64,000 nt of DNA from Saccharomonospora sp. NB11 (GTDB lineage: Bacteria; Actinomycetota; Actinomycetes; Mycobacteriales; Pseudonocardiaceae). The position numbers were made by a program, and so were the translations under genes. The notes under the pieces were generated by a model that saw only the letters and a program-made list of their open reading frames with translations, was not told where the DNA came from and made no database searches. The first letter of the stretch is position 1. Each line of letters begins with the position of its first letter. This document shows positions 1-64,000 of this stretch, one piece after another. The DNA lies in assembly GCF_015910535.1 (NCBI RefSeq), contig NZ_JACBJG010000007.1:1-64000 (forward strand). The letters are read 5' to 3'.

Positions 1-7
1 TCGTAGT

Positions 8-125
8 GTTTCGGTGGTTATAGCGGTGGGGAAACGCCCGGTCCCATTCCGAACCCGGAAGCTAAGCCTGCCAGCGCCGATGGTACTGCACTCGAAGGGG
101 TGTGGGAGAGTAGGACACCGCCGAA
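8..125 (+). rRNA. rrf: 5S ribosomal RNA
   Basis: The sequence carries the conserved 5S core (CCGAACCCGGAAGCTAAG near 50-67) and GATGGTACTGC near 79-89. The 5' TTTCGGTGG pairs with the 3' CCGCCGAAC to close helix I. It is the last gene of an rRNA operon whose 16S and 23S genes lie off the left edge. Ends are good to a few bases. Confidence 0.95.
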
Positions 126-215
126 CTTAACTTCATACAGTGATGGAGGGGAAGGCCCCGCCGGATCGAGACAGGTTGAGACACCTTGTGTTTCCCGTCG
201 ATTCGCGGGCCTTCC

Positions 216-247
216 CCTCCAACACGTTTCGGGCCTCCAACACGTTT
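216..247. repeat. 14-bp direct repeat, two copies
   Basis: CCTCCAACACGTTT occurs at 216-229 and again at 234-247, an 18-bp period. It lies between the 5S gene and the terminator, in a stretch (126-394) where I see no gene. It may be part of the rRNA operon's 3' trailer. Confidence 0.5.
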
Positions 248-298
248 TAGGACGGTGTTGTTGGGGCTGGACGTTGCACACTGCAGCACCCACTTTGC

Positions 299-325
299 GC
301 GGAGGCCAATGAGCCTCCGCTTTTT
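299..325 (+). terminator. Rho-independent terminator after 5S rRNA
   Basis: GCGGAGGC (299-306) and GCCTCCGC (313-320) form a perfect 8-bp stem with a 6-base loop, followed by five T (321-325). It is the likely end of the rRNA operon transcript. Confidence 0.85.
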
Positions 326-394
326 GTGTTTCAGAGGCGTGACCGACGGTGACAATGCCGCTTCAGGTGAGTGCGGGGTCGTAAGCTGGGCCGC

Positions 395-1156
395 GTGAGC
401 TCCCCTCGAATCCTTGCCATCCAGCCCGACCGGTTCGACCCGTTGGGGCCGCTCGGAGAGTGGCTCACCGAAGCCGGTGCGTCAATCGATCTACGCCTGA
501 TGCCCGACGACGGCCTTCCGGATTCCCTGGCGGGATATGACGGGCTCGTCGTGCTCGGGGGAGGCATGAACGCCGAACAGGACGACGAGCACCCGTGGCT
601 GGCGTCCGTTCGAGCGTTGTTGGCGTCCGCGGTGTCGGAGGACCTCACGACTCTGTGCGTGTGCCTCGGCGCGCAGCTGCTTGCGGTGGCTGCCGGAGGT
701 CGTGTGACGGAGGGGCCCGACGGGCCTGAACTCGGACCCTCGATCGTCTTCAAGAAGGACGCGGCGTGGGTGGACCCGCTGTTCGCGGACCTCCCACTCA
801 TGCAGGACGTGTTGCAGTTCCACTCCGACGCCATCACACACCTTCCGCCGAACGCAGTGCTGTTGGCATCGTCCGCGCGCTACGCCAACCAGGCCTTCCG
901 GCTGAACCGTCGCGTCTACGGCGTCCAGTTCCACATCGAGACGACTCCGGACGTCGTGCTGCAGTGGGCGGAGAATTCGCGTTCGAAGGCCGAAGCCCTG
1001 CGGACCGTGCGGCTGGACCGCGAAACCCTCGGCCAGGCCCACGACGACATCGCCGAGGCGTGGCGTCCCTTCGCTCACCGCTTCGTCGAGCTCGCCGCGG
1101 GCACGAGGGAGCCCGCCCAGCTCACTCCGCCGTCGCTGCCGATCCTCGATGGCTGA
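395..1156 (+). CDS. Class I glutamine amidotransferase family protein
   Basis: A 253-residue protein of the GuaA-type class I glutamine amidotransferase fold, expected to hydrolyse a gamma-glutamyl amide or a related substrate. The nucleophile elbow reads CVCLGAQLL with Cys90, and the His-x-Glu part of the triad is in VQFHIET (His180, Glu182). An oxyanion-like VVLGGGM loop lies near residue 55. The start is GTG 395: a -10-like TAAGCT at 382-387 sits 7 bases ahead, suggesting a leaderless transcript; an in-frame GTG at 371 is less likely. The stop overlaps the glnE start by 8 bases, so the two are co-transcribed. There is no synthetase domain, so the physiological substrate is unknown; pairing with glnE suggests glutamine metabolism. 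Confidence 0.88.
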   Translation: MSSPRILAIQPDRFDPLGPLGEWLTEAGASIDLRLMPDDGLPDSLAGYDGLVVLGGGMNAEQDDEHPWLASVRALLASAVSEDLTTLCVCLGAQLLAVAAGGRVTEGPDGPELGPSIVFKKDAAWVDPLFADLPLMQDVLQFHSDAITHLPPNAVLLASSARYANQAFRLNRRVYGVQFHIETTPDVVLQWAENSRSKAEALRTVRLDRETLGQAHDDIAEAWRPFAHRFVELAAGTREPAQLTPPSLPILDG

Positions 1157-4118
1157 GCGGAGTCGCCCAGCGGCGTCGGCGGCCCGATACGGGTTCACCG
1201 ACCGTGCCGCGCAGGAGACGTTGACCGCGGTCGGCTGGTGGACCGACGAGGGACCCGACCCGGCCGTTCGCGAGGTGCTCCACGCGATCGCCCGGACGCC
1301 CGACCCCGACCTCGCTCTGCTCGCCCTCGACCGCATGCGTACAGCCGACGAGGCGGCGTGGCCCGACGTCGACAGGTTGTTGCGCAACGACAGGCGATTC
1401 CGAGGACGGCTCTTGGCTGTGCTCGGCTGCTCGACGGTGCTCGGCGACCTCCTCGTGAGCGAGCCGGATCAGTGGCACCGCCTCACCAGGTCCCGCACGC
1501 CGGTGCCGGACTACGACGCTCGCCTTCTCGACGCCGTCACCGACGGGCAGGAGGTCATGACCGGGCCGTCGGCCGTTCAGGCCTTGAGAAGCGGGTATCG
1601 CGGGCTGCTGCTCGAGATCGCGGCAGCCGACCTCGCGGCCGTGGTCGAACCCGAGGCCGAGCCGATGAGCCTCAACGACGTCACCTGGTCGCTCACCGCA
1701 CTCGCCGAGGCGGCGTTGCGCACCGGGCTCTTCGTCGCGGAGCGCGAAGTCGGACACGAGGCCGCCGGAACGCTGGCGGTCATCGCCATGGGCAAGTGTG
1801 GGGCGCGCGAGCTGAACTACGTCAGCGACGTCGACGTCGTCTTCGTCGGGGCGGGTGACATCGCGGTGGCGACCCGGTTGGCGGCTTCACTCATGCGCAT
1901 CGTGGGTCAGGCGTGCTTCGAGGTCGACGCGGCACTGCGGCCCGAGGGCAAGGCGGGGGCACTCGTGCGCTCGCTCGACAGCCACGAGAACTACTACACG
2001 AGGTGGGCGCGAACCTGGGAGTTCCAGGCGCTGTTGAAGGCCCGGCCGGTGGCCGGCGATCGTGCGCTGGGACGGGACTACGCGGAACTCGTCGCCCCCA
2101 TGGTGTGGGCGGCGGCGGAGCGGGAGGACTTCGTCTCCGACGTGCAGCGGATGCGTCGACGGGTGGAACGACACGTGCCCGCCGAACTTGCGGACCGGGA
2201 GCTCAAGCTCGGCCGCGGCGGCCTGAGGGACGTCGAGTTCGCCGTGCAGCTCTTGCAGCTCGTGCACGGGCGGTCCGACACCACACTGCGCTCACCGTCC
2301 ACGGTGGACGCACTCGAAGCGCTCGGCGCCGGGGGATACGTGGGCCGCGCCGACGCGGCGGAGCTGCGCGAGTCGTACGAGTTCCTGCGGACGGTGGAAC
2401 ATCGCCTGCAGCTACGGGGACTGCGCCGCACCCACTTGTTCCCGAAACTCGACGACGTCGACGAACTGCGGTGGCTGGCCCGCGCGAGCGGGGTGCGACC
2501 GTCGCGAGGGCGGCCGGAGACCGAGGTGCTCACCGCCGAGTTCCGCCGGCACGCGCGTCGGGTGCGGCGACTGCACGAGAAGCTGTTCTACCGGCCGTTG
2601 CTGGAGGCGGTGTCGAAGGTGCCCACGGCCGCCCTGCGGTTGACGACGCAGCAGGCGGCGAACAGGTTGGCGGCCCTCGGCTACCTCGCCCCGGACGGCG
2701 CGCTGCGGCACATCGACGCGTTGACCGCAGGCGTGTCGCGGCGGGCGGCGATCCAGGAGACCCTGTTGCCGGTGTTGCTCGACCTGCTGGCGGACACTCC
2801 GGACCCGGACGGCGGTCTGCTGGCGTACCGGCGAGTGTCGGAGGCGTTGGCCGACACGCCGTGGTATCTCCGGGTGCTGCGCGACGAGGCTGCGGTGGTC
2901 GAGCGCCTCGCCTTCCTGCTCGGGACGTCGAAGTTGGTGCCCGATCTGTTGGTGCGTGCTCCCGAAGTGCTGCAACGGCTCGGGGACACCGAGGCGTTGA
3001 CGGGTCGGTCGCCGGACGAGGTGGCCCGGTCGCTACGCGCGGCGGCGGGCAGGCAACCCGGCATGGAGGCCACCGTCGTGGCGGCGCGCTCGTTGCGTCG
3101 GCACGAGTTGCTGCGGGTCGCCTGCGCGGACCTGCTCGGTCTGCTCGACGTCAGCTCGGTGTGCGTTGCGTTGTCCTCGGTGTGGACGGCCGTGCTGCAG
3201 GCCGCGCTGGAGGCGGCGATACGCACCCGGGCGAAGGAGATCGGCGGCGAGCGGGCGCGCATCGTGGTGATCGGCATGGGCCGGCTGGGCGGGGAGGAAC
3301 TCGGCTACGGTTCGGACGCCGACGTGCTGTTCGTGTGCGAGCCGGTGGAGGGGGCGAGCGACGGCGAGGCCGTCCGGTTCGCCACGGCGGTGGCGGAGTC
3401 GGTGCGGTCGGCGCTCGCCGCGCCGAGCCAGGACCCGGCGTTGTCGGTGGACGCCGATCTCCGGCCGGAGGGGCGCAGCGGGCCGTTGGTGCGCACCTTG
3501 GAGTCCTATCGCGCGTACTACGCCCGGTGGGGCGAGGTGTGGGAGTCGCAGGCTCTGCTGCGGGCTCGGGTCGCGGCCGGGGACGCGGACCTCGGTGAGC
3601 GGTTCCTGGACATGGTGAACCCGCTGCGCTACCCGGAGGGTGGGCTGGACGCGGCCAAGGTGCGGGAGATCCGACGTATCAAGGCGCGCGTCGAGACGGA
3701 ACGGCTGCCGCGGGGTGCGGACCCGACCACGCACACCAAACTGGGCCGAGGCGGACTCGCCGACGTGGAGTGGACCGCTCAACTCATGCAACTGCGTTAC
3801 GCCGCTGAGCTACCCGGTCTGCGCACCACCTCGACACCCGCGGCGTTGCGTGCTCTGGTCGAGGCCGGCCTCGCGGACGCGGAGGACGTCGACTCGCTCG
3901 TCCAGGCGTGGGAGCTGGCGACGCGGGCGCGCAACGTGACCATGCTGGTGAAGGGCAAGCCGTCGGACCAATTGCCTGCCTCGGGGCGGGAGCTGGCGGC
4001 CGTCGCACGGGTCTTCGGCCAGTCCGACGACGACGATCCGGGCGAGTTCCTCGACACCTACCGTCGCGTGACCCGCCGCGCCCACTCGGTGATGCAACGA
4101 CTCTTCTACGAGTCGTGA
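1149..4118 (+). CDS. glnE: Bifunctional glutamine synthetase adenylyltransferase/deadenylylase
   Basis: A 989-residue full-length GlnE, which attaches AMP to a Tyr of glutamine synthetase when nitrogen is plentiful and removes it under limitation. Two nucleotidyltransferase halves are visible: the first with MGKCGARELNYVSDVDVV from residue 214, the second with MGRLGGEELGYGSDADVL from residue 710, each with the DxD metal-binding pair. Each is followed by a KLGRGGLRDVE-type or KLGRGGLADVE-type segment of the GlnD-UR helical domain. ATG 1149 overlaps the upstream amidotransferase by 8 bases. Its probable target, glnA, lies 1.7 kb downstream on the other strand. Family assignment is secure. Confidence 0.97.
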   Translation: MAERSRPAASAARYGFTDRAAQETLTAVGWWTDEGPDPAVREVLHAIARTPDPDLALLALDRMRTADEAAWPDVDRLLRNDRRFRGRLLAVLGCSTVLGDLLVSEPDQWHRLTRSRTPVPDYDARLLDAVTDGQEVMTGPSAVQALRSGYRGLLLEIAAADLAAVVEPEAEPMSLNDVTWSLTALAEAALRTGLFVAEREVGHEAAGTLAVIAMGKCGARELNYVSDVDVVFVGAGDIAVATRLAASLMRIVGQACFEVDAALRPEGKAGALVRSLDSHENYYTRWARTWEFQALLKARPVAGDRALGRDYAELVAPMVWAAAEREDFVSDVQRMRRRVERHVPAELADRELKLGRGGLRDVEFAVQLLQLVHGRSDTTLRSPSTVDALEALGAGGYVGRADAAELRESYEFLRTVEHRLQLRGLRRTHLFPKLDDVDELRWLARASGVRPSRGRPETEVLTAEFRRHARRVRRLHEKLFYRPLLEAVSKVPTAALRLTTQQAANRLAALGYLAPDGALRHIDALTAGVSRRAAIQETLLPVLLDLLADTPDPDGGLLAYRRVSEALADTPWYLRVLRDEAAVVERLAFLLGTSKLVPDLLVRAPEVLQRLGDTEALTGRSPDEVARSLRAAAGRQPGMEATVVAARSLRRHELLRVACADLLGLLDVSSVCVALSSVWTAVLQAALEAAIRTRAKEIGGERARIVVIGMGRLGGEELGYGSDADVLFVCEPVEGASDGEAVRFATAVAESVRSALAAPSQDPALSVDADLRPEGRSGPLVRTLESYRAYYARWGEVWESQALLRARVAAGDADLGERFLDMVNPLRYPEGGLDAAKVREIRRIKARVETERLPRGADPTTHTKLGRGGLADVEWTAQLMQLRYAAELPGLRTTSTPAALRALVEAGLADAEDVDSLVQAWELATRARNVTMLVKGKPSDQLPASGRELAAVARVFGQSDDDDPGEFLDTYRRVTRRAHSVMQRLFYES

Positions 4119-4167
4119 TGGTCACCGACGCGGGACGGCCGGAGGGGGCGCGGCCTATGGTGAGCGC

Positions 4168-4602
4168 GTGAGTGAGCAGGAGCCGTTCCGAGTCCGCGTC
4201 AAGGTGCGTCACTACGAGCTCGACAGCCTTGGGCACGTCAACCACGCCGTCTATCACCAGTACGGCGAGATCGCGCGACTCGAACTGTTCGAGAAGGCCG
4301 GGGGCATCGAGGGGGAACTCCGTGCGCTGGGCATGGCGCCTGTGCTGTTGGAGTCCCACATCGTCTACCGCCGGGAGCTGCGCTCGGGGGACGAGGTCGA
4401 CGTGAGCTGCCGTGCGGAGTTCGGCGACGGCAAGGTGTTCTGGATGACCAACGACATCGTCAAGGTCGACGGCACTCTCTCGGCCCAGATCCGCTGCACG
4501 CTGGGCCTCATGGACCTGACCAAGCGCAAGCTGGTCGCCGAGCCCCGGCAGCGGTTCGTCGACGCGGGGCTCGACCTCGACCTGCTCAGCGGCGGCGCGT
4601 AG
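4168..4602 (+). CDS. Acyl-CoA thioesterase, 4HBT hot-dog family
   Basis: A 144-residue single hot-dog protein of the YbgC/4-hydroxybenzoyl-CoA thioesterase type, predicted to hydrolyse acyl-CoA thioesters in the cytoplasm. The N-terminal YELDSLGHVNHAVYHQYGE matches the family's DxxGHVNN catalytic segment, with His-Val-Asn-His in place of His-Val-Asn-Asn. Length is typical. GTG 4168 is preceded by a -10-like TATGGT (4156-4161) with 6 bases between, so the mRNA may be leaderless. It lies 49 bases after glnE but seems to have its own promoter. The natural substrate cannot be told. Confidence 0.88.
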   Translation: MSEQEPFRVRVKVRHYELDSLGHVNHAVYHQYGEIARLELFEKAGGIEGELRALGMAPVLLESHIVYRRELRSGDEVDVSCRAEFGDGKVFWMTNDIVKVDGTLSAQIRCTLGLMDLTKRKLVAEPRQRFVDAGLDLDLLSGGA

Positions 4603-4612
4603 TACCCGCCTC

Positions 4613-5053
4613 TCACACGGCGGCGGCCACGGCGGCGCCGACGAAGACGATCTGCATCACCGTCCGCTGTGGCAGCGGAGTGACGGGCTTGCCGCCGAGG
4701 CTGAGACCGCGTCGAGCCGCCGACACGTTGGCGGGGAACATCGCGAGCATGAGCAGCGCCAGGCCCGCCGCAGCCCAGCGCGCCACCGGTGGGACGAGCA
4801 GTGCGACGGCGCCACCGAGTTCGAGGACACCGGTGACGGCCACCAGCATGCGCGGACGCGGAAGCCTCGGCGGAATCATGGCCGCCATGTCGTCGCGCCA
4901 CCCCGGCAGGAAATGCGGAATGCCGGTGAACACGAGCATCAGGGCGAGCGCGGCTCGGAGAGCGGACTGCCATCCGTCGAGGACGTCCACGCCCACCAGC
5001 CCGATGAGCCGGAACACGACGAACCCGCCTGCGAGAGCGAAGAACGGTACCAA
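4613..5053 (-). CDS. DoxX family membrane protein
   Basis: A small DoxX-family integral membrane protein with four predicted hydrophobic helices; the segment LVFTGIPHFLPGWRDDMAAM is typical of the family. It ends near ALPQRTVMQIVFVGAAVAAAV. I chose TTG 5053 because GGAGGGAG lies 6 bases before it; the frame stays open to 5116. It faces a TetR gene across a dyad (5077-5122) that overlaps its promoter, so the repressor probably controls it. DoxX proteins are often linked to redox or thiol stress, but the function of this one is unknown. Confidence 0.8.
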   Translation of the reverse strand: MVPFFALAGGFVVFRLIGLVGVDVLDGWQSALRAALALMLVFTGIPHFLPGWRDDMAAMIPPRLPRPRMLVAVTGVLELGGAVALLVPPVARWAAAGLALLMLAMFPANVSAARRGLSLGGKPVTPLPQRTVMQIVFVGAAVAAAV

Positions 5054-5076
5054 CGTGGACTCCCTCCACCATGATC

Positions 5077-5122
5077 TTGACGCTGACAAGATGGCACCGA
5101 TGCGGTAACTTGTCAACGCAAA
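5077..5122. promoter_or_regulatory. Inverted repeat, probable TetR operator, in divergent doxX/tetR promoter
   Basis: TTGACGCTGACAAG (5077-5090) and CTTGTCAACGCAA (5109-5121) are near-perfect inverted arms separated by 18 bases, between two divergent genes. On the minus strand TTGACA (5116-5111) and CATCTT (5093-5088) are spaced 17 bases, a plausible promoter for the DoxX gene inside the dyad. This is the usual layout for a self-regulating TetR repressor. Confidence 0.65.
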
Positions 5123-5141
5123 GATCGCGGCGGAGCGGGGA

Positions 5142-5723
5142 GTGAGGACAATCGGCGGTTCGGGCTACCACCACGGGAACCTGCGACGCGTGCTCTTGGA
5201 CGCGGCGCTCGACGCCATCGCTGAAGCCGGTCCGGCCGGCTGGAGTCTCCGCGAACTCGCGCGGCGGGCGGAGGTGTCGCATGCCGCGCCCACGCACCAC
5301 TTCGGGGACAAGACGGGAGTGCTCACCGCGTTGGCAGCGGAGGGCTACGAGGCGTTCGCCGATGCCCTCGAACGCGAGGTCGGCGACTTCCGTCGAGTCG
5401 GCGTGGCCTACGTGCGGTTCGCGATCGACCACCCTGCCTACTTCACCGTGATGTTCCGGCCCGATCTCTATCGCGTCGACGACCCGGCCGTGGCCGCCGG
5501 GCGGGAGCGGGCGCGCACGATCCTCGTCGACGGCGCCCGCAGTCTTTCCCCGGCCACCGAACTCGACCGTGCCGTCACGCTGGCAGCGTGGTCCTGCGCT
5601 CACGGGTTCGCTCATTTGTGGTCGAGCGGTGCGCTGTCGGAGAGCGTGAGCGGAGACCCGGAGCAGACGGCGCGCGCGGTCTTCGACGCCATGTTCGGCG
5701 AGGTGAACGCCGACGGTCGGTGA
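5142..5723 (+). CDS. TetR/AcrR family transcriptional regulator
   Basis: A 193-residue TetR-type repressor. The helix-turn-helix is near residues 30-55 (SLRELARRAEVSHAAPTHHF, then GDKTGVL), and the C-terminal half (FRRVGVAYVRFAIDHPAYFTVMF and onwards) matches the WHG-type ligand-binding domain. GTG 5142 follows a GGAGCGGGGAG ribosome site. The neighbouring divergent DoxX gene and the dyad between them indicate the likely target. It converges with glnA across a bidirectional terminator. The ligand is unknown. Confidence 0.9.
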   Translation: MRTIGGSGYHHGNLRRVLLDAALDAIAEAGPAGWSLRELARRAEVSHAAPTHHFGDKTGVLTALAAEGYEAFADALEREVGDFRRVGVAYVRFAIDHPAYFTVMFRPDLYRVDDPAVAAGRERARTILVDGARSLSPATELDRAVTLAAWSCAHGFAHLWSSGALSESVSGDPEQTARAVFDAMFGEVNADGR

Positions 5724-5743
5724 GTTGCCGACCGCAGAACAGA

Positions 5744-5796
5744 AAAGTCGCGGCTGCCGACGCGCCGGTGAGGCGTGGGTCGACAGCCGCGACTTT
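5744..5796. terminator. Bidirectional terminator between tetR and glnA
   Basis: AAAGTCGCGGCTGCCGAC (5744-5761) and GTCGACAGCCGCGACTTT (5779-5796) form an 18-bp stem with one mismatch. A-rich and T-rich flanks (T run at 5804-5808) let it serve both convergent genes. Confidence 0.85.
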
Positions 5797-5828
5797 CTCG
5801 ACGTTTTTACCGGTTCAGCTCACATGGC

Positions 5829-7253
5829 TCACACGTCGTAGTAGAGCGCGAACTCATACGGGTGCGGGCGGAGTCGCATCGGCTCGATCTCCTCCTGCCG
5901 CTTGTACGAGATCCACGTCTCGATGACGTCCGGAGTGAACACGCCGCCCTCGAGGAGGAAGTCGTGGTCGGCCTCCAGGGTGTCGAGCACCGTGCCCAGG
6001 TCGCTGGGGACGAGCTTGACGTCCTTGGCCTCCTCCGGCGGCAGCTCGTAGAGGTCCTTGTCGATGGGCTCCGGCGGCTCGATCTTGTTCTTGATGCCGT
6101 CGAGACCGGCCATCACCATGGCGGAGAACGCCAGGTACGGGTTACCGGACGAGTCGGGGCAGCGGAACTCGATGCGCTTGGCCTTCGCGTTGCTCCCCGT
6201 GATCGGGATACGCACGCAGGCCGACCGGTTGCGCTGCGAGTAGACCAGGCTCACCGGAGCCTCGTAGCCCGGCACGAGCCGGTGGTACGAGTTGATGGTC
6301 GGGTTCGTGAACGCCAGCAGGCTGGGCGCGTGCGCGAGGATGCCGCCGATGTAGTGGCGGGCCATGTCGGACAGCCCGGCGTAACCGGACTCGTCGTAGA
6401 AGAGCGGCTCGCCGTCCTTCCAGAGCGACTGGTGGCAGTGCATGCCCGAGCCGTTGTCGTTGAACAGCGGCTTCGGCATGAACGTCACCGTCTTGCCCGC
6501 GGCGAACGCCGTGTTCTTGACGATGTACTTGAACAACTGCAGGTCGTCGGCCGCGTGCAGCAGCGTGTTGAACTTGTAGTTGATCTCGGTCTGGCCCGCG
6601 GTGCCCACCTCGTGGTGCGCGCGCTCCAGTTCGAACCCGGAGGCGGTCAGCCGCTGCGCCATCTCGTCACGCAGGTCGGCGTAGTGGTCGACCGGCGGGA
6701 CGGGGAAGTAGCCGCCCTTGAACTTCGTCTTGTAGCCGAGGTTGCCGCCTTCTTCCTCGCGGCCGGTGTTCCACCAACCCTCGATCGAGTCGATCTCGTG
6801 GAAGGTCGAGTGCTCCGACGAGGAGTAGCGCACGGAGTCGAAGATGTAGAACTCCGCCTCGGGGCCGAAGAACGCCGTGTCGGCGACACCGGACTCACGG
6901 ATGTACTGCTCGGCCTTGCGCGCGATGTTACGAGGGTCGCGGCTGTAGGCCTCGCGCGTGAACGGGTCGTGCACGAAGAAGTTCAGCGACAGGGTCTTGT
7001 GCTTACGGAACGGGTCGATACGCGCCGTCGCGGGGTCCGGCAGCAGCAGCATGTCGGACTCGTGGATGGACTGGAAGCCGCGAACCGACGAACCGTCGAA
7101 CGCGAGGCCTTCTTCGAAGGTCTTCGTGTCGAACGCGGAGGCGGGGATGGTGAAGTGCTGCATCACGCCCGGCAGGTCACAGAACCGCACGTCGACGAAC
7201 TGCACGTCTTCGTCCGCGATCAGACGCAGGACCTCGTCTGGATTGGTGGACAC
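5829..7253 (-). CDS. glnA: Type I glutamine synthetase (GSI-beta)
   Basis: A 474-residue glutamine synthetase, the usual length of the dodecameric GSI-beta form, making glutamine from glutamate, ammonia and ATP. Visible signatures are the FDGSSVRGF latch region, the [12 protein letters not shown] metal and substrate segment, and the ATP-site [12 protein letters not shown]. The Tyr in [10 protein letters not shown] is the adenylylation site used by GlnE, which is encoded nearby. I chose GTG 7253, with GGAGCC a few bases upstream; the frame runs open to 7337 without a good site. A complete GlnR-type box lies 69-106 bases upstream of the start codon, so transcription is probably nitrogen-regulated. 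Confidence 0.97.
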
Positions 7254-7305
7254 CCTCGGTGGCTCCTTCGTGGTCGGTGCCGGCGGCAGTGCGCCTGTTG
7301 CCCTC

Positions 7306-7311
7306 ACGCTA
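7306..7311 (-). promoter_or_regulatory. Possible -10 element of glnA
   Basis: On the minus strand TAGCGT (7311-7306) fits the actinobacterial TAnnnT -10 pattern, just downstream of the GlnR-type box. No good -35 is seen, which would fit an activator-dependent promoter. Confidence 0.35.
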
Positions 7312-7321
7312 AGGCCTGGGT

Positions 7322-7359
7322 GTTGCCCAACCGTCACCTCGGTGTTTCGCGCACGTTAA
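7322..7359 (-). promoter_or_regulatory. GlnR-type nitrogen regulator box upstream of glnA
   Basis: Read on the minus strand the elements are TTAAC, 6 bases, GAAAC, 6 bases, GTGAC, 6 bases, GCAAC. This follows the known actinobacterial GlnR pattern gTnAC-n6-GaAAC repeated twice with exact 6-base spacing, with one mismatch in the first and one in the last element. It is on the side expected for control of glnA. Confidence 0.8.
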
Positions 7360-7461
7360 CCAGGCCCCGTAACTCGGGGCGTCGCGGCAGGGCCGCGTTG
7401 CCCGACACACCTGAGTTGACCAGGTCGGACATTTGTTACGCACGACGAATACCCTGAACGG

Positions 7462-7947
7462 GTGGCACGATGGACCGGCGAATGGCTGCAGACGGTGTCT
7501 TCCGGCGGAACGACCACGCCGGAGGAAGCTCCCCGATGGCCGGGTGAGCGGTTGGGGCTGCCTGAGAGCGGACCGCTCTCGGTGGCGGGGTCCGGGCGGC
7601 GTTTCGCCGCGCTGTTGGTGGACCTGGTCGCCGCGTCTTTGCTGACGGCGATCTTCACGCGACCGGACTACTCGGATCTGGCCGCGATGCAGAACCACAA
7701 CCTGTGGGCGCTCGTGACCTGGGCAGTCATCACCGTGCTGCCCGTGACTCTCTTCGGGTTCACCCCCGGGATGGCGGCGACGGGGATTCGCGTGGCCAGG
7801 CTCGACGGCAAGGCGGTCGTCGGCCTCTGGAGAGCGGCCGTCCGGTGCCTGCTGACGTTCTTCATCATCCCCGCTGCCGTGCGCAACGCCGACAACCGTG
7901 GCTGGCACGACCGCCTCACCAACACCGTCGTCGTGACGTTGCGGTAG
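7462..7947 (+). CDS. RDD family membrane protein
   Basis: A 161-residue RDD-domain protein: after a 45-residue soluble start, GSGRRFAALLVDLVAASLL carries the Arg...Asp of helix 1. TPGMAATGIRVARLDGK is the conserved central segment and NRGWHDRLTNTVVV the C-terminal one. About three membrane helices are expected. GTG 7462 is preceded by TACCCT (7450-7455) with a 6-base gap, again a leaderless-looking start. RDD proteins include ion antiporters and uncharacterised membrane proteins; this one's role is unknown. Confidence 0.88.
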   Translation: MARWTGEWLQTVSSGGTTTPEEAPRWPGERLGLPESGPLSVAGSGRRFAALLVDLVAASLLTAIFTRPDYSDLAAMQNHNLWALVTWAVITVLPVTLFGFTPGMAATGIRVARLDGKAVVGLWRAAVRCLLTFFIIPAAVRNADNRGWHDRLTNTVVVTLR

Positions 7948-7986
7948 GTCGGCGGCGCGCCGCCACGGTTGGGAGCGCGGGCGGTG

Positions 7987-8715
7987 TCAGCGACGACGGA
8001 TGGTGCGCTGCAGGTTGCGCATCTTGGCGCCCTGCGGCATCGGGCCCTTGGGCAGGGCGGCGCCTCGATTGCCGAGCGCGGTCAGCTTGGTCTCGAGGGC
8101 GTCGATCTCACGGGGCCGCAGGTTGCGGGGCAGCTTCATGAGGTGGCTCTGCAGCTTGCGCAGCGGCACCTGGCCCTCGTCGGTCCCGACGATGACGTCG
8201 TAGATCGGCGTCTCGCCGACGATCCGCGCGATGCGCTTCTTCTCCTGGCGCATCAGCGTCTTGACCCGGTGCGGAGCACCCTCCGCGACGAGGATGATGC
8301 CCGGCCCGCCCAGCACCCGGTGGACGGCGTCGAGCTGAGTGGTCGCGGCGACCGTCTGCGTCACCCGCCAGCGACCCCGCAGGTTGTCCAGCGCCCAGGC
8401 GGCGGCTCCCGGCTGGCCCTCGGCCTTCGTGTAAACGGTCTTCTGCACCCGGCGACCGAACACGATCATGGCGGCGAGCAGGCCCAGCATGATGCCGATG
8501 GGCAGTAGCCACCACTGGATGCCCATGAGCCAGCCAAGACCGAAGACAAGCCCGGCCACGACCAGGAAAGATCCCAGCATCCAGGGGATGAGGGCCTTGT
8601 CCTCCTTGCGCTGCATCGAAAACGCTTGGAAGATCTGCGCTCGCCTGGCCTTGCTCGCCGCGCGCTTCTCCCGCTTGGCCTGCTTGGCAGCTTCCTTGTC
8701 CTGCTTTCCCGCCAT
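7987..8715 (-). CDS. DUF4191 family membrane protein
   Basis: A 242-residue actinobacterial conserved protein. A basic, Lys-rich N-terminus (about residues 1-30) is followed by two membrane helices (about 45-65 and 70-90), then a cytoplasmic domain with the family segments AAAWALDNLRGRW and IARIVGETPIYDVIVGTDEGQ. It ends with a basic tail. ATG 8715 is chosen because homology ends there, although the frame stays open far upstream through uvrD2. It diverges from uvrD2. No biochemical function is known for the family. Confidence 0.87.
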   Translation of the reverse strand: MAGKQDKEAAKQAKREKRAASKARRAQIFQAFSMQRKEDKALIPWMLGSFLVVAGLVFGLGWLMGIQWWLLPIGIMLGLLAAMIVFGRRVQKTVYTKAEGQPGAAAWALDNLRGRWRVTQTVAATTQLDAVHRVLGGPGIILVAEGAPHRVKTLMRQEKKRIARIVGETPIYDVIVGTDEGQVPLRKLQSHLMKLPRNLRPREIDALETKLTALGNRGAALPKGPMPQGAKMRNLQRTIRRR

Positions 8716-8781
8716 AATTCCCCAGGATACGGGTGCCCGGGTGGGCGTCGGTCCGTCGGTTCCCTCTGCGAGGATGCGGGG

Positions 8782-10908
8782 GTGGGCAGCGCACAACGCT
8801 CGACCGGATTGCGGGACCCGCTCGACGGGCTCGACCCGGAGCAGCGCACGGCCGCGAGCGCGCCTCGCGGTCCGGTGTGTGTGCTCGCCGGGGCCGGCAC
8901 GGGGAAGACCCGCACGATCACCCGCCGAATCGCCTACCTGGTACGACACGGACACGTCGCCCCCACGCAGGTACTCGCGGTCACCTTCACCGCCCGAGCC
9001 GCGGGAGAACTTCGGGCGAGGTTGCGGCAGCTCGGAGTCGACGGCGCTCAGGCGCGCACCTTCCACGCCGCCGCGTTGCGGCAACTGCGGTACTTCTGGC
9101 CCCGGGTCGTGGGTGACGCGCAATGGGACCTTCTCGACGGCCACAAGTTGAGGCTCGTGGGTCATGCCGCCAACAAGCTCAAGCTGCCGACCGAGACCGA
9201 GGTACTGCGTGACCTCGCGGGCGAGATCGAGTGGGCCAAGGCGTCTCTCGTCGGGCCCGACGAGTACCCCGACGTCGCGCGTGCCCGTCGCCGGGACATC
9301 GGGCAGCCGGTGGAGCGGGTGGCCGACGTGTACCGGACCTACGAGACCCTCAAGAACGATCGGCGACTGCTCGACTTCGACGACCTGCTGCTGCACACCA
9401 CGGCGGCCCTCGAAGAACACCGAGGCGTGGCGGAGGAGTTCCGCGACCGCTACCGGTGCTTCGTGGTGGACGAGTACCAGGACATCACCCCCGCACAGCA
9501 ACGCTTGTTGGACGCCTGGCTCGGCGGTCGGGACGACGTGACGGTCGTAGGGGACGTCAACCAGACGATCTACTCCTTCGGCGGTGCCTCGCCGCGGCCG
9601 CTGTTGAACTTCACCCGGCGGTATCCCGGTGCCACGGTGGTGCGGCTCGAACGTGACTACCGCTCCACCCCGCAGGTGGTGGAGTTTGCCAACCGCGTCA
9701 TCAGCGGAGCACGCGGACGTCCGGCGGGCACCCGACTGCGCCTCGTGGGGCAGCGTCCCGACGGGCCGCGTCCGACTTTCGCCGAGTACGACGATGAACC
9801 GGCCGAGGCCGCCGCGGTGGCGCGACAGGTGCGTGCGCTCGTGGACAGCGGTGTGCCGGCCCGTGAGATCGCGGTGCTGTTCCGCGTCAACGCGCAGTCG
9901 GAGACCTACGAGCGGGCGCTCGCCGACGCGGGTGTGCCCTACCAGGTACGAGGCGGTGAGCGCTTCTTCCAACGGCCCGAGGTCCGGCAGGCGGTGAGTG
10001 CGTTGCGCACGGCCGCTGTGGAACACAGGGGCACTGAGGGAGCGGAAGCTCCCGAGCTGCCCGCGATGGTGGGCAAGGTGCTCGCGACCGTCGGATGGAC
10101 CCCGCGGCAGCCGTCGGGCGGTGCCGCCCGTGAACGGTGGAGCGGGTTGCAGGGCCTGTACGAGCTGGCCGAGGATCTGACGGCCGAGGTCACGGCGGTC
10201 ACTCCAGGCGAGCAGCCGACGCTGTCGCGTTACGTCGCGGAGTTGGAGCAGCGGGCGGCGGCACAGCACCCACCCACCGTGGACGGCGTGACGTTGGCGT
10301 CCCTGCACGCGGCCAAGGGACTGGAGTGGGACGCGGTCTTCCTCGTCGGCCTCGCCGACGGCACGGTGCCCATCCAGCACGCCACCACCGACGAGGCCAT
10401 CGAGGAGGAACGTCGGCTGTTCTACGTCGGCGTCACCCGTGCGCGGGAGCATCTCGCTCTCAGTTGGTCGCTCGCGCGCTCGCCGGGCGGACGCCCGCAC
10501 CGCAGGCGGAGCCGCTTCCTCCACGGCCTCGTTCCCGAGACCGAGATCCCGGGACGTGCGCGTCGGCCATCGCGACGGCGGCCCGGCACCACCCCGGTCT
10601 GCCGGGTGTGTGGGCGCGAACTGCAATCGACGTTGGAGATCAAGGTCGGCCGCTGTGTCGACTGCCCGTCCGATCTCGACGAGAACCTGCTCGAACGTCT
10701 GCGCGACTGGCGGAAGGCGAAGGCGAAGGAACTGGGAGTTCCTACGTTCGTCGTGTTCACCGACGCGACGCTCGTCGCCATCGCGGAGCAGCGTCCCCGA
10801 GACGTGCGTGGCCTCGTCTCGATCTCCGGAATCGGGGCGACCAAGGCCCACCGTTTCGGTGAGGACGTCCTCGCGGTCGTCGACGAGGTGGCCCACGGGG
10901 GCCAGTGA
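8782..10908 (+). CDS. uvrD2: ATP-dependent DNA helicase UvrD2 (UvrD/Rep family with HRDC domain)
   Basis: A 708-residue superfamily 1A 3'-5' DNA helicase. The Walker A motif is GAGTGKTRT (about residues 38-46), the Walker B is VVDEYQDITP, and motifs HAAKGLEWDAVFL and FYVGVTRARE follow. After the motor comes a four-Cys segment (CRVC...CVDC) and a C-terminal HRDC domain (from about residue 635), the layout known for mycobacterial UvrD2. GTG 8782 lies 6 bases after a -10-like GAGGAT. The upstream extension to 8626 reads antisense to the DUF4191 gene and is rejected. It sits next to whiB7 as in mycobacteria and probably acts in DNA repair. Confidence 0.93.
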   Translation: MGSAQRSTGLRDPLDGLDPEQRTAASAPRGPVCVLAGAGTGKTRTITRRIAYLVRHGHVAPTQVLAVTFTARAAGELRARLRQLGVDGAQARTFHAAALRQLRYFWPRVVGDAQWDLLDGHKLRLVGHAANKLKLPTETEVLRDLAGEIEWAKASLVGPDEYPDVARARRRDIGQPVERVADVYRTYETLKNDRRLLDFDDLLLHTTAALEEHRGVAEEFRDRYRCFVVDEYQDITPAQQRLLDAWLGGRDDVTVVGDVNQTIYSFGGASPRPLLNFTRRYPGATVVRLERDYRSTPQVVEFANRVISGARGRPAGTRLRLVGQRPDGPRPTFAEYDDEPAEAAAVARQVRALVDSGVPAREIAVLFRVNAQSETYERALADAGVPYQVRGGERFFQRPEVRQAVSALRTAAVEHRGTEGAEAPELPAMVGKVLATVGWTPRQPSGGAARERWSGLQGLYELAEDLTAEVTAVTPGEQPTLSRYVAELEQRAAAQHPPTVDGVTLASLHAAKGLEWDAVFLVGLADGTVPIQHATTDEAIEEERRLFYVGVTRAREHLALSWSLARSPGGRPHRRRSRFLHGLVPETEIPGRARRPSRRRPGTTPVCRVCGRELQSTLEIKVGRCVDCPSDLDENLLERLRDWRKAKAKELGVPTFVVFTDATLVAIAEQRPRDVRGLVSISGIGATKAHRFGEDVLAVVDEVAHGGQ

Positions 10909-10967
10909 TCCCGAGCTGGCGAAGTCGCTGGTCAGAAGCATATTTCGCCGTCTCGGCGGGAAGTTGG

Positions 10968-11005
10968 AAAAATAAGTTGCTGCGCTGCTCGGAGCGCAAT
11001 AACCT
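10968..11005 (+). promoter_or_regulatory. WhiB7-type autoregulated promoter
   Basis: An A/T-rich block AAAAATAA (10968-10975) sits one base before a -35 element TTGCTG (10977-10982). A 17-base spacer leads to the -10 TAACCT (11000-11005). WhiB7-controlled promoters are known to need an A/T-rich block just upstream of the -35, bound by WhiB7's AT-hook with the vegetative sigma factor. This promoter would make the whiB7 transcript about 460 bases upstream of the whiB7 start. Confidence 0.75.
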
Positions 11006-11085
11006 GCATGCACTGGGTGGATACTGTGTGATTCCGGCCGCCGCGACCGCGGTGGGCCGCCGGACGGAGAGAGGAGGTGCCAGCG

Positions 11086-11343
11086 ATGCGGATCTACTGG
11101 GAGAACGGCATTGCCGGCACGCCGCTGTCCGGGTTCGGCCACGCCATTCGTCGGCGTGGTGACCTCATGGTGTCGCGGGATGCGCAGCAGTACGAGGAGA
11201 CGCGTGCACGCGTCGATGTTGTTCCCGTTTCTTCTGCTGTCGCCGGCGTTGTCGAGGGCGGTAAAGCGGCTGTTCGTCGCCTGACCGTCGATCTTCCACA
11301 GCAGTACTGGGTTCCGTTGTGCCCACAGGAGAGTGTGCCCTGA
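11086..11343 (+). CDS. Upstream ORF (85 aa) in the whiB7 leader
   Basis: An 85-residue ORF starting at ATG 11086 behind a strong AGGAGG (8-base spacing). It lies wholly inside the whiB7 leader and ends 27 bases before an attenuator-like hairpin. The start MRIYWENGIAGTPLSG has no recognised domain. Known whiB7 (wblC) genes in Streptomyces and mycobacteria use translated leader ORFs to sense slow ribosomes, so this peptide may matter for being translated and not for its product. It is longer than such leaders usually are. An in-frame GTG at 11077 is the alternative start. Confidence 0.7.
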   Translation: MRIYWENGIAGTPLSGFGHAIRRRGDLMVSRDAQQYEETRARVDVVPVSSAVAGVVEGGKAAVRRLTVDLPQQYWVPLCPQESVP

Positions 11344-11370
11344 CCTAGGTGTCAGTGGACCAGGCTCACG

Positions 11371-11409
11371 AAGGCCGCGGAACCGTAATCCGGATCCGCG
11401 GCCTTTGTC
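11371..11409 (+). terminator. Attenuator-like hairpin in the whiB7 leader
   Basis: AAGGCCGCGGA (11371-11381) and TCCGCGGCCTT (11395-11405) form a perfect 11-bp stem, followed by TTGTCG. It lies between the leader ORF and whiB7, where a conditional terminator would shut off whiB7 unless ribosomes stall on the leader. The U tract is short. Confidence 0.65.
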
Positions 11410-11470
11410 GTGCGCGGATTCGGGTTCCGGGTGAATCGAGTAGCGCACAACAACACGAGGGAGAACATCA

Positions 11471-11863
11471 ATGCCATCGGCGACCGCCTTCGCGTCAGAG
11501 AAGGCGTCGGAGAAGGTACTGACTGACAACGCAGGCGCAGCGGGTGTGGCCGGAATGCTGGACACCGTTGCTGCGCCGGGGATCGACCTGCCGTGCCGTG
11601 CCGGTGACGCGGACCTGTGGTTCGCCGAGGCCCCGGCGGACCTGGAACGCGCGAAGCACCTGTGCGGTGACTGCCCCGTCAGGAATTCCTGCCTGGCCGG
11701 TGCCTTGGCCCGACGGGAACCGTGGGGCGTCTGGGGCGGGGAGATCTTCGAACGAGGAGTGATCGTGGCGCGCAAGAGGCCGCGCGGTCGTCCTCGTAAG
11801 CACCCGGTCGTGACGTCGGCCGACGCGGTGACCACGCGCGACGCGCAGCGGAGCGCGGCATGA
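11471..11863 (+). CDS. whiB7: WhiB7 redox-sensing transcription factor
   Basis: A 130-residue WhiB-family protein. The four iron-sulfur cluster Cys are in DLPCRAGD and HLCGDCPVRNSCLAG; the GVWGGE turn follows, and the C-terminus has the AT-hook core GRPRK that marks WhiB7 among WhiB paralogues. WhiB7 binds the vegetative sigma factor and turns on intrinsic antibiotic resistance genes. ATG 11471 follows GAGGGAG. The upstream promoter, leader ORF and hairpin give the regulatory layout known for whiB7, and uvrD2 is adjacent as in mycobacteria. The extended N-terminus (about 35 residues before the first Cys) is variable in the family. Confidence 0.94.
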   Translation: MPSATAFASEKASEKVLTDNAGAAGVAGMLDTVAAPGIDLPCRAGDADLWFAEAPADLERAKHLCGDCPVRNSCLAGALARREPWGVWGGEIFERGVIVARKRPRGRPRKHPVVTSADAVTTRDAQRSAA

Positions 11864-11958
11864 ACACGCTGCTCGTCCCCGCGCTTGCAACGCCGTGCCC
11901 GACCACTGTCCACCGTGAACGCAGTGACGTTCACCGAAAGCTGAAGGGATTCGCCGTC

Positions 11959-12096
11959 ATGTTGCTTCATGAAGAACTCGCCAGAGAACGAATACGGGAC
12001 ATGCTCCAAGCCGCGTCCGACCGGCGTGAGGCCCGTTCTGCGAAGCAGTCCAGGAAAAGGGCACGTGCGGCAGGCACGAGGTACGGCCGGGCGTAG
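11959..12096 (+). CDS. Small basic actinobacterial protein (45 aa)
   Basis: A short ORF starting MLLHEELARERIRDML, with an amphipathic helix followed by an Arg/Lys-rich tail. I favour ATG 11959, preceded by GAAGGGA; the frame is open from ATG 11860, which overlaps the whiB7 stop, but the first 33 codons look less coding-like. Short proteins beginning this way are common in actinobacteria. The function is unknown; the charge suggests binding to nucleic acid or a membrane. Confidence 0.6.
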   Translation: MLLHEELARERIRDMLQAASDRREARSAKQSRKRARAAGTRYGRA

Positions 12097-12168
12097 TGCC
12101 AACCACTATGTGCGGGGGCAGCGAGGTGCGTCGCTGCCCCCGCACCATGCGTATCGAAGGGGAAGACA

Positions 12169-13044
12169 ATGTCGCAGGTGACGCACGACGACATCGACTG
12201 GGCGTCGAAGCTCGCGGACATGCGGAGGTTCGACGCGATCGAGAGCTCCGCCGTGCGCGAGGTCGCCACGAAGCTCGTCGAGCAGGCGCCGCCCGGCGCG
12301 GTCGTCGTGGACGCGGGGTGCGGCGCCGGTGGAATGAGTGCGGCTCTGGCCTCCGCGTTGCGGGGAAAGGGCGGTGGCACGCTCGTGCTCGTGGACGCCG
12401 TGGACGAGCTGCTTCGGGCAGCCCAGGACGCCGCGATCGCCGCTGGCCGTGACTCCGTCTCGGTCACCACCGTGACCGCGGACGTCGCCACCGAGCCGCT
12501 CGCGTCCCGCGTGCCGGAGGCCGATCTCGTCTGGGCATCGGCCATGGTGCATCACCTCCCGAACCAACAAGCAGGCGTCGTGACGCTGGCCTCGATGCTC
12601 GGGCCGGGAGGAATGTTGGCGCTCGCCGAGGGCGGCAGCCCGCAACAGTTCCTTCCGTGGGACACCGGAGTCGGCCGTCCTGGCCTGGAAGCGCGGCTCA
12701 ACGCGGCTCGTGACGAGTGGTTCGGGGAGATGCGCGCGGGCATCCACGGTGCGGTCCCGATGCCGTACGGCTGGACCACGGCCCTGACTCGGGCGGGGCT
12801 CGCGGACGCGACGTCCTTCAGCTATCTCGTCGATCACCCGGCGCCTGCGAGCGAGGCCGTACGACAGCACGCCGTCGCACGATTCACCTGGCTCGCTGAC
12901 ACTGTCGGTGATCGGTTGAGCCCCGGTGATCGGGAGGCTGTGGCCGCGTTGATCGACCCGGACGACCCGCGGTTCCTCGGCAGCCGCGACGACGTCTTCC
13001 TGCTCTACGCCCGGACGGTGCACACCGGGCGCCGACCTCGCTGA
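12169..13044 (+). CDS. SAM-dependent methyltransferase
   Basis: A 291-residue class I methyltransferase. Motif I is VVVDAGCGAGGMSAAL (near residues 45-60), the acidic residue after strand 2 is in VLVDAV, and motif IV is ADLVWASAMVHHL. The final third holds a helical substrate domain. ATG 12169 has AAGGGGA upstream. It stands alone between the whiB7 region and a convergent AbiEi-like gene. The layout resembles ubiquinone/menaquinone-type and secondary-metabolite methyltransferases, but the substrate cannot be assigned. Confidence 0.87.
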   Translation: MSQVTHDDIDWASKLADMRRFDAIESSAVREVATKLVEQAPPGAVVVDAGCGAGGMSAALASALRGKGGGTLVLVDAVDELLRAAQDAAIAAGRDSVSVTTVTADVATEPLASRVPEADLVWASAMVHHLPNQQAGVVTLASMLGPGGMLALAEGGSPQQFLPWDTGVGRPGLEARLNAARDEWFGEMRAGIHGAVPMPYGWTTALTRAGLADATSFSYLVDHPAPASEAVRQHAVARFTWLADTVGDRLSPGDREAVAALIDPDDPRFLGSRDDVFLLYARTVHTGRRPR

Positions 13045-13052
13045 CGCCGTTC

Positions 13053-14081
13053 TCATCGCCAGCTCGCGGGGCGGGCTTCGGACAGTACCGGGGGACGAGG
13101 ACGTCGGGCGGCGTGGCGGAACGCACGGACCAACTCGGCGACGACGAGGTCACCGTGGTGACGCAGCATCGACGACGGCGTGCGCACCAATACGACACCC
13201 GCGGCGCTCAGGGCGAGCCCGGCACGGTCGTTTCGAGGTCGCAGTCGGTCTGGGCTGGTCGGGGAGAGAACCGACCAGCCCAGACCGACGTCGTCCCACC
13301 AGGCGTCCACCGTGCCCAGGAGGCGGCGACCGCGAGTGAGCACGTCGGTGTCCCAGCGTGGGGGCGGAAGCGGACAGCGTCGGGCCAGCTCACGTGCGGT
13401 TCGGCGCAGAGCGCATGTGTCGGTGTAGGTCAGCGCGCGTAATTGCATGCGGACGACGGCCGAACCGCGTTGGGAACCCTGGTCGAGTTCCGTGCGCAGG
13501 TCGTCGAGGCTGCACAGACCTTCCTCGATGGCGACTGTGAGCAGCCGACGAATCCGGTCGGGGTCAGTCTCACGGCGGGCGGCGTCGATCACCGCGCGTG
13601 CCGGCGGAGCGTAGGGGAGCCCGTCGACGATCAGGGGGTGCGGTAGACGCGCAGTGCGCTCGACGGCCAGGAACGCGGGCGGGGTCAGTCGACGACCCGC
13701 GGCGACCAGGGTCTGCACCTGTGGCGGCGGGGAGAGGCGTACTCCGTTCGCTCGGAGCGCGTCGACACCGGTGATGACCCCTTCGGGGCCGAGGTAGGCG
13801 ACAGCGGCACGGAGGAGCTGACGCCGGGTCGGCTCACCGGAGTCCAACAGGACGACCCCTGTGGCGAGCCGTCGCCACGGGCCGCCGGGTCTGCATCGTT
13901 TCGTGATGGTGCTCGGGTGCACGCCGAGTGAGCGCAACTGTGCCACCGACAGTACGAGCGCCTCCGGGTCGGCCGGGCGAGCGGGAGTGCTCGCCGTCGA
14001 GAACACCGACGTCAGAGTGGGGTCGAGGACGCGAGGAGAGGACTGCGGGCTGAGGGTCGCTACCGATGTCGTCGAGGTCAT
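13053..14081 (-). CDS. AbiEi-antitoxin-like winged-helix protein
   Basis: A 342-residue protein. After a 40-residue linker, VLSVAQLRSLGVHPSTITKR is an N-terminal winged helix of the type IV antitoxin AbiEi sort, followed by WRRLATGVVLLDSGE. The C-terminal half (from about residue 235) contains TVDAWWDDVGLGWSVLS and ends with RTPSSMLRHHGDLVVAELV, which recalls a degenerate Vsr/DUF559 nuclease-like domain seen in many actinobacterial paralogues. There is no neighbouring AbiEii nucleotidyltransferase, so a toxin-antitoxin role is not supported. It is probably a DNA-binding protein of unknown role. Confidence 0.7.
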   Translation of the reverse strand: MTSTTSVATLSPQSSPRVLDPTLTSVFSTASTPARPADPEALVLSVAQLRSLGVHPSTITKRCRPGGPWRRLATGVVLLDSGEPTRRQLLRAAVAYLGPEGVITGVDALRANGVRLSPPPQVQTLVAAGRRLTPPAFLAVERTARLPHPLIVDGLPYAPPARAVIDAARRETDPDRIRRLLTVAIEEGLCSLDDLRTELDQGSQRGSAVVRMQLRALTYTDTCALRRTARELARRCPLPPPRWDTDVLTRGRRLLGTVDAWWDDVGLGWSVLSPTSPDRLRPRNDRAGLALSAAGVVLVRTPSSMLRHHGDLVVAELVRAFRHAARRPRPPVLSEARPASWR

Positions 14082-14131
14082 GCCACGAGCCTGCTCCGGA
14101 ACGCGCCCTCATGGCGCCGCCTTCGCCACGC

Positions 14132-14193
14132 TGTGGACAACTCACCGGCACCAACGGTGCCGTTCGGTCATCGCGGACCCCGCCTGTGGACAA
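14132..14193. promoter_or_regulatory. Two exact DnaA-box sequences
   Basis: TGTGGACAA, the complement of the DnaA box TTGTCCACA, occurs at 14132-14140 and 14185-14193, in the gap between the AbiEi-like gene and the ABC1 kinase gene. Both are in the same orientation, 53 bases apart. Confidence 0.5.
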
Positions 14194-14212
14194 CTACTCC
14201 CGGTCTGTCGAC

Positions 14213-15559
14213 TCAGGCGGCGAAGCCCGGCTGCCACTGCTCGACGATCGAGCGCACGGGCAGCTCGGCGTCGAGTTGGCACAGGATGCCGATCGCCCCG
14301 GCGGTCACGCGGTGGATCAAGAGCCACTGAGGCGGCAGGTTGAGCGAGCGGCCGATGTGGAAGTCCTTGTTCCGCGCGTCGCCCATGCGCATCGCCTGCT
14401 TCTGAGCCCATTCGCGCGTGAAATGGAAGGTCTCATCGGTGAGGGGAGCGACGAGGGGCAGCAGCCAGGCGTAGACGTCGTCGGCGTCCAGCCCGATCTC
14501 AGGACGCACGAAGCCCTCCGCCCTGAGCACTTCGAAGAGGTCCTGTGACCGTCCTTCCAGAGCCAGGCGCATCATCACGCCGAGGGCCCGTGGCGCCCCG
14601 TCGGGGAGGTTCGCCACGGCCCCGAAGTCGATGACGCACAACCGGCCGTCGTCGAGCAGCATGAAGTTGCCCGGGTGGGGGTCCGAGTGGAGCAGGCGGG
14701 CCCTGGCGGGCGATGAGTAGTGGAACTCGGCGAGAAGTCGGCCGGCCTCGTTGCGTTCGTCCGAGGAACCACCAGCGATGATCTTCGAGTAAGGAGTGCC
14801 GGTGACCCACTCGGAGACGATGACCTTCGGAGCACTCGCCACGACGCGGGGCACGAAGACGTTCTCGTCACCCTGGAACGCCTTCGCGAACCGGCGTTGA
14901 TTGTCCGCCTCGCTCCGGTAGTCGAGCTCCTCGTTCATGCGCTCGGCGAGCTCGTTGAGCAGCGGTTTCACCTCCGCGCCGGGCAGCAGCGCCTGGAACA
15001 GCCTGCTGAAGCGCTGGAGTTGGCGGAGATCGCTACGGAGAGCTTCGTCCGCGCCCGGGTACTGCACCTTCACGGCGACCTCGCGGCCGTCGTGCCAGAC
15101 GGCGCGGTGTACCTGCCCGATGCTCGCCGCCGCGGCGGGCTCGTCGTCGAACTCGGCGAATCGGCGTTCCCACGACCGGCCCAGTTGCTCGGCGAGCACA
15201 CGGCGGGTCTGCCGGGTGGGCATGGGAGGCGCCGCCGCCTGCAGTCGAGTGAGTGCGTCGCGGTACGGGGCGGCGAACTCCTCGGGCACCGCTGCCTCGA
15301 ACACACTGAGTGCCTGCCCGAACTTCATCGCGCCGCCCTTGAGCGTGCCGAGCACCTCGAAGAGCTGCTCCGCCGCCTTGGCCGACAGCGTGGCGTTGAC
15401 CTCCTCGGCGCTCTGACCGGTGAGCCGTCGTCCCCACCCACCCACGGCGCGACCGGCGATGCCGAGCGGCAGGCTCGCGAGCTTCGCCGTGCGTGCCACT
15501 GTTCGCCGGGGCAGGGGCGCGTCAGCCTGGTCGCCGAGGGAGTCGTGGGAGTCCGTCAC
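14213..15559 (-). CDS. ABC1/AarF (UbiB) family atypical kinase
   Basis: A 448-residue ABC1-family protein kinase-like protein. It shows the family KxGQ region (KFGQALS), the nucleotide-site Lys in EVAVKVQYPGADEA, and the catalytic segments HSDPHPGNFMLLDDG and CVIDFGAVANL. GTG 15559 is favoured over the open extension to 15619. In ubiquinone makers UbiB helps quinone synthesis; in actinobacteria this clade lies near whiB7/uvrD2 (Rv3197 in M. tuberculosis). Its upstream neighbour, 61 bases away on the same strand, is the ThiF-like gene, so they probably form an operon. Confidence 0.92.
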   Translation of the reverse strand: MTDSHDSLGDQADAPLPRRTVARTAKLASLPLGIAGRAVGGWGRRLTGQSAEEVNATLSAKAAEQLFEVLGTLKGGAMKFGQALSVFEAAVPEEFAAPYRDALTRLQAAAPPMPTRQTRRVLAEQLGRSWERRFAEFDDEPAAAASIGQVHRAVWHDGREVAVKVQYPGADEALRSDLRQLQRFSRLFQALLPGAEVKPLLNELAERMNEELDYRSEADNQRRFAKAFQGDENVFVPRVVASAPKVIVSEWVTGTPYSKIIAGGSSDERNEAGRLLAEFHYSSPARARLLHSDPHPGNFMLLDDGRLCVIDFGAVANLPDGAPRALGVMMRLALEGRSQDLFEVLRAEGFVRPEIGLDADDVYAWLLPLVAPLTDETFHFTREWAQKQAMRMGDARNKDFHIGRSLNLPPQWLLIHRVTAGAIGILCQLDAELPVRSIVEQWQPGFAA

Positions 15560-15620
15560 GACAGCGATTCTGCCTTCCGGATCACCACTTCCGCACTGAT
15601 TTCTGGGTGTGAAGAGCAAG

Positions 15621-16661
15621 TCAATGGGCAGATCGCCGACGCGGAGCGCCGCACGGGCAGCGGGGATGAGGTGGCCATTCGCGTCGGGTCACGACTCCCG
15701 TGACGCAGTCCAGTTCGAGTGTTGCGTTCCAGGTCGGCGGCGGTGTCGCGCGCAATGCGACGGGTGCTGCGGCGAGCGCCCGGAAGGCCTGGGCGACGGC
15801 CAGAGCGGCCGTGCCGTGAGTGCTGGTGACGTCTGCTTCCTGGTAACGGCCCGCCAGTTGTCCGGCGATCCGGGGCCAACACGGATCACGGCCCGTGCGG
15901 TGCAGATCCGCGCATCGAAGGCAGCTCGTCCGGCCGGGCACGACGAGCGGCCCGACGATGCCGATGCCGTCGCGTACTCGTGCGACGAGATGCGGCACAC
16001 CCCCGGCGACCAGGTCCATCACCACTTCCGGAGCAGGGACCACGGCGTCGGTGAGGATCACGAGCTGCGTCGCCGTGGCGTCGGGTCGCAGGCGCGCGAG
16101 GCGTACCTGGGGGTCGAGGCGTCTGGCGAGGTCGGCGAGGGCGTCCGCGCGCCTCCGTCCGACGTCCTCGGGACGAAGGCCCGACCCCACGTCGCTCCGC
16201 GAGACCACGCCGTCGGCGGCGAGCCGCAGTCGCACGACGCCCGTCCCGACGAGGAGCGAGGTGACGGCGGCAGCCAATCGACCCCCACCGTGGACGCCGA
16301 TCGTGTGCCTGGCCGAGGCGATCACCCCGAGCGGACTCCGGACACGCCCGGCCTTCGTGGCCGTGGCGTCGACGTCTTCGACCAGGCCGCGTGCGGTGAG
16401 ATCCTGCAGGACCGCGCGCAGGCGTCCGGCGTGCTCGGGGTGAACGAGCGAGAGCAGGGTCTCCGTGCTGCGTCGACCGTCGAGCCCGCGCAGGACGTCC
16501 ATGAGAATCGGCGGTAGGTCGGTCGCGACGACGGCGTGGCGTGGGTCGAGGCCGATCTGGATCTCGTTGGCGCGACGTTCGAGCACGGGTAGTCCCGCGC
16601 GGAGCCGCGGTCGCCTCGGCACCGGTACGCCGGAGACGACCTCCGTGAGCGGTCGGGTCAT
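15621..16661 (-). CDS. ThiF/E1-like protein (TOMM-cyclodehydratase-like)
   Basis: A 346-residue protein. An N-terminal winged-helix part carries GRRSTETLLSLV, then a Rossmann part with VIASARHTIGVHGGGRLAAA (E1/ThiF nucleotide loop degenerate), and a Cys-rich zinc site made of TSCLRCADLHR with HPRCPCGAP at the end. It resembles the leader-binding and E1-like proteins of thiazole/oxazole peptide pathways and is conserved in actinobacteria beside the ABC1 kinase gene. The ATP-binding residues look weak, so enzyme activity is doubtful. ATG 16661 is chosen; the frame opens to 16718. Confidence 0.78.
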   Translation of the reverse strand: MTRPLTEVVSGVPVPRRPRLRAGLPVLERRANEIQIGLDPRHAVVATDLPPILMDVLRGLDGRRSTETLLSLVHPEHAGRLRAVLQDLTARGLVEDVDATATKAGRVRSPLGVIASARHTIGVHGGGRLAAAVTSLLVGTGVVRLRLAADGVVSRSDVGSGLRPEDVGRRRADALADLARRLDPQVRLARLRPDATATQLVILTDAVVPAPEVVMDLVAGGVPHLVARVRDGIGIVGPLVVPGRTSCLRCADLHRTGRDPCWPRIAGQLAGRYQEADVTSTHGTAALAVAQAFRALAAAPVALRATPPPTWNATLELDCVTGVVTRREWPPHPRCPCGAPRRRSAH

Positions 16662-16710
16662 GCGCTCACTGTGACCAGAGAGGTCACCGTCCGCACAACC
16701 CTCGCCCGAG

Positions 16711-16740
16711 TTGTCCACAGGTCGGAACGCTTGTGGACAA
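16711..16740. promoter_or_regulatory. Inverted pair of exact DnaA-box sequences
   Basis: TTGTCCACA (16711-16719) and TGTGGACAA (16732-16740) form an inverted pair in the divergent gap between the ThiF-like gene and the YgjP-like peptidase gene. The symmetric arrangement could also be a dyad for another regulator. Confidence 0.5.
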
Positions 16741-16801
16741 CTCCGGGTGATCCGCGTCCGTGATCACCACGATGTCGGTGGTTGGCCTTACCTTTGTTCC
16801 C

Positions 16802-17383
16802 GTGGCCGATGTACGGGTTCCCTCGCTGAGGAATCGGAACAACACCCAGCGCGATGTCGCAGGGATGACGGAGAACGTGGAGGTACGGCGTAGTGCCCGA
16901 CGTCGTCGGACGGTCACCGCGTACCGGGACGGCGACACGCTCGTGGTCCTGATCCCCGCCACGATGACGAAGGCGGAGGAGAAGCATTGGGTCGCGGAGA
17001 TGCAGCGCAAGCTTCAGCGCTCGGAGAGTCGCCGCGCCAATCCCGCCCGGGCGTCGGACGAGGCCCTGCTGCTGCGCTGCACCCAGCTTTCGCAGCGCTA
17101 CCTCGACGGCACGGCGCAGCCCGCGAGCGTGCGGTGGGTCCCGCCGATGCGGACACGCTGGGCGTCGTGCACACCTGCCGACCGCACGATCCGAGTCAGT
17201 GAACGGCTCCGTGACGTGCCGTCCTGGGTGCTCGATTACGTGCTCGTGCACGAGCTGGCGCATCTGCGGGTGGCCGAGCACAACCGTTCGTTCTGGAACT
17301 TGGTGAAGCGGTATCCCAAGACCGAGCGGGCGATCGGCTACCTGGAAGGGCTTTCGGCGGCGGAGCGGATGGCCCACGCGTGA
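16802..17383 (+). CDS. YgjP-like/WLM-type zinc metallopeptidase
   Basis: A protein of 193 residues (172 from the internal ATG 16865) with the YgjP/SprT-like domain. VEVRRSARRRRTV starts the conserved part, MRTRWASCTPADRTI is the family's central motif, and HELAHLRVAEHNRSFW gives the HExxH zinc site plus the third His ligand. The start is uncertain: GTG 16802 lies 7 bases after TACCTT (16789-16794), which would make it leaderless, whereas ATG 16865 is closer to where the domain begins. The substrate is unknown; it diverges from the ThiF-like gene. Confidence 0.85.
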   Translation: MADVRVPSLRNRNNTQRDVAGMTENVEVRRSARRRRTVTAYRDGDTLVVLIPATMTKAEEKHWVAEMQRKLQRSESRRANPARASDEALLLRCTQLSQRYLDGTAQPASVRWVPPMRTRWASCTPADRTIRVSERLRDVPSWVLDYVLVHELAHLRVAEHNRSFWNLVKRYPKTERAIGYLEGLSAAERMAHA

Positions 17384-17961
17384 GGCGTGAGCAGCAGTGC
17401 GGCGAGCGGGTACGCGCTCGGTGAAATCGCGCGGGTGGATCGTCGCGTTCGCAAGGGGGAGTGAGGTTCAGGTGATCGACGGGAGTGCCAAGCCCGCAGG
17501 TGGGGAGGTGAGTGGGTTCCACGCTGGCTGACCGTGGGCGGGGTGCAGTGCCGGCGAGTGAGTGGTGCGGTTTCTGGTGATCGATGGGCGGGTCGCCGTG
17601 TCTGTCGGCGGGCCCTGAAGTTCGTGGGCGGGCTACGGAGCTGACGCGGCAGGTGGGCCACGTTCAAGGCTGGCCGGTCGACGCGGTCGGGCCGGTCGGC
17701 TGTTGCCGGTCGGCTGTTGGAGGGCACGGTCCCGGTGCGTGGCCTACCCACGACGTGGCCTGACCACGATGGGAGTCCGGTTTCGAAACACGTCGGCTGT
17801 GCGCCTGGAAACGGGCGACTAGGTGCCCGGGCACGCGGCTACACACCGACACGGGTGGCCACATGCGTTGACGCGTGCCTGCGCATGGGCGGCCACACAC
17901 AATCGGTGCTCGGCTGCGTGGCCGGACAGGCTTTCGGCCTGAGACTGGGCGCCGGTCTGGT

Positions 17962-17977
17962 GCTGCCTTAAGGCAGC
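17962..17977. repeat. 16-bp perfect palindrome
   Basis: GCTGCCTTAAGGCAGC reads the same on both strands. It may form a short hairpin near the 3' ends of two convergent transcripts, but has no T tract. Confidence 0.6.
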
Positions 17978-18008
17978 GCTGACCCTGTCCGGGGGCTCTG
18001 ACCTGTCC

Positions 18009-18088
18009 GGCTGCGCTCTTGCCTGGCTGCGCTCTTGCCTGGCTGCGCTCCTGCCTGGGTGCGCTCCTGCCTGGGTGCGCTCCTGCCT
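18009..18088. repeat. Tandem repeat, five 16-bp units
   Basis: Units are GGCTGCGCTCTTGCCT twice, then GGCTGCGCTCCTGCCT, then GGGTGCGCTCCTGCCT twice. They are contiguous, without spacers, so this is a minisatellite and not a CRISPR array. A partial sixth unit (GGGCGCGC) follows. Confidence 0.9.
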
Positions 18089-18243
18089 GGGCGCGCCGCG
18101 GACCGCGTGGTGTTGTCCGGGGCCGGGCCCGGACGCTGCTGCCGCCGGACCGCTCTGCCGCTGCTCGGTGGTGAGGTGACGGATCGCGCCCGTGCTGGAG
18201 ACCGCGCCCGTGCCTGGGGCGACGCAGCCCCAGGCCGGTTGCC

Positions 18244-19725
18244 TCAGTTGTCGCCGCGCGGGCGCTCGTCCCGGTCGTCCTCGCCGTTCGCGGTGCCGTC
18301 TTCGGGGCGGCCGTGCTGGGACGAGTCGGATTCCGTGCTCCCCGACTCGGTGTCCTTGGCGCCGGTGGTGTTCTCGGCGTGGTCGGTGTCCTGGGTGTCC
18401 TGGGTGTCCTGGGTGTCCTTGGCGCGCTCGGCCTTGGCGGCGCGTTCGAGTTCCTCGATGGGGTCGACCCCTCCACTGAGGGCGCCGGTGTCGCCGAGAC
18501 GTTCGGCGAACTCCATCGGGTCGTCGAGATCGTCGGCCGTCGGCATGAGGTCCGGGTGGCTCCAGAGGTTGTCCCTGGCCTGCATCCCGTGCCGATCGCC
18601 CACCAGCTTCCACAGCGCCGATGCCGCTCGCATCCGCCGCGGCCGCAGTTCGAGACCCACCAGCGTGGCGAACGTCTGTTCGGCGGGACCGCCGGTGGCG
18701 CGACGGCGGCGCATCGTCTCCCGCAGGGCGTCCGCGCCGGGGAGTCGATCACCGACCGCATCGGCCACGACGACGTCGACCCACCCCTCCACGAGCGCGA
18801 GCAACGTCTCCAACCTGCCGAGCGCGGCTTGCTGCTCCGGCGTGGTCCGAGGCTCCAGGAGACCGGAGGACATCATCTCTTCGATGCTGGCGGGGTTCGT
18901 CGGGTCGACGCGCCCGGCGAGCTGTTCGAGCGACTCGGTGTCCACCGTGATGCCCGACGCGAACTCCTCGACCGTCGCCAACAGCCGCTGCCGCAGCCAC
19001 GGGACGTGGGCGAAGAGCCGCTGGTGTGCCGCTTCCCGCGCCGCGATGAAGACGAGGACCTCGCTCTTGGGGCGTTCCAGCCCCTCGGTGAACGTCTCGA
19101 TGTTCTTCGGCAGGAGCGCGGACGTGTTCTCCGGGCCGAGGGGAAGGCCCACGTCCGTGGACGTCAACACCTCGGACGCGAGTCCCGCCAGCGCGTTGCC
19201 GAGCTGCGAGCCGAACGCCATCCCGCCCATCTGGCTGACCATGGAGAGCAGCGGCCCGGCCGCCTGCTTCGCCTCCTCGGGCAGTGCCTGCATCCACGCG
19301 CCCGAGACCTGCTTGGCGACCGGATCGCACAGTCGCTGCCACGTGGGCAGTGTCTTGTCGATCCAGTCCCGCGCCGTCCACGCCTTCGTCGTGGTGGCCC
19401 CTGCGGGCAGGATCGTGGCCTCGTCGAGCCACAGTTCCGCGAGGTGAGCGGAGTCGCGCACAGCCGTCTCGTTCGAGCTGTCGCCCGCGGAGAAGCCCAT
19501 CTGGCCCTCGGACCCGAGGCGCTGGAGGGCGATCTGCTTGGCCAGGTCGTAATTCACCGGCCCCGAGGAGCTGCCGGCCTGGCTGAGCATCTGACCGAGC
19601 TGGCTGAGCATCTGCCCCAGCTGCTGGAAGGCGTCGGCGCCTGAGCCGGACTGCCCTCCCGACGAGTCGTTGTCGCGACCTTTGTCGGGATCGGGCAGGC
19701 CGAAGCCGAACGGTGGGTTGCTCAT
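18244..19725 (-). CDS. Zinc-dependent metalloprotease, DUF2342/zincin_2 family
   Basis: A 493-residue protein. The N-terminus MSNPPFGFGLPDPDKG is followed by a Gln/Ser-rich linker with repeated QLGQMLSQ. The core includes the family segments SQMGGMAFGSQLG and AAREAAHQRLFAHVPWLRQR, where the zincin_2 active-site helix lies; the exact zinc ligands are not certain from reading. The last 70 residues are acidic and low complexity, with four DTQ/DT units encoded by a 9-bp repeat (about 18385-18421). ATG 19725 fits the conserved start. It diverges from the PDZ/Lon-like gene, as in mycobacteria (Rv3195/Rv3194c region). Confidence 0.85.
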   Translation of the reverse strand: MSNPPFGFGLPDPDKGRDNDSSGGQSGSGADAFQQLGQMLSQLGQMLSQAGSSSGPVNYDLAKQIALQRLGSEGQMGFSAGDSSNETAVRDSAHLAELWLDEATILPAGATTTKAWTARDWIDKTLPTWQRLCDPVAKQVSGAWMQALPEEAKQAAGPLLSMVSQMGGMAFGSQLGNALAGLASEVLTSTDVGLPLGPENTSALLPKNIETFTEGLERPKSEVLVFIAAREAAHQRLFAHVPWLRQRLLATVEEFASGITVDTESLEQLAGRVDPTNPASIEEMMSSGLLEPRTTPEQQAALGRLETLLALVEGWVDVVVADAVGDRLPGADALRETMRRRRATGGPAEQTFATLVGLELRPRRMRAASALWKLVGDRHGMQARDNLWSHPDLMPTADDLDDPMEFAERLGDTGALSGGVDPIEELERAAKAERAKDTQDTQDTQDTDHAENTTGAKDTESGSTESDSSQHGRPEDGTANGEDDRDERPRGDN

Positions 19726-19817
19726 ATACACCACCGTACGCGGATCGGGGCACGCGCGGAGAAACGGACCGTGACGCCCGTGACGTGCACATGTGGGCCG
19801 GTCCGTAGGCTGGTCGC

Positions 19818-20978
19818 GTGAGTGACTCCCCGGACAAGGCAGCGCGCACCGAGCCCACCGAGGACTCCGCCCGACCGGCCGTCGGCACGCTCGGGCACAG
19901 CGGGGGAACAGAAGCCACGTCGGAGCGGGCACGGCGGAATCGGCGCCGGCTCAGCAGACGCGGCTGGACCATGCTGGCCAGCGGTGTCCTCGTGATCACG
20001 TTCGCGCTGGTGGGGGCCTTCGTGCGGGTTCCCTACGTCGCTCTGGGGCCGGGGCCGACGTACGACACGCTCGGGGCGGTCGACGGCACCGAGGTCATCC
20101 GGATCGACGGCGAGCGGACGTATCCCACCGGCGGTGAGCTGCGGATGACCACGGTCGCGCTCAACGACAACATGACGTTGTTCGGTGCGTTGGGCATGTG
20201 GTTGAGCGGACGGTACGCGCTCGCGCCTCGGGAGGAGTACTTCCGGCCCGGCCAGTCCGAGGAGGAAGTGCGTCAGGAGAACCTCCGTCAGTTCCAGGAC
20301 TCGCAGAGCAACGCCGAGGTGGCGGCCCTGCGCAAGCTCGGTCACCCCGTGGAGGTCGTGGTCGACCAGGTGGTGGAGGACAGCCCCGCCGCCGACGTCC
20401 TCGAACCCGGCGACCGGATCGTCGAGGTCGACGGCACCGAGGTGGCCGACTCGGACGCGGTGCGGGAGGTGCTGGGCAAGACCCGCCCCGGACAGACGGT
20501 GTCGGTGACCTTCCAACGCGGTGATGACGTCGAGCGCACGGAGAAGGTGACGCTGGCTCAGCACCCCGAGGCGTCGTTCGGGTTTCTGGGAATCCAGCCC
20601 ACCGACAACGTCGACGTCCCGTTCGACGTGGAGATCGCGCTGGAGGACGTCGGTGGGCCCTCCGCAGGCCTGATGTTCACGCTCGCGATCGTGGACGAGC
20701 TCACGCCGGGCCAGTTGACCGGAGGCAAGCACATCGCGGGGACGGGAACGATCGACGCGAAGGGCAACGTCGGCCCGATCGGAGGCATCCCGTTCAAGCT
20801 CGTGGCCGCGCACGAGGCCGGGGCGACCGTCTTCCTCGTGCCCGAGGACAACTGCGGTGAGGCTGTGGCCGCCGCCCCGGAGGGCCTCACTCTCGTGCGG
20901 GTCGCCACGTTGGACGACGCGATCGAGGCGTTGGAGGCGCTGGCCGACGACCGGCCGGTCACCACGTGCGGGCAGTGA
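19818..20978 (+). CDS. PDZ-domain S16 (Lon-like) serine protease, membrane anchored
   Basis: A 386-residue protein: a charged cytoplasmic start, one membrane helix (about residues 51-75), a PDZ domain (about 170-250), and a C-terminal Lon-type proteolytic domain. The Ser nucleophile is in GGPSAGLMF and the Lys partner in FKLVAAHEAG, a Ser/Lys dyad. The protease domain is outside the membrane and no ATPase is present, so it is ATP-independent. GTG 19818 lies 6 bases after TAGGCT (19806-19811), a leaderless-type start. It resembles M. tuberculosis Rv3194c. Targets are unknown. Confidence 0.92.
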   Translation: MSDSPDKAARTEPTEDSARPAVGTLGHSGGTEATSERARRNRRRLSRRGWTMLASGVLVITFALVGAFVRVPYVALGPGPTYDTLGAVDGTEVIRIDGERTYPTGGELRMTTVALNDNMTLFGALGMWLSGRYALAPREEYFRPGQSEEEVRQENLRQFQDSQSNAEVAALRKLGHPVEVVVDQVVEDSPAADVLEPGDRIVEVDGTEVADSDAVREVLGKTRPGQTVSVTFQRGDDVERTEKVTLAQHPEASFGFLGIQPTDNVDVPFDVEIALEDVGGPSAGLMFTLAIVDELTPGQLTGGKHIAGTGTIDAKGNVGPIGGIPFKLVAAHEAGATVFLVPEDNCGEAVAAAPEGLTLVRVATLDDAIEALEALADDRPVTTCGQ

Positions 20979-21049
20979 GCGGCCACCAGGCGCGCGGTCC
21001 GGCCGCCGACCGTTCGTCGACCTGCCGACGGACCGCGCGCCCGTGATCG

Positions 21050-21628
21050 TCAGGGCTGCAGTGTCGCTCGCAGTGCCTCGATGAGGTTGGGTGCGAGGTC
21101 GGGGCTTTCGACGAGCTCGTCGGGAGCGTCGGGATCGTCGCTGCCGGGCGCTCCGCCGCGCAGTCGCATCACGCAGGAGGCCGTGCCCTCGCGGAGGACG
21201 GCGGCCACGATTCGGGCCTCCGTGCGACGCGGGTGATCGGCCGCTGCCTGACGGAGGCGGTCGAGGTCCTCGGTGCTGACGTCGCCCTCGGCGCCCGCGA
21301 GGTCGGGCAGCTCCGACTCCGCGTCGGGCGGGAGCACGATGATCTCCTGGGCGAGTGCGCAGCCGTGCACGGCCTCGGGCCAGGCGATCCGGCCGAGCGC
21401 CTCCGCGAGGTCGCCGTCGGGCAACGCGTCCTGTGCGACCGGGGTGAACTCGCTGTCCTGGTCGAGCTGGTCGGCGAGTTCGGGCTGTTCGCGCAGGATG
21501 TCCGCCGTCGGCACCAGGGCGAACAGCTGCGGCTGTTGGTCCCAGCCTCCGCTCGCGACGAACTCCTCGACCTCACGGGCCAACGCGGCTACTCTTCCGG
21601 GACCTGCCGGGTTCTCGCTCTCCGTCAT
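21050..21628 (-). CDS. PPA1309 family protein
   Basis: A 192-residue actinobacterial conserved protein of the PPA1309 family. Recognisable parts are WDQQPQLFALVPTADILRE, IAWPEAVHGCALAQEIIVLP and TEARIVAAVLREGTASCVMR. No catalytic motif is evident. ATG 21628 is chosen; the frame is open upstream to 22249 only as antisense of UPF0182. It diverges from the UPF0182 gene, a pairing common in actinobacteria. Function unknown. Confidence 0.85.
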   Translation of the reverse strand: MTESENPAGPGRVAALAREVEEFVASGGWDQQPQLFALVPTADILREQPELADQLDQDSEFTPVAQDALPDGDLAEALGRIAWPEAVHGCALAQEIIVLPPDAESELPDLAGAEGDVSTEDLDRLRQAAADHPRRTEARIVAAVLREGTASCVMRLRGGAPGSDDPDAPDELVESPDLAPNLIEALRATLQP

Positions 21629-21782
21629 GGAGCCATCCTGGCAGGTCGCGGGCGGGCTCCTGCGCGGCGCCCGATTTGGGGGGCTTCGGGAACTCAGGTC
21701 GCGGTCCGTACAGTTACATAAAAGGGACGCTCGCAGGTCCGCGCCCTGACAACGACAGTCTTGACCACGGGGAGTGTGCGTA

Positions 21783-24740
21783 GTGGCCACCCGGCCCCCA
21801 GCCAGCCTGCCGAAACTCTCTCGGCGAGCCCGCGTGCTGCTGATCATCGCGGCCGTCATCGTTCTTCTGCTCCTGCTCGGTGCCCGCTTGCTGGACACGT
21901 ACGTGGACTGGCTGTGGTACGGCGAGGTGGAGGCGCGCAACGTCTTCACCACGGTGCTGCTCACGCGCGTGGCGTTGTTCTTCGGCACGGGCATCCTGGT
22001 GGGCGGTCTGCTCGGGCTGAGCCTGTGGTTGGCGTACCGCACGCGTCCGGTGTTCGTGCCGGTGTCGAGCACCGACGACCCGCTGGCGCGGTACCGGACC
22101 GTCATCGCGGCGCGCACGAAGCTCTTCGGCATCGGCATCCCGGTCGCCACCGGCCTCATCGCGGGCGTGAGCGGCCAGAGCAACTGGGAAGTCGTGCAGA
22201 TGTGGCTGAACGGCACCGAGTTCAACAGGACGGACCCGGTGTTCGGCAAGGACGCGAGCTTCTACACGTTCGACCTGCCGTTCTACGGCTGGTTGCTCGG
22301 CTGGGTCTTCGTGGCCCTGGTCGTGTCGTTCTTCGGTGCCGCCATCACGCACTACCTGTTCGGTGGCATCCGGCTCGCCGGTCGTGGTGGTCAGGTGTCG
22401 AGCGCGGCGCGCGTGCACCTGCTCGTGCTCGTCGGTGTGTTCGTGCTGTTCAAGGCCCTGGAGTACTTCCTCGACCGGTACCAGCTCCTGCAGTCCGGGC
22501 GTAACGACCTCTTCACCGGTGCCGCCTACACCGACCTGCACGCGGCCATGCCGGCGAAGCTGATCCTGCTGTGCATTTCGGTGCTGTGTGCCATCGCGTT
22601 CTTCGCGGGTGCGTTCCTGCGCAACATCCAGCTCCCGGCCATCGCGCTCGTGCTGCTGTTGCTGTCCGGGTTGATCCTGGGTGTCGCGTGGCCCGCGGTG
22701 CTGGAGCAGTTCTCCGTGCGGCCGAACGCGAACGAGAAGGAAGCCCAGTCGATCGAGTACAACATGGAGGCGACGAAGTTCGCCTACCAGCTCGACCCGG
22801 ACCACGTGGACCTGCGGGAGGACTACACCGGCAACACGTCCGCGTCGCCTGAGGAGATCCGGTCGGACTCGGGCACGATCCCGAACATCCGCCTGCTCGA
22901 CCCCAACGTGTTGAGCTCGACCTTCACCCAGCGCGTCGGTCGGGAGAACTTCTACGGGTTCCCCAAGAAGCTCGACATCGACCGCTACACGGTGAACGGC
23001 GAGGAACAGGCCTACATCGTGGCGGCGAAGGAGATCAACACCAACGGTCTGGCGGAGAACCAGCAGACCTGGATCAACCGCCACCTGGTGTACACCCACG
23101 GCAACGGCTTCGTCGCCGCTCCGGGCAACACGATCGACCGCGCTCTCGAGGACGCCAACAGCGACGGCGGTTACCCGCTCGCCCGCACGAGCGACACCCA
23201 GAACCCCGAGGGCGCCGGTATCCGCGTCGACGAGCCGCGCATCTACTACGGCGAACTGGCCCTGGACTACGCGATCGTGGGCGGCACGCCGGGGCAGGCG
23301 CCGGGTGAGTACGACACGGCCACCGACCGGAGCTACCTGTACAAGGGCAAGGGCGGCGTGCCGATCGACAACCTGTTCAACAGGTTGGTCTTCGCCGCGC
23401 AGTACGGCGAGCGCAACATCCTGTTCTCCGACCAGATCAGCGACGGCGCGAAGATCATGTACCACCGCGACCCCAGGGAGCGGGTGGAGAAGGTCGCGCC
23501 GTGGTTGACCGTCGACGGCGACCCGTATCCGGCCGTGATCGACGGGCGCATCCAGTGGATCGTCGACGGCTACACGACGCTGAACAACTTCCCGTACTCC
23601 CAGCAGACGTCGCTGGGTGGCGCCACGGAGGACTCGCTGACCGGCGTGGCTCGGCAGCAGGACAACCGGATCAACTACATCCGCAACTCCGTCAAGGCCA
23701 CCGTCGACGCGTTCGACGGCACGGTGACCCTGTACGAGATGGACGAGAACGACCCGGTTCTCAAGACGTGGATGAAGACGTTCCCGGGGCTGGTCGAGCC
23801 GAACGAGAAGATCAGCGACGAGCTGCGGGCGCACCTGCGATACCCGGAGGACATGTTCAAGGTCCAGCGCGAGCTGTTGACGAAGTACCACGTCAAGAAC
23901 GCGCAGGAGTTCTACTCGACCCAGACCTTCTGGAACGTCCCGCAGGACCCGACCAAGGAAGGCGGGCTCGACCCGAACTCCGACACGGCCAACCAGCCGC
24001 CGTACTACATCTACGCGCAGTCGCCGGGACAAGACAAGCCGACGTTCCAGATCACCAGCGCGTTGACGCCGCTGGCACGTCAGTACCTGGCGGCGTGGGT
24101 GACGGTGTCCTCCGATCCGCAGGACTACGGCAAGATGACGGTGCTCAAGCTGCCCACGGGCGGTGGGCAGCAGTTGGAAGGCCCGGTGCAGGTCCAGAAC
24201 GCCTTCCAGAGCAACCCGAAGTTCACCCAGGACCGGACACTGCTGGGCAACCAGAGCGTCGACATCATCTACGGCAACCTGCTGACGTTGCCGGTCGCGG
24301 GTGGCTTCCTCTACGTCGAGCCGGTCTACATCCAACAGCGGAACGCGCAGAGCTATCCGCAGCTCGCGCGAGTGCTGGTGTCGTACGGGGGCCGCATCGG
24401 TGTCGCTTCGACGCTGAACGAGGCGTTGGACGAGGTGTTCGGTGAGGGCACCGGCGAGGCTGCCACCGGGCCGGCCGAGGACAGTGAGGGCGACGGCGCG
24501 CCCGATGACACCGAGCAACAGCAACCGCCGAACCAGGACGGCAACGAGCAGTCGACGCCGCCGCCGAGCGGTGGCACCGGCGACGCCGATGTCGATCAGG
24601 CCGTGGCGGACATCCAGGCCGCGCTGGAGAAGTTGAGGAAGGCGCAGCGCTCGGGCGACTTCGCCGCCCAGGGTGAGGCGTTGAAGGAACTCGACGACGC
24701 CGCTGCCCGCTACGAGAAGCTCACGGGGTCGGGGAACTGA
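21783..24740 (+). CDS. UPF0182 family large membrane protein
   Basis: A 985-residue protein. About seven membrane helices occupy the first 320 residues, beginning with ARVLLIIAAVIVLLLLLGA. A large extracytoplasmic domain follows with family segments such as NIRLLDPNVLSSTF, TYTHG-like LVYTHGNGFVAAPGN and DEPRIYYGEL. The C-terminus (from about 890) is a Glu/Gln/Pro-rich linker and a helical tail. GTG 21783 has GGGGAG 8 bases upstream; GTG 21774 is the alternative. The family (M. tuberculosis Rv3193c and Rv0064) has no known function; a cell-envelope role is inferred. Confidence 0.93.
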   Translation: MATRPPASLPKLSRRARVLLIIAAVIVLLLLLGARLLDTYVDWLWYGEVEARNVFTTVLLTRVALFFGTGILVGGLLGLSLWLAYRTRPVFVPVSSTDDPLARYRTVIAARTKLFGIGIPVATGLIAGVSGQSNWEVVQMWLNGTEFNRTDPVFGKDASFYTFDLPFYGWLLGWVFVALVVSFFGAAITHYLFGGIRLAGRGGQVSSAARVHLLVLVGVFVLFKALEYFLDRYQLLQSGRNDLFTGAAYTDLHAAMPAKLILLCISVLCAIAFFAGAFLRNIQLPAIALVLLLLSGLILGVAWPAVLEQFSVRPNANEKEAQSIEYNMEATKFAYQLDPDHVDLREDYTGNTSASPEEIRSDSGTIPNIRLLDPNVLSSTFTQRVGRENFYGFPKKLDIDRYTVNGEEQAYIVAAKEINTNGLAENQQTWINRHLVYTHGNGFVAAPGNTIDRALEDANSDGGYPLARTSDTQNPEGAGIRVDEPRIYYGELALDYAIVGGTPGQAPGEYDTATDRSYLYKGKGGVPIDNLFNRLVFAAQYGERNILFSDQISDGAKIMYHRDPRERVEKVAPWLTVDGDPYPAVIDGRIQWIVDGYTTLNNFPYSQQTSLGGATEDSLTGVARQQDNRINYIRNSVKATVDAFDGTVTLYEMDENDPVLKTWMKTFPGLVEPNEKISDELRAHLRYPEDMFKVQRELLTKYHVKNAQEFYSTQTFWNVPQDPTKEGGLDPNSDTANQPPYYIYAQSPGQDKPTFQITSALTPLARQYLAAWVTVSSDPQDYGKMTVLKLPTGGGQQLEGPVQVQNAFQSNPKFTQDRTLLGNQSVDIIYGNLLTLPVAGGFLYVEPVYIQQRNAQSYPQLARVLVSYGGRIGVASTLNEALDEVFGEGTGEAATGPAEDSEGDGAPDDTEQQQPPNQDGNEQSTPPPSGGTGDADVDQAVADIQAALEKLRKAQRSGDFAAQGEALKELDDAAARYEKLTGSGN

Positions 24741-24794
24741 TCCTTGTGATCTAGGGGACACCCACTTTGCGTCGGGCCTCGCGTCTGGCGTAGA

Positions 24795-24809
24795 GTCGGT
24801 GTCACCGAC
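24795..24809. repeat. 15-bp inverted repeat
   Basis: GTCGGTG-T-CACCGAC is a perfect 7-bp inverted repeat 54 bases after the UPF0182 stop. A CCCCCG-AAAA-CGGGGG hairpin follows at 24844-24859. Either may end the UPF0182 transcript, but no T tract follows. Confidence 0.4.
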
Positions 24810-24872
24810 AAGGTGAGAGCCACGGCAAACACCTTCCCGGGACCCCCCGAAAACGGGGGAAACGGGATGTGA

Positions 24873-24878
24873 TAGAGT
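24873..24878 (+). promoter_or_regulatory. Possible -10 of tRNA-fMet gene
   Basis: TAGAGT lies 14 bases before the tRNA. No clear -35 is visible. Confidence 0.35.
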
Positions 24879-24892
24879 GGTAATCACAACGA

Positions 24893-24969
24893 CGCGGGGT
24901 GGAGCAGCTCGGTAGCTCGCTGGGCTCATAACCCAGAGGTCGCAGGTTCGAATCCTGTCCCCGCTACCA
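24893..24969 (+). tRNA. Initiator tRNA-Met (CAT)
   Basis: A 77-base cloverleaf with CAT anticodon in CTGGG-CTCATAA-CCCAG. The three G:C pairs next to the anticodon loop, and the unpaired first position (C1 with T72), mark it as the initiator tRNA. The 3' CCA is encoded (24967-24969). Confidence 0.96.
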
Positions 24970-24973
24970 CCAC

Positions 24974-25006
24974 ACGAAGGCCCGGATCAATGATCCGGGC
25001 CTTCGT
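24974..25006 (+). terminator. Terminator after tRNA-fMet
   Basis: ACGAAGGCCCGGATCA (24974-24989) and TGATCCGGGCCTTCGT (24991-25006) form a 15-16-bp stem directly after the tRNA. There is no long T run, as is common in high-GC genomes. Confidence 0.8.
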
Positions 25007-25108
25007 CGTGTGTTCACCCTGGTGCGCAGGGTGAACCACGTGTTCCATTGTGGACGGGTTCCTTGACCACTGTGGACAGATCCTGATTTTCGTGGCACGG
25101 TAGAGAGC

Positions 25109-25609
25109 GTGTCCGATTTGAACGCAACTGCCGCAGCACTGCTTGGTTTGCTCCACGACGGTCCGGCTACCGGTGGCGAACTCGTCGCGGCGGCTGAGGA
25201 ACGATTCGGCACGTTCTTCAGCGTCACGAGGAGCCAGGTCTACCGGGAGCTCCCCGCCCTGCACAAGGAGGGCTACGTCCGGCTCGGCAAGCAAGGACCA
25301 CGCTCGAGCCAGCAGTACGTCCTCACGGCCGCGGGCAAGAAGGCCTTCAAGGCCTGGCTGACGACGACGTCCGCACCCGATCACCTACGGAGTCCGTTGA
25401 TCCTCCGCCTGGTGAACTCCGGTGTGCTGACGCCGAAGCAGCGCGCCAACCTCTTCGAGTCGGCTCGCGAGACCTACAAGGCCGAACTCGACGAGGCGAG
25501 GGCCGCGGTCAAGGCCGCCGCCGACCCGGTCGAGAAGGCGGTCGCCGAGTTCGGGCAGGCGCACGCGCGGGCGGCTCTGAAGCTGCTCGACGCCGTGTCC
25601 TCCGCTTGA
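25109..25609 (+). CDS. PadR family transcriptional regulator
   Basis: A 166-residue PadR-type regulator. The winged helix spans about residues 5-80: [14 protein letters not shown], then [20 protein letters not shown], with the wing [13 protein letters not shown]-terminal helical dimerisation part (residues 90-166) follows. GTG 25109 fits the family start. TTGACC (25063-25068) and ATTTTC (17-base spacer) could be its promoter, with a DnaA-box-like TGTGGACAG inside. Target and signal are unknown. Confidence 0.88.
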
Positions 25610-25715
25610 TACCTCGGCGCGCTCGGCGCAGCAGCACGCCGAGCGAACACGGGTACGGCGAGTCGAAGCGACCGCCCGGGAAGCGGTCGCTCGATTTGCC
25701 GTAACCTTGTGTTTT

Positions 25716-26822
25716 GTGAGTGTCGACTTCGAAGCTGCGCTGAACGACCTCGGCGGCAAGCTGGCCCAGATCGAGGCCGTGATGGATCTGGACTCGCTCC
25801 GCAAGGAGGTCGCCGAGCTGGAGGAGGAAGCCGCCCGACCCGATCTCTGGAACGATCCGGAGGTCGCGCAGAAGGTGACGAGCCAGCTCTCCCACAAGCA
25901 GGCGTCCTTGCGCAAGGTCAGTGAACTGCGTCAGCGCGTCGACGACCTCGCCGTGCTGTTCGAGCTGGCGGAGGCGGAGGGCGACACGGCCAGTCGCTCC
26001 GAGGCGGAGTCCGACCTCGCGACGCTGTCCCGGGAGATCGACGCACTCGAGGTGCGCACTCTGCTGTCGGGCGAGTACGACGAGCGCAACGCCGTCGTGA
26101 CCATCCGGTCGGAGGCCGGCGGGGTGGACGCGGCCGACTGGGCGGAGATGCTGCTCCGGATGTACCTGCGGTGGGCCGAGCGTCACGACTACCCGACGCA
26201 GGTCTACGACATCTCCTACGCCGAGGAAGCCGGCATCCGGTCCGCGACGTTCAAGGTCAGCGGGCCGTACCTCTACGGAACGCTCTCCGTCGAACAGGGC
26301 ACCCATCGGCTCGTCCGGATCTCGCCGTTCGACAACCAGAGCCGACGGCAGACGTCGTTCGCCCACGTCGAGGTGCTGCCCGAGGTGGAGGAGGTCGACC
26401 ACGTCGAGATTCCCGAGAAGGACATCCGCGTGGACGTCTACCGCTCGTCCGGCCCCGGCGGACAGAGCGTGAACACCACCGACTCGGCCGTGCGCATCAC
26501 GCACCTGCCGACCGGCATCGTCGTGTCCTGTCAGAACGAGAAGTCGCAGCTCCAGAACAAGGCGTCGGCCATGAAGGTGCTGCAGGCGAAGCTGCTCCAG
26601 CGCAAGAAGGAAGAGGAGCGCAAGGAACTCGACGCGCTCCGCGACAGTGGTTCGAGCTGGGGCAACCAGATGCGTTCGTACGTGCTGCACCCGTACCAGC
26701 TCGTGAAGGATCTGCGGACCGAGCACGAGGTGGGCAACCCGGCGGCCGTCCTGGACGGCGATCTGGACGGCTTCCTGGAGGCCGGAATCCGGTGGCGTAA
26801 GCAGCAGGCCGAGGCCGCGTAG
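25716..26822 (+). CDS. prfB: Peptide chain release factor 2
   Basis: A 368-residue RF2, which ends translation at UGA and UAA. The stop-reading SPF motif is in [11 protein letters not shown] and the peptidyl-tRNA hydrolysis GGQ is in [12 protein letters not shown]. The frame is continuous, without the autoregulatory frameshift found in many bacteria, as usual for actinobacteria. GTG 25716 lies 8 bases after a -10 TAACCT (25702-25707), so the message may be leaderless. It is upstream of ftsEX and smpB, a conserved actinobacterial order. Confidence 0.97.
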
Positions 26823-26897
26823 TCAGGCCGCCCGATGTCGTGGACGGGCCGGTGGTCAACCGAGGCTTAACCGGCCCCGACGGTAGGATTGCCGACC

Positions 26898-27587
26898 GTG
26901 ATCCGGCTTGAGAGTGTCTCCAAGGTCTACAAGACCTCGTCGCGTCCCGCGCTCGCGGACGTCTCGGTCGACGTGGACAAAGGTGAATTCGTCTTCCTTA
27001 TCGGGCCCTCCGGTTCCGGGAAGTCGACGTTCCTGCGGCTGCTGCTGCGGGAGGAGGTGCCCACCCGAGGCCGGGTGATGGTGTCGAACTTCGACGTGGC
27101 CAAGCTGCCCCGGCGCCGGGTGCCCCGACTGCGGCAGACGATCGGCTGCGTCTTCCAGGACTTCCGGCTGCTCACCAACAAGACCGTCGCGGGCAACGTC
27201 GCGTTCGCGCTCGAGGTGATCGGCAAGCCGAAGAAGACCATCGACAGGGTCGTCCCCGAGGTCCTGGAGCTGGTCGGCCTGGACGGCAAGTCGGACCGGA
27301 TGCCGTACGAGCTGTCCGGCGGTGAGCAGCAGCGGGTCGCGATCGCGCGGGCGTTCGTGAACCGTCCCCTCGTACTGCTCGCCGACGAGCCCACCGGGAA
27401 CCTGGACCCCGACACGAGCCAGGACATCATGCTCCTGTTGGAGCGCATCAACCGCACCGGAACGACGGTGCTGATGGCCACGCACGACCACTCGATCGTC
27501 GACTCCATGCGTCGTCGGGTCGTCGAACTGGACCACGGCCAGGTGGTTCGCGACGACCGTCGCGGCGTGTACGGCGTCGGTCGCTGA
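26898..27587 (+). CDS. ftsE: Cell division ATP-binding protein FtsE
   Basis: A 229-residue ABC ATPase that works with FtsX at the division site to control peptidoglycan hydrolases. Walker A is GPSGSGKST, the Q-loop is in VFQDFRLL, the signature is [14 protein letters not shown], and Walker B is [12 protein letters not shown], followed by the switch His in MATHDHS. GTG 26898 matches the FtsE start in mycobacteria; TAGGAT (26884-26889) lies 8 bases ahead, so it may be leaderless. ftsX follows after 69 bases. Confidence 0.97.
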
Positions 27588-27656
27588 CGCGTCCGGCCAT
27601 TCTGGCTCCTAAGCACCCCCGCCCCGCTTCCCCCGACCCAAGGACAACCCCTACCG

Positions 27657-28556
27657 ATGCGTGCCAGCTTCGTCTTCAGCGAAGTCATCACCGGCCTCCG
27701 CCGGAACGTCACGATGACGATCGCGATGATCCTCACCACCGCCATCTCGCTCGGGATGTTCGGTGGTGGTCTGCTGTTCGTCCGCACCATCGACAAGATG
27801 AAGGCGAACTACCTCGACGACGTCCAGGTGACGATCTACCTGAACGAGGAGGTCAGCGCGAGCGACGACACGTGCTCCGGGCAGACCTGCACCACGCTGA
27901 GGCAGTCGCTGGAGACGAACCCCGGCGTCGAGTCGGTGGTGTTCGAGAACCGCGACCAGGCGTACGAGCGGTTCCAGAAGATCTTCGAGGGACAGCCGGA
28001 GCTCGTCGAGCTCGCGAGGCCGGAGTCGCTGCCGTCGTCGCTGCACGTGAAGCTCGTCAACCCCGAGCGGAGTGACGTGCTCGTGCAGGAGTACTCGGCG
28101 ATGGAGGGCGTCGACCACGTCGACGACCAGAACAAGTTCCTCGAACGGTTCTTCGACATCCTCAACGCCGGTCGCAACGGGACGTTCATCATCGCGTTGA
28201 TCGCGGCCCTCGCGGCCGTGCTGCTGATCGCCAACACCATCCAGGTGTCGGCGTTCACCCGCCGCACCGAGGTGGGCATCATGCGGCTCGTGGGTGCCAC
28301 GCGCTGGTACACGCAGCTCCCGTTCCTCCTGGAAGCGGTGGTCGCCGGTGTGCTCGGTGCCATCATCGGGACGTCCGGCCTCATCGCGCTGAAGTACCTG
28401 GTGCTCGACTCGATCATCGAGTCGACCGGGGGCGTGATTCCGCAGTTGATGCTGGCCGACATCCTCGTGTACGCCGCGCCGATCCTGCTCGGCACGTCGG
28501 TGCTGATCTCGGCGGTGACGGGCTACACGACGTTGCGCCTGTACGTGCGGCACTAA
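27657..28556 (+). CDS. ftsX: Cell division protein FtsX (permease-like)
   Basis: A 299-residue four-helix membrane partner of FtsE. Helix 1 is near residues 20-42. The extracytoplasmic loop has a Cys pair (CSGQTC) near residue 75, as in actinobacterial FtsX. Helices 2-4 follow, with the FtsX core [17 protein letters not shown]. It would pass ATPase-driven motion to an outside hydrolase of the NlpC/P60 or RipC type. ATG 27657. Confidence 0.96.
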
Positions 28557-28597
28557 TTCGGTCGGGAACATTGTCGGCGGGAAGATACAGTCGAGGT

Positions 28598-29080
28598 ATG
28601 GCGAAGGAAGTCGGTCAGAAGGTGATCGCGTCGAACCGGCGTGCCCGGCACGACTACACGATCATCGACACCTACGAGGCCGGAGTGGCGCTCGTGGGTA
28701 CGGAGGTGAAGAGCCTGCGTGCGGGCAAGGCGTCCCTGGCCGACTCGTTCGCGACCGTGGACGACGGCGAGGTGTTCCTGCGGGGCCTGCACATTCCCGA
28801 GTACTCGCACGGCACGTGGACCAACCACGAGCCGCGGCGGACGCGCAAGCTGCTGCTGCACCGCAAGGAGATCGAGAAGCTCATCGGCAAGACCAAGGAG
28901 TCGGGCCTGAGCCTGGTGCCGCTGTCGCTGTACTTCAAGAACGGCAAGGTCAAGGTCGAGCTGGCGCTGGCGAAGGGCCGCAAGGCCCACGACAAGCGGC
29001 AGGCCATCGCCAAGCGCGACGCGCAGCGTGAGATGGCACGCGCGATGGGGCGGGCGGCGAAGGGCAAGTATCGCCGTTGA
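28598..29080 (+). CDS. smpB: SsrA-binding protein SmpB
   Basis: A 160-residue tmRNA-binding protein needed for ribosome rescue. It begins [20 protein letters not shown], has the conserved [13 protein letters not shown] and [19 protein letters not shown] segments, and ends in a basic tail that enters the empty mRNA channel. ATG 28598 lies 6 bases after TACAGT. Its RNA partner, ssrA, is encoded 5 kb downstream. Confidence 0.97.
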
Positions 29081-30000
29081 GTGCCGACGTCGATCACCAC
29101 GGACCCGGTCCGCGGTCCGACGCGGACGTGGCGGACTGGGTCCGCGGACTCGGCCTCGACGGCATCGTCGACCTTCACGTGCACTTCCTGCCCGAGCGGG
29201 TGCTGCACAAGGTGTGGGCGTACTTCGACGCCGCCGAGCGGCACTACGGGATGGCCTGGCCCATCCGGTACCGCCTGCCGCAGCCGGACCGCGTGGAACT
29301 GCTGCGGTCGTTCGGGGTGCGGACGTTCGCGCCGCTGGTGTACCCGCACAAGCCGGACATGGCCGAGTGGTTGAACGCGTGGGCGCTGCGGTTCGCGGCG
29401 GACGTGCCGGAGGCGGTTCCCACCGCGACGCTCTTCCCCGAACCGGCCGTGGCGCGGTACACGGAGGACGCGCTCGCCGCAGGGGCGCGGTGTTTCAAGG
29501 CTCACGTGCAGGTGGGCGCCTACGACCCCCGGGACGGGGCGCTCGACGAGGCCTGGGGCGTGATCGCCGACGCCGGGGTTCCCGTGGTGGTGCACTGCGG
29601 CCACGGCCCGCTGCGGGGTGAGCACACCGGCATCGGGGTCTTCGAGCAGGTGTTGCGACGGCATCCCCGGCTGGTGACGGTGCTCGCGCACGCGGGGATG
29701 CCCGAGTACGACGACGCGTTCGCGCTGGTGCAGCGGTATCCGAACGTCCACCTCGACACGACGATGGTCGGCGTGCCGTTCACCGAGGACGTCATGCCGC
29801 TGCCTCGGGACTGGCCGAGTCGGCTCGTCGACGTCGCCGACCGCGTCGTGTTGGGGACGGACTTCCCGAACATCCCGTACTCGTACGCCACCCAGTTGCA
29901 GGCCGTCGCCGGTTGGGCGGAGGCCGATTCCCGGCTGGGCACCGTGTTCCTGCGAGCTGTGCTGCACGACACCCCCTCGCGGCTGCTCACGCCGAGGTGA
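29077..30000 (+). CDS. Amidohydrolase family metal-dependent hydrolase
   Basis: A 307-residue amidohydrolase_2 (TIM-barrel) protein. The HxH metal motif is VDLHVHFLP (near residue 33), the strand-5 His is in VVVHCGHG, the strand-6 His in [10 protein letters not shown], and the strand-8 Asp in [10 protein letters not shown]. The TTG start at 29077 overlaps the smpB stop, so it is translationally coupled. Relatives act on small cyclic or aromatic substrates, but this one cannot be assigned. Confidence 0.87.
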
Positions 30001-31261
30001 CCGCGCGGGCCGGGACCCGGGTGAGGGCGTAGGCGCCGCAGAGCAGGGCGATCCAGGGCCATGGAGCGGCGGCGAATCCCGTGGCGGCGAGGGCGAGAGT
30101 GCCCGTGGCGCCGCACAGTGCCGCGACACAGAGTCGGGCCGAGGACGGCGGAGACACGGCGGGGGAGGGGACCGGTCGCATTTCGAACCGGGCGAACGCC
30201 CGCAGCAGCAGCGTGAGGATCGCGCCTGCCGAGAGCAGCCAGCCCGGGACGGTGGCGAGCCACATGACCGTGCCGGGAGCCGGTGTCGCGTAGCCGAGCC
30301 CGACCACGGTCACTCCGCTGAGGACGATGAGGGCGGGCATGTGCCACAGGTAGACGCTCATGAAGCGCGGGCCGAGCCAGCCGAGTGCCGCGGCGACGGT
30401 GGGTCGTTCGGACCACGCGATCAACGCGTCACGCGCGGCGAGGACGAGACCGACCTGACCGAGCGCGAGGGTGACGAGCACGGCCGCCGGAGGGCTCATG
30501 TTGGACATCGGTGCTCCGGGCATGCCGATCATGCTCTCCGCGTACGGGCCGAATCCGACGAGCAGTGCGGTGGCGGTGAACCCGGCCGCCGACAGTGCCA
30601 ACGCGCCGCGTCGGGAGAGCCGCCGCAACGTCCCGTCCGCGTAGAAGAACCCGAGCTGGTGCACGGCGAACCACACGAACACCGCGTTGACGTAGCCGAC
30701 ATAGTCGACGCCGCTGAAGCGGGCGAGGTCCACCAGCACGGCGAGGCCCGCGAGCCCGAGCGGCACGGCCCAGCGCAGTCGCCGGTGCGCGGCGGCGAGC
30801 AGCGGAGTGGCGAGCACGGTGAGCAGGTAGACGCCGAGGAACCACAACAACTGCGCCGACAGCGCTCCGGCCAGCTCCACGGGTTGTTCGGGCAGGCCCA
30901 GCGTGCGCAGGAGGGGCGGAGCGGCGACTCCGACGGCGAGCAGCGGCAGCACCGGCAGCAGGAGTCGGGTCAGGCGCGCCGAGAGCCACGCCTTCGCGTC
31001 GCCGCCGCGGGTCAGCGAGAGGTAGTTCGCGCCTCCGCCCGCGAAGAACACGAGCGGCATCACCTGCGACAGCCAGGTCACCACCCACCAGCCGGGGGTG
31101 GCCAGCGCGTTGCCCGTCGTCAGGCGGCCGTCGGTGTACGCGAGCACCGGCATGGTCCAGTGCTGGGCGACCACGGCCACGATCGCCAGTGAGCGCACGA
31201 CGTCGAGGAAACGGTCTCGGGTGCGGGCGGAAGTCGTCGGTCTCGGCAGGCTCAGCGTCAT
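29987..31261 (-). CDS. Acyltransferase 3 family membrane protein
   Basis: A protein of about 424 residues with ten or so membrane helices. The N-terminal RFLDVVRSLAIVAVVAQHW carries the Arg and His typical of acyltransferase_3, which modify sugars or lipids at the membrane. ATG 31261 is chosen; a GTG at 31294 would add 11 residues. Its 3' end overlaps the convergent amidohydrolase gene by 14 bases. Substrate unknown. Confidence 0.82.
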   Translation of the reverse strand: MTLSLPRPTTSARTRDRFLDVVRSLAIVAVVAQHWTMPVLAYTDGRLTTGNALATPGWWVVTWLSQVMPLVFFAGGGANYLSLTRGGDAKAWLSARLTRLLLPVLPLLAVGVAAPPLLRTLGLPEQPVELAGALSAQLLWFLGVYLLTVLATPLLAAAHRRLRWAVPLGLAGLAVLVDLARFSGVDYVGYVNAVFVWFAVHQLGFFYADGTLRRLSRRGALALSAAGFTATALLVGFGPYAESMIGMPGAPMSNMSPPAAVLVTLALGQVGLVLAARDALIAWSERPTVAAALGWLGPRFMSVYLWHMPALIVLSGVTVVGLGYATPAPGTVMWLATVPGWLLSAGAILTLLLRAFARFEMRPVPSPAVSPPSSARLCVAALCGATGTLALAATGFAAAPWPWIALLCGAYALTRVPARAVTSA

Positions 31262-31424
31262 GACTCGATCGTCGTGTTCGATCGGTCGTGACACAGCGGT
31301 GCGAGCTGGTGTCTTCGTGGTGGGGGCAGCCCCACCGGCGTGGTGGGGCAGACCCGTGTCGGTCCGATAGGGACAGATCAGTGTGGACGCCGAGAGGTGG
31401 CGGGAACGGCGACGTCGCGAGGAT

Positions 31425-32066
31425 TCAGCGCCCGAGGTAGGTCAACACGGCTCGCACACGACGGTGCTCGGTCTCGCCCGCTTCGAGACCGAGCTTGGCG
31501 AAGATGTTGCCGATGTGCTTCTCGACGGCGCCGTGCGACACGACGAGCCTGCCGGCGATGGCGCTGTTCGTGAGTCCCTGCGCCATGAGGCCGAGAACCT
31601 CGGACTCGCGTGGGGTCAACGAGCGCAACGGGTCGGCTCGCTTGCGGGCCATGAGCTGGCTGATCACCTCGGGGTCGATCGCCGTGCCCCCGGCAGCCAC
31701 CCGGCGCACGGCGTCGAGGAATTCCGCCACGTCGGCCACCCGTTCCTTCAACAGGTAACCCACGCCGCCCGCGCCCCCGGAGAGCAGTTCGACCGCGTAC
31801 GTCTCCTCGACGTACTGCGAGAGCACGAGGACGGGCAGGCCCGGGACGTGTCGACGAGCGTCCAGTGCCGCGCGGAGTCCCTCGTCGGTGAAGGTCGGCG
31901 GCATGCGCACGTCCACGATCGCGAGGTCGGGACGGTGCTCCTTGGCGGCGGTGACGAGGTCGTCCCCGTTGTCCACGGCGGCCACCGTCTCGACGCCGTC
32001 GTCGGCGAGCAGCCGCTGCACCCCCTCCCGCAACAGGACGGCGTCCTCCGCGATGACCACTCGCAT
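31425..32066 (-). CDS. LuxR family two-component response regulator
   Basis: A 213-residue NarL/LuxR-type response regulator. The receiver domain has the acidic pair in IAEDAVLL, the phospho-acceptor Asp in LAIVDVRMPP, and the Lys in YLLKERV. The LuxR helix-turn-helix runs from LTPRESEVLGLMAQG through AIAGRLVVSHGAVEKHIGNI. ATG 32066 has GGGGAG 5 bases upstream. It follows the histidine kinase gene by 28 bases on the same strand, so they form one system. Targets unknown. Confidence 0.94.
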   Translation of the reverse strand: MRVVIAEDAVLLREGVQRLLADDGVETVAAVDNGDDLVTAAKEHRPDLAIVDVRMPPTFTDEGLRAALDARRHVPGLPVLVLSQYVEETYAVELLSGGAGGVGYLLKERVADVAEFLDAVRRVAAGGTAIDPEVISQLMARKRADPLRSLTPRESEVLGLMAQGLTNSAIAGRLVVSHGAVEKHIGNIFAKLGLEAGETEHRRVRAVLTYLGR

Positions 32067-32094
32067 GCCCACTCCCCAGTCGTCCGGCTCCCCC

Positions 32095-33261
32095 TCACCA
32101 CGTGCACGGCAGCACCGCTCGGACGACGGTCGGGCCACCCGACGGGCTGACGACGGTGACGGTGCCGTCTATGGTCGCAGCCCGGTCGGCCAGTCCGGAG
32201 AGGCCACCTCCCGGGCGGAGCTCGGCGCCACCGCGTCCGTCGTCGGTGACCTCCACGACCACGGTGTCGTCCTCGCGGTGAACCCGCACCCAGGCCTGGT
32301 CGGCGCCGGAGTGCTTGGCGACGTTGGTGAGCGACTCGCCCACGATGAAGTACGCCGTCGTCTCCACCGCCGCGGGTGGTCGGGGATCGACGTCGACCGA
32401 CACCTCCACCGGAACGGGTGACTTGGCGGCCTGCGCGGACAGTGCCGCGTCGAGGCCGCGGTCGGCGAGCACGGCGGGGTAGATGCCGCGGGCGAGGTCA
32501 CGCAGTTCCGACACGGCGAGCTTCGCGTCGGTGTGGGCCTCCTCGATCAGCTCCCGCAAGGCGGCGCTGTCGGTGCCGTCGTCGACGCGCGCCTTGGCTC
32601 GTCCCAGCGTCATGGCCACCGAGACCAGACGTTGTTGCGCGCCGTCGTGGAGATCGCGTTCGATGCGGCGACGTTCGGCCTCGGCCGCGTCGACACCGCG
32701 GGCCCGCGACGCCTGGAGCTGTTGTGCGCGAGCCTCCGCCCTCCGGGCCTTCGGCGGTCCCAGGAGTGTCTTCGCGAGTTGCGCGTGCAGCCACCCCAGT
32801 GCGGGAACGACCCAGATCGTCACCGGAACGAGGACGACGGCGACGAGCCCGACCGCGAACTCCACCACGCTGATCGGGAACGACAACAGCAGATACGCCG
32901 TGTCGCGCCACATCGTCGGGTCGGTCGCGCGCGTCCGCCACCGGCTGGCCCAGTTGCCGGAGCTGCTCGCCCGTTGCGCGTCCGGCACATCGACGTCCAG
33001 CGTCCACCGCACCCAGGTGCGTTCCAGGTCGCCGAAGGCGCGGGCGAGCCACATCGTCGCCGCGAGGATCGGCAGACCGACCCAGATCACGACCGTGGCG
33101 ATCCCGACCAGTGCCCCGCAGATCAGGAGCACGAACTGCACGATCCGCAGGGGGAAGCTCGCGACCAGGAAGAGCTCGATGCGCAGGACACGGGCCCAGC
33201 CCGGACGCTCGGGGTGACGCGCGGACTCTTCGTTCGCCATGCGCATATTCTCCGACGTCAT
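32095..33261 (-). CDS. Sensor histidine kinase (HisKA_3 type) with N-terminal sensor domain
   Basis: A 388-residue kinase. The N-terminal half is a membrane sensor domain with two pairs of helices (FPLRIVQFVLLICGALVG and FPISVVEFAVGLVAVVLVP). The dimerisation segment with the phospho-His is RRRIERDLHDGAQQRL, and the ATPase part has GESLTNVAKHS (N box), VTDDGRGG (G1) and GGGLSGLADR (G2). ATG 33261 overlaps the upstream stop as ATGA; ATG 33240 behind GGAG is the alternative. It is paired with the LuxR-type regulator downstream. Confidence 0.93.
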   Translation of the reverse strand: MTSENMRMANEESARHPERPGWARVLRIELFLVASFPLRIVQFVLLICGALVGIATVVIWVGLPILAATMWLARAFGDLERTWVRWTLDVDVPDAQRASSSGNWASRWRTRATDPTMWRDTAYLLLSFPISVVEFAVGLVAVVLVPVTIWVVPALGWLHAQLAKTLLGPPKARRAEARAQQLQASRARGVDAAEAERRRIERDLHDGAQQRLVSVAMTLGRAKARVDDGTDSAALRELIEEAHTDAKLAVSELRDLARGIYPAVLADRGLDAALSAQAAKSPVPVEVSVDVDPRPPAAVETTAYFIVGESLTNVAKHSGADQAWVRVHREDDTVVVEVTDDGRGGAELRPGGGLSGLADRAATIDGTVTVVSPSGGPTVVRAVLPCTW

Positions 33262-33956
33262 CCGTGCACCGGAAGGGCCGTGGTGGCCTCGTCGAGCTCG
33301 CGCATCCTCGCGCGAGTCGGACCGAGCATCACCTGCACGAACCGGCCGTGGGCCGCTCCCAACCCGCGGGTCAGCGCCGCCGTGCCCACCAGGAACAGCA
33401 GTCCGAGGAGCGACCACGGCAGTGCCGTCCACACGGAGTCCACCGTCAGCAGCTCGCCCTCGGGGAAGGGGAAGTGCCACACACCGCCCGGGAGCCGGTG
33501 GTAGTAGATCGGCAACGCCAGCAGGGCAAGCGAGACGCTCCAGGTCGCCACCATGAGCACGAACTCGACGGTCCCCACCGGGAGCAGCAGGAGCAGGTAG
33601 GCGTACTCGCGCCAGGTCGCCGAATCGGCGAGCCGAGTCCGCCACCGCTGTTCCAGGTCGACGTCGCCCAGCGGGCGGGTCGCCTTCGGGACGTAGGTGC
33701 GAAGGAGCGCGTAGGTGCGGGCGCGTTCCAGCGTCGCGGTGGCCCGGGTCAGCAGCACCACGATCGCGAGAATCGGCAGACCGACCCAGACGATCGCCGT
33801 GCCGACCCCGGCGACCGTCAGCGGCACCAGCACCACGAAGGCGGCGAGCCCCAGGGGGAAGCTCAGCATCAGGTAGGCGAGCGCTCCCGCCACCGACGGA
33901 CGTGGCCGCACGCCTCCGTCGTCGCCGAACTGCTCGTGTGGCGCTACGCCAGCCAT
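33258..33956 (-). CDS. Sensor-domain membrane protein
   Basis: A 232-residue protein made only of the same membrane sensor domain as the N-terminus of the adjacent kinase: AYLMLSFPLGLAAFVVLVP, IVWVGLPILA and LLLLPVGTVEFVLMV match it segment by segment. It has no kinase part. ATG 33956 follows AGGAAAGGA, and the stop overlaps the kinase start, so it is co-translated with it. It may modulate signal input to the kinase. It arose probably by duplication of the sensor domain. Confidence 0.85.
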   Translation of the reverse strand: MAGVAPHEQFGDDGGVRPRPSVAGALAYLMLSFPLGLAAFVVLVPLTVAGVGTAIVWVGLPILAIVVLLTRATATLERARTYALLRTYVPKATRPLGDVDLEQRWRTRLADSATWREYAYLLLLLPVGTVEFVLMVATWSVSLALLALPIYYHRLPGGVWHFPFPEGELLTVDSVWTALPWSLLGLLFLVGTAALTRGLGAAHGRFVQVMLGPTRARMRELDEATTALPVHG

Positions 33957-34104
33957 GACACCGTCCTTTCCTCGACTGTGCCCAGCATCGACGAGCGGCA
34001 TCCGCTCGACCATCAGGCCAACCGGCTTCGTCGGGGTAGGGCTGTCCCCACCCCGGTCCGGGTGCCGGGGCTGCCCGTGGGAATTAACGGCTTGCGGGTC
34101 GCGT

Positions 34105-34110
34105 TATCCT
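34105..34110 (+). promoter_or_regulatory. Likely -10 element of the tmRNA gene
   Basis: TATCCT lies 30 bases before the mature tmRNA end, giving a short 5' leader that RNase P would remove. A matching -35 is not clear. Confidence 0.5.
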
Positions 34111-34140
34111 GGGTGCAGCGATCGATGATCGACCCGACGA

Positions 34141-34512
34141 GGGGGTGAACGGTTTCGACTCTGGACGTTGATTCAGGGGAAGCGTGTCGGTGCAGGCAAC
34201 GACCACCGCAAGCGTCGTCGCAACTAAATCAAGCGCCAAGACGAACAGTCAGCGCGACTTCGCCCTCGCCGCCTGAGCGACGGTGAAGTCTGTCGGCCCG
34301 GGGGCGCCTCCGCCCCGGTTTGCCGGCATCAGCTAGGAGGCTCACCGCCGGTTCCGGCCACGGGAACCGGTTGGGAAGCAAACAGTGGCTGGGCCCGTCA
34401 CACCGGCTTGTTCGCGTGACCGGTGGGGCCGAGTAGAGGCACAGCGAACTGCGCACGGAGAAGCCCTGGAGAGGCGACAGAGGACCCGGGTTCGATTCCC
34501 GGCACCTCCACC
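34141..34512 (+). ncRNA. ssrA: Transfer-messenger RNA (tmRNA)
   Basis: The 5' GGGGGTG pairs with 3' CACCTCC (34503-34509) as the tRNA-like acceptor, and the T arm reads CCGGGTTCGATTCCCGG. The tag reading frame runs 34235-34276: AKTNSQRDFALAA then TGA, with GCC as the resume codon, ending in the ALAA degradation signal. The 3' end reads A-CC-G, so the terminal CCA is not fully encoded and must be completed by the CCA-adding enzyme. Partner SmpB is encoded 5 kb upstream. Confidence 0.95.
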
Positions 34513-34520
34513 GAGACCGG

Positions 34521-34546
34521 ATGGGCCACCCACATGGGTGGCCCAT
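34521..34546 (+). terminator. Terminator after tmRNA
   Basis: ATGGGCCACCC (34521-34531) and GGGTGGCCCAT (34536-34546) form an 11-bp stem with a 4-base loop, followed by CGTCGTTT. Confidence 0.8.
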
Positions 34547-34668
34547 CGTCGTTTCCGGGGTACGTCGCCCCGCGGCCTGCTCATCGAGCGGCGGACGGCG
34601 TCGGGAGGTCGACCGTTTCGGCTCGTACCAGGACGGCAAGCCTGCGACTGGTTGCGAAGGAGGCACGG

Positions 34669-34893
34669 ATGACCGCTCACCCGTCGGGCCGGGTCAAGGA
34701 CGAGAACGACAACCTGATCAGCGTGCTCCAGGCGTCGCTGGAGTACGCCTGGCAGATGGAGACCTACATCGCCGACGCCGAGCGTGAGGGTGACACCGAA
34801 CTGGCCTCGTACTTCCGCCGCGTCCGGGAGAACACTTTGGCGGTCGGGGAGGAGGGCAAGCAACTCCTCGCGCACCGGCTGAGTCGCGACTGA
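34669..34893 (+). CDS. Small conserved helical protein (74 aa)
   Basis: A 74-residue, mostly helical, acidic protein starting MTAHPSGRVKDENDNLISV, with YAWQMETYIADAEREGD in the middle. ATG 34669 follows GAAGGAGG, a strong ribosome site. It recalls one half of a ferritin-like helical bundle, but no metal ligand set is clear. I do not recognise a named family. Confidence 0.75.
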   Translation: MTAHPSGRVKDENDNLISVLQASLEYAWQMETYIADAEREGDTELASYFRRVRENTLAVGEEGKQLLAHRLSRD

Positions 34894-34940
34894 GTGCGTC
34901 ACGGGACCTCACCGGCGGAAGGACCGGCCTGCTCGGCACA

Positions 34941-35696
34941 ATGCCGCGCATGGACTCGGTCGGCCTGCGCACCCGTGCTTCCGCCACCTGGGCCGTGGAC
35001 GTCGCGATGCTGGCGCTCGCGCTGGTCTCGGTGGGGCTGCTCACGTACGTGACGTTCTTCGACGTCGACGAGGAGGCCGCGACGGTCGTCTTCGTGGTCG
35101 ACGCGGTGGTGTGCGGCGTGTTCGCCGTGGAGTTCCTGTGGCGGTGGCGTGCGGCGGGCTGGACCGGTCGGTTCCCGCTCCGGCACTGGTACGAGGTCCT
35201 CGGCATGATCCCCCTCGCGCATCCGGCGTTGCGAGGGTTCCGGCTGCTGCGCGTCGTCGCCGTGATCTCCCGGCTCGCGCGCACCACCGACCGCGTCCTC
35301 GGGGAGCGGGCGACCCAGCGGCTCGTCGAGCGCTTCTCGCGGCCCATCGTCGCGGCCATCAAGAAGCCCGTGACCGTGGCCGTGCTGGACGAGGTGGCGA
35401 AGGTGCTGGAGACCGGGCGGTACCCGCACAACATCGCGCGGTCGGTCGACGAGCATCGTGAGCTCCTCCGCGATCTGGTGACGGAGAAGGTGAAGAACGA
35501 CCCGCAGGCGGGCAAGCTCTCGCGACTGCCGTTCGGTGAGGACGTGCTCCGGTCCGTCGTGGACACGACCATCCGGGTGATCCTCGACGTATTGACCGAT
35601 CCGCGCGCGGACGTGTTCTTCACCCACGCGGTGCGGGAGAACCAGAGGCAGATCCGGAGCGCCGTGGCCTCGGGCCTGCACGAGCGTGATGCCTGA
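34941..35696 (+). CDS. Voltage-sensor-like ion transporter family protein without pore
   Basis: A 251-residue membrane protein. Four N-terminal hydrophobic segments (residues 17-125) look like an ion-channel voltage-sensing domain: the fourth, RGFRLLRVVAVISRLAR, carries spaced Arg as in S4. The rest (residues 130-251) is a soluble helical region with no pore loop or selectivity filter. It could be a Hv1-like channel or a sensor protein; neither is certain. ATG 34941; an in-frame ATG at 34950 is possible. Confidence 0.7.
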   Translation: MPRMDSVGLRTRASATWAVDVAMLALALVSVGLLTYVTFFDVDEEAATVVFVVDAVVCGVFAVEFLWRWRAAGWTGRFPLRHWYEVLGMIPLAHPALRGFRLLRVVAVISRLARTTDRVLGERATQRLVERFSRPIVAAIKKPVTVAVLDEVAKVLETGRYPHNIARSVDEHRELLRDLVTEKVKNDPQAGKLSRLPFGEDVLRSVVDTTIRVILDVLTDPRADVFFTHAVRENQRQIRSAVASGLHERDA

Positions 35697-35744
35697 CTCC
35701 CGGGCGTGTCCGCGAGCTGCGCACGCGTCTTCGCGTCGCACGTT

Positions 35745-35779
35745 GCGGGCATGCGTGCCTGCGTCGCGGGCATGCGTGC
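35745..35779. repeat. 14-bp direct repeat
   Basis: GCGGGCATGCGTGC occurs at 35745-35758 and 35766-35779, between two convergent genes. Confidence 0.6.
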
Positions 35780-35784
35780 GGGGG

Positions 35785-38256
35785 TCAGCGGCGGCGGGTC
35801 GTGCGACGGGTCGGTTCGGCCGTGAGGGGGTCGGCGGGCCAGGGGTGTTTCGGATAGCGGCCACGGAGTTCCGCGCGGACGGAGGCGTAGCCGTTGTGCC
35901 AGAACGACTCCAGATCGGACGTCACGGCAGCCGGTCGCCCGGCGGGCGACAGCAGGTGCAGCACCACGGGCACGGTGCCGTCGACGATCCTCGGGGTGGC
36001 GCGCCACCCGAACGTCTCCTGCAGCTTCACCGCGAGCACGGGTTCGGCGCCGGAGTAGTCGACCCGAATGCGTGAGCCCGAGGGCACGTCGAGGCGCTCC
36101 GGGGCGAGTTCGTCGAGTCGGGCCGCCTCCGGCCACGGCAGCATCCGTCGGAGCGCTGCCACGGTGTCGACGGTCGCGAGGTCGGCTCTGCGGCGAGCGG
36201 TGTCGAGTTCCGGGGCGAGCCAGAAGTCGACGTCGGCGAGCAGCGCCTCGTCCGACACGGCGGGCCAGGGCGCGCCCCGGCGTTCGTGGAGGAACGCCAG
36301 ACGGTGCCGCAGGCGTACGGCCTCGTCGGGCCAGGGAAGCAGCCGCAGCCCTTCCTTCCTCAGCCCGTCGGTCAGCGCCGCCCGCACGGCCCTCGGATCG
36401 GGGTCGGGAAGAGGCCGTTCGGACAGGGTCACGGCACCGAGCCGCCGCACCCGCCGCGCGACGACGTCACCGTCCGACCACACGACCTCGTCGGTCTCGT
36501 CGACCAACGTCGCGCCCGCCCGTAGGGCGAGGTCCTCGTCGGCGGGCGTGGCCAGCCGGACGATGCCGTGGGCGCGTCCCGGTTCCCGCGTCGCCTCCGC
36601 CACCGCCAACCACTCGCTGTTCGCGAGCCCGCTGCGCGGCGGAACCTCCACGGCCGTTCCACCGGCCATCAGGTACACGGGCGCGGCACCGGGTCGGCGG
36701 CGGGCGAGCCGCTCCGGGTAGGCGAGCGCGACCACCGCGGCGGGATCGGGACGCGAGTCGGACGCGGTCGTGGCGGTGTCACCGTCGCGGAGCAGCGCGG
36801 TGAGGCGGGACACCTCGCGTCGCCACCGCCTCGCGGCGGCGTCCTGTGCGCGACGAAGGTGGGCGAGTTCGGCGGTCAGGTCGGTCTGTCGGGCACCGGC
36901 GTCGAGCAGCGCCACGACCTCCGCCGCCACCCGGGGACCCGTCTCGGCGGCCCCGTCGAGCAGGGCGCGCGCGAGTCGCGGGTGCAGGCCGACCGAGGTC
37001 ATTCGCCGCCCGCGTGCGGTGGGTCGCCCGTCGGGCTCCACCGCTCCCAGCGTCTCCAGCAGGGTCCGGCCTGCGCCGAGGGCGCCGTCCGGAGGCGGGT
37101 CCCACCACGAGAGTCCACTTCCGTCCGGGGTGGACCAACAGGCGAGTTCGAGGGCGAGCCGCGACAGGTCGGCCGTGCGGATCTCGGGCTCGGGGTACGA
37201 GGGCAGGCTCGCGTGGTTGGCCTGCGACCAGCAGCGGTACGCCACACCGGGTGCCTCGCGGCCTGCTCGCCCGGCACGCTGCTCGGCCACCGCGCGGGAC
37301 ACGCGCACGGTGGCGAGCCCCGGAAGCCCCCGCCGGTGGTCGACGCGCGGCACCCTGGCCAGACCCGAGTCGACCACGATCCGCACCCCCGGCACGGTGA
37401 GACTCGACTCGGCCACCGCCGTCGACAACACGACGCGCCGGCGCGGCCCCGGGGTCAACGCCGTGTCCTGCCGTTGCGGGGACAGGCGCCCGTGCAGGGG
37501 CAGGACGTCGGCGTCGAGGCCGTCGAGTCGTTCGGCGACGCGGTCGATCTCCGCGACGCCCGGGAGGAAGACGAGGACGTCGCCGTCGTGCTTCCTCAGT
37601 GCTGTGTGGACGGTCCTGGCGACGCACGTCTCGACGCGCTCACCCCGGTCGGGAGGTCGGTGCACCACCTCGACTGGGTGCAGCGGGGCCTCGGCCGTGA
37701 TCACGGGGGCGTCGTCGAGAAGCGTGGCGAGTCGCTCCGCCGCCACGGTCGCCGATGTGGTGAGCAGTCGCAGGTCGTCGCGCAGGCCCGCGCGCACGTC
37801 GAGCAGCAGTGCCAACAACAGGTCGGCGTCGAGGTGGCGTTCGTGGCACTCGTCGAGCACCACCACCGCGGTGTCGGACAGCTCGGGGTCGTTCTGCAGC
37901 CGCCGCACCAGCAGGCCGGAGGTCACCACCTCGACCCGGGTGCGGGCGGAGACCTTGCGATCGCCGCGCACCGAGTAACCCACCGTCTCCCCGACGGGTT
38001 CGCCGAGCAGCGCGGCCATGCGGGAGGCGGCGGCGCGCGCGGCGAGCCTGCGAGGCTCGGCCACGACGACGCGGCGTGGTGCCGTCGACCGCCCACCGAG
38101 CCGTCTGGCGAGGTCGAGCGGGACGAGCGTGGTCTTGCCGGTGCCCGGGGGTGCCACGAGCACCGCGCTGCCGTGGGTGTCCAGCGCGGCACCCACGTCG
38201 TCCAGCACGGTGCGGACGGGGAGGTCCGGCAGCACCGCCGTGTCGAGGTTGCTCAC
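35785..38256 (-). CDS. hrpB: ATP-dependent RNA helicase HrpB
   Basis: An 823-residue DEAH-box helicase. Motif I is APPGTGKTTLVP, motif II is DECHERH (DEAH variant DECH), and motif VI is AEQRAGRAGREAPG. The helicase-associated domain and the HrpB C-terminal domain (YASVRAELRGRYPKHPWP at the end) follow, so it is full length. GTG 38256 overlaps the upstream lipoprotein stop as GTGA, implying coupling. The cellular role of HrpB is poorly known. Confidence 0.94.
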   Translation of the reverse strand: MSNLDTAVLPDLPVRTVLDDVGAALDTHGSAVLVAPPGTGKTTLVPLDLARRLGGRSTAPRRVVVAEPRRLAARAAASRMAALLGEPVGETVGYSVRGDRKVSARTRVEVVTSGLLVRRLQNDPELSDTAVVVLDECHERHLDADLLLALLLDVRAGLRDDLRLLTTSATVAAERLATLLDDAPVITAEAPLHPVEVVHRPPDRGERVETCVARTVHTALRKHDGDVLVFLPGVAEIDRVAERLDGLDADVLPLHGRLSPQRQDTALTPGPRRRVVLSTAVAESSLTVPGVRIVVDSGLARVPRVDHRRGLPGLATVRVSRAVAEQRAGRAGREAPGVAYRCWSQANHASLPSYPEPEIRTADLSRLALELACWSTPDGSGLSWWDPPPDGALGAGRTLLETLGAVEPDGRPTARGRRMTSVGLHPRLARALLDGAAETGPRVAAEVVALLDAGARQTDLTAELAHLRRAQDAAARRWRREVSRLTALLRDGDTATTASDSRPDPAAVVALAYPERLARRRPGAAPVYLMAGGTAVEVPPRSGLANSEWLAVAEATREPGRAHGIVRLATPADEDLALRAGATLVDETDEVVWSDGDVVARRVRRLGAVTLSERPLPDPDPRAVRAALTDGLRKEGLRLLPWPDEAVRLRHRLAFLHERRGAPWPAVSDEALLADVDFWLAPELDTARRRADLATVDTVAALRRMLPWPEAARLDELAPERLDVPSGSRIRVDYSGAEPVLAVKLQETFGWRATPRIVDGTVPVVLHLLSPAGRPAAVTSDLESFWHNGYASVRAELRGRYPKHPWPADPLTAEPTRRTTRRR

Positions 38257-39083
38257 GGGCCCTCGACCTCCGGAGGCCGCGTCACCTCGACGCCGGAGGA
38301 CGCCAGGTGCCGTTCCAGCGACGCCCGCCACGAGCCCGAGTCGATCATCTTGCGGATCGCGGCGTTCACGGCCGCCCGCCCCGCGTGGTCGCCCTTCGGC
38401 AGACCGATGCCGTAGCGCTCGGTCGACCACTGCTCGCCGACGAGGCGGACGAGTTCGGGATTCCGGGCGACGTACCCGGCGAGGATGGCGGCGTCGGTGG
38501 TCACCGCGTCCACCTGGTCGGCGAGCAACGCGGTGACGCACTCGGACACCCGCGGGTACTCCTCCAGCCGCACGCTGTCGCCGAAGCGGTCCTCGACGTG
38601 TCGCGCCGAGGTCGATCCCGTGGAAGCGCACACGGTGCGGCCGGTGAGCGACTCGGGGCCGGTGATGTCGGTCGAAGTGCGGCGGATGAGCAGGTCCTGC
38701 CCCGTCTCGAAGTACGGACCCGCGAACGTCACGCGCGCGCTGCGTTCGTCGGTGATGGAGTAGGCGGCCACGACGAGATCGACGGCTCCCGTGGCGAGGG
38801 CCTCCTCGCGTTCGGCCGCGACCGTCTCCCGCCACGTGATGGCGTCCTCCGCCACCCCGAGTTCCGCCGCGACGAACCGCGCGACGTCGGCGTCGAAGCC
38901 GACGACGTCGCCGTCGACGAGGCGCTCCGACAGACCCGGTTGGTCGAAGCGGACCCCGATGGTCAACGATCCGGTGTCACTCGCCCGGGCGGTGATGGAG
39001 CCGGATGTCGCGTCGGTGGTGGCGCAGGCGGTGAGCAGAATCGTCGCCACAGCCGCGTTGACCAGGCATCCGAGCCGTCGCAT
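38253..39083 (-). CDS. ABC transporter substrate-binding lipoprotein (SBP family 3)
   Basis: A 276-residue polar amino acid-binding type protein. The N-terminal signal ends with the lipobox LLTAC, so it would be lipid-anchored outside the cell. The two lobes carry the family parts SLTIGVRFDQPGLSE, VDLVVAAYSITDERS and GRTVCASTGSTSARHVE. No permease or ATPase genes are adjacent, so its transporter is elsewhere or it acts as a sensor. It is upstream of and overlaps hrpB. ATG 39083. Confidence 0.9.
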   Translation of the reverse strand: MRRLGCLVNAAVATILLTACATTDATSGSITARASDTGSLTIGVRFDQPGLSERLVDGDVVGFDADVARFVAAELGVAEDAITWRETVAAEREEALATGAVDLVVAAYSITDERSARVTFAGPYFETGQDLLIRRTSTDITGPESLTGRTVCASTGSTSARHVEDRFGDSVRLEEYPRVSECVTALLADQVDAVTTDAAILAGYVARNPELVRLVGEQWSTERYGIGLPKGDHAGRAAVNAAIRKMIDSGSWRASLERHLASSGVEVTRPPEVEGP

Positions 39084-39133
39084 CGCCGTCGCCCCTCACG
39101 ATTCTCACAGGTGCGCTGGCTAGCCTAGAGGCT

Positions 39134-39739
39134 GTGTTCCCCTCCCGTGGACGGCTGTCGTCAGGCATCGGACTGCTCGCCAGGCTCGGACTGGCCGCTG
39201 TCTGGCTGATCTCGGGTGCGATCAAGGTCGCCGACCCGGGGCAGACGTACCTGGCCGTGCAGGCCTACGACGTGCTGCCCGACTCGCTCGTCGGCGTGGT
39301 GGCGACCGCGATGCCGCTGGCGGAACTCGTGTTCGGGGTGCTGTTGCTGCTCGGGGCGGCGACCCGGATCACCGCGGTGGCCTCCGCCGCGCTCCTGGTG
39401 GCGTTCATCGCCGCGGTGGCGCAGTCGTGGGCGCGTGGCCTCACGATCGACTGCGGGTGCTTCGGAGGCGGGGGAGAGGTGGCGCCGGGTGAGACGGCTT
39501 ACCCGGAGGAGATCGCGAGGGACATCGGGTTCCTCGCATTGGCCGTGTGGTTGTCGGTGCGTCCCACCACACCGCTGTCGATCGACGGGTGGCTGCGGCG
39601 CGGGCGCGAGGCGACCGCCGCGGTGACGTCGGACGACGAGGCCGCGCGGAAGAACGAATCGAGGAAGGACTCCAGTGGGCGGAGCGGAGCGGACGGCGAG
39701 GAAACGGCGTCAACAGCAGTGGGCGGCCGGCAGGACTGA
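39134..39739 (+). CDS. MauE/DoxX family membrane redox protein
   Basis: A 201-residue protein with four membrane helices of the MauE/DoxX type. It has a Cys pair in TIDCGCFGGGG, suited to passing disulfide electrons. The C-terminal tail is charged. GTG 39134 is preceded by TAGCCT (39121-39126), 7 bases away. Its end overlaps the DsbA-like gene by 65 bases, so the two work together, probably in reoxidising or reducing a DsbA-like protein. Confidence 0.87.
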   Translation: MFPSRGRLSSGIGLLARLGLAAVWLISGAIKVADPGQTYLAVQAYDVLPDSLVGVVATAMPLAELVFGVLLLLGAATRITAVASAALLVAFIAAVAQSWARGLTIDCGCFGGGGEVAPGETAYPEEIARDIGFLALAVWLSVRPTTPLSIDGWLRRGREATAAVTSDDEAARKNESRKDSSGRSGADGEETASTAVGGRQD

Positions 39740-40487
39740 CGGCGGCGCGGCCGTGGCCGCCGCGCGGCGTGGCGGTGACGGCAAGCGCATCGCCGCGATC
39801 ATCGGTGTCGTCGTGGTGGTGCTCGCCGTCGTGATCGGCGGGATCGTGTGGACGAACGCCTCCAAGAACGCCACGGAGGGGCTGACGATCCAGCCGCAGA
39901 CCACGCAGGCCGAGATCGCCGAGCGCCGGGACGGCGCCGTCGTCGTGCTCGGGGACGAGAACGCCCCCGTCACCATCGACGTCTACGCGGACTTCCTCTG
40001 CCCGGTGTGTGCGAACTTCGAGCAGCAGTACGGACAGCAGCTCAAGGACAAGCTGGCGGCGGGACAGGTCCAGGTGCGTCAGCACATGCTGCCGATGCTG
40101 GTGGAGCAGTCGGACCCGCCCGGGTACTCGCTGGACTCCGCCAACGCGGCGCTGCTCGCGGCGGAGGCGGGCAAGTTCCTGGAGTTCCACGACAGCCTGT
40201 TCGCCCAGCAGCCCGAGGAGGGCAAGCGGGGCTACGACAAGCAGCAGCTCATCCAGCTCGGCCGCGACCTCGGTATCACGGACCCGGCGTTCGCCGAGGG
40301 GGTTCGCAGCGGCAAGTACGACGACCTGCTGCAGCAGGAGATGAAGCGCGTCAGCGAGGACACGAGCCTGCACCGGGACTTCGGCGGCGGCAACGTCGGC
40401 TTCGGTACGCCCACCGTGGTGGTGGACGGTGAGATCGTCGACCTGTCCGACACCGGGTGGCTCGACAAGGTGGTCGCCGCCTCCTGA
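39675..40487 (+). CDS. DsbA-like thioredoxin-fold membrane-anchored oxidoreductase
   Basis: A 270-residue protein with one N-terminal membrane anchor (about residues 39-60) and an extracytoplasmic DsbA/DsbG-type thioredoxin fold. The active-site CPVC is in YADFLCPVCANFEQQ and the cis-Pro in FGTPTVVVDG. GTG 39675 follows GGAAGGA and lies inside the end of the MauE-like gene. It would form or isomerise disulfides in secreted proteins. Confidence 0.93.
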   Translation: MGGAERTARKRRQQQWAAGRTDGGAAVAAARRGGDGKRIAAIIGVVVVVLAVVIGGIVWTNASKNATEGLTIQPQTTQAEIAERRDGAVVVLGDENAPVTIDVYADFLCPVCANFEQQYGQQLKDKLAAGQVQVRQHMLPMLVEQSDPPGYSLDSANAALLAAEAGKFLEFHDSLFAQQPEEGKRGYDKQQLIQLGRDLGITDPAFAEGVRSGKYDDLLQQEMKRVSEDTSLHRDFGGGNVGFGTPTVVVDGEIVDLSDTGWLDKVVAAS

Positions 40488-40594
40488 CGGCCCCTTCGCG
40501 TGCACGCGGAGTGTCGTTACCTTTTCACTCAGGGTGCACGCTGGGGGAACCGGAGTGAGCCGGCCGCGTCGCACTCGCGCGAAGGAGGGTGAGC

Positions 40595-40936
40595 GTGGAC
40601 GGCACACCACACGCGGGGTTCCGGGTCGAGGAAGGCACCTACGACCACTACGCCCGCAGCATCGATCCCGTGAGCGACGACGTGCGGCAGGCGGCCGACC
40701 GGCACGTGTCGCCGAACGTCGAACTCAGTGGTGACGGATTCTCCGTCATGGGCGAGGAGTCCGGGTTCTCCGACGCCTACGTCGCGCGGATGCGCGACAT
40801 CCAACAGCGCCTGAGTCGTCTCGGTGGCAACTGGCAGGCGATGAGCGACGCCGCTCGTCGCACCAGTGCCAACTACGAGGCCGTCGAGTCGGAACAGCAG
40901 GGCACCATCGAGCGGCTCGGCAAGGAGCTGGCGTGA
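40595..40936 (+). CDS. WXG100-like protein
   Basis: A 113-residue helical protein with a helix-turn-helix-type hairpin centred on GGNWQAMSD, which resembles the WXG turn of ESX (type VII) secreted proteins. GTG 40595 has AGGAGG 6 bases upstream. It is followed, with overlap, by an NlpC/P60 hydrolase and two YbaB-like genes, a set common in Pseudonocardiaceae. It could be secreted by an ESX system encoded elsewhere. Confidence 0.65.
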   Translation: MDGTPHAGFRVEEGTYDHYARSIDPVSDDVRQAADRHVSPNVELSGDGFSVMGEESGFSDAYVARMRDIQQRLSRLGGNWQAMSDAARRTSANYEAVESEQQGTIERLGKELA

Positions 40937-42063
40937 CCGCGATCGCGGAGGTGACGAGGGCGGCGCTGGACCTGCTCGACGAGTTCGCGCGGCGGCTGCG
41001 CACCGACGACGCCGCGATCGACGCCGCCGCTGCGGGGCAATCGGGTCTGCGGACTGCGCTCGACGGTGTGCGGGCAACCGCCGCGTCGCAGCGGGCGATG
41101 TTGGCGGAGCGGTCGTCGGGGGTGGCCACCGACAACGCGCTGAGAACCGCGGAGAGCCTGGAGAACGAGGTCCAGGCGCTGCTCGACGAGAGCGTCGAGA
41201 TCGAGAACGCCGTCGCGGAGGCGGCGGAGGTGTTGAAGGTGGGCCAGGTCGACAACGACCGGGTCCGCGAACAGATCATCCGCGAGATCGCCACGATGAT
41301 GGCGGCGGTCGAGGCGGTGAAGCAGACTCCACCGGTACCGACCGGAGGCCAGGCGGCCGTACGGCAGCTCATGGTCGCGTTGCAGCGCCGGATCGCCGAG
41401 CTCATCGGCGAGTCCGCCGACATCAGCGAGCGCACGTTGTCCGCGCTGACGGGTATCGCGGGCGCGTTGGGTGCGGACAGTTCCACCACGGCGAGCAGCG
41501 CCACGACCGAGGTCTCGTCGTCGTTCAATGCGCAGGGCTCCGGCGGCGGGGGCGGCGGTGGTGGCTCCAGCGGCTCCGGTGGCTCCGGCGGGGGAAGCAG
41601 CGACAGTGGTGGAGGCACCGCCACCAAGCCGCGTCTTCCCGCGGCCGACCCGCCGCAGGCCGGCACCGGAGTGACGATCGAACTGCCGAACGGGAAGACG
41701 GTGGAGGCGCCCAACGAGACCGCGGCGAAGGCCGTGCGCGCGGCGCTCTCCCAGGTCGGAGTCCCGTACGTCACGGGTGGCACACAGCGCGGCGTGGGGC
41801 TGGACTGCAGCGGGCTGACCATGACCTCCTACGGCGAGGCCGGGCTCGAAATCCCCCGGCGTGCGCAGGACCAGACCGTGGGTGCGGAGGTGCCGTCGCA
41901 GGACCAGCTCCTGCCGGGCGACCTCGTGGTGTGGTCGGGTCACGTCGCGATGGTGATCGGGGACGGACTGATGATCGAGGCCGGTGACCCGGTGGACATC
42001 AACCCGATCCGCACCACGAACGAGGGGCAGCAGTTCATCGGCTTCTACCGGCCGACCGGGTAG
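40933..42063 (+). CDS. NlpC/P60 family cell-wall hydrolase with helical N-terminus
   Basis: A 376-residue protein. Residues 1-195 are helical and similar in style to ESX-type substrates, residues 195-240 form a Gly/Ser-rich linker, and the C-terminal 130 residues are an NlpC/P60 domain. The Cys is in VGLDCSGLTM and the His in WSGHVAMVIGDG. No Sec signal is visible, so export would need the ESX route. GTG 40933 overlaps the upstream stop. It probably cleaves peptidoglycan stem peptides. Confidence 0.9.
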   Translation: MTAIAEVTRAALDLLDEFARRLRTDDAAIDAAAAGQSGLRTALDGVRATAASQRAMLAERSSGVATDNALRTAESLENEVQALLDESVEIENAVAEAAEVLKVGQVDNDRVREQIIREIATMMAAVEAVKQTPPVPTGGQAAVRQLMVALQRRIAELIGESADISERTLSALTGIAGALGADSSTTASSATTEVSSSFNAQGSGGGGGGGGSSGSGGSGGGSSDSGGGTATKPRLPAADPPQAGTGVTIELPNGKTVEAPNETAAKAVRAALSQVGVPYVTGGTQRGVGLDCSGLTMTSYGEAGLEIPRRAQDQTVGAEVPSQDQLLPGDLVVWSGHVAMVIGDGLMIEAGDPVDINPIRTTNEGQQFIGFYRPTG

Positions 42064-42122
42064 GAGCGGTCGATGACGTCGCGGGACAGCACGGCGGCGG
42101 GGCCGTCGCAGGGCGAGGGGGA

Positions 42123-42527
42123 GTGAGGGAGTTGGACGCGCAGCACGAGGCGCAGCGCATCGAGGACCAGGTGCGGCGGACCTCGCAGCAGGCCGCCGAT
42201 CGGTTCGCCCGGATGGGCACGGTGGCCGGCAAGGCCAAGTCGGGTGACGGCGCGATCGAGGTGGAGGTCGCGCCTGGCGGGCTGCTCACGGGAGTGCGGC
42301 TCACCCCCGCTGCGTTCCGGTCGGGTACCGACGCGCTGGCGGAGCAGATCGTGGCCCTGGCCCACACCGCGACCCGGCGCGCGGGGGACCGCATGTACCG
42401 GGCGTTGGCGCCGGTGCTCGGGCCCGACGGCGACGCCGCGTTGGCGTCGCTGGGCTACGAACCGCTGCCGGAGGACGAGGACGACGGCGGGGACGACGGC
42501 GGCTACAGCGTGCGGGGGAGAAGGTGA
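42123..42527 (+). CDS. YbaB/EbfC family protein
   Basis: A 134-residue protein with the YbaB layout: a first helix, then the hairpin AIEVEVAPGGLLTGVRLTP, a second helix and an acidic tail (EDEDDGGDDGG). YbaB proteins bind DNA as dimers, but in this ESX-like locus actinobacterial homologues are of unknown role. GTG 42123. It is followed 4 bases later by a second YbaB-like gene. Confidence 0.8.
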   Translation: MRELDAQHEAQRIEDQVRRTSQQAADRFARMGTVAGKAKSGDGAIEVEVAPGGLLTGVRLTPAAFRSGTDALAEQIVALAHTATRRAGDRMYRALAPVLGPDGDAALASLGYEPLPEDEDDGGDDGGYSVRGRR

Positions 42528-42531
42528 GCGT

Positions 42532-43077
42532 ATGAGCATCGAGCACGTGCCGGTGGGTGGCGGCAGCACGCGGGACCTCATCGCGCGGGCGCGCGCCCGA
42601 CAGGACGCGGTGGCGTCGGTGGAGGCGCTCATGGCCCAGGCCACGGGTACCGCACACGACGCCGACAACACCGTCGAGCTGATGGTGGACGCCCGGGGCA
42701 AGCTGCTGCGGTTGCGGCTGGCTCCGGCGGCGGCGAACTGGGGGCCGGACCGGCTGGGCTCCCTGCTCGTGGAGGTGGCGCAGGCGGCGATGCGGGAGGC
42801 CGTGCAGGCGAGCTACGACGCCGTGGCGTTGCGGCTCGGCGAGGACGTGACCTACCTCATCGAGCAGCTCTCCGGCATGCCCGCGCCTGCGCGCGACCCC
42901 GAGGCCGACCCCGGGATCACGGTGGAGGAGTTCCAGCGCCGCCGTGAGGAACGGCTGCGCGAGGCCCGGCACACGGGCGGAACCGCTGGACCGGACCGTC
43001 CCGCGCTCGCGGTCGAGGACGACGACCTCGACGACCTCGACGACTTCGACCCCGCCACCCTCCGGTCGGACAGATAG
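42532..43077 (+). CDS. YbaB/EbfC family protein
   Basis: A 181-residue second YbaB-like protein: TVELMVDARGKLLRLRLAP is the central hairpin, followed by helix 2. The C-terminal 70 residues are charged and end with an Asp-rich stretch (DDDLDDLDDFD). ATG 42532 lies behind GGAGAAGG. It is the last gene of the WXG-like/NlpC/YbaB set. Confidence 0.8.
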   Translation: MSIEHVPVGGGSTRDLIARARARQDAVASVEALMAQATGTAHDADNTVELMVDARGKLLRLRLAPAAANWGPDRLGSLLVEVAQAAMREAVQASYDAVALRLGEDVTYLIEQLSGMPAPARDPEADPGITVEEFQRRREERLREARHTGGTAGPDRPALAVEDDDLDDLDDFDPATLRSDR

Positions 43078-43111
43078 GGGACCCCCCTGCTCGGTGCCTC
43101 GCGCGGCCCTG

Positions 43112-43117
43112 TATAGT
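43112..43117 (+). promoter_or_regulatory. -10 element of tRNA-Ala gene
   Basis: TATAGT lies 19 bases before the tRNA 5' end. No clear -35 is seen. Confidence 0.55.
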
Positions 43118-43136
43118 CAGTGCATCAACAGAACAC

Positions 43137-43209
43137 GGGGCTATGGCGCAGCTGGTAGCGCACCTCACTGGCAGTGAGGGGGTCAGGGGTTCGAGTCCCC
43201 TTAGCTCCA
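43137..43209 (+). tRNA. tRNA-Ala (GGC)
   Basis: A 73-base cloverleaf: acceptor GGGGCTA/TAGCTCC, anticodon stem CCTCA-CTGGCAG-TGAGG with anticodon GGC, and T arm AGGGGTTCGAGTCCCCT. CCA is not encoded. Confidence 0.95.
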
Positions 43210-43219
43210 CGTCTGAAGG

Positions 43220-43271
43220 ACTCTGGGCGGGTGTTCCACCACAGTGTGGAGTACCCGCCCAGAGTCTTTTT
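43220..43271. terminator. Strong terminator after tRNA-Ala
   Basis: ACTCTGGGCGGGT (43220-43232) pairs with ACCCGCCCAGAGT (43253-43265), with further pairing inside (TTCCAC with GTGGA), followed by CTTTTT. It isolates the tRNA from the following leftward cluster. Confidence 0.9.
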
Positions 43272-43414
43272 CGTCTGCGGAGTCTCCGGAGGCTACTCCG
43301 TCGTTCGGGACGCCGTCGGAGTGCGTGGTGTCGAACGGTCGATCGTCGTGGACGGCGCCGGTGAGCAGGCGGGTCGCCCCTGCTCACCGGCGCCAGCACA
43401 GAGCGTGTGAGGAC

Positions 43415-44251
43415 TCAGCCCACACGGCGTCGGTAGGCCCACATCGCCAGCGGGAAGAAGACGGCCACGATTCCGGCCAGCCAGAGGACCACCCCGGTGA
43501 TCGAGGCGGGAAGCTCGTTGCGGAGCAGCAGCCCGCGCATGACGTCGGCGATCAGGCTCACCGGGTTGAACTCCGACCAGGTCGCCAGCCAGCCGGGCAT
43601 GGTGTCGGTGGGAACGAAGACGTTGCTGCCGAAGGTCAGCGGGATGACGAACATGGTCATCAACCCCTGCGCCGACGCGGTCGTGCGCACCAGCATGCCG
43701 ACGAACACCGACATCCAGCAGAAGCACAGTCCGACCACGACGATGACCACCAGCGCGGTGAGGAACGCCGGCACCGACGTGTTCATGGTGAAGCCGAGCG
43801 GGAACGCGGTGAGCAGCAGCACGGTGAGCGCCACGAAGTAGCGCACCACGTCGGCGAGTACGGCGCCGACGAGCGGGGCCGACCGAGGGATCGGCAGGCT
43901 GCGGAAGCGGTCGAAGATCCCTTTGTTGATGTCGGTGTTCAGGTACACGCCCGCGGCGAAGCTCGCCATGATCGTGTTCTGCACCGCGAGACCGGGCACC
44001 AACTGCTGGAGGTAGTCGTCGGTGCTTCCCGCCACCGCGCCTCCGAAGAGGAACGAGAACAACAGCAGGAACAGCAGCGGCTGCAACGTGACGTCGAGCA
44101 ACTGGTCCGGTGCCTTGCGAATCCGCAGCGCACCACGCCACACGAGGGCGGCGACGTGACGCAGGCTCTCGACGGTGGAGACCCGACCGGGGCGGCTCGT
44201 CCTGGTGTCCGGGTCCGTTCCGGTGAACAACGAACTGGGTGCTGTGGTCAT
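43415..44251 (-). CDS. ABC-2 type permease, DrrB family
   Basis: A 278-residue six-helix membrane permease of the daunorubicin-resistance DrrB type, forming an exporter with the ATPase encoded just upstream. The family part GLMTMFVIPLTFGSNVFVP and the EFNPVSLIADVMRG segment are clear. ATG 44251 overlaps the ATPase stop (ATGA). It is the last gene of the leftward arm of the biosynthetic cluster and probably exports the product or gives self-resistance. Confidence 0.92.
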   Translation of the reverse strand: MTTAPSSLFTGTDPDTRTSRPGRVSTVESLRHVAALVWRGALRIRKAPDQLLDVTLQPLLFLLLFSFLFGGAVAGSTDDYLQQLVPGLAVQNTIMASFAAGVYLNTDINKGIFDRFRSLPIPRSAPLVGAVLADVVRYFVALTVLLLTAFPLGFTMNTSVPAFLTALVVIVVVGLCFCWMSVFVGMLVRTTASAQGLMTMFVIPLTFGSNVFVPTDTMPGWLATWSEFNPVSLIADVMRGLLLRNELPASITGVVLWLAGIVAVFFPLAMWAYRRRVG

Positions 44252-45249
44252 CGAACCGGCTCCGATCGCTTTCCTGCCGACGTCTCCGACGTGCTGCGCT
44301 CGTCGGTACCGGTGCTGCCAGCCTGTCCGGTGAGGCCGAGGAACACCTCGTCGAGGCTGGGCAGTCGAAGTGCGAGTTCCTCGACCGTGATCTGGGCCGA
44401 GTCGAGGCGGCGGACCACTGCGGACAGCAGGCCGGGGTCGTGCACGCTCACCTTGAACGTGCGGGTCTCCGGCTGGTAGTCGGGGCGGCTGCCGGTCAAC
44501 TCGGTGAGGATGCGGGTGACGGTCTCATCGCCTGGTCCGGGAGCGATGCGCACCTGGAGGGTCTGGGAACCGATGCGTTGCTTGAGTTCGTGCGGTTTGC
44601 CCTCGGCGATCACCCGCCCGCCGTCGAGAACGGTGATCCGGTCGGCGAGCTCGTCGGCCTCTTCGAGGTACTGCGTGGTCAACAGCACGCTCATGCCGTC
44701 GTCGACCATCTGCCTGATGATCGTCCACATGTCGTTGCGGACCCGGGGATCGAGCCCCGTCGTCGGCTCGTCGAGGAACAGCACCCGAGGGCGACCGACG
44801 ATGCTCGCGGCGAGGTCGATCCGCCGACGCATGCCTCCCGAGTAGGTCCGCACCGGTCGGTGCGCGGCGTGGACGATGTCGAACGCGTCGAGGAGTTCCT
44901 CGGCACGACGCCGAGCCACCGCGCGATTGAAGTTCAGCAGCCGCCCCACGAGGACGAGGTTCTCCATGCCCGACAAGTCCTCGTCCAACGACGCGTACTG
45001 CCCGGTCAGGCCGATCAGCCTGCGCACCCGAACGGGATCACGCACGACGTCGTGCCCGTAGACCAGGGCCCGGCCCGCGTCCGGCCGGGTCAAGGTGGCG
45101 AGGATTCGCACTGCCGTGGTCTTCCCCGCGCCGTTGGGTCCGAGCAGGCCGACGACACGTCCAGGGGGGATCACGATGTCGAAATCGCTCAGCGCCGTCG
45201 TCTCGCCGAAAGTCTTCGCCAGTCCCTCGGCTTCGACCGCGTACCGCAT
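44248..45249 (-). CDS. ABC transporter ATP-binding protein, DrrA family
   Basis: A 333-residue ATPase. Walker A is GPNGAGKTTAVR, the signature is YSGGMRRRIDLA, Walker B is VLFLDEPTTGLD, and the DrrA C-terminal domain follows (residues 220-333). ATG 45249 follows GGAGGAAC. It pairs with the overlapping DrrB-type permease. Such pairs export lipophilic secondary metabolites and lipids. Confidence 0.93.
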   Translation of the reverse strand: MRYAVEAEGLAKTFGETTALSDFDIVIPPGRVVGLLGPNGAGKTTAVRILATLTRPDAGRALVYGHDVVRDPVRVRRLIGLTGQYASLDEDLSGMENLVLVGRLLNFNRAVARRRAEELLDAFDIVHAAHRPVRTYSGGMRRRIDLAASIVGRPRVLFLDEPTTGLDPRVRNDMWTIIRQMVDDGMSVLLTTQYLEEADELADRITVLDGGRVIAEGKPHELKQRIGSQTLQVRIAPGPGDETVTRILTELTGSRPDYQPETRTFKVSVHDPGLLSAVVRRLDSAQITVEELALRLPSLDEVFLGLTGQAGSTGTDERSTSETSAGKRSEPVR

Positions 45250-45288
45250 CGTGTTCGTTCCTCCAGAGTTCGCCGGCCGTGCCGGTCG

Positions 45289-45978
45289 TCAGTTCTTGGC
45301 GCCCTCGGGGACGTCGACGAGCCCGAAGTACTCCAGGCGGAACAGCGCGTCGCTCGTGATGTAGAGACCCGCCACCACACAGAGAACCAACAGGCCGGTG
45401 CGCGAGGTGCTCTTCTTCTCCCGCTTCTTCTGCACCCAGGCGTCGATCTTGGCCTTGAACTTCGTCTTCGACCGCGAGTAGATCAGCGCCACCAGCAGGC
45501 ACGGGCTGATCGCGATCAAGTTGTAGGCGACGAGAATCAGGCCGACGGCCGGGACGGGCAGCTCCGCCTTGGTGACGATGGCGATGGCACCGAAGTAGGG
45601 CAGCGCCGTGGCCACCTCGACGGCGGAGGCGGTCAGTCCGAGGCCGATCGCTCCGATCACCGAGGTCTTGCCGTTGGACCCGAAGTCGCGGTTCTTCTTC
45701 TCCCTCGGCGCGATCAAGCCGTAGAGCAGAAGTGCCACGCCGACCCCGAGCTGGATGTAGTCGATAACGGTTTCATCGAGTTCGAGGGAACGCGCACCGA
45801 AGGCCAACAGACCGCCGGCGACCACATAGATCGTGAAAAAGACACCGACGAACGCGAGAACGCGAGACATCGGTCTGCTGTTGGAGACGACCAGGTAGAT
45901 GGTTCCCAATATGAGGGAAAAGTTCGTCGAGTCGACAATGGCTAGGCCGGCCACCGCCAGAATGTCCTGAGTCCCCAA
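45289..45978 (-). CDS. GAP/Sap family membrane protein
   Basis: A 229-residue membrane protein with six hydrophobic segments, of the GAP (glycolipid-addressing)/Sap (sulfolipid-1-addressing) family. VDSTNFSLILGTIYLVVS near the start and PYFGAIAIVTKAELP in the middle are typical. TTG 45978 is chosen because GGAGGA lies 6 bases upstream. Known members help move mycobacterial glycolipids across the envelope, so in this cluster it may help move a lipidated product. Confidence 0.82.
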   Translation of the reverse strand: MGTQDILAVAGLAIVDSTNFSLILGTIYLVVSNSRPMSRVLAFVGVFFTIYVVAGGLLAFGARSLELDETVIDYIQLGVGVALLLYGLIAPREKKNRDFGSNGKTSVIGAIGLGLTASAVEVATALPYFGAIAIVTKAELPVPAVGLILVAYNLIAISPCLLVALIYSRSKTKFKAKIDAWVQKKREKKSTSRTGLLVLCVVAGLYITSDALFRLEYFGLVDVPEGAKN

Positions 45979-46000
45979 GGGTTCCTCCGTCGAGTCGCAT

Positions 46001-46050
46001 GCTCGCGACCGGTCTTGCGTGTACGGGGGGTAGTCGATCTTGTCGCGAGC
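46001..46050. repeat. Inverted repeat between GAP and ACP genes
   Basis: GCTCGCGAC (46001-46009) and GTCGCGAGC (46042-46050) are perfect 9-base arms, extendable to about 12 with one mismatch, in a 140-base gap. It could be an operator or an RNA hairpin that reduces read-through inside the leftward arm. Confidence 0.5.
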
Positions 46051-46118
46051 GTGGCGGAGATCGTAGCAGCCGGATCAACCTTCTCGCTGGTCACCCGCTC
46101 TTCCTCGATCGACTCGCG

Positions 46119-46367
46119 TCAGCTCGCGGCGATCCGCTCCGTCACGAAGGTCGCCAGATCGCCGACGGTCTTGAGGTCGGCGAGTTTGTCGTCGGGAATG
46201 GCGACGCCGAATTCGTCCTCGATGGTGGCGCCAATTTCGACCATCGACAGAGAATCGATGTCGAGGTCGTCGACGAAGTATTTTTCCGGGGTCACTTCCT
46301 CGGTCGGAAGGTCGCCGATGTCGGCGATGACGGCGATCAGTCGGGCGGTGGTCTCGTCCGTCTTCAT
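46119..46367 (-). CDS. Acyl carrier protein
   Basis: An 82-residue stand-alone ACP. The phosphopantetheine Ser is in DIDSLSMVEIG. ATG 46367 has AAGGAG upstream. It follows the fatty acyl-AMP ligase gene by 16 bases, so the ligase most likely loads a fatty acid onto it for the pathway. Confidence 0.95.
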   Translation of the reverse strand: MKTDETTARLIAVIADIGDLPTEEVTPEKYFVDDLDIDSLSMVEIGATIEDEFGVAIPDDKLADLKTVGDLATFVTERIAAS

Positions 46368-46383
46368 CGAATTCTCCTTATGG

Positions 46384-48090
46384 TCAGACGGTGTCCAGGA
46401 CCTTCAGTTCGGAATCGAGCAGCATGCGCTTGCACTCGTTACGCCGAACCTTCCGGCTGCTGGTCTTCGGAATGGCGCCACGGGGCACCAGGACGATGGT
46501 GTGGAAGTCGATTCCGTGAGCTCGGTGGACGGCCTTGCGCAGGCTGCGGCCCAGCTCCGCGCGGGCCGTCTCGTCGGCGACGTCGACCCGGCGCACCTCA
46601 GCGACGAGCACGACCCGTTCGGTCCGTCCGTCGTCGACCGACAGCACCGCCGAGCATTCGACACCCGGCGCGGCAGCCTCGACCGACGCCTCGATGTCGG
46701 CGGGGTCGTGGTTCTTGCCGTCGAGCACGACCAGGTCCTTGCGCCTGCCCGACACGAACAGCAGCCCGTCGTGGAAGAACCCGAGGTCGCCGGTGCGCAG
46801 CCAGTGTCCGGGGAGGCCGTCGCAGACGGCACCGAAGACCTCGGCGGACCGCTCCGGCTGACGCCAGTACCCGTCGGCGACGTTGGGGCCCTGGACCCAG
46901 ATCTCGCCGACCTGGTTCTCGGGCAGTTCGACGTGGGTCTCGGGGTCGACGATGCGGACGTCGGCGTCCTTCACGGCGGTGCCGCACGGGGCCATCGGGC
47001 GGCCGGTCGGTGAGTCGGGGTCCACTCGACGGGCAACGTTGCGGGCGAGCAGATCGCGGTCGAAGACGAACTCGGTGCGGCGGAACTCGTCGTCCCACGA
47101 CGTGACGCACAGGGTGGCCTCGGCGAGGCCGTAGGACCCCGCGTCGATGTCGGGCGAGATGCCGCAGGAGGCGAACGCCTCGAAGAACGCCCGTTGGCTG
47201 TCGGGGCGCACCATCTCCCCGCCGCTGATCAGGCCGCGCACGCAGGAGAGGTCCAGCTCGGCCTTCAGCTCGTCCTTCACCCGGCGGACACACAGGTCGT
47301 AGGAGAAGTTGGGGCCGACCATCCAGCACGAGCGGTAGTCGGACACCGCCTTGAGCCATCGGGAGGGCACCTGCACGAACGCGGTCGGGCTCAACTGCAC
47401 GACGTGCGTGCCTGCCGACAGAGGCACGACGAGGCCGGTGATGAGGCCGAGGTCGTGGAAGTAGGGCACCCAGCTCACCGTCGTGGCATCGGGGCCCACG
47501 AAGGGGGCGAACCCGAGGATCTGTTCGGTGTTGGCCCGCATGTTGCCGTGGGTGATGCGCACGCCGGACGGAGTGCCCGTCGATCCGGACGTGTACTGGA
47601 GGTAGGCGAGGTCGGACGGCTCGGGCGTGGCCGGTGTCCAGTCACCTGCCTCCACGGACGTCAGCTCCTCGACGGAGACGACCTTCGGGGTCGATCCGGC
47701 GGCGTGCAGGATCTCCGTGAGCTGCTCCACGGTGGACTCGGTGGTCAGCACGACTTCCGGCTCGGCGTCCCCGATCGCCGACACGAGCCGGTCGTTCGGT
47801 CGGTACGACTCGACGTGGGGCAGGGGGACGGCGATCCGTCCCGCGTAGAGGGAGCCCACGAACGCCACCACGTAGCGGTAGTCCTGCGGGCAGACGATCG
47901 CCACGCGCGCGCCCGGCGAGGTGATCCCGACGAGCCGCGACCCCACGGACCGGGCGTCGCCGTCCAGCTCCGCGTAGCTGTGGGTGGTGGCCGAGGCGTC
48001 GGTCCCGGTGCGGTACTTCAACTCGGTGAACGCGGGTCGATCTCCGCGCTCCCGGGCCGAGGCGCGCACCGCGTCGACGAATCCGATCAT
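46384..48090 (-). CDS. Fatty acyl-AMP ligase (FAAL)
   Basis: A 568-residue class I adenylate-forming enzyme of the FAAL group, which activates fatty acids as acyl-adenylates and passes them to an ACP and not to CoA. YTSGSTGTPSGV is the phosphate loop, MVGPNFSYDLCVRR and GSYGLAEATL are typical FAAL segments, and TGDLGFFHDGLLFVSGR leads to the C-terminal domain with IPKTSSRKVRR. ATG 48090 overlaps the ThDP gene stop. The adjacent ACP is its likely partner. Confidence 0.93.
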   Translation of the reverse strand: MIGFVDAVRASARERGDRPAFTELKYRTGTDASATTHSYAELDGDARSVGSRLVGITSPGARVAIVCPQDYRYVVAFVGSLYAGRIAVPLPHVESYRPNDRLVSAIGDAEPEVVLTTESTVEQLTEILHAAGSTPKVVSVEELTSVEAGDWTPATPEPSDLAYLQYTSGSTGTPSGVRITHGNMRANTEQILGFAPFVGPDATTVSWVPYFHDLGLITGLVVPLSAGTHVVQLSPTAFVQVPSRWLKAVSDYRSCWMVGPNFSYDLCVRRVKDELKAELDLSCVRGLISGGEMVRPDSQRAFFEAFASCGISPDIDAGSYGLAEATLCVTSWDDEFRRTEFVFDRDLLARNVARRVDPDSPTGRPMAPCGTAVKDADVRIVDPETHVELPENQVGEIWVQGPNVADGYWRQPERSAEVFGAVCDGLPGHWLRTGDLGFFHDGLLFVSGRRKDLVVLDGKNHDPADIEASVEAAAPGVECSAVLSVDDGRTERVVLVAEVRRVDVADETARAELGRSLRKAVHRAHGIDFHTIVLVPRGAIPKTSSRKVRRNECKRMLLDSELKVLDTV

Positions 48091-49766
48091 GACTTCTCGC
48101 CCGTACCTTCGCTGTCGTCGAGGTGTGTGATGCCTGCGGGAACGTCGCTGTCGGGGACCGGCACGCGGATCAGTGAGAAGGTTCCCCGTGCGGCGTTCTG
48201 CGCGGCGGTGGTCAGTGCCTCCGCCAGGTCGTGCTCGTCGGTGACGTCGCAGCCCCAGCCACCGAAGGCGCCTGCGAGCGCCGCGACGTCGAACCGGGCC
48301 CGACGTTCGGTGAGAGAGGCGTCGACCTCCTCCGCGTGGCGCAGATGGCGTGGCCAGCCGTAGCCCCCGTTGTCGAGGATGAGCACGACGACGCCGAGGC
48401 GGTGTTCGCGGAACGTGGCCAGCACGTTGAGGCTGAGCAGGAACGCGCTGTCGCCGGTGATCGCCAGGACCGCGCCGGTGCGCCCTGCGACTGCCGCGCC
48501 GACCGACGCGGCGAGGCCGAAGCCCATCATGGTCTGCTCGCCGGGACACACGACGCGTGTGTCGGCGCCCAGCGCGGTGACGGGGAAGTGGTACGACCAG
48601 ATGTCGTGCAGCCCGTTCTCCTGTGCGAGCACGGAGATCGGGTTCAGGTGCCGTTGCGCGAGTCCGATCGCGGCGCGAGCGGGGGAGTCGGCGAAGGAGA
48701 CGTCGGCGAGTGCCTTCTGCTCCAAGCGGACCCGCTGCCGCAGTTCCGTCCACTTCGTACGGTCGGGGTGGGGGCGACGGGACAGCACGTCGAGCAACTT
48801 CGGTACCGCGAGCGCGGCATCTGCGAGCACCGGAACCGTGGGTTCGACACCCTCGCCGAACGCCGTGTCGTCGACGTCGATGTGGACGACGGGAACCCGC
48901 CGCCAGCTCGACCACCCCATGCGGGCGGTCTCCTCGAAGCGACTCCCCACGACGACGAGCAGGTCGGCCTCCTCCAGCAGTTCGACGGCCGGTGGGGTCG
49001 TGTAGAGGCCGACGAGCCCCACGAAGTGCTCGGACTCCTCGGGCATCACACCACGTCCCGCCGCGGTGCAGAAGACGGGCGCCGCGCACACCTCTGCCAG
49101 CGCCTCCAACCGGAACGACTCGACCCGCCGGGCACCGCCGCCGATCACCAGCACCGGGCGTTCGGCACCGACGACGAGGTCGGCTGCCCGGGCGAGGACG
49201 TCGCACGCGGGGGCCGGTCGTGGTCGGGGCACCGGTCGCGGCAGTGGCTCGTCGCCGATCTCGGCCCTGGTGACCTCGTCGGTGATCTCGACGAGCGTGA
49301 TGCCGCCCCGCCCGCTCGACGCGAGCTGAACGGCGCGGCCCATCGCCCAGGCGAGGTTTGAGGGATCGTCGACGACGTAGCGCCACGTGGCGAGGTCGGC
49401 CAGCATGCCCTGCTGATCGAGGTACTGGAAGGCGCCGCGGCCGATGTTCTCGGCGGGCACCCTGGTGGTCACCACCACCACGGGCACCGACAGGGACGCG
49501 CACTCCAGCAGCCCGGGCAGGGCGTTGGCGAAGCTCGGTCCGGAGTTCACCGCGAGGACGGCCGGACGCCGTGCCGCCATGGCGTACCCGGCCGCGGCGC
49601 ACGCGGCGACCCGCTGGTCGCCGACGACCCGGACGTCGAACTCGGTGCGGTTCGCCGCCGCGTCGAGCAGACCGGGCTCGTCGGAGGGGAGCCCGAACAC
49701 GGTCGTGCACCCGTACTCCGACAGCACGTCGGTGACGACCTCCCAACACGGGCGCGAGGTCGCCAT
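48087..49766 (-). CDS. Thiamine diphosphate-dependent acetolactate-synthase-like enzyme
   Basis: A 559-residue ThDP enzyme with the three domains of acetolactate synthase/sulfopyruvate decarboxylase relatives. The pyrophosphate-binding motif is AITGDSAFLL... ending in LDNGGYGWP. In the N-terminal Pyr domain, the family's catalytic Glu (usually RHEQxAA) aligns with Gln in VVGDQRVAACAAAGYA, so ThDP activation may differ, as in glyoxylate carboligase. ATG 49766 shares one base with the upstream stop (TGATG); the upstream TTG 49769 is less likely. It is probably a carboligase or decarboxylase that makes a building block for the cluster product. Confidence 0.85.
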   Translation of the reverse strand: MATSRPCWEVVTDVLSEYGCTTVFGLPSDEPGLLDAAANRTEFDVRVVGDQRVAACAAAGYAMAARRPAVLAVNSGPSFANALPGLLECASLSVPVVVVTTRVPAENIGRGAFQYLDQQGMLADLATWRYVVDDPSNLAWAMGRAVQLASSGRGGITLVEITDEVTRAEIGDEPLPRPVPRPRPAPACDVLARAADLVVGAERPVLVIGGGARRVESFRLEALAEVCAAPVFCTAAGRGVMPEESEHFVGLVGLYTTPPAVELLEEADLLVVVGSRFEETARMGWSSWRRVPVVHIDVDDTAFGEGVEPTVPVLADAALAVPKLLDVLSRRPHPDRTKWTELRQRVRLEQKALADVSFADSPARAAIGLAQRHLNPISVLAQENGLHDIWSYHFPVTALGADTRVVCPGEQTMMGFGLAASVGAAVAGRTGAVLAITGDSAFLLSLNVLATFREHRLGVVVLILDNGGYGWPRHLRHAEEVDASLTERRARFDVAALAGAFGGWGCDVTDEHDLAEALTTAAQNAARGTFSLIRVPVPDSDVPAGITHLDDSEGTGEKS

Positions 49767-51085
49767 CAACGGCTCCGGGGCGTGGTCGGCTCGTAGGCGG
49801 CGAGCTCGGCGGACAACAGCAGGGGACGTGCGGTCACCGTGCCGCCGTGGCGGACGTGCCCGCCCTCGAAACCGAACCCACCGAGTGGCTCGTTGCCGTT
49901 CTCGGCGTCGAGCGTGGCCTGTTCGCGCAGGACGACGCTGGTGCCCACGACGTCACCGGTGATGCCGGGCTCGCCGTAGACGGACACGTACATCCCGCGT
50001 TCCCGTTCGGCCGGGCTGTTCAGCCACGCGGTGATGTCGGCCGCGTCGCGGTAGCGCATCAGGCACAGCACGGGACCGAAGAACTCCGGCGGATGGAAGG
50101 ACGGGTCCCAGTCAAGCTCGACGACGGTCGGCCGGACGAATCCCGTCTCCGGATCGACCTCACCACCGGCCGTGATCGCGTGACCGTGCTCGCGGACGAA
50201 CTCGTGGATGCCCTCGACCGCGTCCGGGTACACCAGCGGCGCGACGTCGGTCTCCGGGTCGTGCGTCGGGCCGAGCCGCAGTTCGGCCACGGCCTTGTGC
50301 AGGTGCCGAGTCACCTCGTCGGCCACGGACTCGTGGACGAAGACGATGTCCGGCGCGAGACAGTCCTGGCCGGAGTTGTAGAAGCGGCAGCGGATGATGT
50401 CGTCGACCACCGAGAGACCGGAGAGTTCCGGCCCGATGACGACCGGGTTCGGTCCGGAGCCGAAGCACAACATGAGCTGTCGAGGCAACTGTTCGGACAC
50501 CGACACCGCGTTCGTGGGTTGTCCCGTGAACACCACGACGTCGGCTTCCTGACAGCGCCGTACGAAGGCACGCTGGGACGTCGGCGCGATCTCGATGGGG
50601 AAGTGACCGAACGGTTCCAGCTCGCTGCGCAGGATGTCGTGCAACTTGATCGACACGTCCCGCACCCTCGCCGAGGGCCGGATGACGACGTGGTCGGCGT
50701 ACCCGGCGGGAATCAGTCCGAACAGGACGTACGAGTACAGGATGTTGTTGGACGGCAGGAAGACCGCCAGCTCGGAGACGCGCTTCGGCTTGCGCCGTTC
50801 GATCTCCCACGGCCCGCCCGCCAGCGTGGCGACCGAGCGTCGCAGCTCATCGACGGCCGCCGAGTGGGTGGCGACCTCCGTGAGCGTCGCGAGCAGGTCG
50901 TCCCAGCGATCGAGGATCACCCTCATCGCCGCGAGCGTGAGGCCCTCACCGCCGTGGCGTTCCCAGGTGTCGCGTCGCCCCGGGGAGGGAATGGTCGCTG
51001 TCATGTCGATGTCGGTGCCCGGCACACCCATCCCTTCTCCGATCCGCGCGACGGTCGTGCTCGACTGCCTTGCCGGACTGTTCAC
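49766..51085 (-). CDS. Aldehyde dehydrogenase superfamily protein (possible acyl-CoA/ACP reductase)
   Basis: A 439-residue ALDH-fold protein. The catalytic Cys is in YNSGQDCLAPD and the C-terminal part has FHPPEFFGPVLCL. The usual general base in the LELGGK motif aligns with a Cys-Phe-Gly stretch (LCFGSGPNPVVI), so the hydrolytic Glu is missing; this fits an enzyme that releases a thioester or reduces one, as in acyl-CoA reductases, but that is inference. GTG 51085 has CGGGAG 8 bases upstream and overlaps the ketosynthase stop as GTGA. Confidence 0.78.
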   Translation of the reverse strand: MNSPARQSSTTVARIGEGMGVPGTDIDMTATIPSPGRRDTWERHGGEGLTLAAMRVILDRWDDLLATLTEVATHSAAVDELRRSVATLAGGPWEIERRKPKRVSELAVFLPSNNILYSYVLFGLIPAGYADHVVIRPSARVRDVSIKLHDILRSELEPFGHFPIEIAPTSQRAFVRRCQEADVVVFTGQPTNAVSVSEQLPRQLMLCFGSGPNPVVIGPELSGLSVVDDIIRCRFYNSGQDCLAPDIVFVHESVADEVTRHLHKAVAELRLGPTHDPETDVAPLVYPDAVEGIHEFVREHGHAITAGGEVDPETGFVRPTVVELDWDPSFHPPEFFGPVLCLMRYRDAADITAWLNSPAERERGMYVSVYGEPGITGDVVGTSVVLREQATLDAENGNEPLGGFGFEGGHVRHGGTVTARPLLLSAELAAYEPTTPRSR

Positions 51086-52353
51086 GGACACCACTCCCGA
51101 ACGAGCAGCACGACGTTGTGCCCTCCGAAGCCGAACGAGTTGCTCATGGCGCTCCTCACGGCGTGTTCCTGCGGCCGGTGAGGAACGAAGTTCATCTCAG
51201 GGTCTTCCGGGTCGTCGCAGTTGATGGTCGGTGGCACGATCCCGGACCGGATCGTCTCCAGCGCGGTGATCAGCTCGACCGCACCCGCGCCGCCGAGCAT
51301 GTGACCGGTCATGCTCTTGACGGAGCTGACCGGGATCTTCGGGGCTCGGTCGCCGAAGACCTTGCGGATCGCCAGCACCTCGGTGGTGTCGTTGAGCTTG
51401 GTCGAGGTGCCGTGCGCGTTGATGTAGTCGACGTCGTCGGTCGTGGCACCGGCCTGTGCGAGTGCCATCCGCATGGCCCGGACCGCGGCCTTGCCCTCCG
51501 GGTGCGGCGCGGTGATGTGGTGGGCGTCCGTGGTCGAGCCGCTGCCCGCCAGTTCCCCGATGACGGTCGCGTGCCGTGCCTGGGCGTGCTCGGCGCTCTC
51601 CAGGACGACGACACCCGCACCGGCGCTCATGACGAACCCGTCCCTGGCCTTGTCGAACGGCCGGCAGACGCGTTGCGGGTCGGCGTCGCTGCGGGAGAGC
51701 GCCCGGGAGATCGCGGCGGAGGTCAGCTCGACACGGGTGAGCGTGTCGTCGGTGCCGCCGGCGATGACCACGTCGGCCTCCCCGGTCTGGATCATGCGGC
51801 TCGCCTCGGCGATGGCCGTGGCGCCCGTCGCGCACGCGGTGGAGACGCAGTAGGCGTTGCCCTGGGCACCCATCAGGAGGGCGATCTCGCTGGCGGCGCT
51901 GTCGACGCTGCTGCCGGAGAAGCAGAACGCGCTGATGCCACGGGGCCCGACGGTGTCCAGTTTCGTGCGGGCGGTCGCGGTCATGTGCACGGGGCCGCTC
52001 GCCGAGCCGACCACCACGCCGACTCGCTCGGCGAGTTCCTCGTCGATCTCCAGCTTGGCCTCGTCCAAGGCCATCACGGTCGCCGCGAGTGCCATGTGCA
52101 CGGACCGGTCGGTCCGCCGGATCACCTTCCGCGACAGGAACTGTTCCGGGTCGAAGTCCTTGACCTCGCCGCCGATCCGCACGGGCAGGTCGTCGCACTC
52201 GATGTTGGTCAGGGGAGCGATCCCGCTGACCCCTCGCAGCATGTTCGCCCAGGTGTCGGACCAACTGTTGCCGATCGGCGTGACCGCGCCCATGCCGGTG
52301 ACGACGACCCTCCGCAGTGGTGGGCGAGCGTGAGTCGGGGAACTCATGGTCAT
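51082..52353 (-). CDS. Beta-ketoacyl-ACP synthase II-like (FabF type)
   Basis: A 423-residue condensing enzyme with an intact Cys-His-His triad: STACATGA (Cys), NAHGTST (His) and SMTGHMLGGAGA (His). The C-terminal SNSFGFGGHN motif is complete. ATG 52353 overlaps the upstream ligase stop as ATGA. It could extend an acyl-ACP or act on the PKS chain of this cluster. It is a type II enzyme with no chain-length-factor partner. Confidence 0.93.
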   Translation of the reverse strand: MTMSSPTHARPPLRRVVVTGMGAVTPIGNSWSDTWANMLRGVSGIAPLTNIECDDLPVRIGGEVKDFDPEQFLSRKVIRRTDRSVHMALAATVMALDEAKLEIDEELAERVGVVVGSASGPVHMTATARTKLDTVGPRGISAFCFSGSSVDSAASEIALLMGAQGNAYCVSTACATGATAIAEASRMIQTGEADVVIAGGTDDTLTRVELTSAAISRALSRSDADPQRVCRPFDKARDGFVMSAGAGVVVLESAEHAQARHATVIGELAGSGSTTDAHHITAPHPEGKAAVRAMRMALAQAGATTDDVDYINAHGTSTKLNDTTEVLAIRKVFGDRAPKIPVSSVKSMTGHMLGGAGAVELITALETIRSGIVPPTINCDDPEDPEMNFVPHRPQEHAVRSAMSNSFGFGGHNVVLLVREWCP

Positions 52354-53819
52354 CTTCCTTCTGTCGGGATGCCGGCGACGGCGACGGTCTTGTTGGACTC
52401 CGTGTCACGGAACGCGCGATAGTCGGCGGCCTCGGCGGCCGCGGTGACCCGCACGGTGTCGGTCTTGCCGTTGCCCAGTCGGGGGAATTCCGGCAGGACC
52501 AGGACACGGTCCGGGGCTTCGTAGCGGGCGAGCAGCGTTTCGAGTCGGGCCCGCCAGGCGCGGTTGTCCGCGCCGGACGGGTCCTCCACGACGAACACGA
52601 GGCGGACGTTGCCGTTGCGGCCAGGGGTTGGCACGACGTAGACCTCGGTGCCGAGCTGGGCGCACTTCCTGGCCAGCTCGTCCGGGTAGATCGTGTAGCC
52701 GTGTCGGTGCACCGCTCCGCGCCTGCCGATCACGTGCAGGCCACCGAACTCGTCGAAGTAGCCGAAGTCGCCGGTGCGGAACCACCCTCGGGGCGCCGGG
52801 CGCAGGCCGTCGTCGTGCACGAGGCCACTCATGAGGTCGGGCGAGTCGACCCAGATCTCTCCGGTCTCCCGCAGGTCGCAGGGCAGCCCGTCGGGTCGCG
52901 TGATCTTGACGTGGACGCCGTCGAGCGGCGACATGACCTGCGGGGCGTCGGGACCGGCGAGGGCGATGTTGCCGAGTTCGGTCGAGCCGTAGCCGTCGAG
53001 CAGCGGCTTGCCGAGCACCGACGCGAAGTTCTCCGCGATGGCCTGCGGCAGCGGAGCTCCACCGACGCACCACATGCGCACGCCGCCGAGTCGTTGCCGC
53101 AGCGTGTCGCGGTGACGCAGGAAGTGCGCGATGCTGCGCAGCGTCGACGGGGTGCCGTCGACGACCGTGGCGCCGTGGTCGGCGAGCGCGGTCAGGGTGT
53201 GGTTGATCCTCGTGTACGGGGTGACGAGCAAAGGCAACGCGTTGACGCGGGCGAGCAGAACGAGCGACATCCCGTACTGGTGGGTGAACGGGATGAGCGG
53301 AGCGAGAACGTCGGTGTCCTGATAGGACATTCGCTTCGACGTCCGTCGCATGTTGTCCACGACCGCCTGGCCGGAACGTGCGATGAGTTTGGGGGCTCCG
53401 GTGGAGCCGGAGGACACGGTGACGAGCCCGTCCGGTCGCTTCAGCCAGCTCGCCGTGTCGTCGGGCGGCTCCGTGGCGGACCGGGAGGCGTTCTCCACCA
53501 GGTCGGCCAGGTGCAGGACGGTGAGCCGATCGTCGCGGTCGAGGGCCCGGCCGGGCGGAAGGTCGCTGATCAGCCAGCTCACGCCGGCACGGCGGAGATG
53601 GCGGCTCAGGTCGTCCTCGGGGATCGCCGGGTCGAGAAGGACGACACCACACCCGAGCCGGACGAGTGCGTGCAGAGTCCACACGAATCCGGGGGAATTG
53701 GCCGCCGACACGGCGACGCGATCGGCGTTTCCGATTCCACGTCGACGGAGGTCGGCCGCTATGCCGACTGCCTTCGACAACACTTCACTCGGACCCAGTA
53801 AAGCCACCGGACTCGACAC
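52350..53819 (-). CDS. AMP-dependent ligase (acyl/aryl-CoA synthetase-like)
   Basis: A 489-residue class I adenylate-forming enzyme. VTVSSGSTGAPKLIARSG is the phosphate loop, GYGSTELGNI is A5, WFRTGDFGYFDEFGG is A7, and the catalytic Lys is in LGNGKTDTVR. GTG 53819 has GGAGG 8 bases upstream; the TTG at 53834 lies in the ribosome site itself. It is the first gene of the leftward arm. The acid it activates is unknown. Confidence 0.88.
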   Translation of the reverse strand: MSSPVALLGPSEVLSKAVGIAADLRRRGIGNADRVAVSAANSPGFVWTLHALVRLGCGVVLLDPAIPEDDLSRHLRRAGVSWLISDLPPGRALDRDDRLTVLHLADLVENASRSATEPPDDTASWLKRPDGLVTVSSGSTGAPKLIARSGQAVVDNMRRTSKRMSYQDTDVLAPLIPFTHQYGMSLVLLARVNALPLLVTPYTRINHTLTALADHGATVVDGTPSTLRSIAHFLRHRDTLRQRLGGVRMWCVGGAPLPQAIAENFASVLGKPLLDGYGSTELGNIALAGPDAPQVMSPLDGVHVKITRPDGLPCDLRETGEIWVDSPDLMSGLVHDDGLRPAPRGWFRTGDFGYFDEFGGLHVIGRRGAVHRHGYTIYPDELARKCAQLGTEVYVVPTPGRNGNVRLVFVVEDPSGADNRAWRARLETLLARYEAPDRVLVLPEFPRLGNGKTDTVRVTAAAEAADYRAFRDTESNKTVAVAGIPTEGR

Positions 53820-54484
53820 TATTACCGCCTCCAAGTGACGATCGTAGGCACGTTTACCCCGTGCGCCGAGAAACAGTTGCGGTCGAACAAAGGCTGCACA
53901 TTACTTCTCGCCGCGACGCTTTCCGGAAGGTGGCGCAGTTGTTCTGTGACACATTTCGGTGCTCTTCCGTGACCCTGCGATCCGGTGGGGATTCACAGGG
54001 TCCTCCGTCTCCGAGCGTGGTTGCGCAGAGTGTTCGAGACCTCCGTAGATAACCCGGTCAGAGTAGTTCGATCTAGCAAGAAGTAACAACCAGTAGATCT
54101 TGGAGTCAAGTCGTATCGAAATCTTTGGAGAGAGTGAGGGGATGTGCCGGAAGGTGGTGGACGATCACCCCCAGGAGGTGAGAAACAGCGTTCTGCTGCG
54201 GTTCCTGACGGCGTGCGGCGGCTTGTCGAGGTCTGTGGGTAGCCCCGTTGGGTCGTCGTGGTATGTGTGATTCCTCGGATTTCCCAGAGGTTCGTCGTTG
54301 CGTTCCCCGGGATGTCTGAGGTAACAGTTGACGCTGTTTTCGGAGTCCGGTTCGGCAAGGTGTGACCGCGGACTCAGGAATCACTCGCAGACGTTGTTTC
54401 CCGTACCCGAGCTTGCCCACGGTGTCCGAGTCAGCCGGAGAACCGGCCGTCGGACCCACAATCTGAAGGAGCGTGCGACACGCG
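53820..54484. promoter_or_regulatory. Divergent control region of the biosynthetic cluster
   Basis: A 665-base stretch, more A/T-rich than the flanking genes, between the two arms. On the minus strand TACGAT (53846-53841) could be a -10 for the leftward arm. The region contains a candidate 42-residue ORF (54142-54270). GTGATTC (54267-54273) and GAATCAC (54378-54384) recur near the lanthipeptide precursor. I cannot define the promoters. Confidence 0.55.
54142..54270 (+). CDS. Candidate 42-residue peptide upstream of the GNAT gene
   Basis: ATG 54142 follows GGAGAGAG with 7 bases between. The peptide begins MCRKVVDDHPQEVRNS and ends with TACGGLSRSVGSPVGSSWYV, rich in Ser with one Thr and two Cys. 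About 34 of 41 sense codons end in G or C although the local sequence is A/T-richer than usual, which suggests real coding. It has no class III leader motif (LxLQxLE). It could be a small regulatory or precursor peptide. I do not recognise a family. Confidence 0.45.
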   Translation: MCRKVVDDHPQEVRNSVLLRFLTACGGLSRSVGSPVGSSWYV

Positions 54485-55096
54485 ATGAAGGGGCAGTTGG
54501 TTTCGCTCGATCCTTCGATGTCTGCCGACGACTGGGACCTGCTCGCCCAGTGGTCGTCGTCGGAGGTGTCGGTCTTCTCCTCGGGCGGGCGGTACGCCGT
54601 CACCGGGGAGCAGCTTCGGTCACAGACCAGCGGTGGGATGACGTACCTGATGGTCGTCGACAAGGCCGGGAAGCGGGTCGGCGCCGTGAACTGGCGGCAG
54701 CTCACCTACGACGGCCACTACGAGGTCGGCAACGCCATCGGCGTGCCCGAGCTGTGGGACCTCGGCTACGGTGTCGAGTCCGTCATGCTGCTGATCGACT
54801 TCCTGTTCCACCAGCGCAACGCCCACCGGATCCACCTCAAGACCGGGTCCTTCAACCGTCGCATGGTGCAGATCTTCACGTCCGGTCACATCCGCATCGA
54901 GGGGGTGCTCCGGGACTACTTCTTCCTCGACGGCGAGTACCACGACGCGATCGTCGGCTCGATCCTGCGCCACGAGTACTACCGCCTCGCGGAACTGGAG
55001 GGCGGTCCGTCCATGGACGTGATCCCCGCGGAGGAGAAGGCCGAGGCCAAGCGGCGGCTGCGCGAGTACCTCCGGGAGAACCCGATCACGTTCTGA
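54485..55096 (+). CDS. GNAT family N-acyltransferase
   Basis: A 203-residue RimJ/RimL-type GNAT protein. GKRVGAVNWRQL and EVGNAIGVPELWDLGYGVES make up the acetyl-CoA-binding core and HRIHLKTGSFNRRMVQI the conserved helix after it. The start is ATG 54485; GTG 54473 is in frame but only one base after GGAG. In known lipolanthine-type pathways a GNAT moves the acyl chain from a carrier protein to the peptide N-terminus; location directly upstream of the PKS and LanKC makes that role likely here. Confidence 0.85.
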   Translation: MKGQLVSLDPSMSADDWDLLAQWSSSEVSVFSSGGRYAVTGEQLRSQTSGGMTYLMVVDKAGKRVGAVNWRQLTYDGHYEVGNAIGVPELWDLGYGVESVMLLIDFLFHQRNAHRIHLKTGSFNRRMVQIFTSGHIRIEGVLRDYFFLDGEYHDAIVGSILRHEYYRLAELEGGPSMDVIPAEEKAEAKRRLREYLRENPITF

Positions 55097-55133
55097 CGGG
55101 ATCGAGGTGACAGGACAGAAGCGAGGGAACGTG

Positions 55134-58100
55134 ATGAAGGTAGTCGGGCCCACGGACCAGCAGTTGGAGATTCGCGGCCGCATCCTCGACTGGGTCAGCG
55201 AGCGGGCCGACATCGCGCGGGGTTCGGTCAGCCTCACGATGCCGTTGTACGAGGTGGGTCTCAGCTCCGCCGACATCGTCGAACTCACCGGGGAACTGGG
55301 TGAGCACTACGACCTGGACCTCCCGCCGGACACGGTGTTCGAGTTCCCGAGCATCGCTCTGTTGGCGAAGCACATCGCGAGTCGACTCGCCCCGGAGGAC
55401 GGTGTGGACTCCCGCACCGCGAGCCAGAACGAGACGACCTCGGACGAGCCGATCGCGGTGATCGGCCTCGGCTGTCGCTTCCCGGCCGGGGTGAACGGGC
55501 CGGACGCGCTGTGGTCGCTGCTCGTGGACGGTCGGGACGTGATCGGCAGGGTGCCGAGCGGTCGTTGGGACCACGAGACCGGCTCGCCCGAGGTGGCGGA
55601 GCTGGTCGCGGGGACGGCCGGAGTCGGCGGCTTCCTCGACGACATCGCGGCCTTCGATCCCGCGTTCTTCGGCATCGCGCCCAACGAGGCGAAGGTCATG
55701 GACCCACAGCAGCGGATCGCGCTGGAAGTGGCCGTGGAATGTCTGGACCACGCCGGGATCGCGCGGGAGACGCTGGGCCGGGGGACGACCGGCGTGTTCA
55801 TGGGCGCGACGTCCGCGGACTACCTGCCGGACGACCTCGCGGGGATGGACGGCTGGTCGACGGCGGGAGCGTCGCTGGGTGTCGTCGCCAACCGCATCTC
55901 CTACGCCCTCGGCACACGCGGCCCCACGATGACCGTCGACACCGCGTGCTCCAGCTCTCTCGTGGCCGTCCACCTCGCGGTGCAGAGTTTGCGGGCGGGT
56001 GACTGCGACCTCGCGCTCGCCGGTGGGGTGAACGCCCTGCTGTCCCCGGCGGTCTCCATCGCGTTCACCCGCGCCGGGGTGCTGGCGGGCGACGGTCGGT
56101 GCAAGACGTTCGACGCCGCCGCCGACGGGTACACGCGCAGCGAAGGCTGCGGCATGGTGGCGCTGAAGCGGCTGAGTGACGCCGTTCGCGACGGCGACCG
56201 GGTGCTCGCGGTGGTGCGCGGCAGCGCGGTCGGGTCGAACGGCCACTCCAACGGGCTGATGGCCCCGCATCCCGTTGCGCAGGAGGAACTGCTGCGCAAC
56301 GCCTACCGCGACGCGCGCGTCGATCCGGGCGAGGTCGACTTCGTCGAGGCCCACGGCACGGGAACGGCCCTCGGTGACGCGGTCGAGCTGACGGCGCTCC
56401 AGGCGGTGATGACGGAAGGGCGTTCGGCGGACCGGCCGCTGCGGCTCGGGGCGGTGAAGACGAACCTGGGTCACCTGGAGGCCGCGGCCGGGATCGCGGG
56501 CTTGATCAAGACGGTGCTCGCGCTGTGGCACGAGAGCCTGCCCCGCAACCTCCACTACGCCGAGCCGAACCCCAAGCTCCGCGAGTCGGCCGGGGCGTTG
56601 GAGGTCGTACGTGAGCAGGTCGCTTGGCCTCGCGGGTCGCGTCCCCGCACGGCAGGGGTGAGCTCCTTCGGCTTCGGTGGCACGAACGCACACGTCGTCG
56701 TGGAGGAAGCTCCCCGGACGTCCCCGCCACGGAGCGGGCGCACCCGACACGGTCTTCCGCCGGTGGTGATGGTGTCGGCGAGTTCCACCGATGCCGTCCG
56801 GCGCGAGGCGGCGACGATGCTCGACGTCCTCGACCGGTCTGCCGCGCCGCACGTCGACGACCTCGCGCACACCGTCACGCTGCGCCGGACCCACGGACCA
56901 GTTCGCGCGGCCGTCGCGGCGGAGGGCGACACCGAGCTGCGGGAGGCGCTGGAGGCGGTGGCGGCCGGGAAGGCCCACGCCGCCGTGGTCACCGACCACG
57001 TCCACGACGACCCCGCCCCGGTGTTCGTGTTCTCGGGGCAGGGCTCCCAGCACGTCGGGATGGCCAGGGAGCTGCTCGACGAACCGGTCTTCGCCGACGT
57101 CCTGGACGAGCTCGAACCGGTGATCGCGGAGGAGAGCGGGTTCAGCCTGCTCGACGTCCTGAACTCCGGGGACGAGCACGCGCTCGACCCGATCGACGTG
57201 GTGCAGCCGACCTTGTTCGCGGTCCAGGTCGCTCTCGCCGAGACCTGGCGGGCGTACGGGGTCACGCCTGCGGCCGTGATCGGTCACTCCATGGGCGAGG
57301 TCGCCGCGGCGGTGGTCGCCGGTGCGGTGAGTCCGACCGACGGCGCGCGCATCACGTGTCGCCGTTCCCGGGCGCTGGCGGGAATCTCCGGTCGTGGCGC
57401 CATGGCGATGGTGGCCGCCGACAGCGCGTCGACGACCGCGCTGATCGCCGAGGAAGGACTGGGCGAGGAGGTCACGATCGGCGTGGTCCCGAGTCCGGTG
57501 TCGACGGTGGTCTCCGGGTCTGTCACGGGAGTCGAGCGGCTGATCAAGGTCTGCGCCGGTCGGGGAGTCGACGCCGTCCGGGTGCAGGTCGACGTCGCGT
57601 CGCACTCGTCGCAGGTGGACGAGATCCTCGACGGCATTCGAGCCGCTCTCGCCGACATCGAGGTCGGAGAGCCCATCGTGCCGCTGTACTCGACGGTGAC
57701 GGGCGGCCGACACCGGGCGTCGATGACCGCCGACTACTGGGTGGACAACCTGCGGCAGCCGGTGCTGTTGGCGAACGCGGTCGGTGCCGCCGTCGACGAC
57801 GGCCGATCGGTGTTCGTCGAGATCAGCCCGCACCCCGTCCTCGTGCGCCCGCTCACCGACACTCTCGCGGGTCGTGGCGGCCGGGCCTTCGGCACCCTGC
57901 ATCGTGAGCGGCGGGCGGACGTGGCGTTCGCGGCGGCGTTGGCCCGACTGCACTGCCTGGGCGCCGACGTCCGGTGGCCGTCCACCATGACGGAGGGCCG
58001 GCTGGTGTCGTTGCCGCCTCGCGCGTGGCACCACCGTCGTTACTGGCGTGAGCGGCGGTCGAGCGTGCCGACGCTCGCGCGCGACGGGCATCCGCTGCTC

Positions 58101-60590
58101 GGCACCGTGACGGTCCCCGCCGACGCGCCCGGCACGCGCATCTGGTCGACCACCCTGGACCCTGGCACGAACGGTCGACTCGCCGCGCACCGCGTGGGCG
58201 GGCGGGACGTGCTCACGGCCTCGTACGTGTTGACCCTGCTCACGGCCGCCGCCACGGAGTACGGCCACGAGCGGCCTTCCGCGCGGGCCGTGACCTTCCA
58301 CAGCCCCGTCGCCGTCGACGGCCCGGTCGACCTCCAGGTGCTCTGCCGCCGGGACGCGTCGTCGGACGTGGTGGACGCACGCGTCTTCCACCGGCCGTCC
58401 GGTGGCTCCGACTGGACGGTGGCGGCGTCGGCCAGGTTGGAGCCGGGCCGCAGCGAGATCGACCCGCCGTCGTTCGACGCCACCGGCGAGGAACTGACCG
58501 GCTCGGCCCTGTACGACGCGCTGGCGGCGTGCGGCGTCGAGTACCAGGGCGAACTCCGGTGTGTCGACGTCGTCCGCCTCGGTGGGCGGACCGCCGTCGC
58601 CGCGCTGTCACAGGTCCGCGACGGTGACGGCGGGCCGAACCCGGTGGCGGTGGACGGTGCCGTGCAGGTGGCGGGCACGGTCCTGCTCGACAGCTCCGGG
58701 ACCGCCGTCGTCGCGGCGGTGGACGCCTGGACGATTCTGCGGCCCGACGCCGGACCCGTTCGCCACGTGCACGCGGTGCGACGTGACGTGGAGCCGACCG
58801 TCGTCGACGTCGTCCTGAGCGACGACACCGGGCCGGTCGCACTGGGGGCGGGCGTGCGCTTCGCCACCTCGGGCCCTGCCGGTGAGTCGCGGGTGTCCGA
58901 TCTTCGAGGGCTGACCTACCGCCTGGACTGGCAACCGGCCACCGCCGCCCCCACGCGGCCCGAGCAGGAGACGTGGTTGCTGCTCGGAGCCGACAACGGG
59001 CTGCTGGACACGCTGCGCCAGCAGGGAGTCCGCTGCTCCCGGTTGCGTGGGGAACCCTCGGCCGAGGAGGTGGCCGAGGAACTGCGCTCGGCCGGGCCCT
59101 TCGACCGAGTGGTGTCGCTCGTGCCGCTGCCGGTCCAGGGTGCGGAGCCACAGGATGCGTTGCGGCTCGTGCGCGACGCCGCGGCGGTGCTGCGCGCGGT
59201 GTGCGAGGCAGGCGGCAGGACCCGGCTGCACTACGTGACCCACCACGCCGTTCGGACGGACCCGGACGACCCGGAGACCGTGCACGCGGCACAGGCCGCG
59301 GTGTGGGGCTTCGGTCGCAGCGCGGCGCTGGAACACCCCGACCACTGGGGCGGCACGCTGGACGTGGCCGACACCGACACAGCCGTCGTCGCGCAGGCGT
59401 TGCTGCGCGGACTCGTGGGCTCGTCGTCGGTGACGCAGCTCGCCCACCGCGAAGGCGAGCATCTCCAGCCTCGCCTGGTCCGGACCGTGGTGCGGCCGTC
59501 GGAGGCGGCCACGGACGGTGGGACGCACCTGGTCGTCGGCGGCACCGGGCGACTGGGGCCGACGGTGGTCCGCGAGCTGGCGGAGTCCGGAGCGGCCTGT
59601 GTGGTCGTGGCCTCCCGCCGCGGTGGGTTCGGTCTGCCCGAGGAAGAGGTCGAACACCTCCGTGCCCGGGGCACGCAGCTCGTGGCGGTGTCCCTGGACG
59701 TCTCCGACCCGGAGGCCGTCGCCGCGGTCTTCGACCGTTTCGGCGCCGACCTGCCCCCGCTGCGTCGGGTGTACCACTGCGCCTTCAGCGAGTCGGTCGT
59801 GGCGATCGACGAGCTGACCGACGCGCAGTGGCGGGCGATGTTCGCGGGCAAGGTGTTCGGGATCGACGCCCTGCGGCGGCGCCTCGCCGAGCATGCCGGA
59901 GCCGACGTCGTGTGCTTTTCCTCGACGACCGGTGTCCTCGGCTCCGTCGGGCTGGCTCACTACGCCGCGGCGAGCACCTACCTCGACGCCCTCGCCGGGC
60001 CCGGTGTGCGCGTCGTGGACCTCGGCCCCGTCGCCGACGGCTTCGCCGACGGCGAGTACACCGAGCAGGTGAGGGCGTCCGGTCTGGGGTTCCTCGACAC
60101 GGCGACGATCCGAGCGGTCGTCCGGCACCTCGCCGGGCCGTGGCCGGAGCACCCCGTGGTCGTGGTCGACGCGGACTGGCGAGGGGTCGACACGTCCCTG
60201 CGCTGGGCGACGCGGTCACCGGTGACGGCGGACTTGGTGCGGCAGGGCGGCGAGACCGTGGCCTCGGCGACCGTCTCCACGGACGATCTCGTCGCCGAAG
60301 TGCGTTCGGCGAGCCCGGAGGACCGGGCGGACGCGCTGCTCCGCTACCTGCGGCACATCGTCGCCGAGGCCCTCGGCACTCCGGCCGAGGAGCTGCCCGA
60401 CGAGCAGGACCTCTACCAGATCGGGATGGACTCGCTGATGACCGTCACCGTGATCCGCCGGATCGGCGGCAGCCTCGGCTACGACCTCCTGCCGACCGAG
60501 TTCCGCGACAACCCGACGCTGCGGGCACTGGGGAACCTGCTCGCGCGCAAACCCCTGCCGCAGCGAACCGGCACGGAGGGAGCGGCATGA
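55134..60590 (+). CDS. Type I polyketide synthase, one module: ACP-KS-AT-DH-KR-ACP
   Basis: An 1818-residue PKS. N-terminal ACP (about 10-85) with GLSSADIVEL (Ser45; Ser in place of the usual Asp before it). KS (about 105-525): DTACSSSL (Cys272), EAHGTGTA, NLGHLEAAAG, all intact. AT (about 620-925): Ser719 in GHSMGEVA and a VASH specificity motif that does not clearly choose malonyl or methylmalonyl. DH (about 970-1230): His1019 in HRVGGRDVLTA and Asp-Gln in VDGAVQ. KR (about 1465-1650): GGTGRLG and Tyr1610. C-terminal ACP: GMDSLMTV (Ser1767). There is no thioesterase or enoylreductase. ATG 55134 follows GAGGGA; GTG 55107 is the alternative. Confidence 0.95.
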   Translation: MKVVGPTDQQLEIRGRILDWVSERADIARGSVSLTMPLYEVGLSSADIVELTGELGEHYDLDLPPDTVFEFPSIALLAKHIASRLAPEDGVDSRTASQNETTSDEPIAVIGLGCRFPAGVNGPDALWSLLVDGRDVIGRVPSGRWDHETGSPEVAELVAGTAGVGGFLDDIAAFDPAFFGIAPNEAKVMDPQQRIALEVAVECLDHAGIARETLGRGTTGVFMGATSADYLPDDLAGMDGWSTAGASLGVVANRISYALGTRGPTMTVDTACSSSLVAVHLAVQSLRAGDCDLALAGGVNALLSPAVSIAFTRAGVLAGDGRCKTFDAAADGYTRSEGCGMVALKRLSDAVRDGDRVLAVVRGSAVGSNGHSNGLMAPHPVAQEELLRNAYRDARVDPGEVDFVEAHGTGTALGDAVELTALQAVMTEGRSADRPLRLGAVKTNLGHLEAAAGIAGLIKTVLALWHESLPRNLHYAEPNPKLRESAGALEVVREQVAWPRGSRPRTAGVSSFGFGGTNAHVVVEEAPRTSPPRSGRTRHGLPPVVMVSASSTDAVRREAATMLDVLDRSAAPHVDDLAHTVTLRRTHGPVRAAVAAEGDTELREALEAVAAGKAHAAVVTDHVHDDPAPVFVFSGQGSQHVGMARELLDEPVFADVLDELEPVIAEESGFSLLDVLNSGDEHALDPIDVVQPTLFAVQVALAETWRAYGVTPAAVIGHSMGEVAAAVVAGAVSPTDGARITCRRSRALAGISGRGAMAMVAADSASTTALIAEEGLGEEVTIGVVPSPVSTVVSGSVTGVERLIKVCAGRGVDAVRVQVDVASHSSQVDEILDGIRAALADIEVGEPIVPLYSTVTGGRHRASMTADYWVDNLRQPVLLANAVGAAVDDGRSVFVEISPHPVLVRPLTDTLAGRGGRAFGTLHRERRADVAFAAALARLHCLGADVRWPSTMTEGRLVSLPPRAWHHRRYWRERRSSVPTLARDGHPLLGTVTVPADAPGTRIWSTTLDPGTNGRLAAHRVGGRDVLTASYVLTLLTAAATEYGHERPSARAVTFHSPVAVDGPVDLQVLCRRDASSDVVDARVFHRPSGGSDWTVAASARLEPGRSEIDPPSFDATGEELTGSALYDALAACGVEYQGELRCVDVVRLGGRTAVAALSQVRDGDGGPNPVAVDGAVQVAGTVLLDSSGTAVVAAVDAWTILRPDAGPVRHVHAVRRDVEPTVVDVVLSDDTGPVALGAGVRFATSGPAGESRVSDLRGLTYRLDWQPATAAPTRPEQETWLLLGADNGLLDTLRQQGVRCSRLRGEPSAEEVAEELRSAGPFDRVVSLVPLPVQGAEPQDALRLVRDAAAVLRAVCEAGGRTRLHYVTHHAVRTDPDDPETVHAAQAAVWGFGRSAALEHPDHWGGTLDVADTDTAVVAQALLRGLVGSSSVTQLAHREGEHLQPRLVRTVVRPSEAATDGGTHLVVGGTGRLGPTVVRELAESGAACVVVASRRGGFGLPEEEVEHLRARGTQLVAVSLDVSDPEAVAAVFDRFGADLPPLRRVYHCAFSESVVAIDELTDAQWRAMFAGKVFGIDALRRRLAEHAGADVVCFSSTTGVLGSVGLAHYAAASTYLDALAGPGVRVVDLGPVADGFADGEYTEQVRASGLGFLDTATIRAVVRHLAGPWPEHPVVVVDADWRGVDTSLRWATRSPVTADLVRQGGETVASATVSTDDLVAEVRSASPEDRADALLRYLRHIVAEALGTPAEELPDEQDLYQIGMDSLMTVTVIRRIGGSLGYDLLPTEFRDNPTLRALGNLLARKPLPQRTGTEGAA

Positions 60591-61165
60591 CCACAGCGAC
60601 CATCGACGACATCGCGGCCTGGTACGACGCCCGCCGTGACGAGTCCCTCGGCCACGGGGAGTGGCACGAGGTGAGCCTGGAGGACGTCCGGGGCTTCGCC
60701 GCGGTGACGCGCGACGACCAATGGATCCACACCGATCCGGAGCGGGCGGCCGACGGGCCCTACGGCGGGCCGATCGCGCACGGCTTCCTGGTGCTGTCGC
60801 TCGTGCCGCACCTCTGCGACTCGCTGCTCGACTTCCGGTGGTCGGCGATGGCGGTCAACTACCGCATCGACAAGGTCCGGTTCCGGGCCCCGGTCCCGGT
60901 CGGCGCGAAGGTCCGGGCGTCGGCGAAGGTCCACCAGTGCCGGGTTCGGCCCCGCGGATACCTCGAACTCGCGTTGGCGGTGACCGTGGAACTCGCCGAC
61001 AGCACCGCGCCCGCCTGCTCCCTCGTGTTCACGACCCTGCACCAGGTGCGTGACGACGCATCGCTGCCGGTCGCACTCGGTGCGTCCGCGCCCGCCACCC
61101 CCTCGTCGCGGTCGAGCGCCCCCGCGGGCGCCGACGGCACGGAGAGAAACGCCGAGGTCAACTGA
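60587..61165 (+). CDS. MaoC-like hot-dog dehydratase
   Basis: A 192-residue R-specific enoyl hydratase/dehydratase-type protein. The hydratase-2 motif runs DDQWIHTDPERAA...GGPIAHGFL, with Asp and His of the active site. The last 40 residues are Ala/Ser-rich and probably disordered. ATG 60587 overlaps the PKS stop as ATGA, so it is coupled to the PKS. It may dehydrate the beta-hydroxyacyl chain and help or replace the PKS DH domain. Confidence 0.9.
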   Translation: MTTATIDDIAAWYDARRDESLGHGEWHEVSLEDVRGFAAVTRDDQWIHTDPERAADGPYGGPIAHGFLVLSLVPHLCDSLLDFRWSAMAVNYRIDKVRFRAPVPVGAKVRASAKVHQCRVRPRGYLELALAVTVELADSTAPACSLVFTTLHQVRDDASLPVALGASAPATPSSRSSAPAGADGTERNAEVN

Positions 61166-61166
61166 C

Positions 61167-63770
61167 ATGTCCGTTACCGCGCGCGAGGTCTACACCTTCG
61201 CCGACCCGATCTTCTACGACTCGCCGGAGAACTGGCAGGGCACGGACACGGACTCGTTCGAGGTCTGCGAGCGAGCCGTGCCCCCGGGCTGGCTGCGGGA
61301 CGCGCAGGCGTTCTGGACGTTCCTCCGCCCGGAGGGTGCGACCCTGCCCGAACAGGGCTGGAAGGTCCACGTCACCGCGGGGCCGGAGCACGTCGACAAG
61401 GCGTGCGCGCTCGTGTGGGACTACTGCGTCGACAAGGGCATCCCGTTCAAGCACCTGGCGAACCGACGCACCTACCTCGCGCTGAACTCGAAGTACGCAC
61501 CCCGTGGTGCGAGCGGCAAACTCGTGACGATCTACCCGGCCGACGACGCCGAGCTGGAACGGGTCGTGCTCGACCTCGAAGACCTGCTCGCGGGCATCGA
61601 GGGCCCCGCGATCCTCAGCGACCGGAGGTGGCGCGACTCCCCGGTGTACGTCCGGTACGGCTCGTTCGTGCCGAAGACCGTGCTCGACCCGGACGGCAGC
61701 CTCGTCCCGGCGATGTCCGCCCCCGACGGCACGGCGGTGCCCGACCGGCGTGCCGCGCGGTTCTCCGTCCCGTCGTGGGTGACGCCGCCCGCCTTCCTCG
61801 ACGACGCGGGCAAGCACGACGTCGTCGACCCGAAGGCCTTCCCGTACAAGGTCACCCGGGCACTGCACTTCTCGAACGCCGGTGGCGTCTACCTCGCGAC
61901 CCGGCTCACCGACGACAAGACCGTGGTGCTGAAGGAGGCCCGTCCCGGCGCGGGTCTCGACCAGTCGTTCGCCGACGCGAGCAAGCGGCTGGAGCACGAG
62001 GCGCAAACCTTGCGCACGTTGGCGGACGTCGCGGCGGTGCCCGACATCTTCGACGTCGTCGAGGCCGGTGGCCACCGGTTCATCGTCATGGAGTACGTCG
62101 AGGGAACGAACCTGTGGACTTGGCTCGGCCAACGGCACCCCATGATCGTGCTCGACGAACCGACCGAGGCCGACTACCGGCGCTACGCCGACGAGGCCAC
62201 CACCGTGCTGGCAGCGGTGGGCCGCGCGCTCGACGAGATCCACGAGCACGGCATCGGGTTCGGTGACATGAACTTCGGCAACGTCATCGTCCAGGACGAC
62301 GGAGCCGTGCGTCTCGTCGATCTCGAAATGGCGTACGACCTCGCCGACGAGCACTACGAACCGGGCCTCGGCACGATCGGGTTCCTCCCCGGCAAGGGAG
62401 CGACCGGACTGGAGATCGACGACTACGCGCTGGCTGCGTTGAAGCTCTCGCTGTTCTTCCCGATGGAGAAGCTGCGCATCTTCGACCAGTCCAAGTTGGA
62501 CCTTCACTTGTCGATCTTGTCCTCGCGGTTCGGCCTGCCGGACGACGAGGTCGAGGACATCCGGCGCACGCTGACCGCGCGTCCGCCCGCGGTACGCAGC
62601 GAGTTCGTCGGGGCTCCGCCGCAGCTCGACCTGACGGTGCCGGACGATCGTCGCGTCGCGGTCGAGTCGATGCAGGCCGCGATCCTCGCGTCGGCGACGC
62701 CGGAGCGGACCGACCGGCTGTTCCCCGGGGACTCCGCGGGCTTCTCCCCGGGCGGGGGCCTCAACCTGGCCCACGGTGCGGCGGGCATCCTGTGGGCCCT
62801 GCACCGGACGGGCGCGACGATCGATCCGACGCTCGAACGCTGGTTCGTCGACAGGGCGCGCGAGGGCAAACCGATGCCACCCGGCCTCTACACCGGGGCA
62901 CACGGCGTCGCCTACGTCCTCGACCAGTTGGGTCACCGGGAGCTCGCGCTCGACGTGCTCGACCGACCCGACGCCCAGGAGGACGGTCTCGCCGCGATCG
63001 GGATGTACGGCGGGCTGGCGGGCGTGGGGCTGAACCTGCTGCACTTCACGGACGAGCCACGATTCGACGAACGGCGCGCGCGGGTGACCGAACGCCTCGT
63101 CGAGGCTCTCGACGGTCCCGCGCAGGACGGCGGGCCGGTGCGCTCCGACGGCGGGGACCGCGCGCCGTCGAAGACCGGGTTGCTGCACGGGTTCGCGGGT
63201 GTGGCGCTGTACTTCCTCGAACTGCACAGGCGCACCGGCGACGAGTCGGCGCTTAATCACGCCGTGACGGCGCTGCACCGGGATCTCGATCGGTGCGTGC
63301 GCACCGTCTCCGGGTCGTTGCAGGTGGAGGAGCCGGGACTCAGGACGAACTGCTACCTCTCGGTGGGCAGCGCCGGGATCGCCCTCGTGGCCGACGAGGT
63401 GCTCGACCATCGTCACGACGAGCGCATCGCGGACGCGGTGCCGTTGCTGTTGAAGGCCTGCTGCAGCGAGTTCGTGCTACAGCCCCAGCTGTTCGCGGGA
63501 CGGGCTGGGCTGCTGGCCGCGGTGTCGCGACACCTGTCCCGGGCGCGAAGCCGTGACACCGAGCTCGACGGTGCGGCGGTCGTGCGGCGCCATCTTTCGA
63601 ACCTGCGGTGGCATGCGTTGTCCTATCGGGGCGGTCTCACGTTCCCGGGGGAGTACTGCCTTCGCTTGTCGATGGATCTCGCGACGGGAACGGCGGGTGT
63701 GCTTCTCGCTCTCGCGGAAATGTCGGGTGAAGGAGTGTCGATCCTGCCGTTTCTCAGTTCGAAAATTTGA
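61167..63770 (+). CDS. lanKC: Class III lanthionine synthetase (LanKC)
   Basis: An 867-residue three-domain enzyme: N-terminal lyase (about 1-210), kinase (about 225-500) and LanC-like cyclase (about 530-867). The kinase has VVLKEARPGAG (Lys), GFGDMNFGNVIV (catalytic Asp and Asn) and RLVDLEMA (metal Asp). It would phosphorylate Ser/Thr, eliminate phosphate and cyclise with Cys to make lanthionine or labionin/avionin. The usual LanC zinc Cys-Cys-His set (CHG motif) is not seen, as in other class III enzymes. ATG 61167 begins one base after the MaoC stop. Confidence 0.95.
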   Translation: MSVTAREVYTFADPIFYDSPENWQGTDTDSFEVCERAVPPGWLRDAQAFWTFLRPEGATLPEQGWKVHVTAGPEHVDKACALVWDYCVDKGIPFKHLANRRTYLALNSKYAPRGASGKLVTIYPADDAELERVVLDLEDLLAGIEGPAILSDRRWRDSPVYVRYGSFVPKTVLDPDGSLVPAMSAPDGTAVPDRRAARFSVPSWVTPPAFLDDAGKHDVVDPKAFPYKVTRALHFSNAGGVYLATRLTDDKTVVLKEARPGAGLDQSFADASKRLEHEAQTLRTLADVAAVPDIFDVVEAGGHRFIVMEYVEGTNLWTWLGQRHPMIVLDEPTEADYRRYADEATTVLAAVGRALDEIHEHGIGFGDMNFGNVIVQDDGAVRLVDLEMAYDLADEHYEPGLGTIGFLPGKGATGLEIDDYALAALKLSLFFPMEKLRIFDQSKLDLHLSILSSRFGLPDDEVEDIRRTLTARPPAVRSEFVGAPPQLDLTVPDDRRVAVESMQAAILASATPERTDRLFPGDSAGFSPGGGLNLAHGAAGILWALHRTGATIDPTLERWFVDRAREGKPMPPGLYTGAHGVAYVLDQLGHRELALDVLDRPDAQEDGLAAIGMYGGLAGVGLNLLHFTDEPRFDERRARVTERLVEALDGPAQDGGPVRSDGGDRAPSKTGLLHGFAGVALYFLELHRRTGDESALNHAVTALHRDLDRCVRTVSGSLQVEEPGLRTNCYLSVGSAGIALVADEVLDHRHDERIADAVPLLLKACCSEFVLQPQLFAGRAGLLAAVSRHLSRARSRDTELDGAAVVRRHLSNLRWHALSYRGGLTFPGEYCLRLSMDLATGTAGVLLALAEMSGEGVSILPFLSSKI

Positions 63771-63846
63771 TAACCCGCCGATCAACCGTAGGTCGGGGGC
63801 CGGTTGTCTGTTAGCTTTATTCCAGGAACGGAACGGGGAGGGAAGA

Positions 63847-63909
63847 ATGGTGAACCCGGACTCGCGGGCTCTCGGACTTCCCGGAGAAGAAGTTGAGCTT
63901 TCTCGCTGA
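63847..63909 (+). CDS. Candidate 20-residue ORF after lanKC
   Basis: ATG 63847 lies behind an exceptionally good ribosome site (GGGGAGGGAAG). The peptide is MVNPDSRALGLPGEEVELSR. It has no Cys and only two Ser, so it is not a lanthipeptide core. It may be a leader ORF that controls the following precursor gene. Confidence 0.3.
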   Translation: MVNPDSRALGLPGEEVELSR

Positions 63910-63939
63910 TACGGACTTTCTCGCCGACGTATCGGTGTT

Positions 63940-63962
63940 GTGATTCGAATAATGGTAATCAC
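63940..63962. promoter_or_regulatory. Inverted repeat upstream of the precursor gene
   Basis: GTGATT (63940-63945) and AATCAC (63957-63962) form a dyad with an A/T-rich centre, 26 bases before the precursor ATG. GTGATTC also occurs at 54267 in the cluster's other control region. Confidence 0.4.
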
Positions 63963-63987
63963 GTGTTCCGGGAGGAGGTGCGCGGAA

Positions 63988-64000
63988 ATGTCGATCCTGG
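63988..64000 (+). CDS. Start of a probable class III lanthipeptide precursor (cut by window edge)
   Basis: GGAGGAGG (63971-63978) is followed 9 bases later by ATG 63988, encoding MSIL before the window ends. Known class III leaders start in this manner (for example labyrinthopeptin MASILELQ), and the gene directly follows lanKC, where the precursor usually lies. Only 13 bases are visible, so the identity is inferred. Confidence 0.55.

Follow-up and report, generated by a model that had tools for sequence, protein, structure and literature searches.

A gene cluster identified in Saccharomonospora sp. NB11 is, on balance, likely to direct the synthesis of a class III lanthipeptide, N-acylated and probably glycosylated, that contains labionin or lanthionine and not avionin. 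The cluster extends from position 43415 to contig position 65783; the window, i.e., the whole stretch of 64,000 nucleotides that was analysed, starts at position 1 of a contig 302,961 bp in length. The genes, the precursors, the failure to find LanD and the conservation of the cluster were observed directly. Because no LanD was found in the cluster or the genome, the avionin-bearing product proposed in a first-pass annotation is not supported; the enzyme for the hallmark ring is missing, and the product is therefore probably a different chemical variant from the known lipolanthines.

Gene content and occurrence of the cluster

All enzymes listed in the first-pass annotation (LanKC, GNAT, one-module PKS, MaoC, FAAL with ACP, FabF-type KS, second AMP-ligase, ThDP enzyme, ALDH-like protein, DrrAB and GAP protein) were recovered by Pfam/NCBIfam profiles in two divergent arms, which separate at approximately 53.8-54.5 kb (Table 1). 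Beyond the window edge, three precursor genes are located directly behind LanKC, followed by a glycosyltransferase (GT). Four congeners lack the cluster at the corresponding site. Three genes after the GT were rejected as members, being present at the same site in these cluster-free congeners: an alpha/beta hydrolase (1/4), a second GNAT (3/4) and a DUF4267 gene (1/4). G083, a genome of the same family, and MAG locus L056 (DX1.bin91; 65-87% protein identity) also carry both arms, with the gene order preserved and some additional genes. Since both arms recur in these two, the cluster is not a chance arrangement.

Table 1. Features of the cluster, with their positions and the matches that identify them
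Feature	Position	Strand	Basis
DrrB-type ABC-2 permease at the left cluster border	43415..44251	-	PF01061 5.1e-31; no match at same site in four congeners
DrrA-type ABC ATPase	44248..45249	-	PF00005, PF13732
GAP/SfLAP-type membrane protein, lipid export family	45289..45978	-	PF11139 2.6e-23; relatives in G083, L056, L057
Stand-alone acyl carrier protein (ACP)	46119..46367	-	NF002147 91 bits, cut-off 84; DIDSL motif
Fatty-acyl-AMP ligase (FAAL), FadD32-like	46384..48090	-	PF00501, PF23024 on longer enclosing open frame
ThDP enzyme, acetolactate-synthase family	48087..49769	-	PF02776/00205/02775
ALDH-like protein	49766..51094	-	PF00171 7.6e-28
FabF-type beta-ketoacyl-ACP synthase (KS)	51082..52353	-	TIGR03150 504.5 bits, cut-off 493.75; Cys/His/His motifs
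Second acyl-AMP/CoA ligase	52350..53834	-	PF00501 3.2e-45
GNAT acyltransferase, presumed acyl chain-peptide joiner	54473..55096	+	PF13302 9.8e-9; relatives beside LanKC and precursor
Type I PKS, one module, ACP-KS-AT-DH-KR-ACP	55107..60590	+	Pfam domains, motifs
MaoC-type dehydratase	60587..61165	+	PF01575 8e-21; start at 60587
Empty LanD slot, MaoC stop and LanKC start separated by a single base	61166..61166	.	G083 has LanD here
Class III lanthipeptide synthetase LanKC	61167..63770	+	NF038151 939 bits, cut-off 575
Precursor A1, MSILDLQVLEVPAAEAELPNSTASVNCG	63988..64000 in window, contig end 64074	+	NF033212 25.3, cut-off 25
Precursor A2, ..NSTASYNC	64128-64211, beyond window		NF033212 missed (24.9, cut-off 25); NF038154 22.2, cut-off 22
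Precursor A3, ..NSTASWNC	64267-64350, beyond window		NF033212 26.3, cut-off 25
Glycosyltransferase (GT)	64455-65783, beyond window

In 17 loci, the window included, relatives of the GNAT adjoin class III LanKC and precursors of the S-x2-S-x2-C type, so that the best reading of the window product is a putative N-acylated class III lanthipeptide. This lends support to the earlier proposal of a lipopeptide in which the GNAT joins an acyl chain to a class III peptide. Two adjacent pathways, one for a plain class III lanthipeptide and one for an unrelated lipid or polyketide, are highly improbable, as GNAT, ALDH and LanKC co-occur in eleven named loci (L056, L067, L069, L072-L078 and L086) and in G083. 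Such a separation would agree with the occurrence of the ALDH/ThDP/AMP-ligase cassette without LanKC on Streptomyces plasmids and in Bacillota, the link between lanthipeptide and lipid being a predicted one.

Acyl chain genes and proposed pathway

FAS/PKS genes for an acyl chain are present in the cluster, as identified by Pfam. The FAAL matched FadD32 among the solved FAALs (7.8e-98 and 3.5e-97), and its best NCBIfam match was NF004509 (fatty-acid--AMP ligase), below cut-off. No ER was found among the Pfam matches of the PKS, and its DH motif, read by eye, is H-x3-G-x4-T, where P is usual.

In the ThDP enzyme, Gln takes the place of the catalytic Glu (alignment to 6lpi), as it does in 18/18 cassette relatives. 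An assignment as guanidino-oxovalerate decarboxylase was rejected (NF005712, 172 bits, cut-off 500). The ALDH-like protein retains the nucleophile Cys245 (GQDC), and its general-base Glu is replaced; this Glu is missing in all 21 cassette ALDH relatives and kept in four of five controls (L015 is without it). The modelled structure suggests an ALDH fold, with ordinary ALDH-fold enzymes among the best 50 of a fold search. The second AMP-ligase is fused to the ALDH in L067, L069, L075, L077 and L078 (801-928 aa). A literature search on the ThDP/ALDH cassette returned nothing; in the available part of the SB-203208 paper an ALDH is present and the word thiamine is absent.

ALDH matches were obtained in 19 genomes, in three of which (the own genome, G083 and G286) gene neighbourhoods were examined. 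This GNAT has the ALDH as a companion in 19 of 24 strong named loci (seven from Bacillota), and a partner this common does not single out the window cluster. The FAAL was found alongside the GNAT in one of the 24 and in G083; the combination of FAAL and one-module PKS (window, G083 and L056) is rarer than the ALDH/ThDP arm and marks out the window cluster better than the ALDH. The earlier suggestion that the acyl part is built in a different way agrees with the available text on published lipolanthines, but does not hold for the ALDH as a distinguishing mark.

The reactions of the pathway, their order and the product are inferred. LanKC would phosphorylate and eliminate the two Ser of S-T-A-S-x-N-C in the three precursors and close the ring with Cys. 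The FAAL would load a fatty acid onto an ACP, either the stand-alone one or that at the N-terminus of the PKS, and PKS and MaoC would add at least one ketide, which would be reduced, dehydrated and left unsaturated. The AMP-ligase/ALDH/ThDP/KS set may contribute a second, specialised feature of the acyl chain. Its role is a guess: an acid could be converted to an acyl-AMP, then to a Cys-thioester on the ALDH-like protein and to an aldehyde, which could undergo carboligation by the ThDP enzyme. A host protease would cut the leader, after which the GNAT would transfer the acyl chain from its carrier to the new N-terminus. The GT would decorate the product, and DrrAB/GAP would export it. Three M1 peptidases in the genome are candidate leader removers; leader removal by an M1 peptidase is reported for microvionin in the available text of PMC10885120.

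Precursor peptides and C-terminal chemistry

Both features of a class III lanthipeptide system, i.e., a LanKC synthetase and class III precursors with a Ser/Cys core, are present. A Ser/Cys-core precursor had been expected beyond 64000, and three were found, in favour of the first-pass proposal, with the cores NSTASVNCG (A1), NSTASYNC (A2) and NSTASWNC (A3), all of which follow a leader of the class III type and fit the lipolanthine pattern S-x2-S-x2-C. One residue (Gly) follows the core Cys of A1. A2 and A3 end in Cys, as is required of LanD substrates, which counts against the no-avionin reading; the C-terminal Gly was rejected as sole proof of no decarboxylation, since two of the three precursors end in Cys.

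PF02441 alone was rejected as a LanD detector because some flavoproteins score near its limit, and a LanD profile and a LanD protein query were added. The profile gave no match in 80 kb of the contig. In the whole genome (G000, a 29-contig draft, 99.98% complete), PF02441 gave a single match, CoaBC (TIGR00521, 388 bits, cut-off 219.7), and the protein query recovered only the CoaBC frame. The LanD flavoprotein decarboxylase anticipated in the first-pass annotation was thus located in neither. In G083, LanD lies between MaoC and LanKC. The L056 cluster contains no LanD there and has a MaoC-LanKC adjacency identical to that of the window, on which ground an assembly error was rejected. The contig of L056 carries a LanD 29 kb from the GNAT, which was rejected as part of the lipolanthine-like cluster because it is beside a different RiPP-like precursor ORF with approximately 15 kb of other genes between; LanD acting in trans is therefore possible in this MAG. 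In a LanKC tree, the window and L056 group with the LanD-bearing G083 and then with L057 (supports 100/100, 100/99 and 97/95). This grouping makes loss of LanD the simplest putative history, and two gains of LanD would also be compatible with the tree, which is midpoint-rooted only.

Among the 17 loci, LanD is present in two, a PF13454 flavoprotein occurs instead in twelve (absence of LanD being judged on the stretch examined per locus), and three, including the window, contain neither. Residues after the core Cys occur in 3/6 precursors of the three clusters with neither protein and in 0/35 precursors of the fourteen clusters with either, the clusters not being phylogenetically independent. 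The own genome yielded no cluster-type PF13454 protein, only two weak matches of 23.2 bits and 21.4 bits; the latter rises to 31.4 bits when its neighbours in the frame are counted. A literature search found nothing on PF13454 in lanthipeptide clusters.

A true avionin lipolanthine, with A1 first trimmed to Cys and the C-terminal Cys decarboxylated in trans by CoaBC or by another enzyme that is not recognisable as LanD, is rather unlikely. It would accord with the core pattern, which the window shares with avionin peptides such as nocaviogua (A-S-V-S-S-N-G-C, PMC10435860), with the membership of CoaBC in the flavoprotein family of LanD, and with the twelve PF13454 clusters, on account of which decarboxylation without LanD may exist. 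However, the sole LanD homologue is the housekeeping CoaBC, no cluster-type PF13454 protein turned up in the genome, nothing occupies the LanD slot and A1 bears a Gly tail. A decaying cluster, deprived of LanD and yielding no finished product, would explain the missing LanD and the DH motif of the PKS, but is improbable: the ORFs are open throughout, three near-identical precursors are retained, and ten genes are under purifying selection relative to the sister cluster in L056 (dN 0.08-0.25, dS 0.66-0.94), which has the same MaoC-LanKC adjacency.

In the preferred reading, without LanD, the C-terminal Cys would retain its carboxyl, and the ring would for this reason be labionin or lanthionine rather than avionin. 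The predicted product is a lipopeptide that carries labionin or lanthionine and whose C-terminus is free. Formation of labionin from S-x2-S-x2-C is not known from the literature, a point against this reading. The computed mass of the A3 core is 799.307 Da with avionin and, after loss of 2 H2O, 845.313 Da without decarboxylation, the acyl chain being extra. It is tentatively suggested that lipidated class III lanthipeptides have three C-terminal chemistries (LanD with avionin; a PF13454 flavoprotein non-homologous to LanD; none, leading to labionin/lanthionine with a free carboxyl) and acyl tails made by a new ThDP/ALDH pair, both of which lack the usual catalytic glutamate.

Comparison with known systems

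A natural decarboxylase-free cluster offers a probe of the need for avionin in activity and of the choice of LanKC between labionin and lanthionine. The LanD-or-PF13454 pattern, like the ThDP/ALDH pair, poses specific, testable enzyme questions. What steers LanKC to either ring is called not yet understood in the available text of PMC9415263. The activity of microvionin against MRSA and S. pneumoniae (PMC10435860) makes new lipid-lanthipeptide hybrids worth finding.

The window resembles the lipolanthines (microvionin, nocavionin and nocaviogua) in a class III LanKC, a short S-x2-S-x2-C precursor and a predicted N-terminal fatty acid/polyketide, and its core order is that of nocaviogua. According to the available excerpts, the known lipolanthines form avionin with the cysteine decarboxylase MicD (PMC12328550, PMC12076493) and carry a bis-methylated guanidino fatty acid (PMC10373908), whereas the window contains no LanD and has a FAAL and an AMP-ligase/ALDH/ThDP set.

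The FadD32-like FAAL clustered with a PKS having an N-terminal ACP is shared with FadD32-Pks13 and other FAAL-loaded PKSs. Unlike FadD32-Pks13, the window PKS arm has no thioesterase among its Pfam matches, and its product is presumably handed to the GNAT. Goadvionins are made with a long multi-module PKS, whereas the window contains a one-module PKS with the FAAL and the ThDP/ALDH set, and no LanD was found. Lipoavitides contain a short acyl group obtained by a KAS III route; in the window, no KAS III was found among the genes scanned and the KS is FabF-type. Likenesses are the joining of a polyketide to the peptide by an acyltransferase in goadvionins (Kozakai 2020, cited in PMC13060382) and, in lipoavitides, an N-terminally lipidated RiPP/fatty-acid hybrid with the acyltransferase LpvE (PMC13060382, PMC12076493), as given in the available parts of these sources; for the window, both are proposed features. 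The closest layout is that of the G083 and L056 clusters, which share the two arms and related precursors with the window; G083 differs in having LanD, a FabI-type reductase and a P450.

Layout and borders of the cluster

The contig that holds the window is 302,961 bp long, and the window spans its bases 1-64000; the genome measures 4.3 Mb in 29 contigs and is 99.98% complete. Every gene named in the first-pass annotation was found as an open frame. The right arm contains the genes for a GNAT, a PKS (ACP-KS-AT-DH-KR-ACP), MaoC and LanKC, and the left arm those for an AMP-ligase, a FabF-type KS, an ALDH-like protein, a ThDP enzyme, a FAAL, an ACP, a GAP/SfLAP protein, DrrA and DrrB. LanKC stops at 63770, and the precursor that had been expected in the sequence beyond 64000 was located behind it as three short class III-type open reading frames. 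Each is preceded, by eye, by a GGAGG-type ribosome site, and their scores against class III lanthipeptide models are at or near cut-off. The glycosyltransferase shows 55% identity to one in the related cluster of G083, a genome of the same family.

In four congeners, the site is flanked by conserved genes (up to the gene at 42123-42527) and HypF. Only one of the four congeners has a match to any cluster protein at this site, a 30% DrrA-like ATPase. An alpha/beta hydrolase is present there in one of the four, a second GNAT in three and a DUF4267 gene in one. Because the congener site lacks the cluster proteins but carries these three genes, the cluster is delimited, from gene content, to 43415-65783. 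The content of contig 42527-68594, from the 42123 gene to HypF, varies among the four congeners, and this site may be a hot spot for insertions. Another ALDH/ThDP cassette is found in G286, roughly 14 kb beyond HypF.

Coordinates of the features described
Feature	Location	Remark
Precursor A1	63988-64074	MSILDLQVLEVPAAEAELPNSTASVNCG
Precursor A2	64128-64211	MSILDLQTLEVPAVEAELPNSTASYNC
Precursor A3	64267-64350	MSILDLQTLEVPAVEAELPNSTASWNC
Glycosyltransferase	64455-65783	after the precursors
ThDP enzyme	48087-49769	putative coordinated Glu-loss pair with ALDH
ALDH-like protein	49766-51094	putative coordinated Glu-loss pair with ThDP enzyme
Same putative pair in relatives	L023-L029, L056-L086	
PF13454 protein	L074 13789-15747	Streptomyces nigrescens HEK616
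PF13454 protein	L078, L069	

Relatives of the cluster

When 397 genomes of the order were searched with the ALDH, 19 gave a match, the own genome included, and neighbourhoods were inspected in the own genome, G083 and G286. The best match, G083, contains the whole cluster; its GNAT (L027 4760-5384) is broken into two frames by a frameshift or sequencing error. G286 contains the ALDH/ThDP cassette, with GNAT and LanKC absent within the 20 kb read. The search with the GNAT covered 394 genomes of the class and gave matches in nine, the own genome included.

A scan of a named genome collection yielded 31 loci, 24 of them strong. Within flanks of up to 10 kb, the strong loci encode LanKC (13/24), ALDH (19/24), ThDP enzyme (16/24), AMP-ligase (15/24), KS at high threshold (13/24) and FAAL (1/24, the sister cluster L056). 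The LanKC-bearing strong loci belong to an Actinomycetes MAG (L056), Streptoalloteichus, Frankia, Amycolatopsis, Crossiella and Streptomyces (eight loci). Together with the window, G083, G431 and G615, loci with LanKC and GNAT total 17, all with S-x2-S-x2-C precursors. Seven Bacillota loci (L058, L060-L063, L065 and L066, from Brevibacillus, Cytobacillus, Bacillus, Fictibacillus and Rossellomorea) encode GNAT, AMP-ligase, ALDH and ThDP enzyme without a LanKC match. In L063 and L058 these genes are adjoined, by eye, by FabD-like, KAS III, ACP, NRPS, ATP-grasp and amino-acid genes, and the product is perhaps an acylated non-lanthipeptide. A cassette of ALDH, ThDP enzyme and AMP-ligase also occurs on Streptomyces plasmids (L023-L026), near NikS, ATP-grasp and tyrosine aminomutase genes in L023 and L024 and near one ATP-grasp gene in L025; the L026 record carries no annotation.

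LanD and the PF13454 protein

A LanD decarboxylase had been anticipated beyond 64000, and this expectation failed: the LanD profile had no match in 80 kb around the cluster, and a LanD query of the genome returned only CoaBC, its single PF02441 protein (TIGR00521, 388 bits, cut-off 219.7). LanD sits between MaoC and LanKC in G083; in the window these two genes are one base apart, as in L056. Since the LanKC tree (midpoint rooting only) joins the window and L056 to LanD-bearing G083 and then to L057, LanD loss would be the simplest history. The window and L056 genes have diverged under purifying selection (LanKC, dN 0.193, dS 0.896; GNAT, dN 0.076, dS 0.658), which argues for a working LanD-less form, although the L056 MAG contig has a LanD near another precursor-like open reading frame. 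This region (L087 2579-5676) contains LanD, hydrolase-like genes and a 56-aa open reading frame ending GSTICLVC, and reads as a second RiPP cluster, possibly of the AviCys type.

Among the 17 LanKC loci, two (G083, L057) have LanD and three (window, L056, G615) have neither LanD nor a PF13454 protein. The other 12, which come from few independent lineages and include six closely related Streptomyces loci (L071-L074, L076, L086), encode this FAD/NAD-binding protein of 538-727 aa. The PF13454 protein is found in 0/12 distinct GNAT loci without LanKC (L058-L066, L068, L070, G738) and in 0/7 weak loci. Because it never accompanies LanD within the locus stretch (mostly 10 kb each side) and is confined to LanKC loci in this comparison, it seems to stand in for LanD, and is a candidate for a new Cys decarboxylase or another enzyme acting at the C-terminus. 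Elsewhere in their genomes, the producers encode further PF02441 proteins. A weak flavoprotein frame in L076, one of the 12 loci with the PF13454 protein, scores 16.9 bits to the LanD profile and was not taken for LanD. Where either LanD or the PF13454 protein is encoded (14 loci), 0/35 precursors have residues after the core Cys, against 3/6 precursors in the other three loci (Fisher 0.0019, the signal coming from the window and G615 only), which fits a constraint on the C-terminal Cys where it is decarboxylated.

Acyl arm and comparison with lipolanthines

The FAAL is near FadD32 and other solved FAALs, and the PKS carries at its N-terminus an ACP-like domain (GLSS) of the kind found in FAAL-loaded PKSs. 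The PKS has KR and DH and no ER, so its product is predicted to be enoyl. A FabI-type reductase lies beside MaoC in G083; none is there in the window.

The modelled ALDH-like protein has an ALDH fold (pLDDT 81.8) in which the Cys nucleophile is kept and the general-base Glu is lost. This Glu is missing in 21/21 cassette ALDH relatives and present in four of five other ALDHs. An ALDH without it should leave its thioester unhydrolysed, which is the situation in reductases and CoA-acylating ALDHs. ALDH-AMP-ligase fusions in five LanKC loci favour a reductive route, given roughly even chances, in which an acid would pass through acyl-AMP and a thioester to an aldehyde; an oxidative route from a 2-oxo acid through an aldehyde to an acyl thioester starter is considered less likely. 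In alignments, Gln replaces the catalytic Glu of acetolactate synthase in the ThDP enzyme and in 18/18 cassette relatives; the more distant L057 gene has Glu. This Gln and the Glu loss of the neighbouring ALDH are read as a coordinated pair of losses.

From its gene content, the cluster would encode an N-acylated class III lanthipeptide pathway. No published account of this cluster type was recognised in the portion of the open-licence literature covered. The proposed lipolanthine assignment stands in part: LanD, the enzyme behind the defining avionin, was sought and not found, so the cluster is not filed as a lipolanthine, but the acylated class III pathway logic is alike in both.
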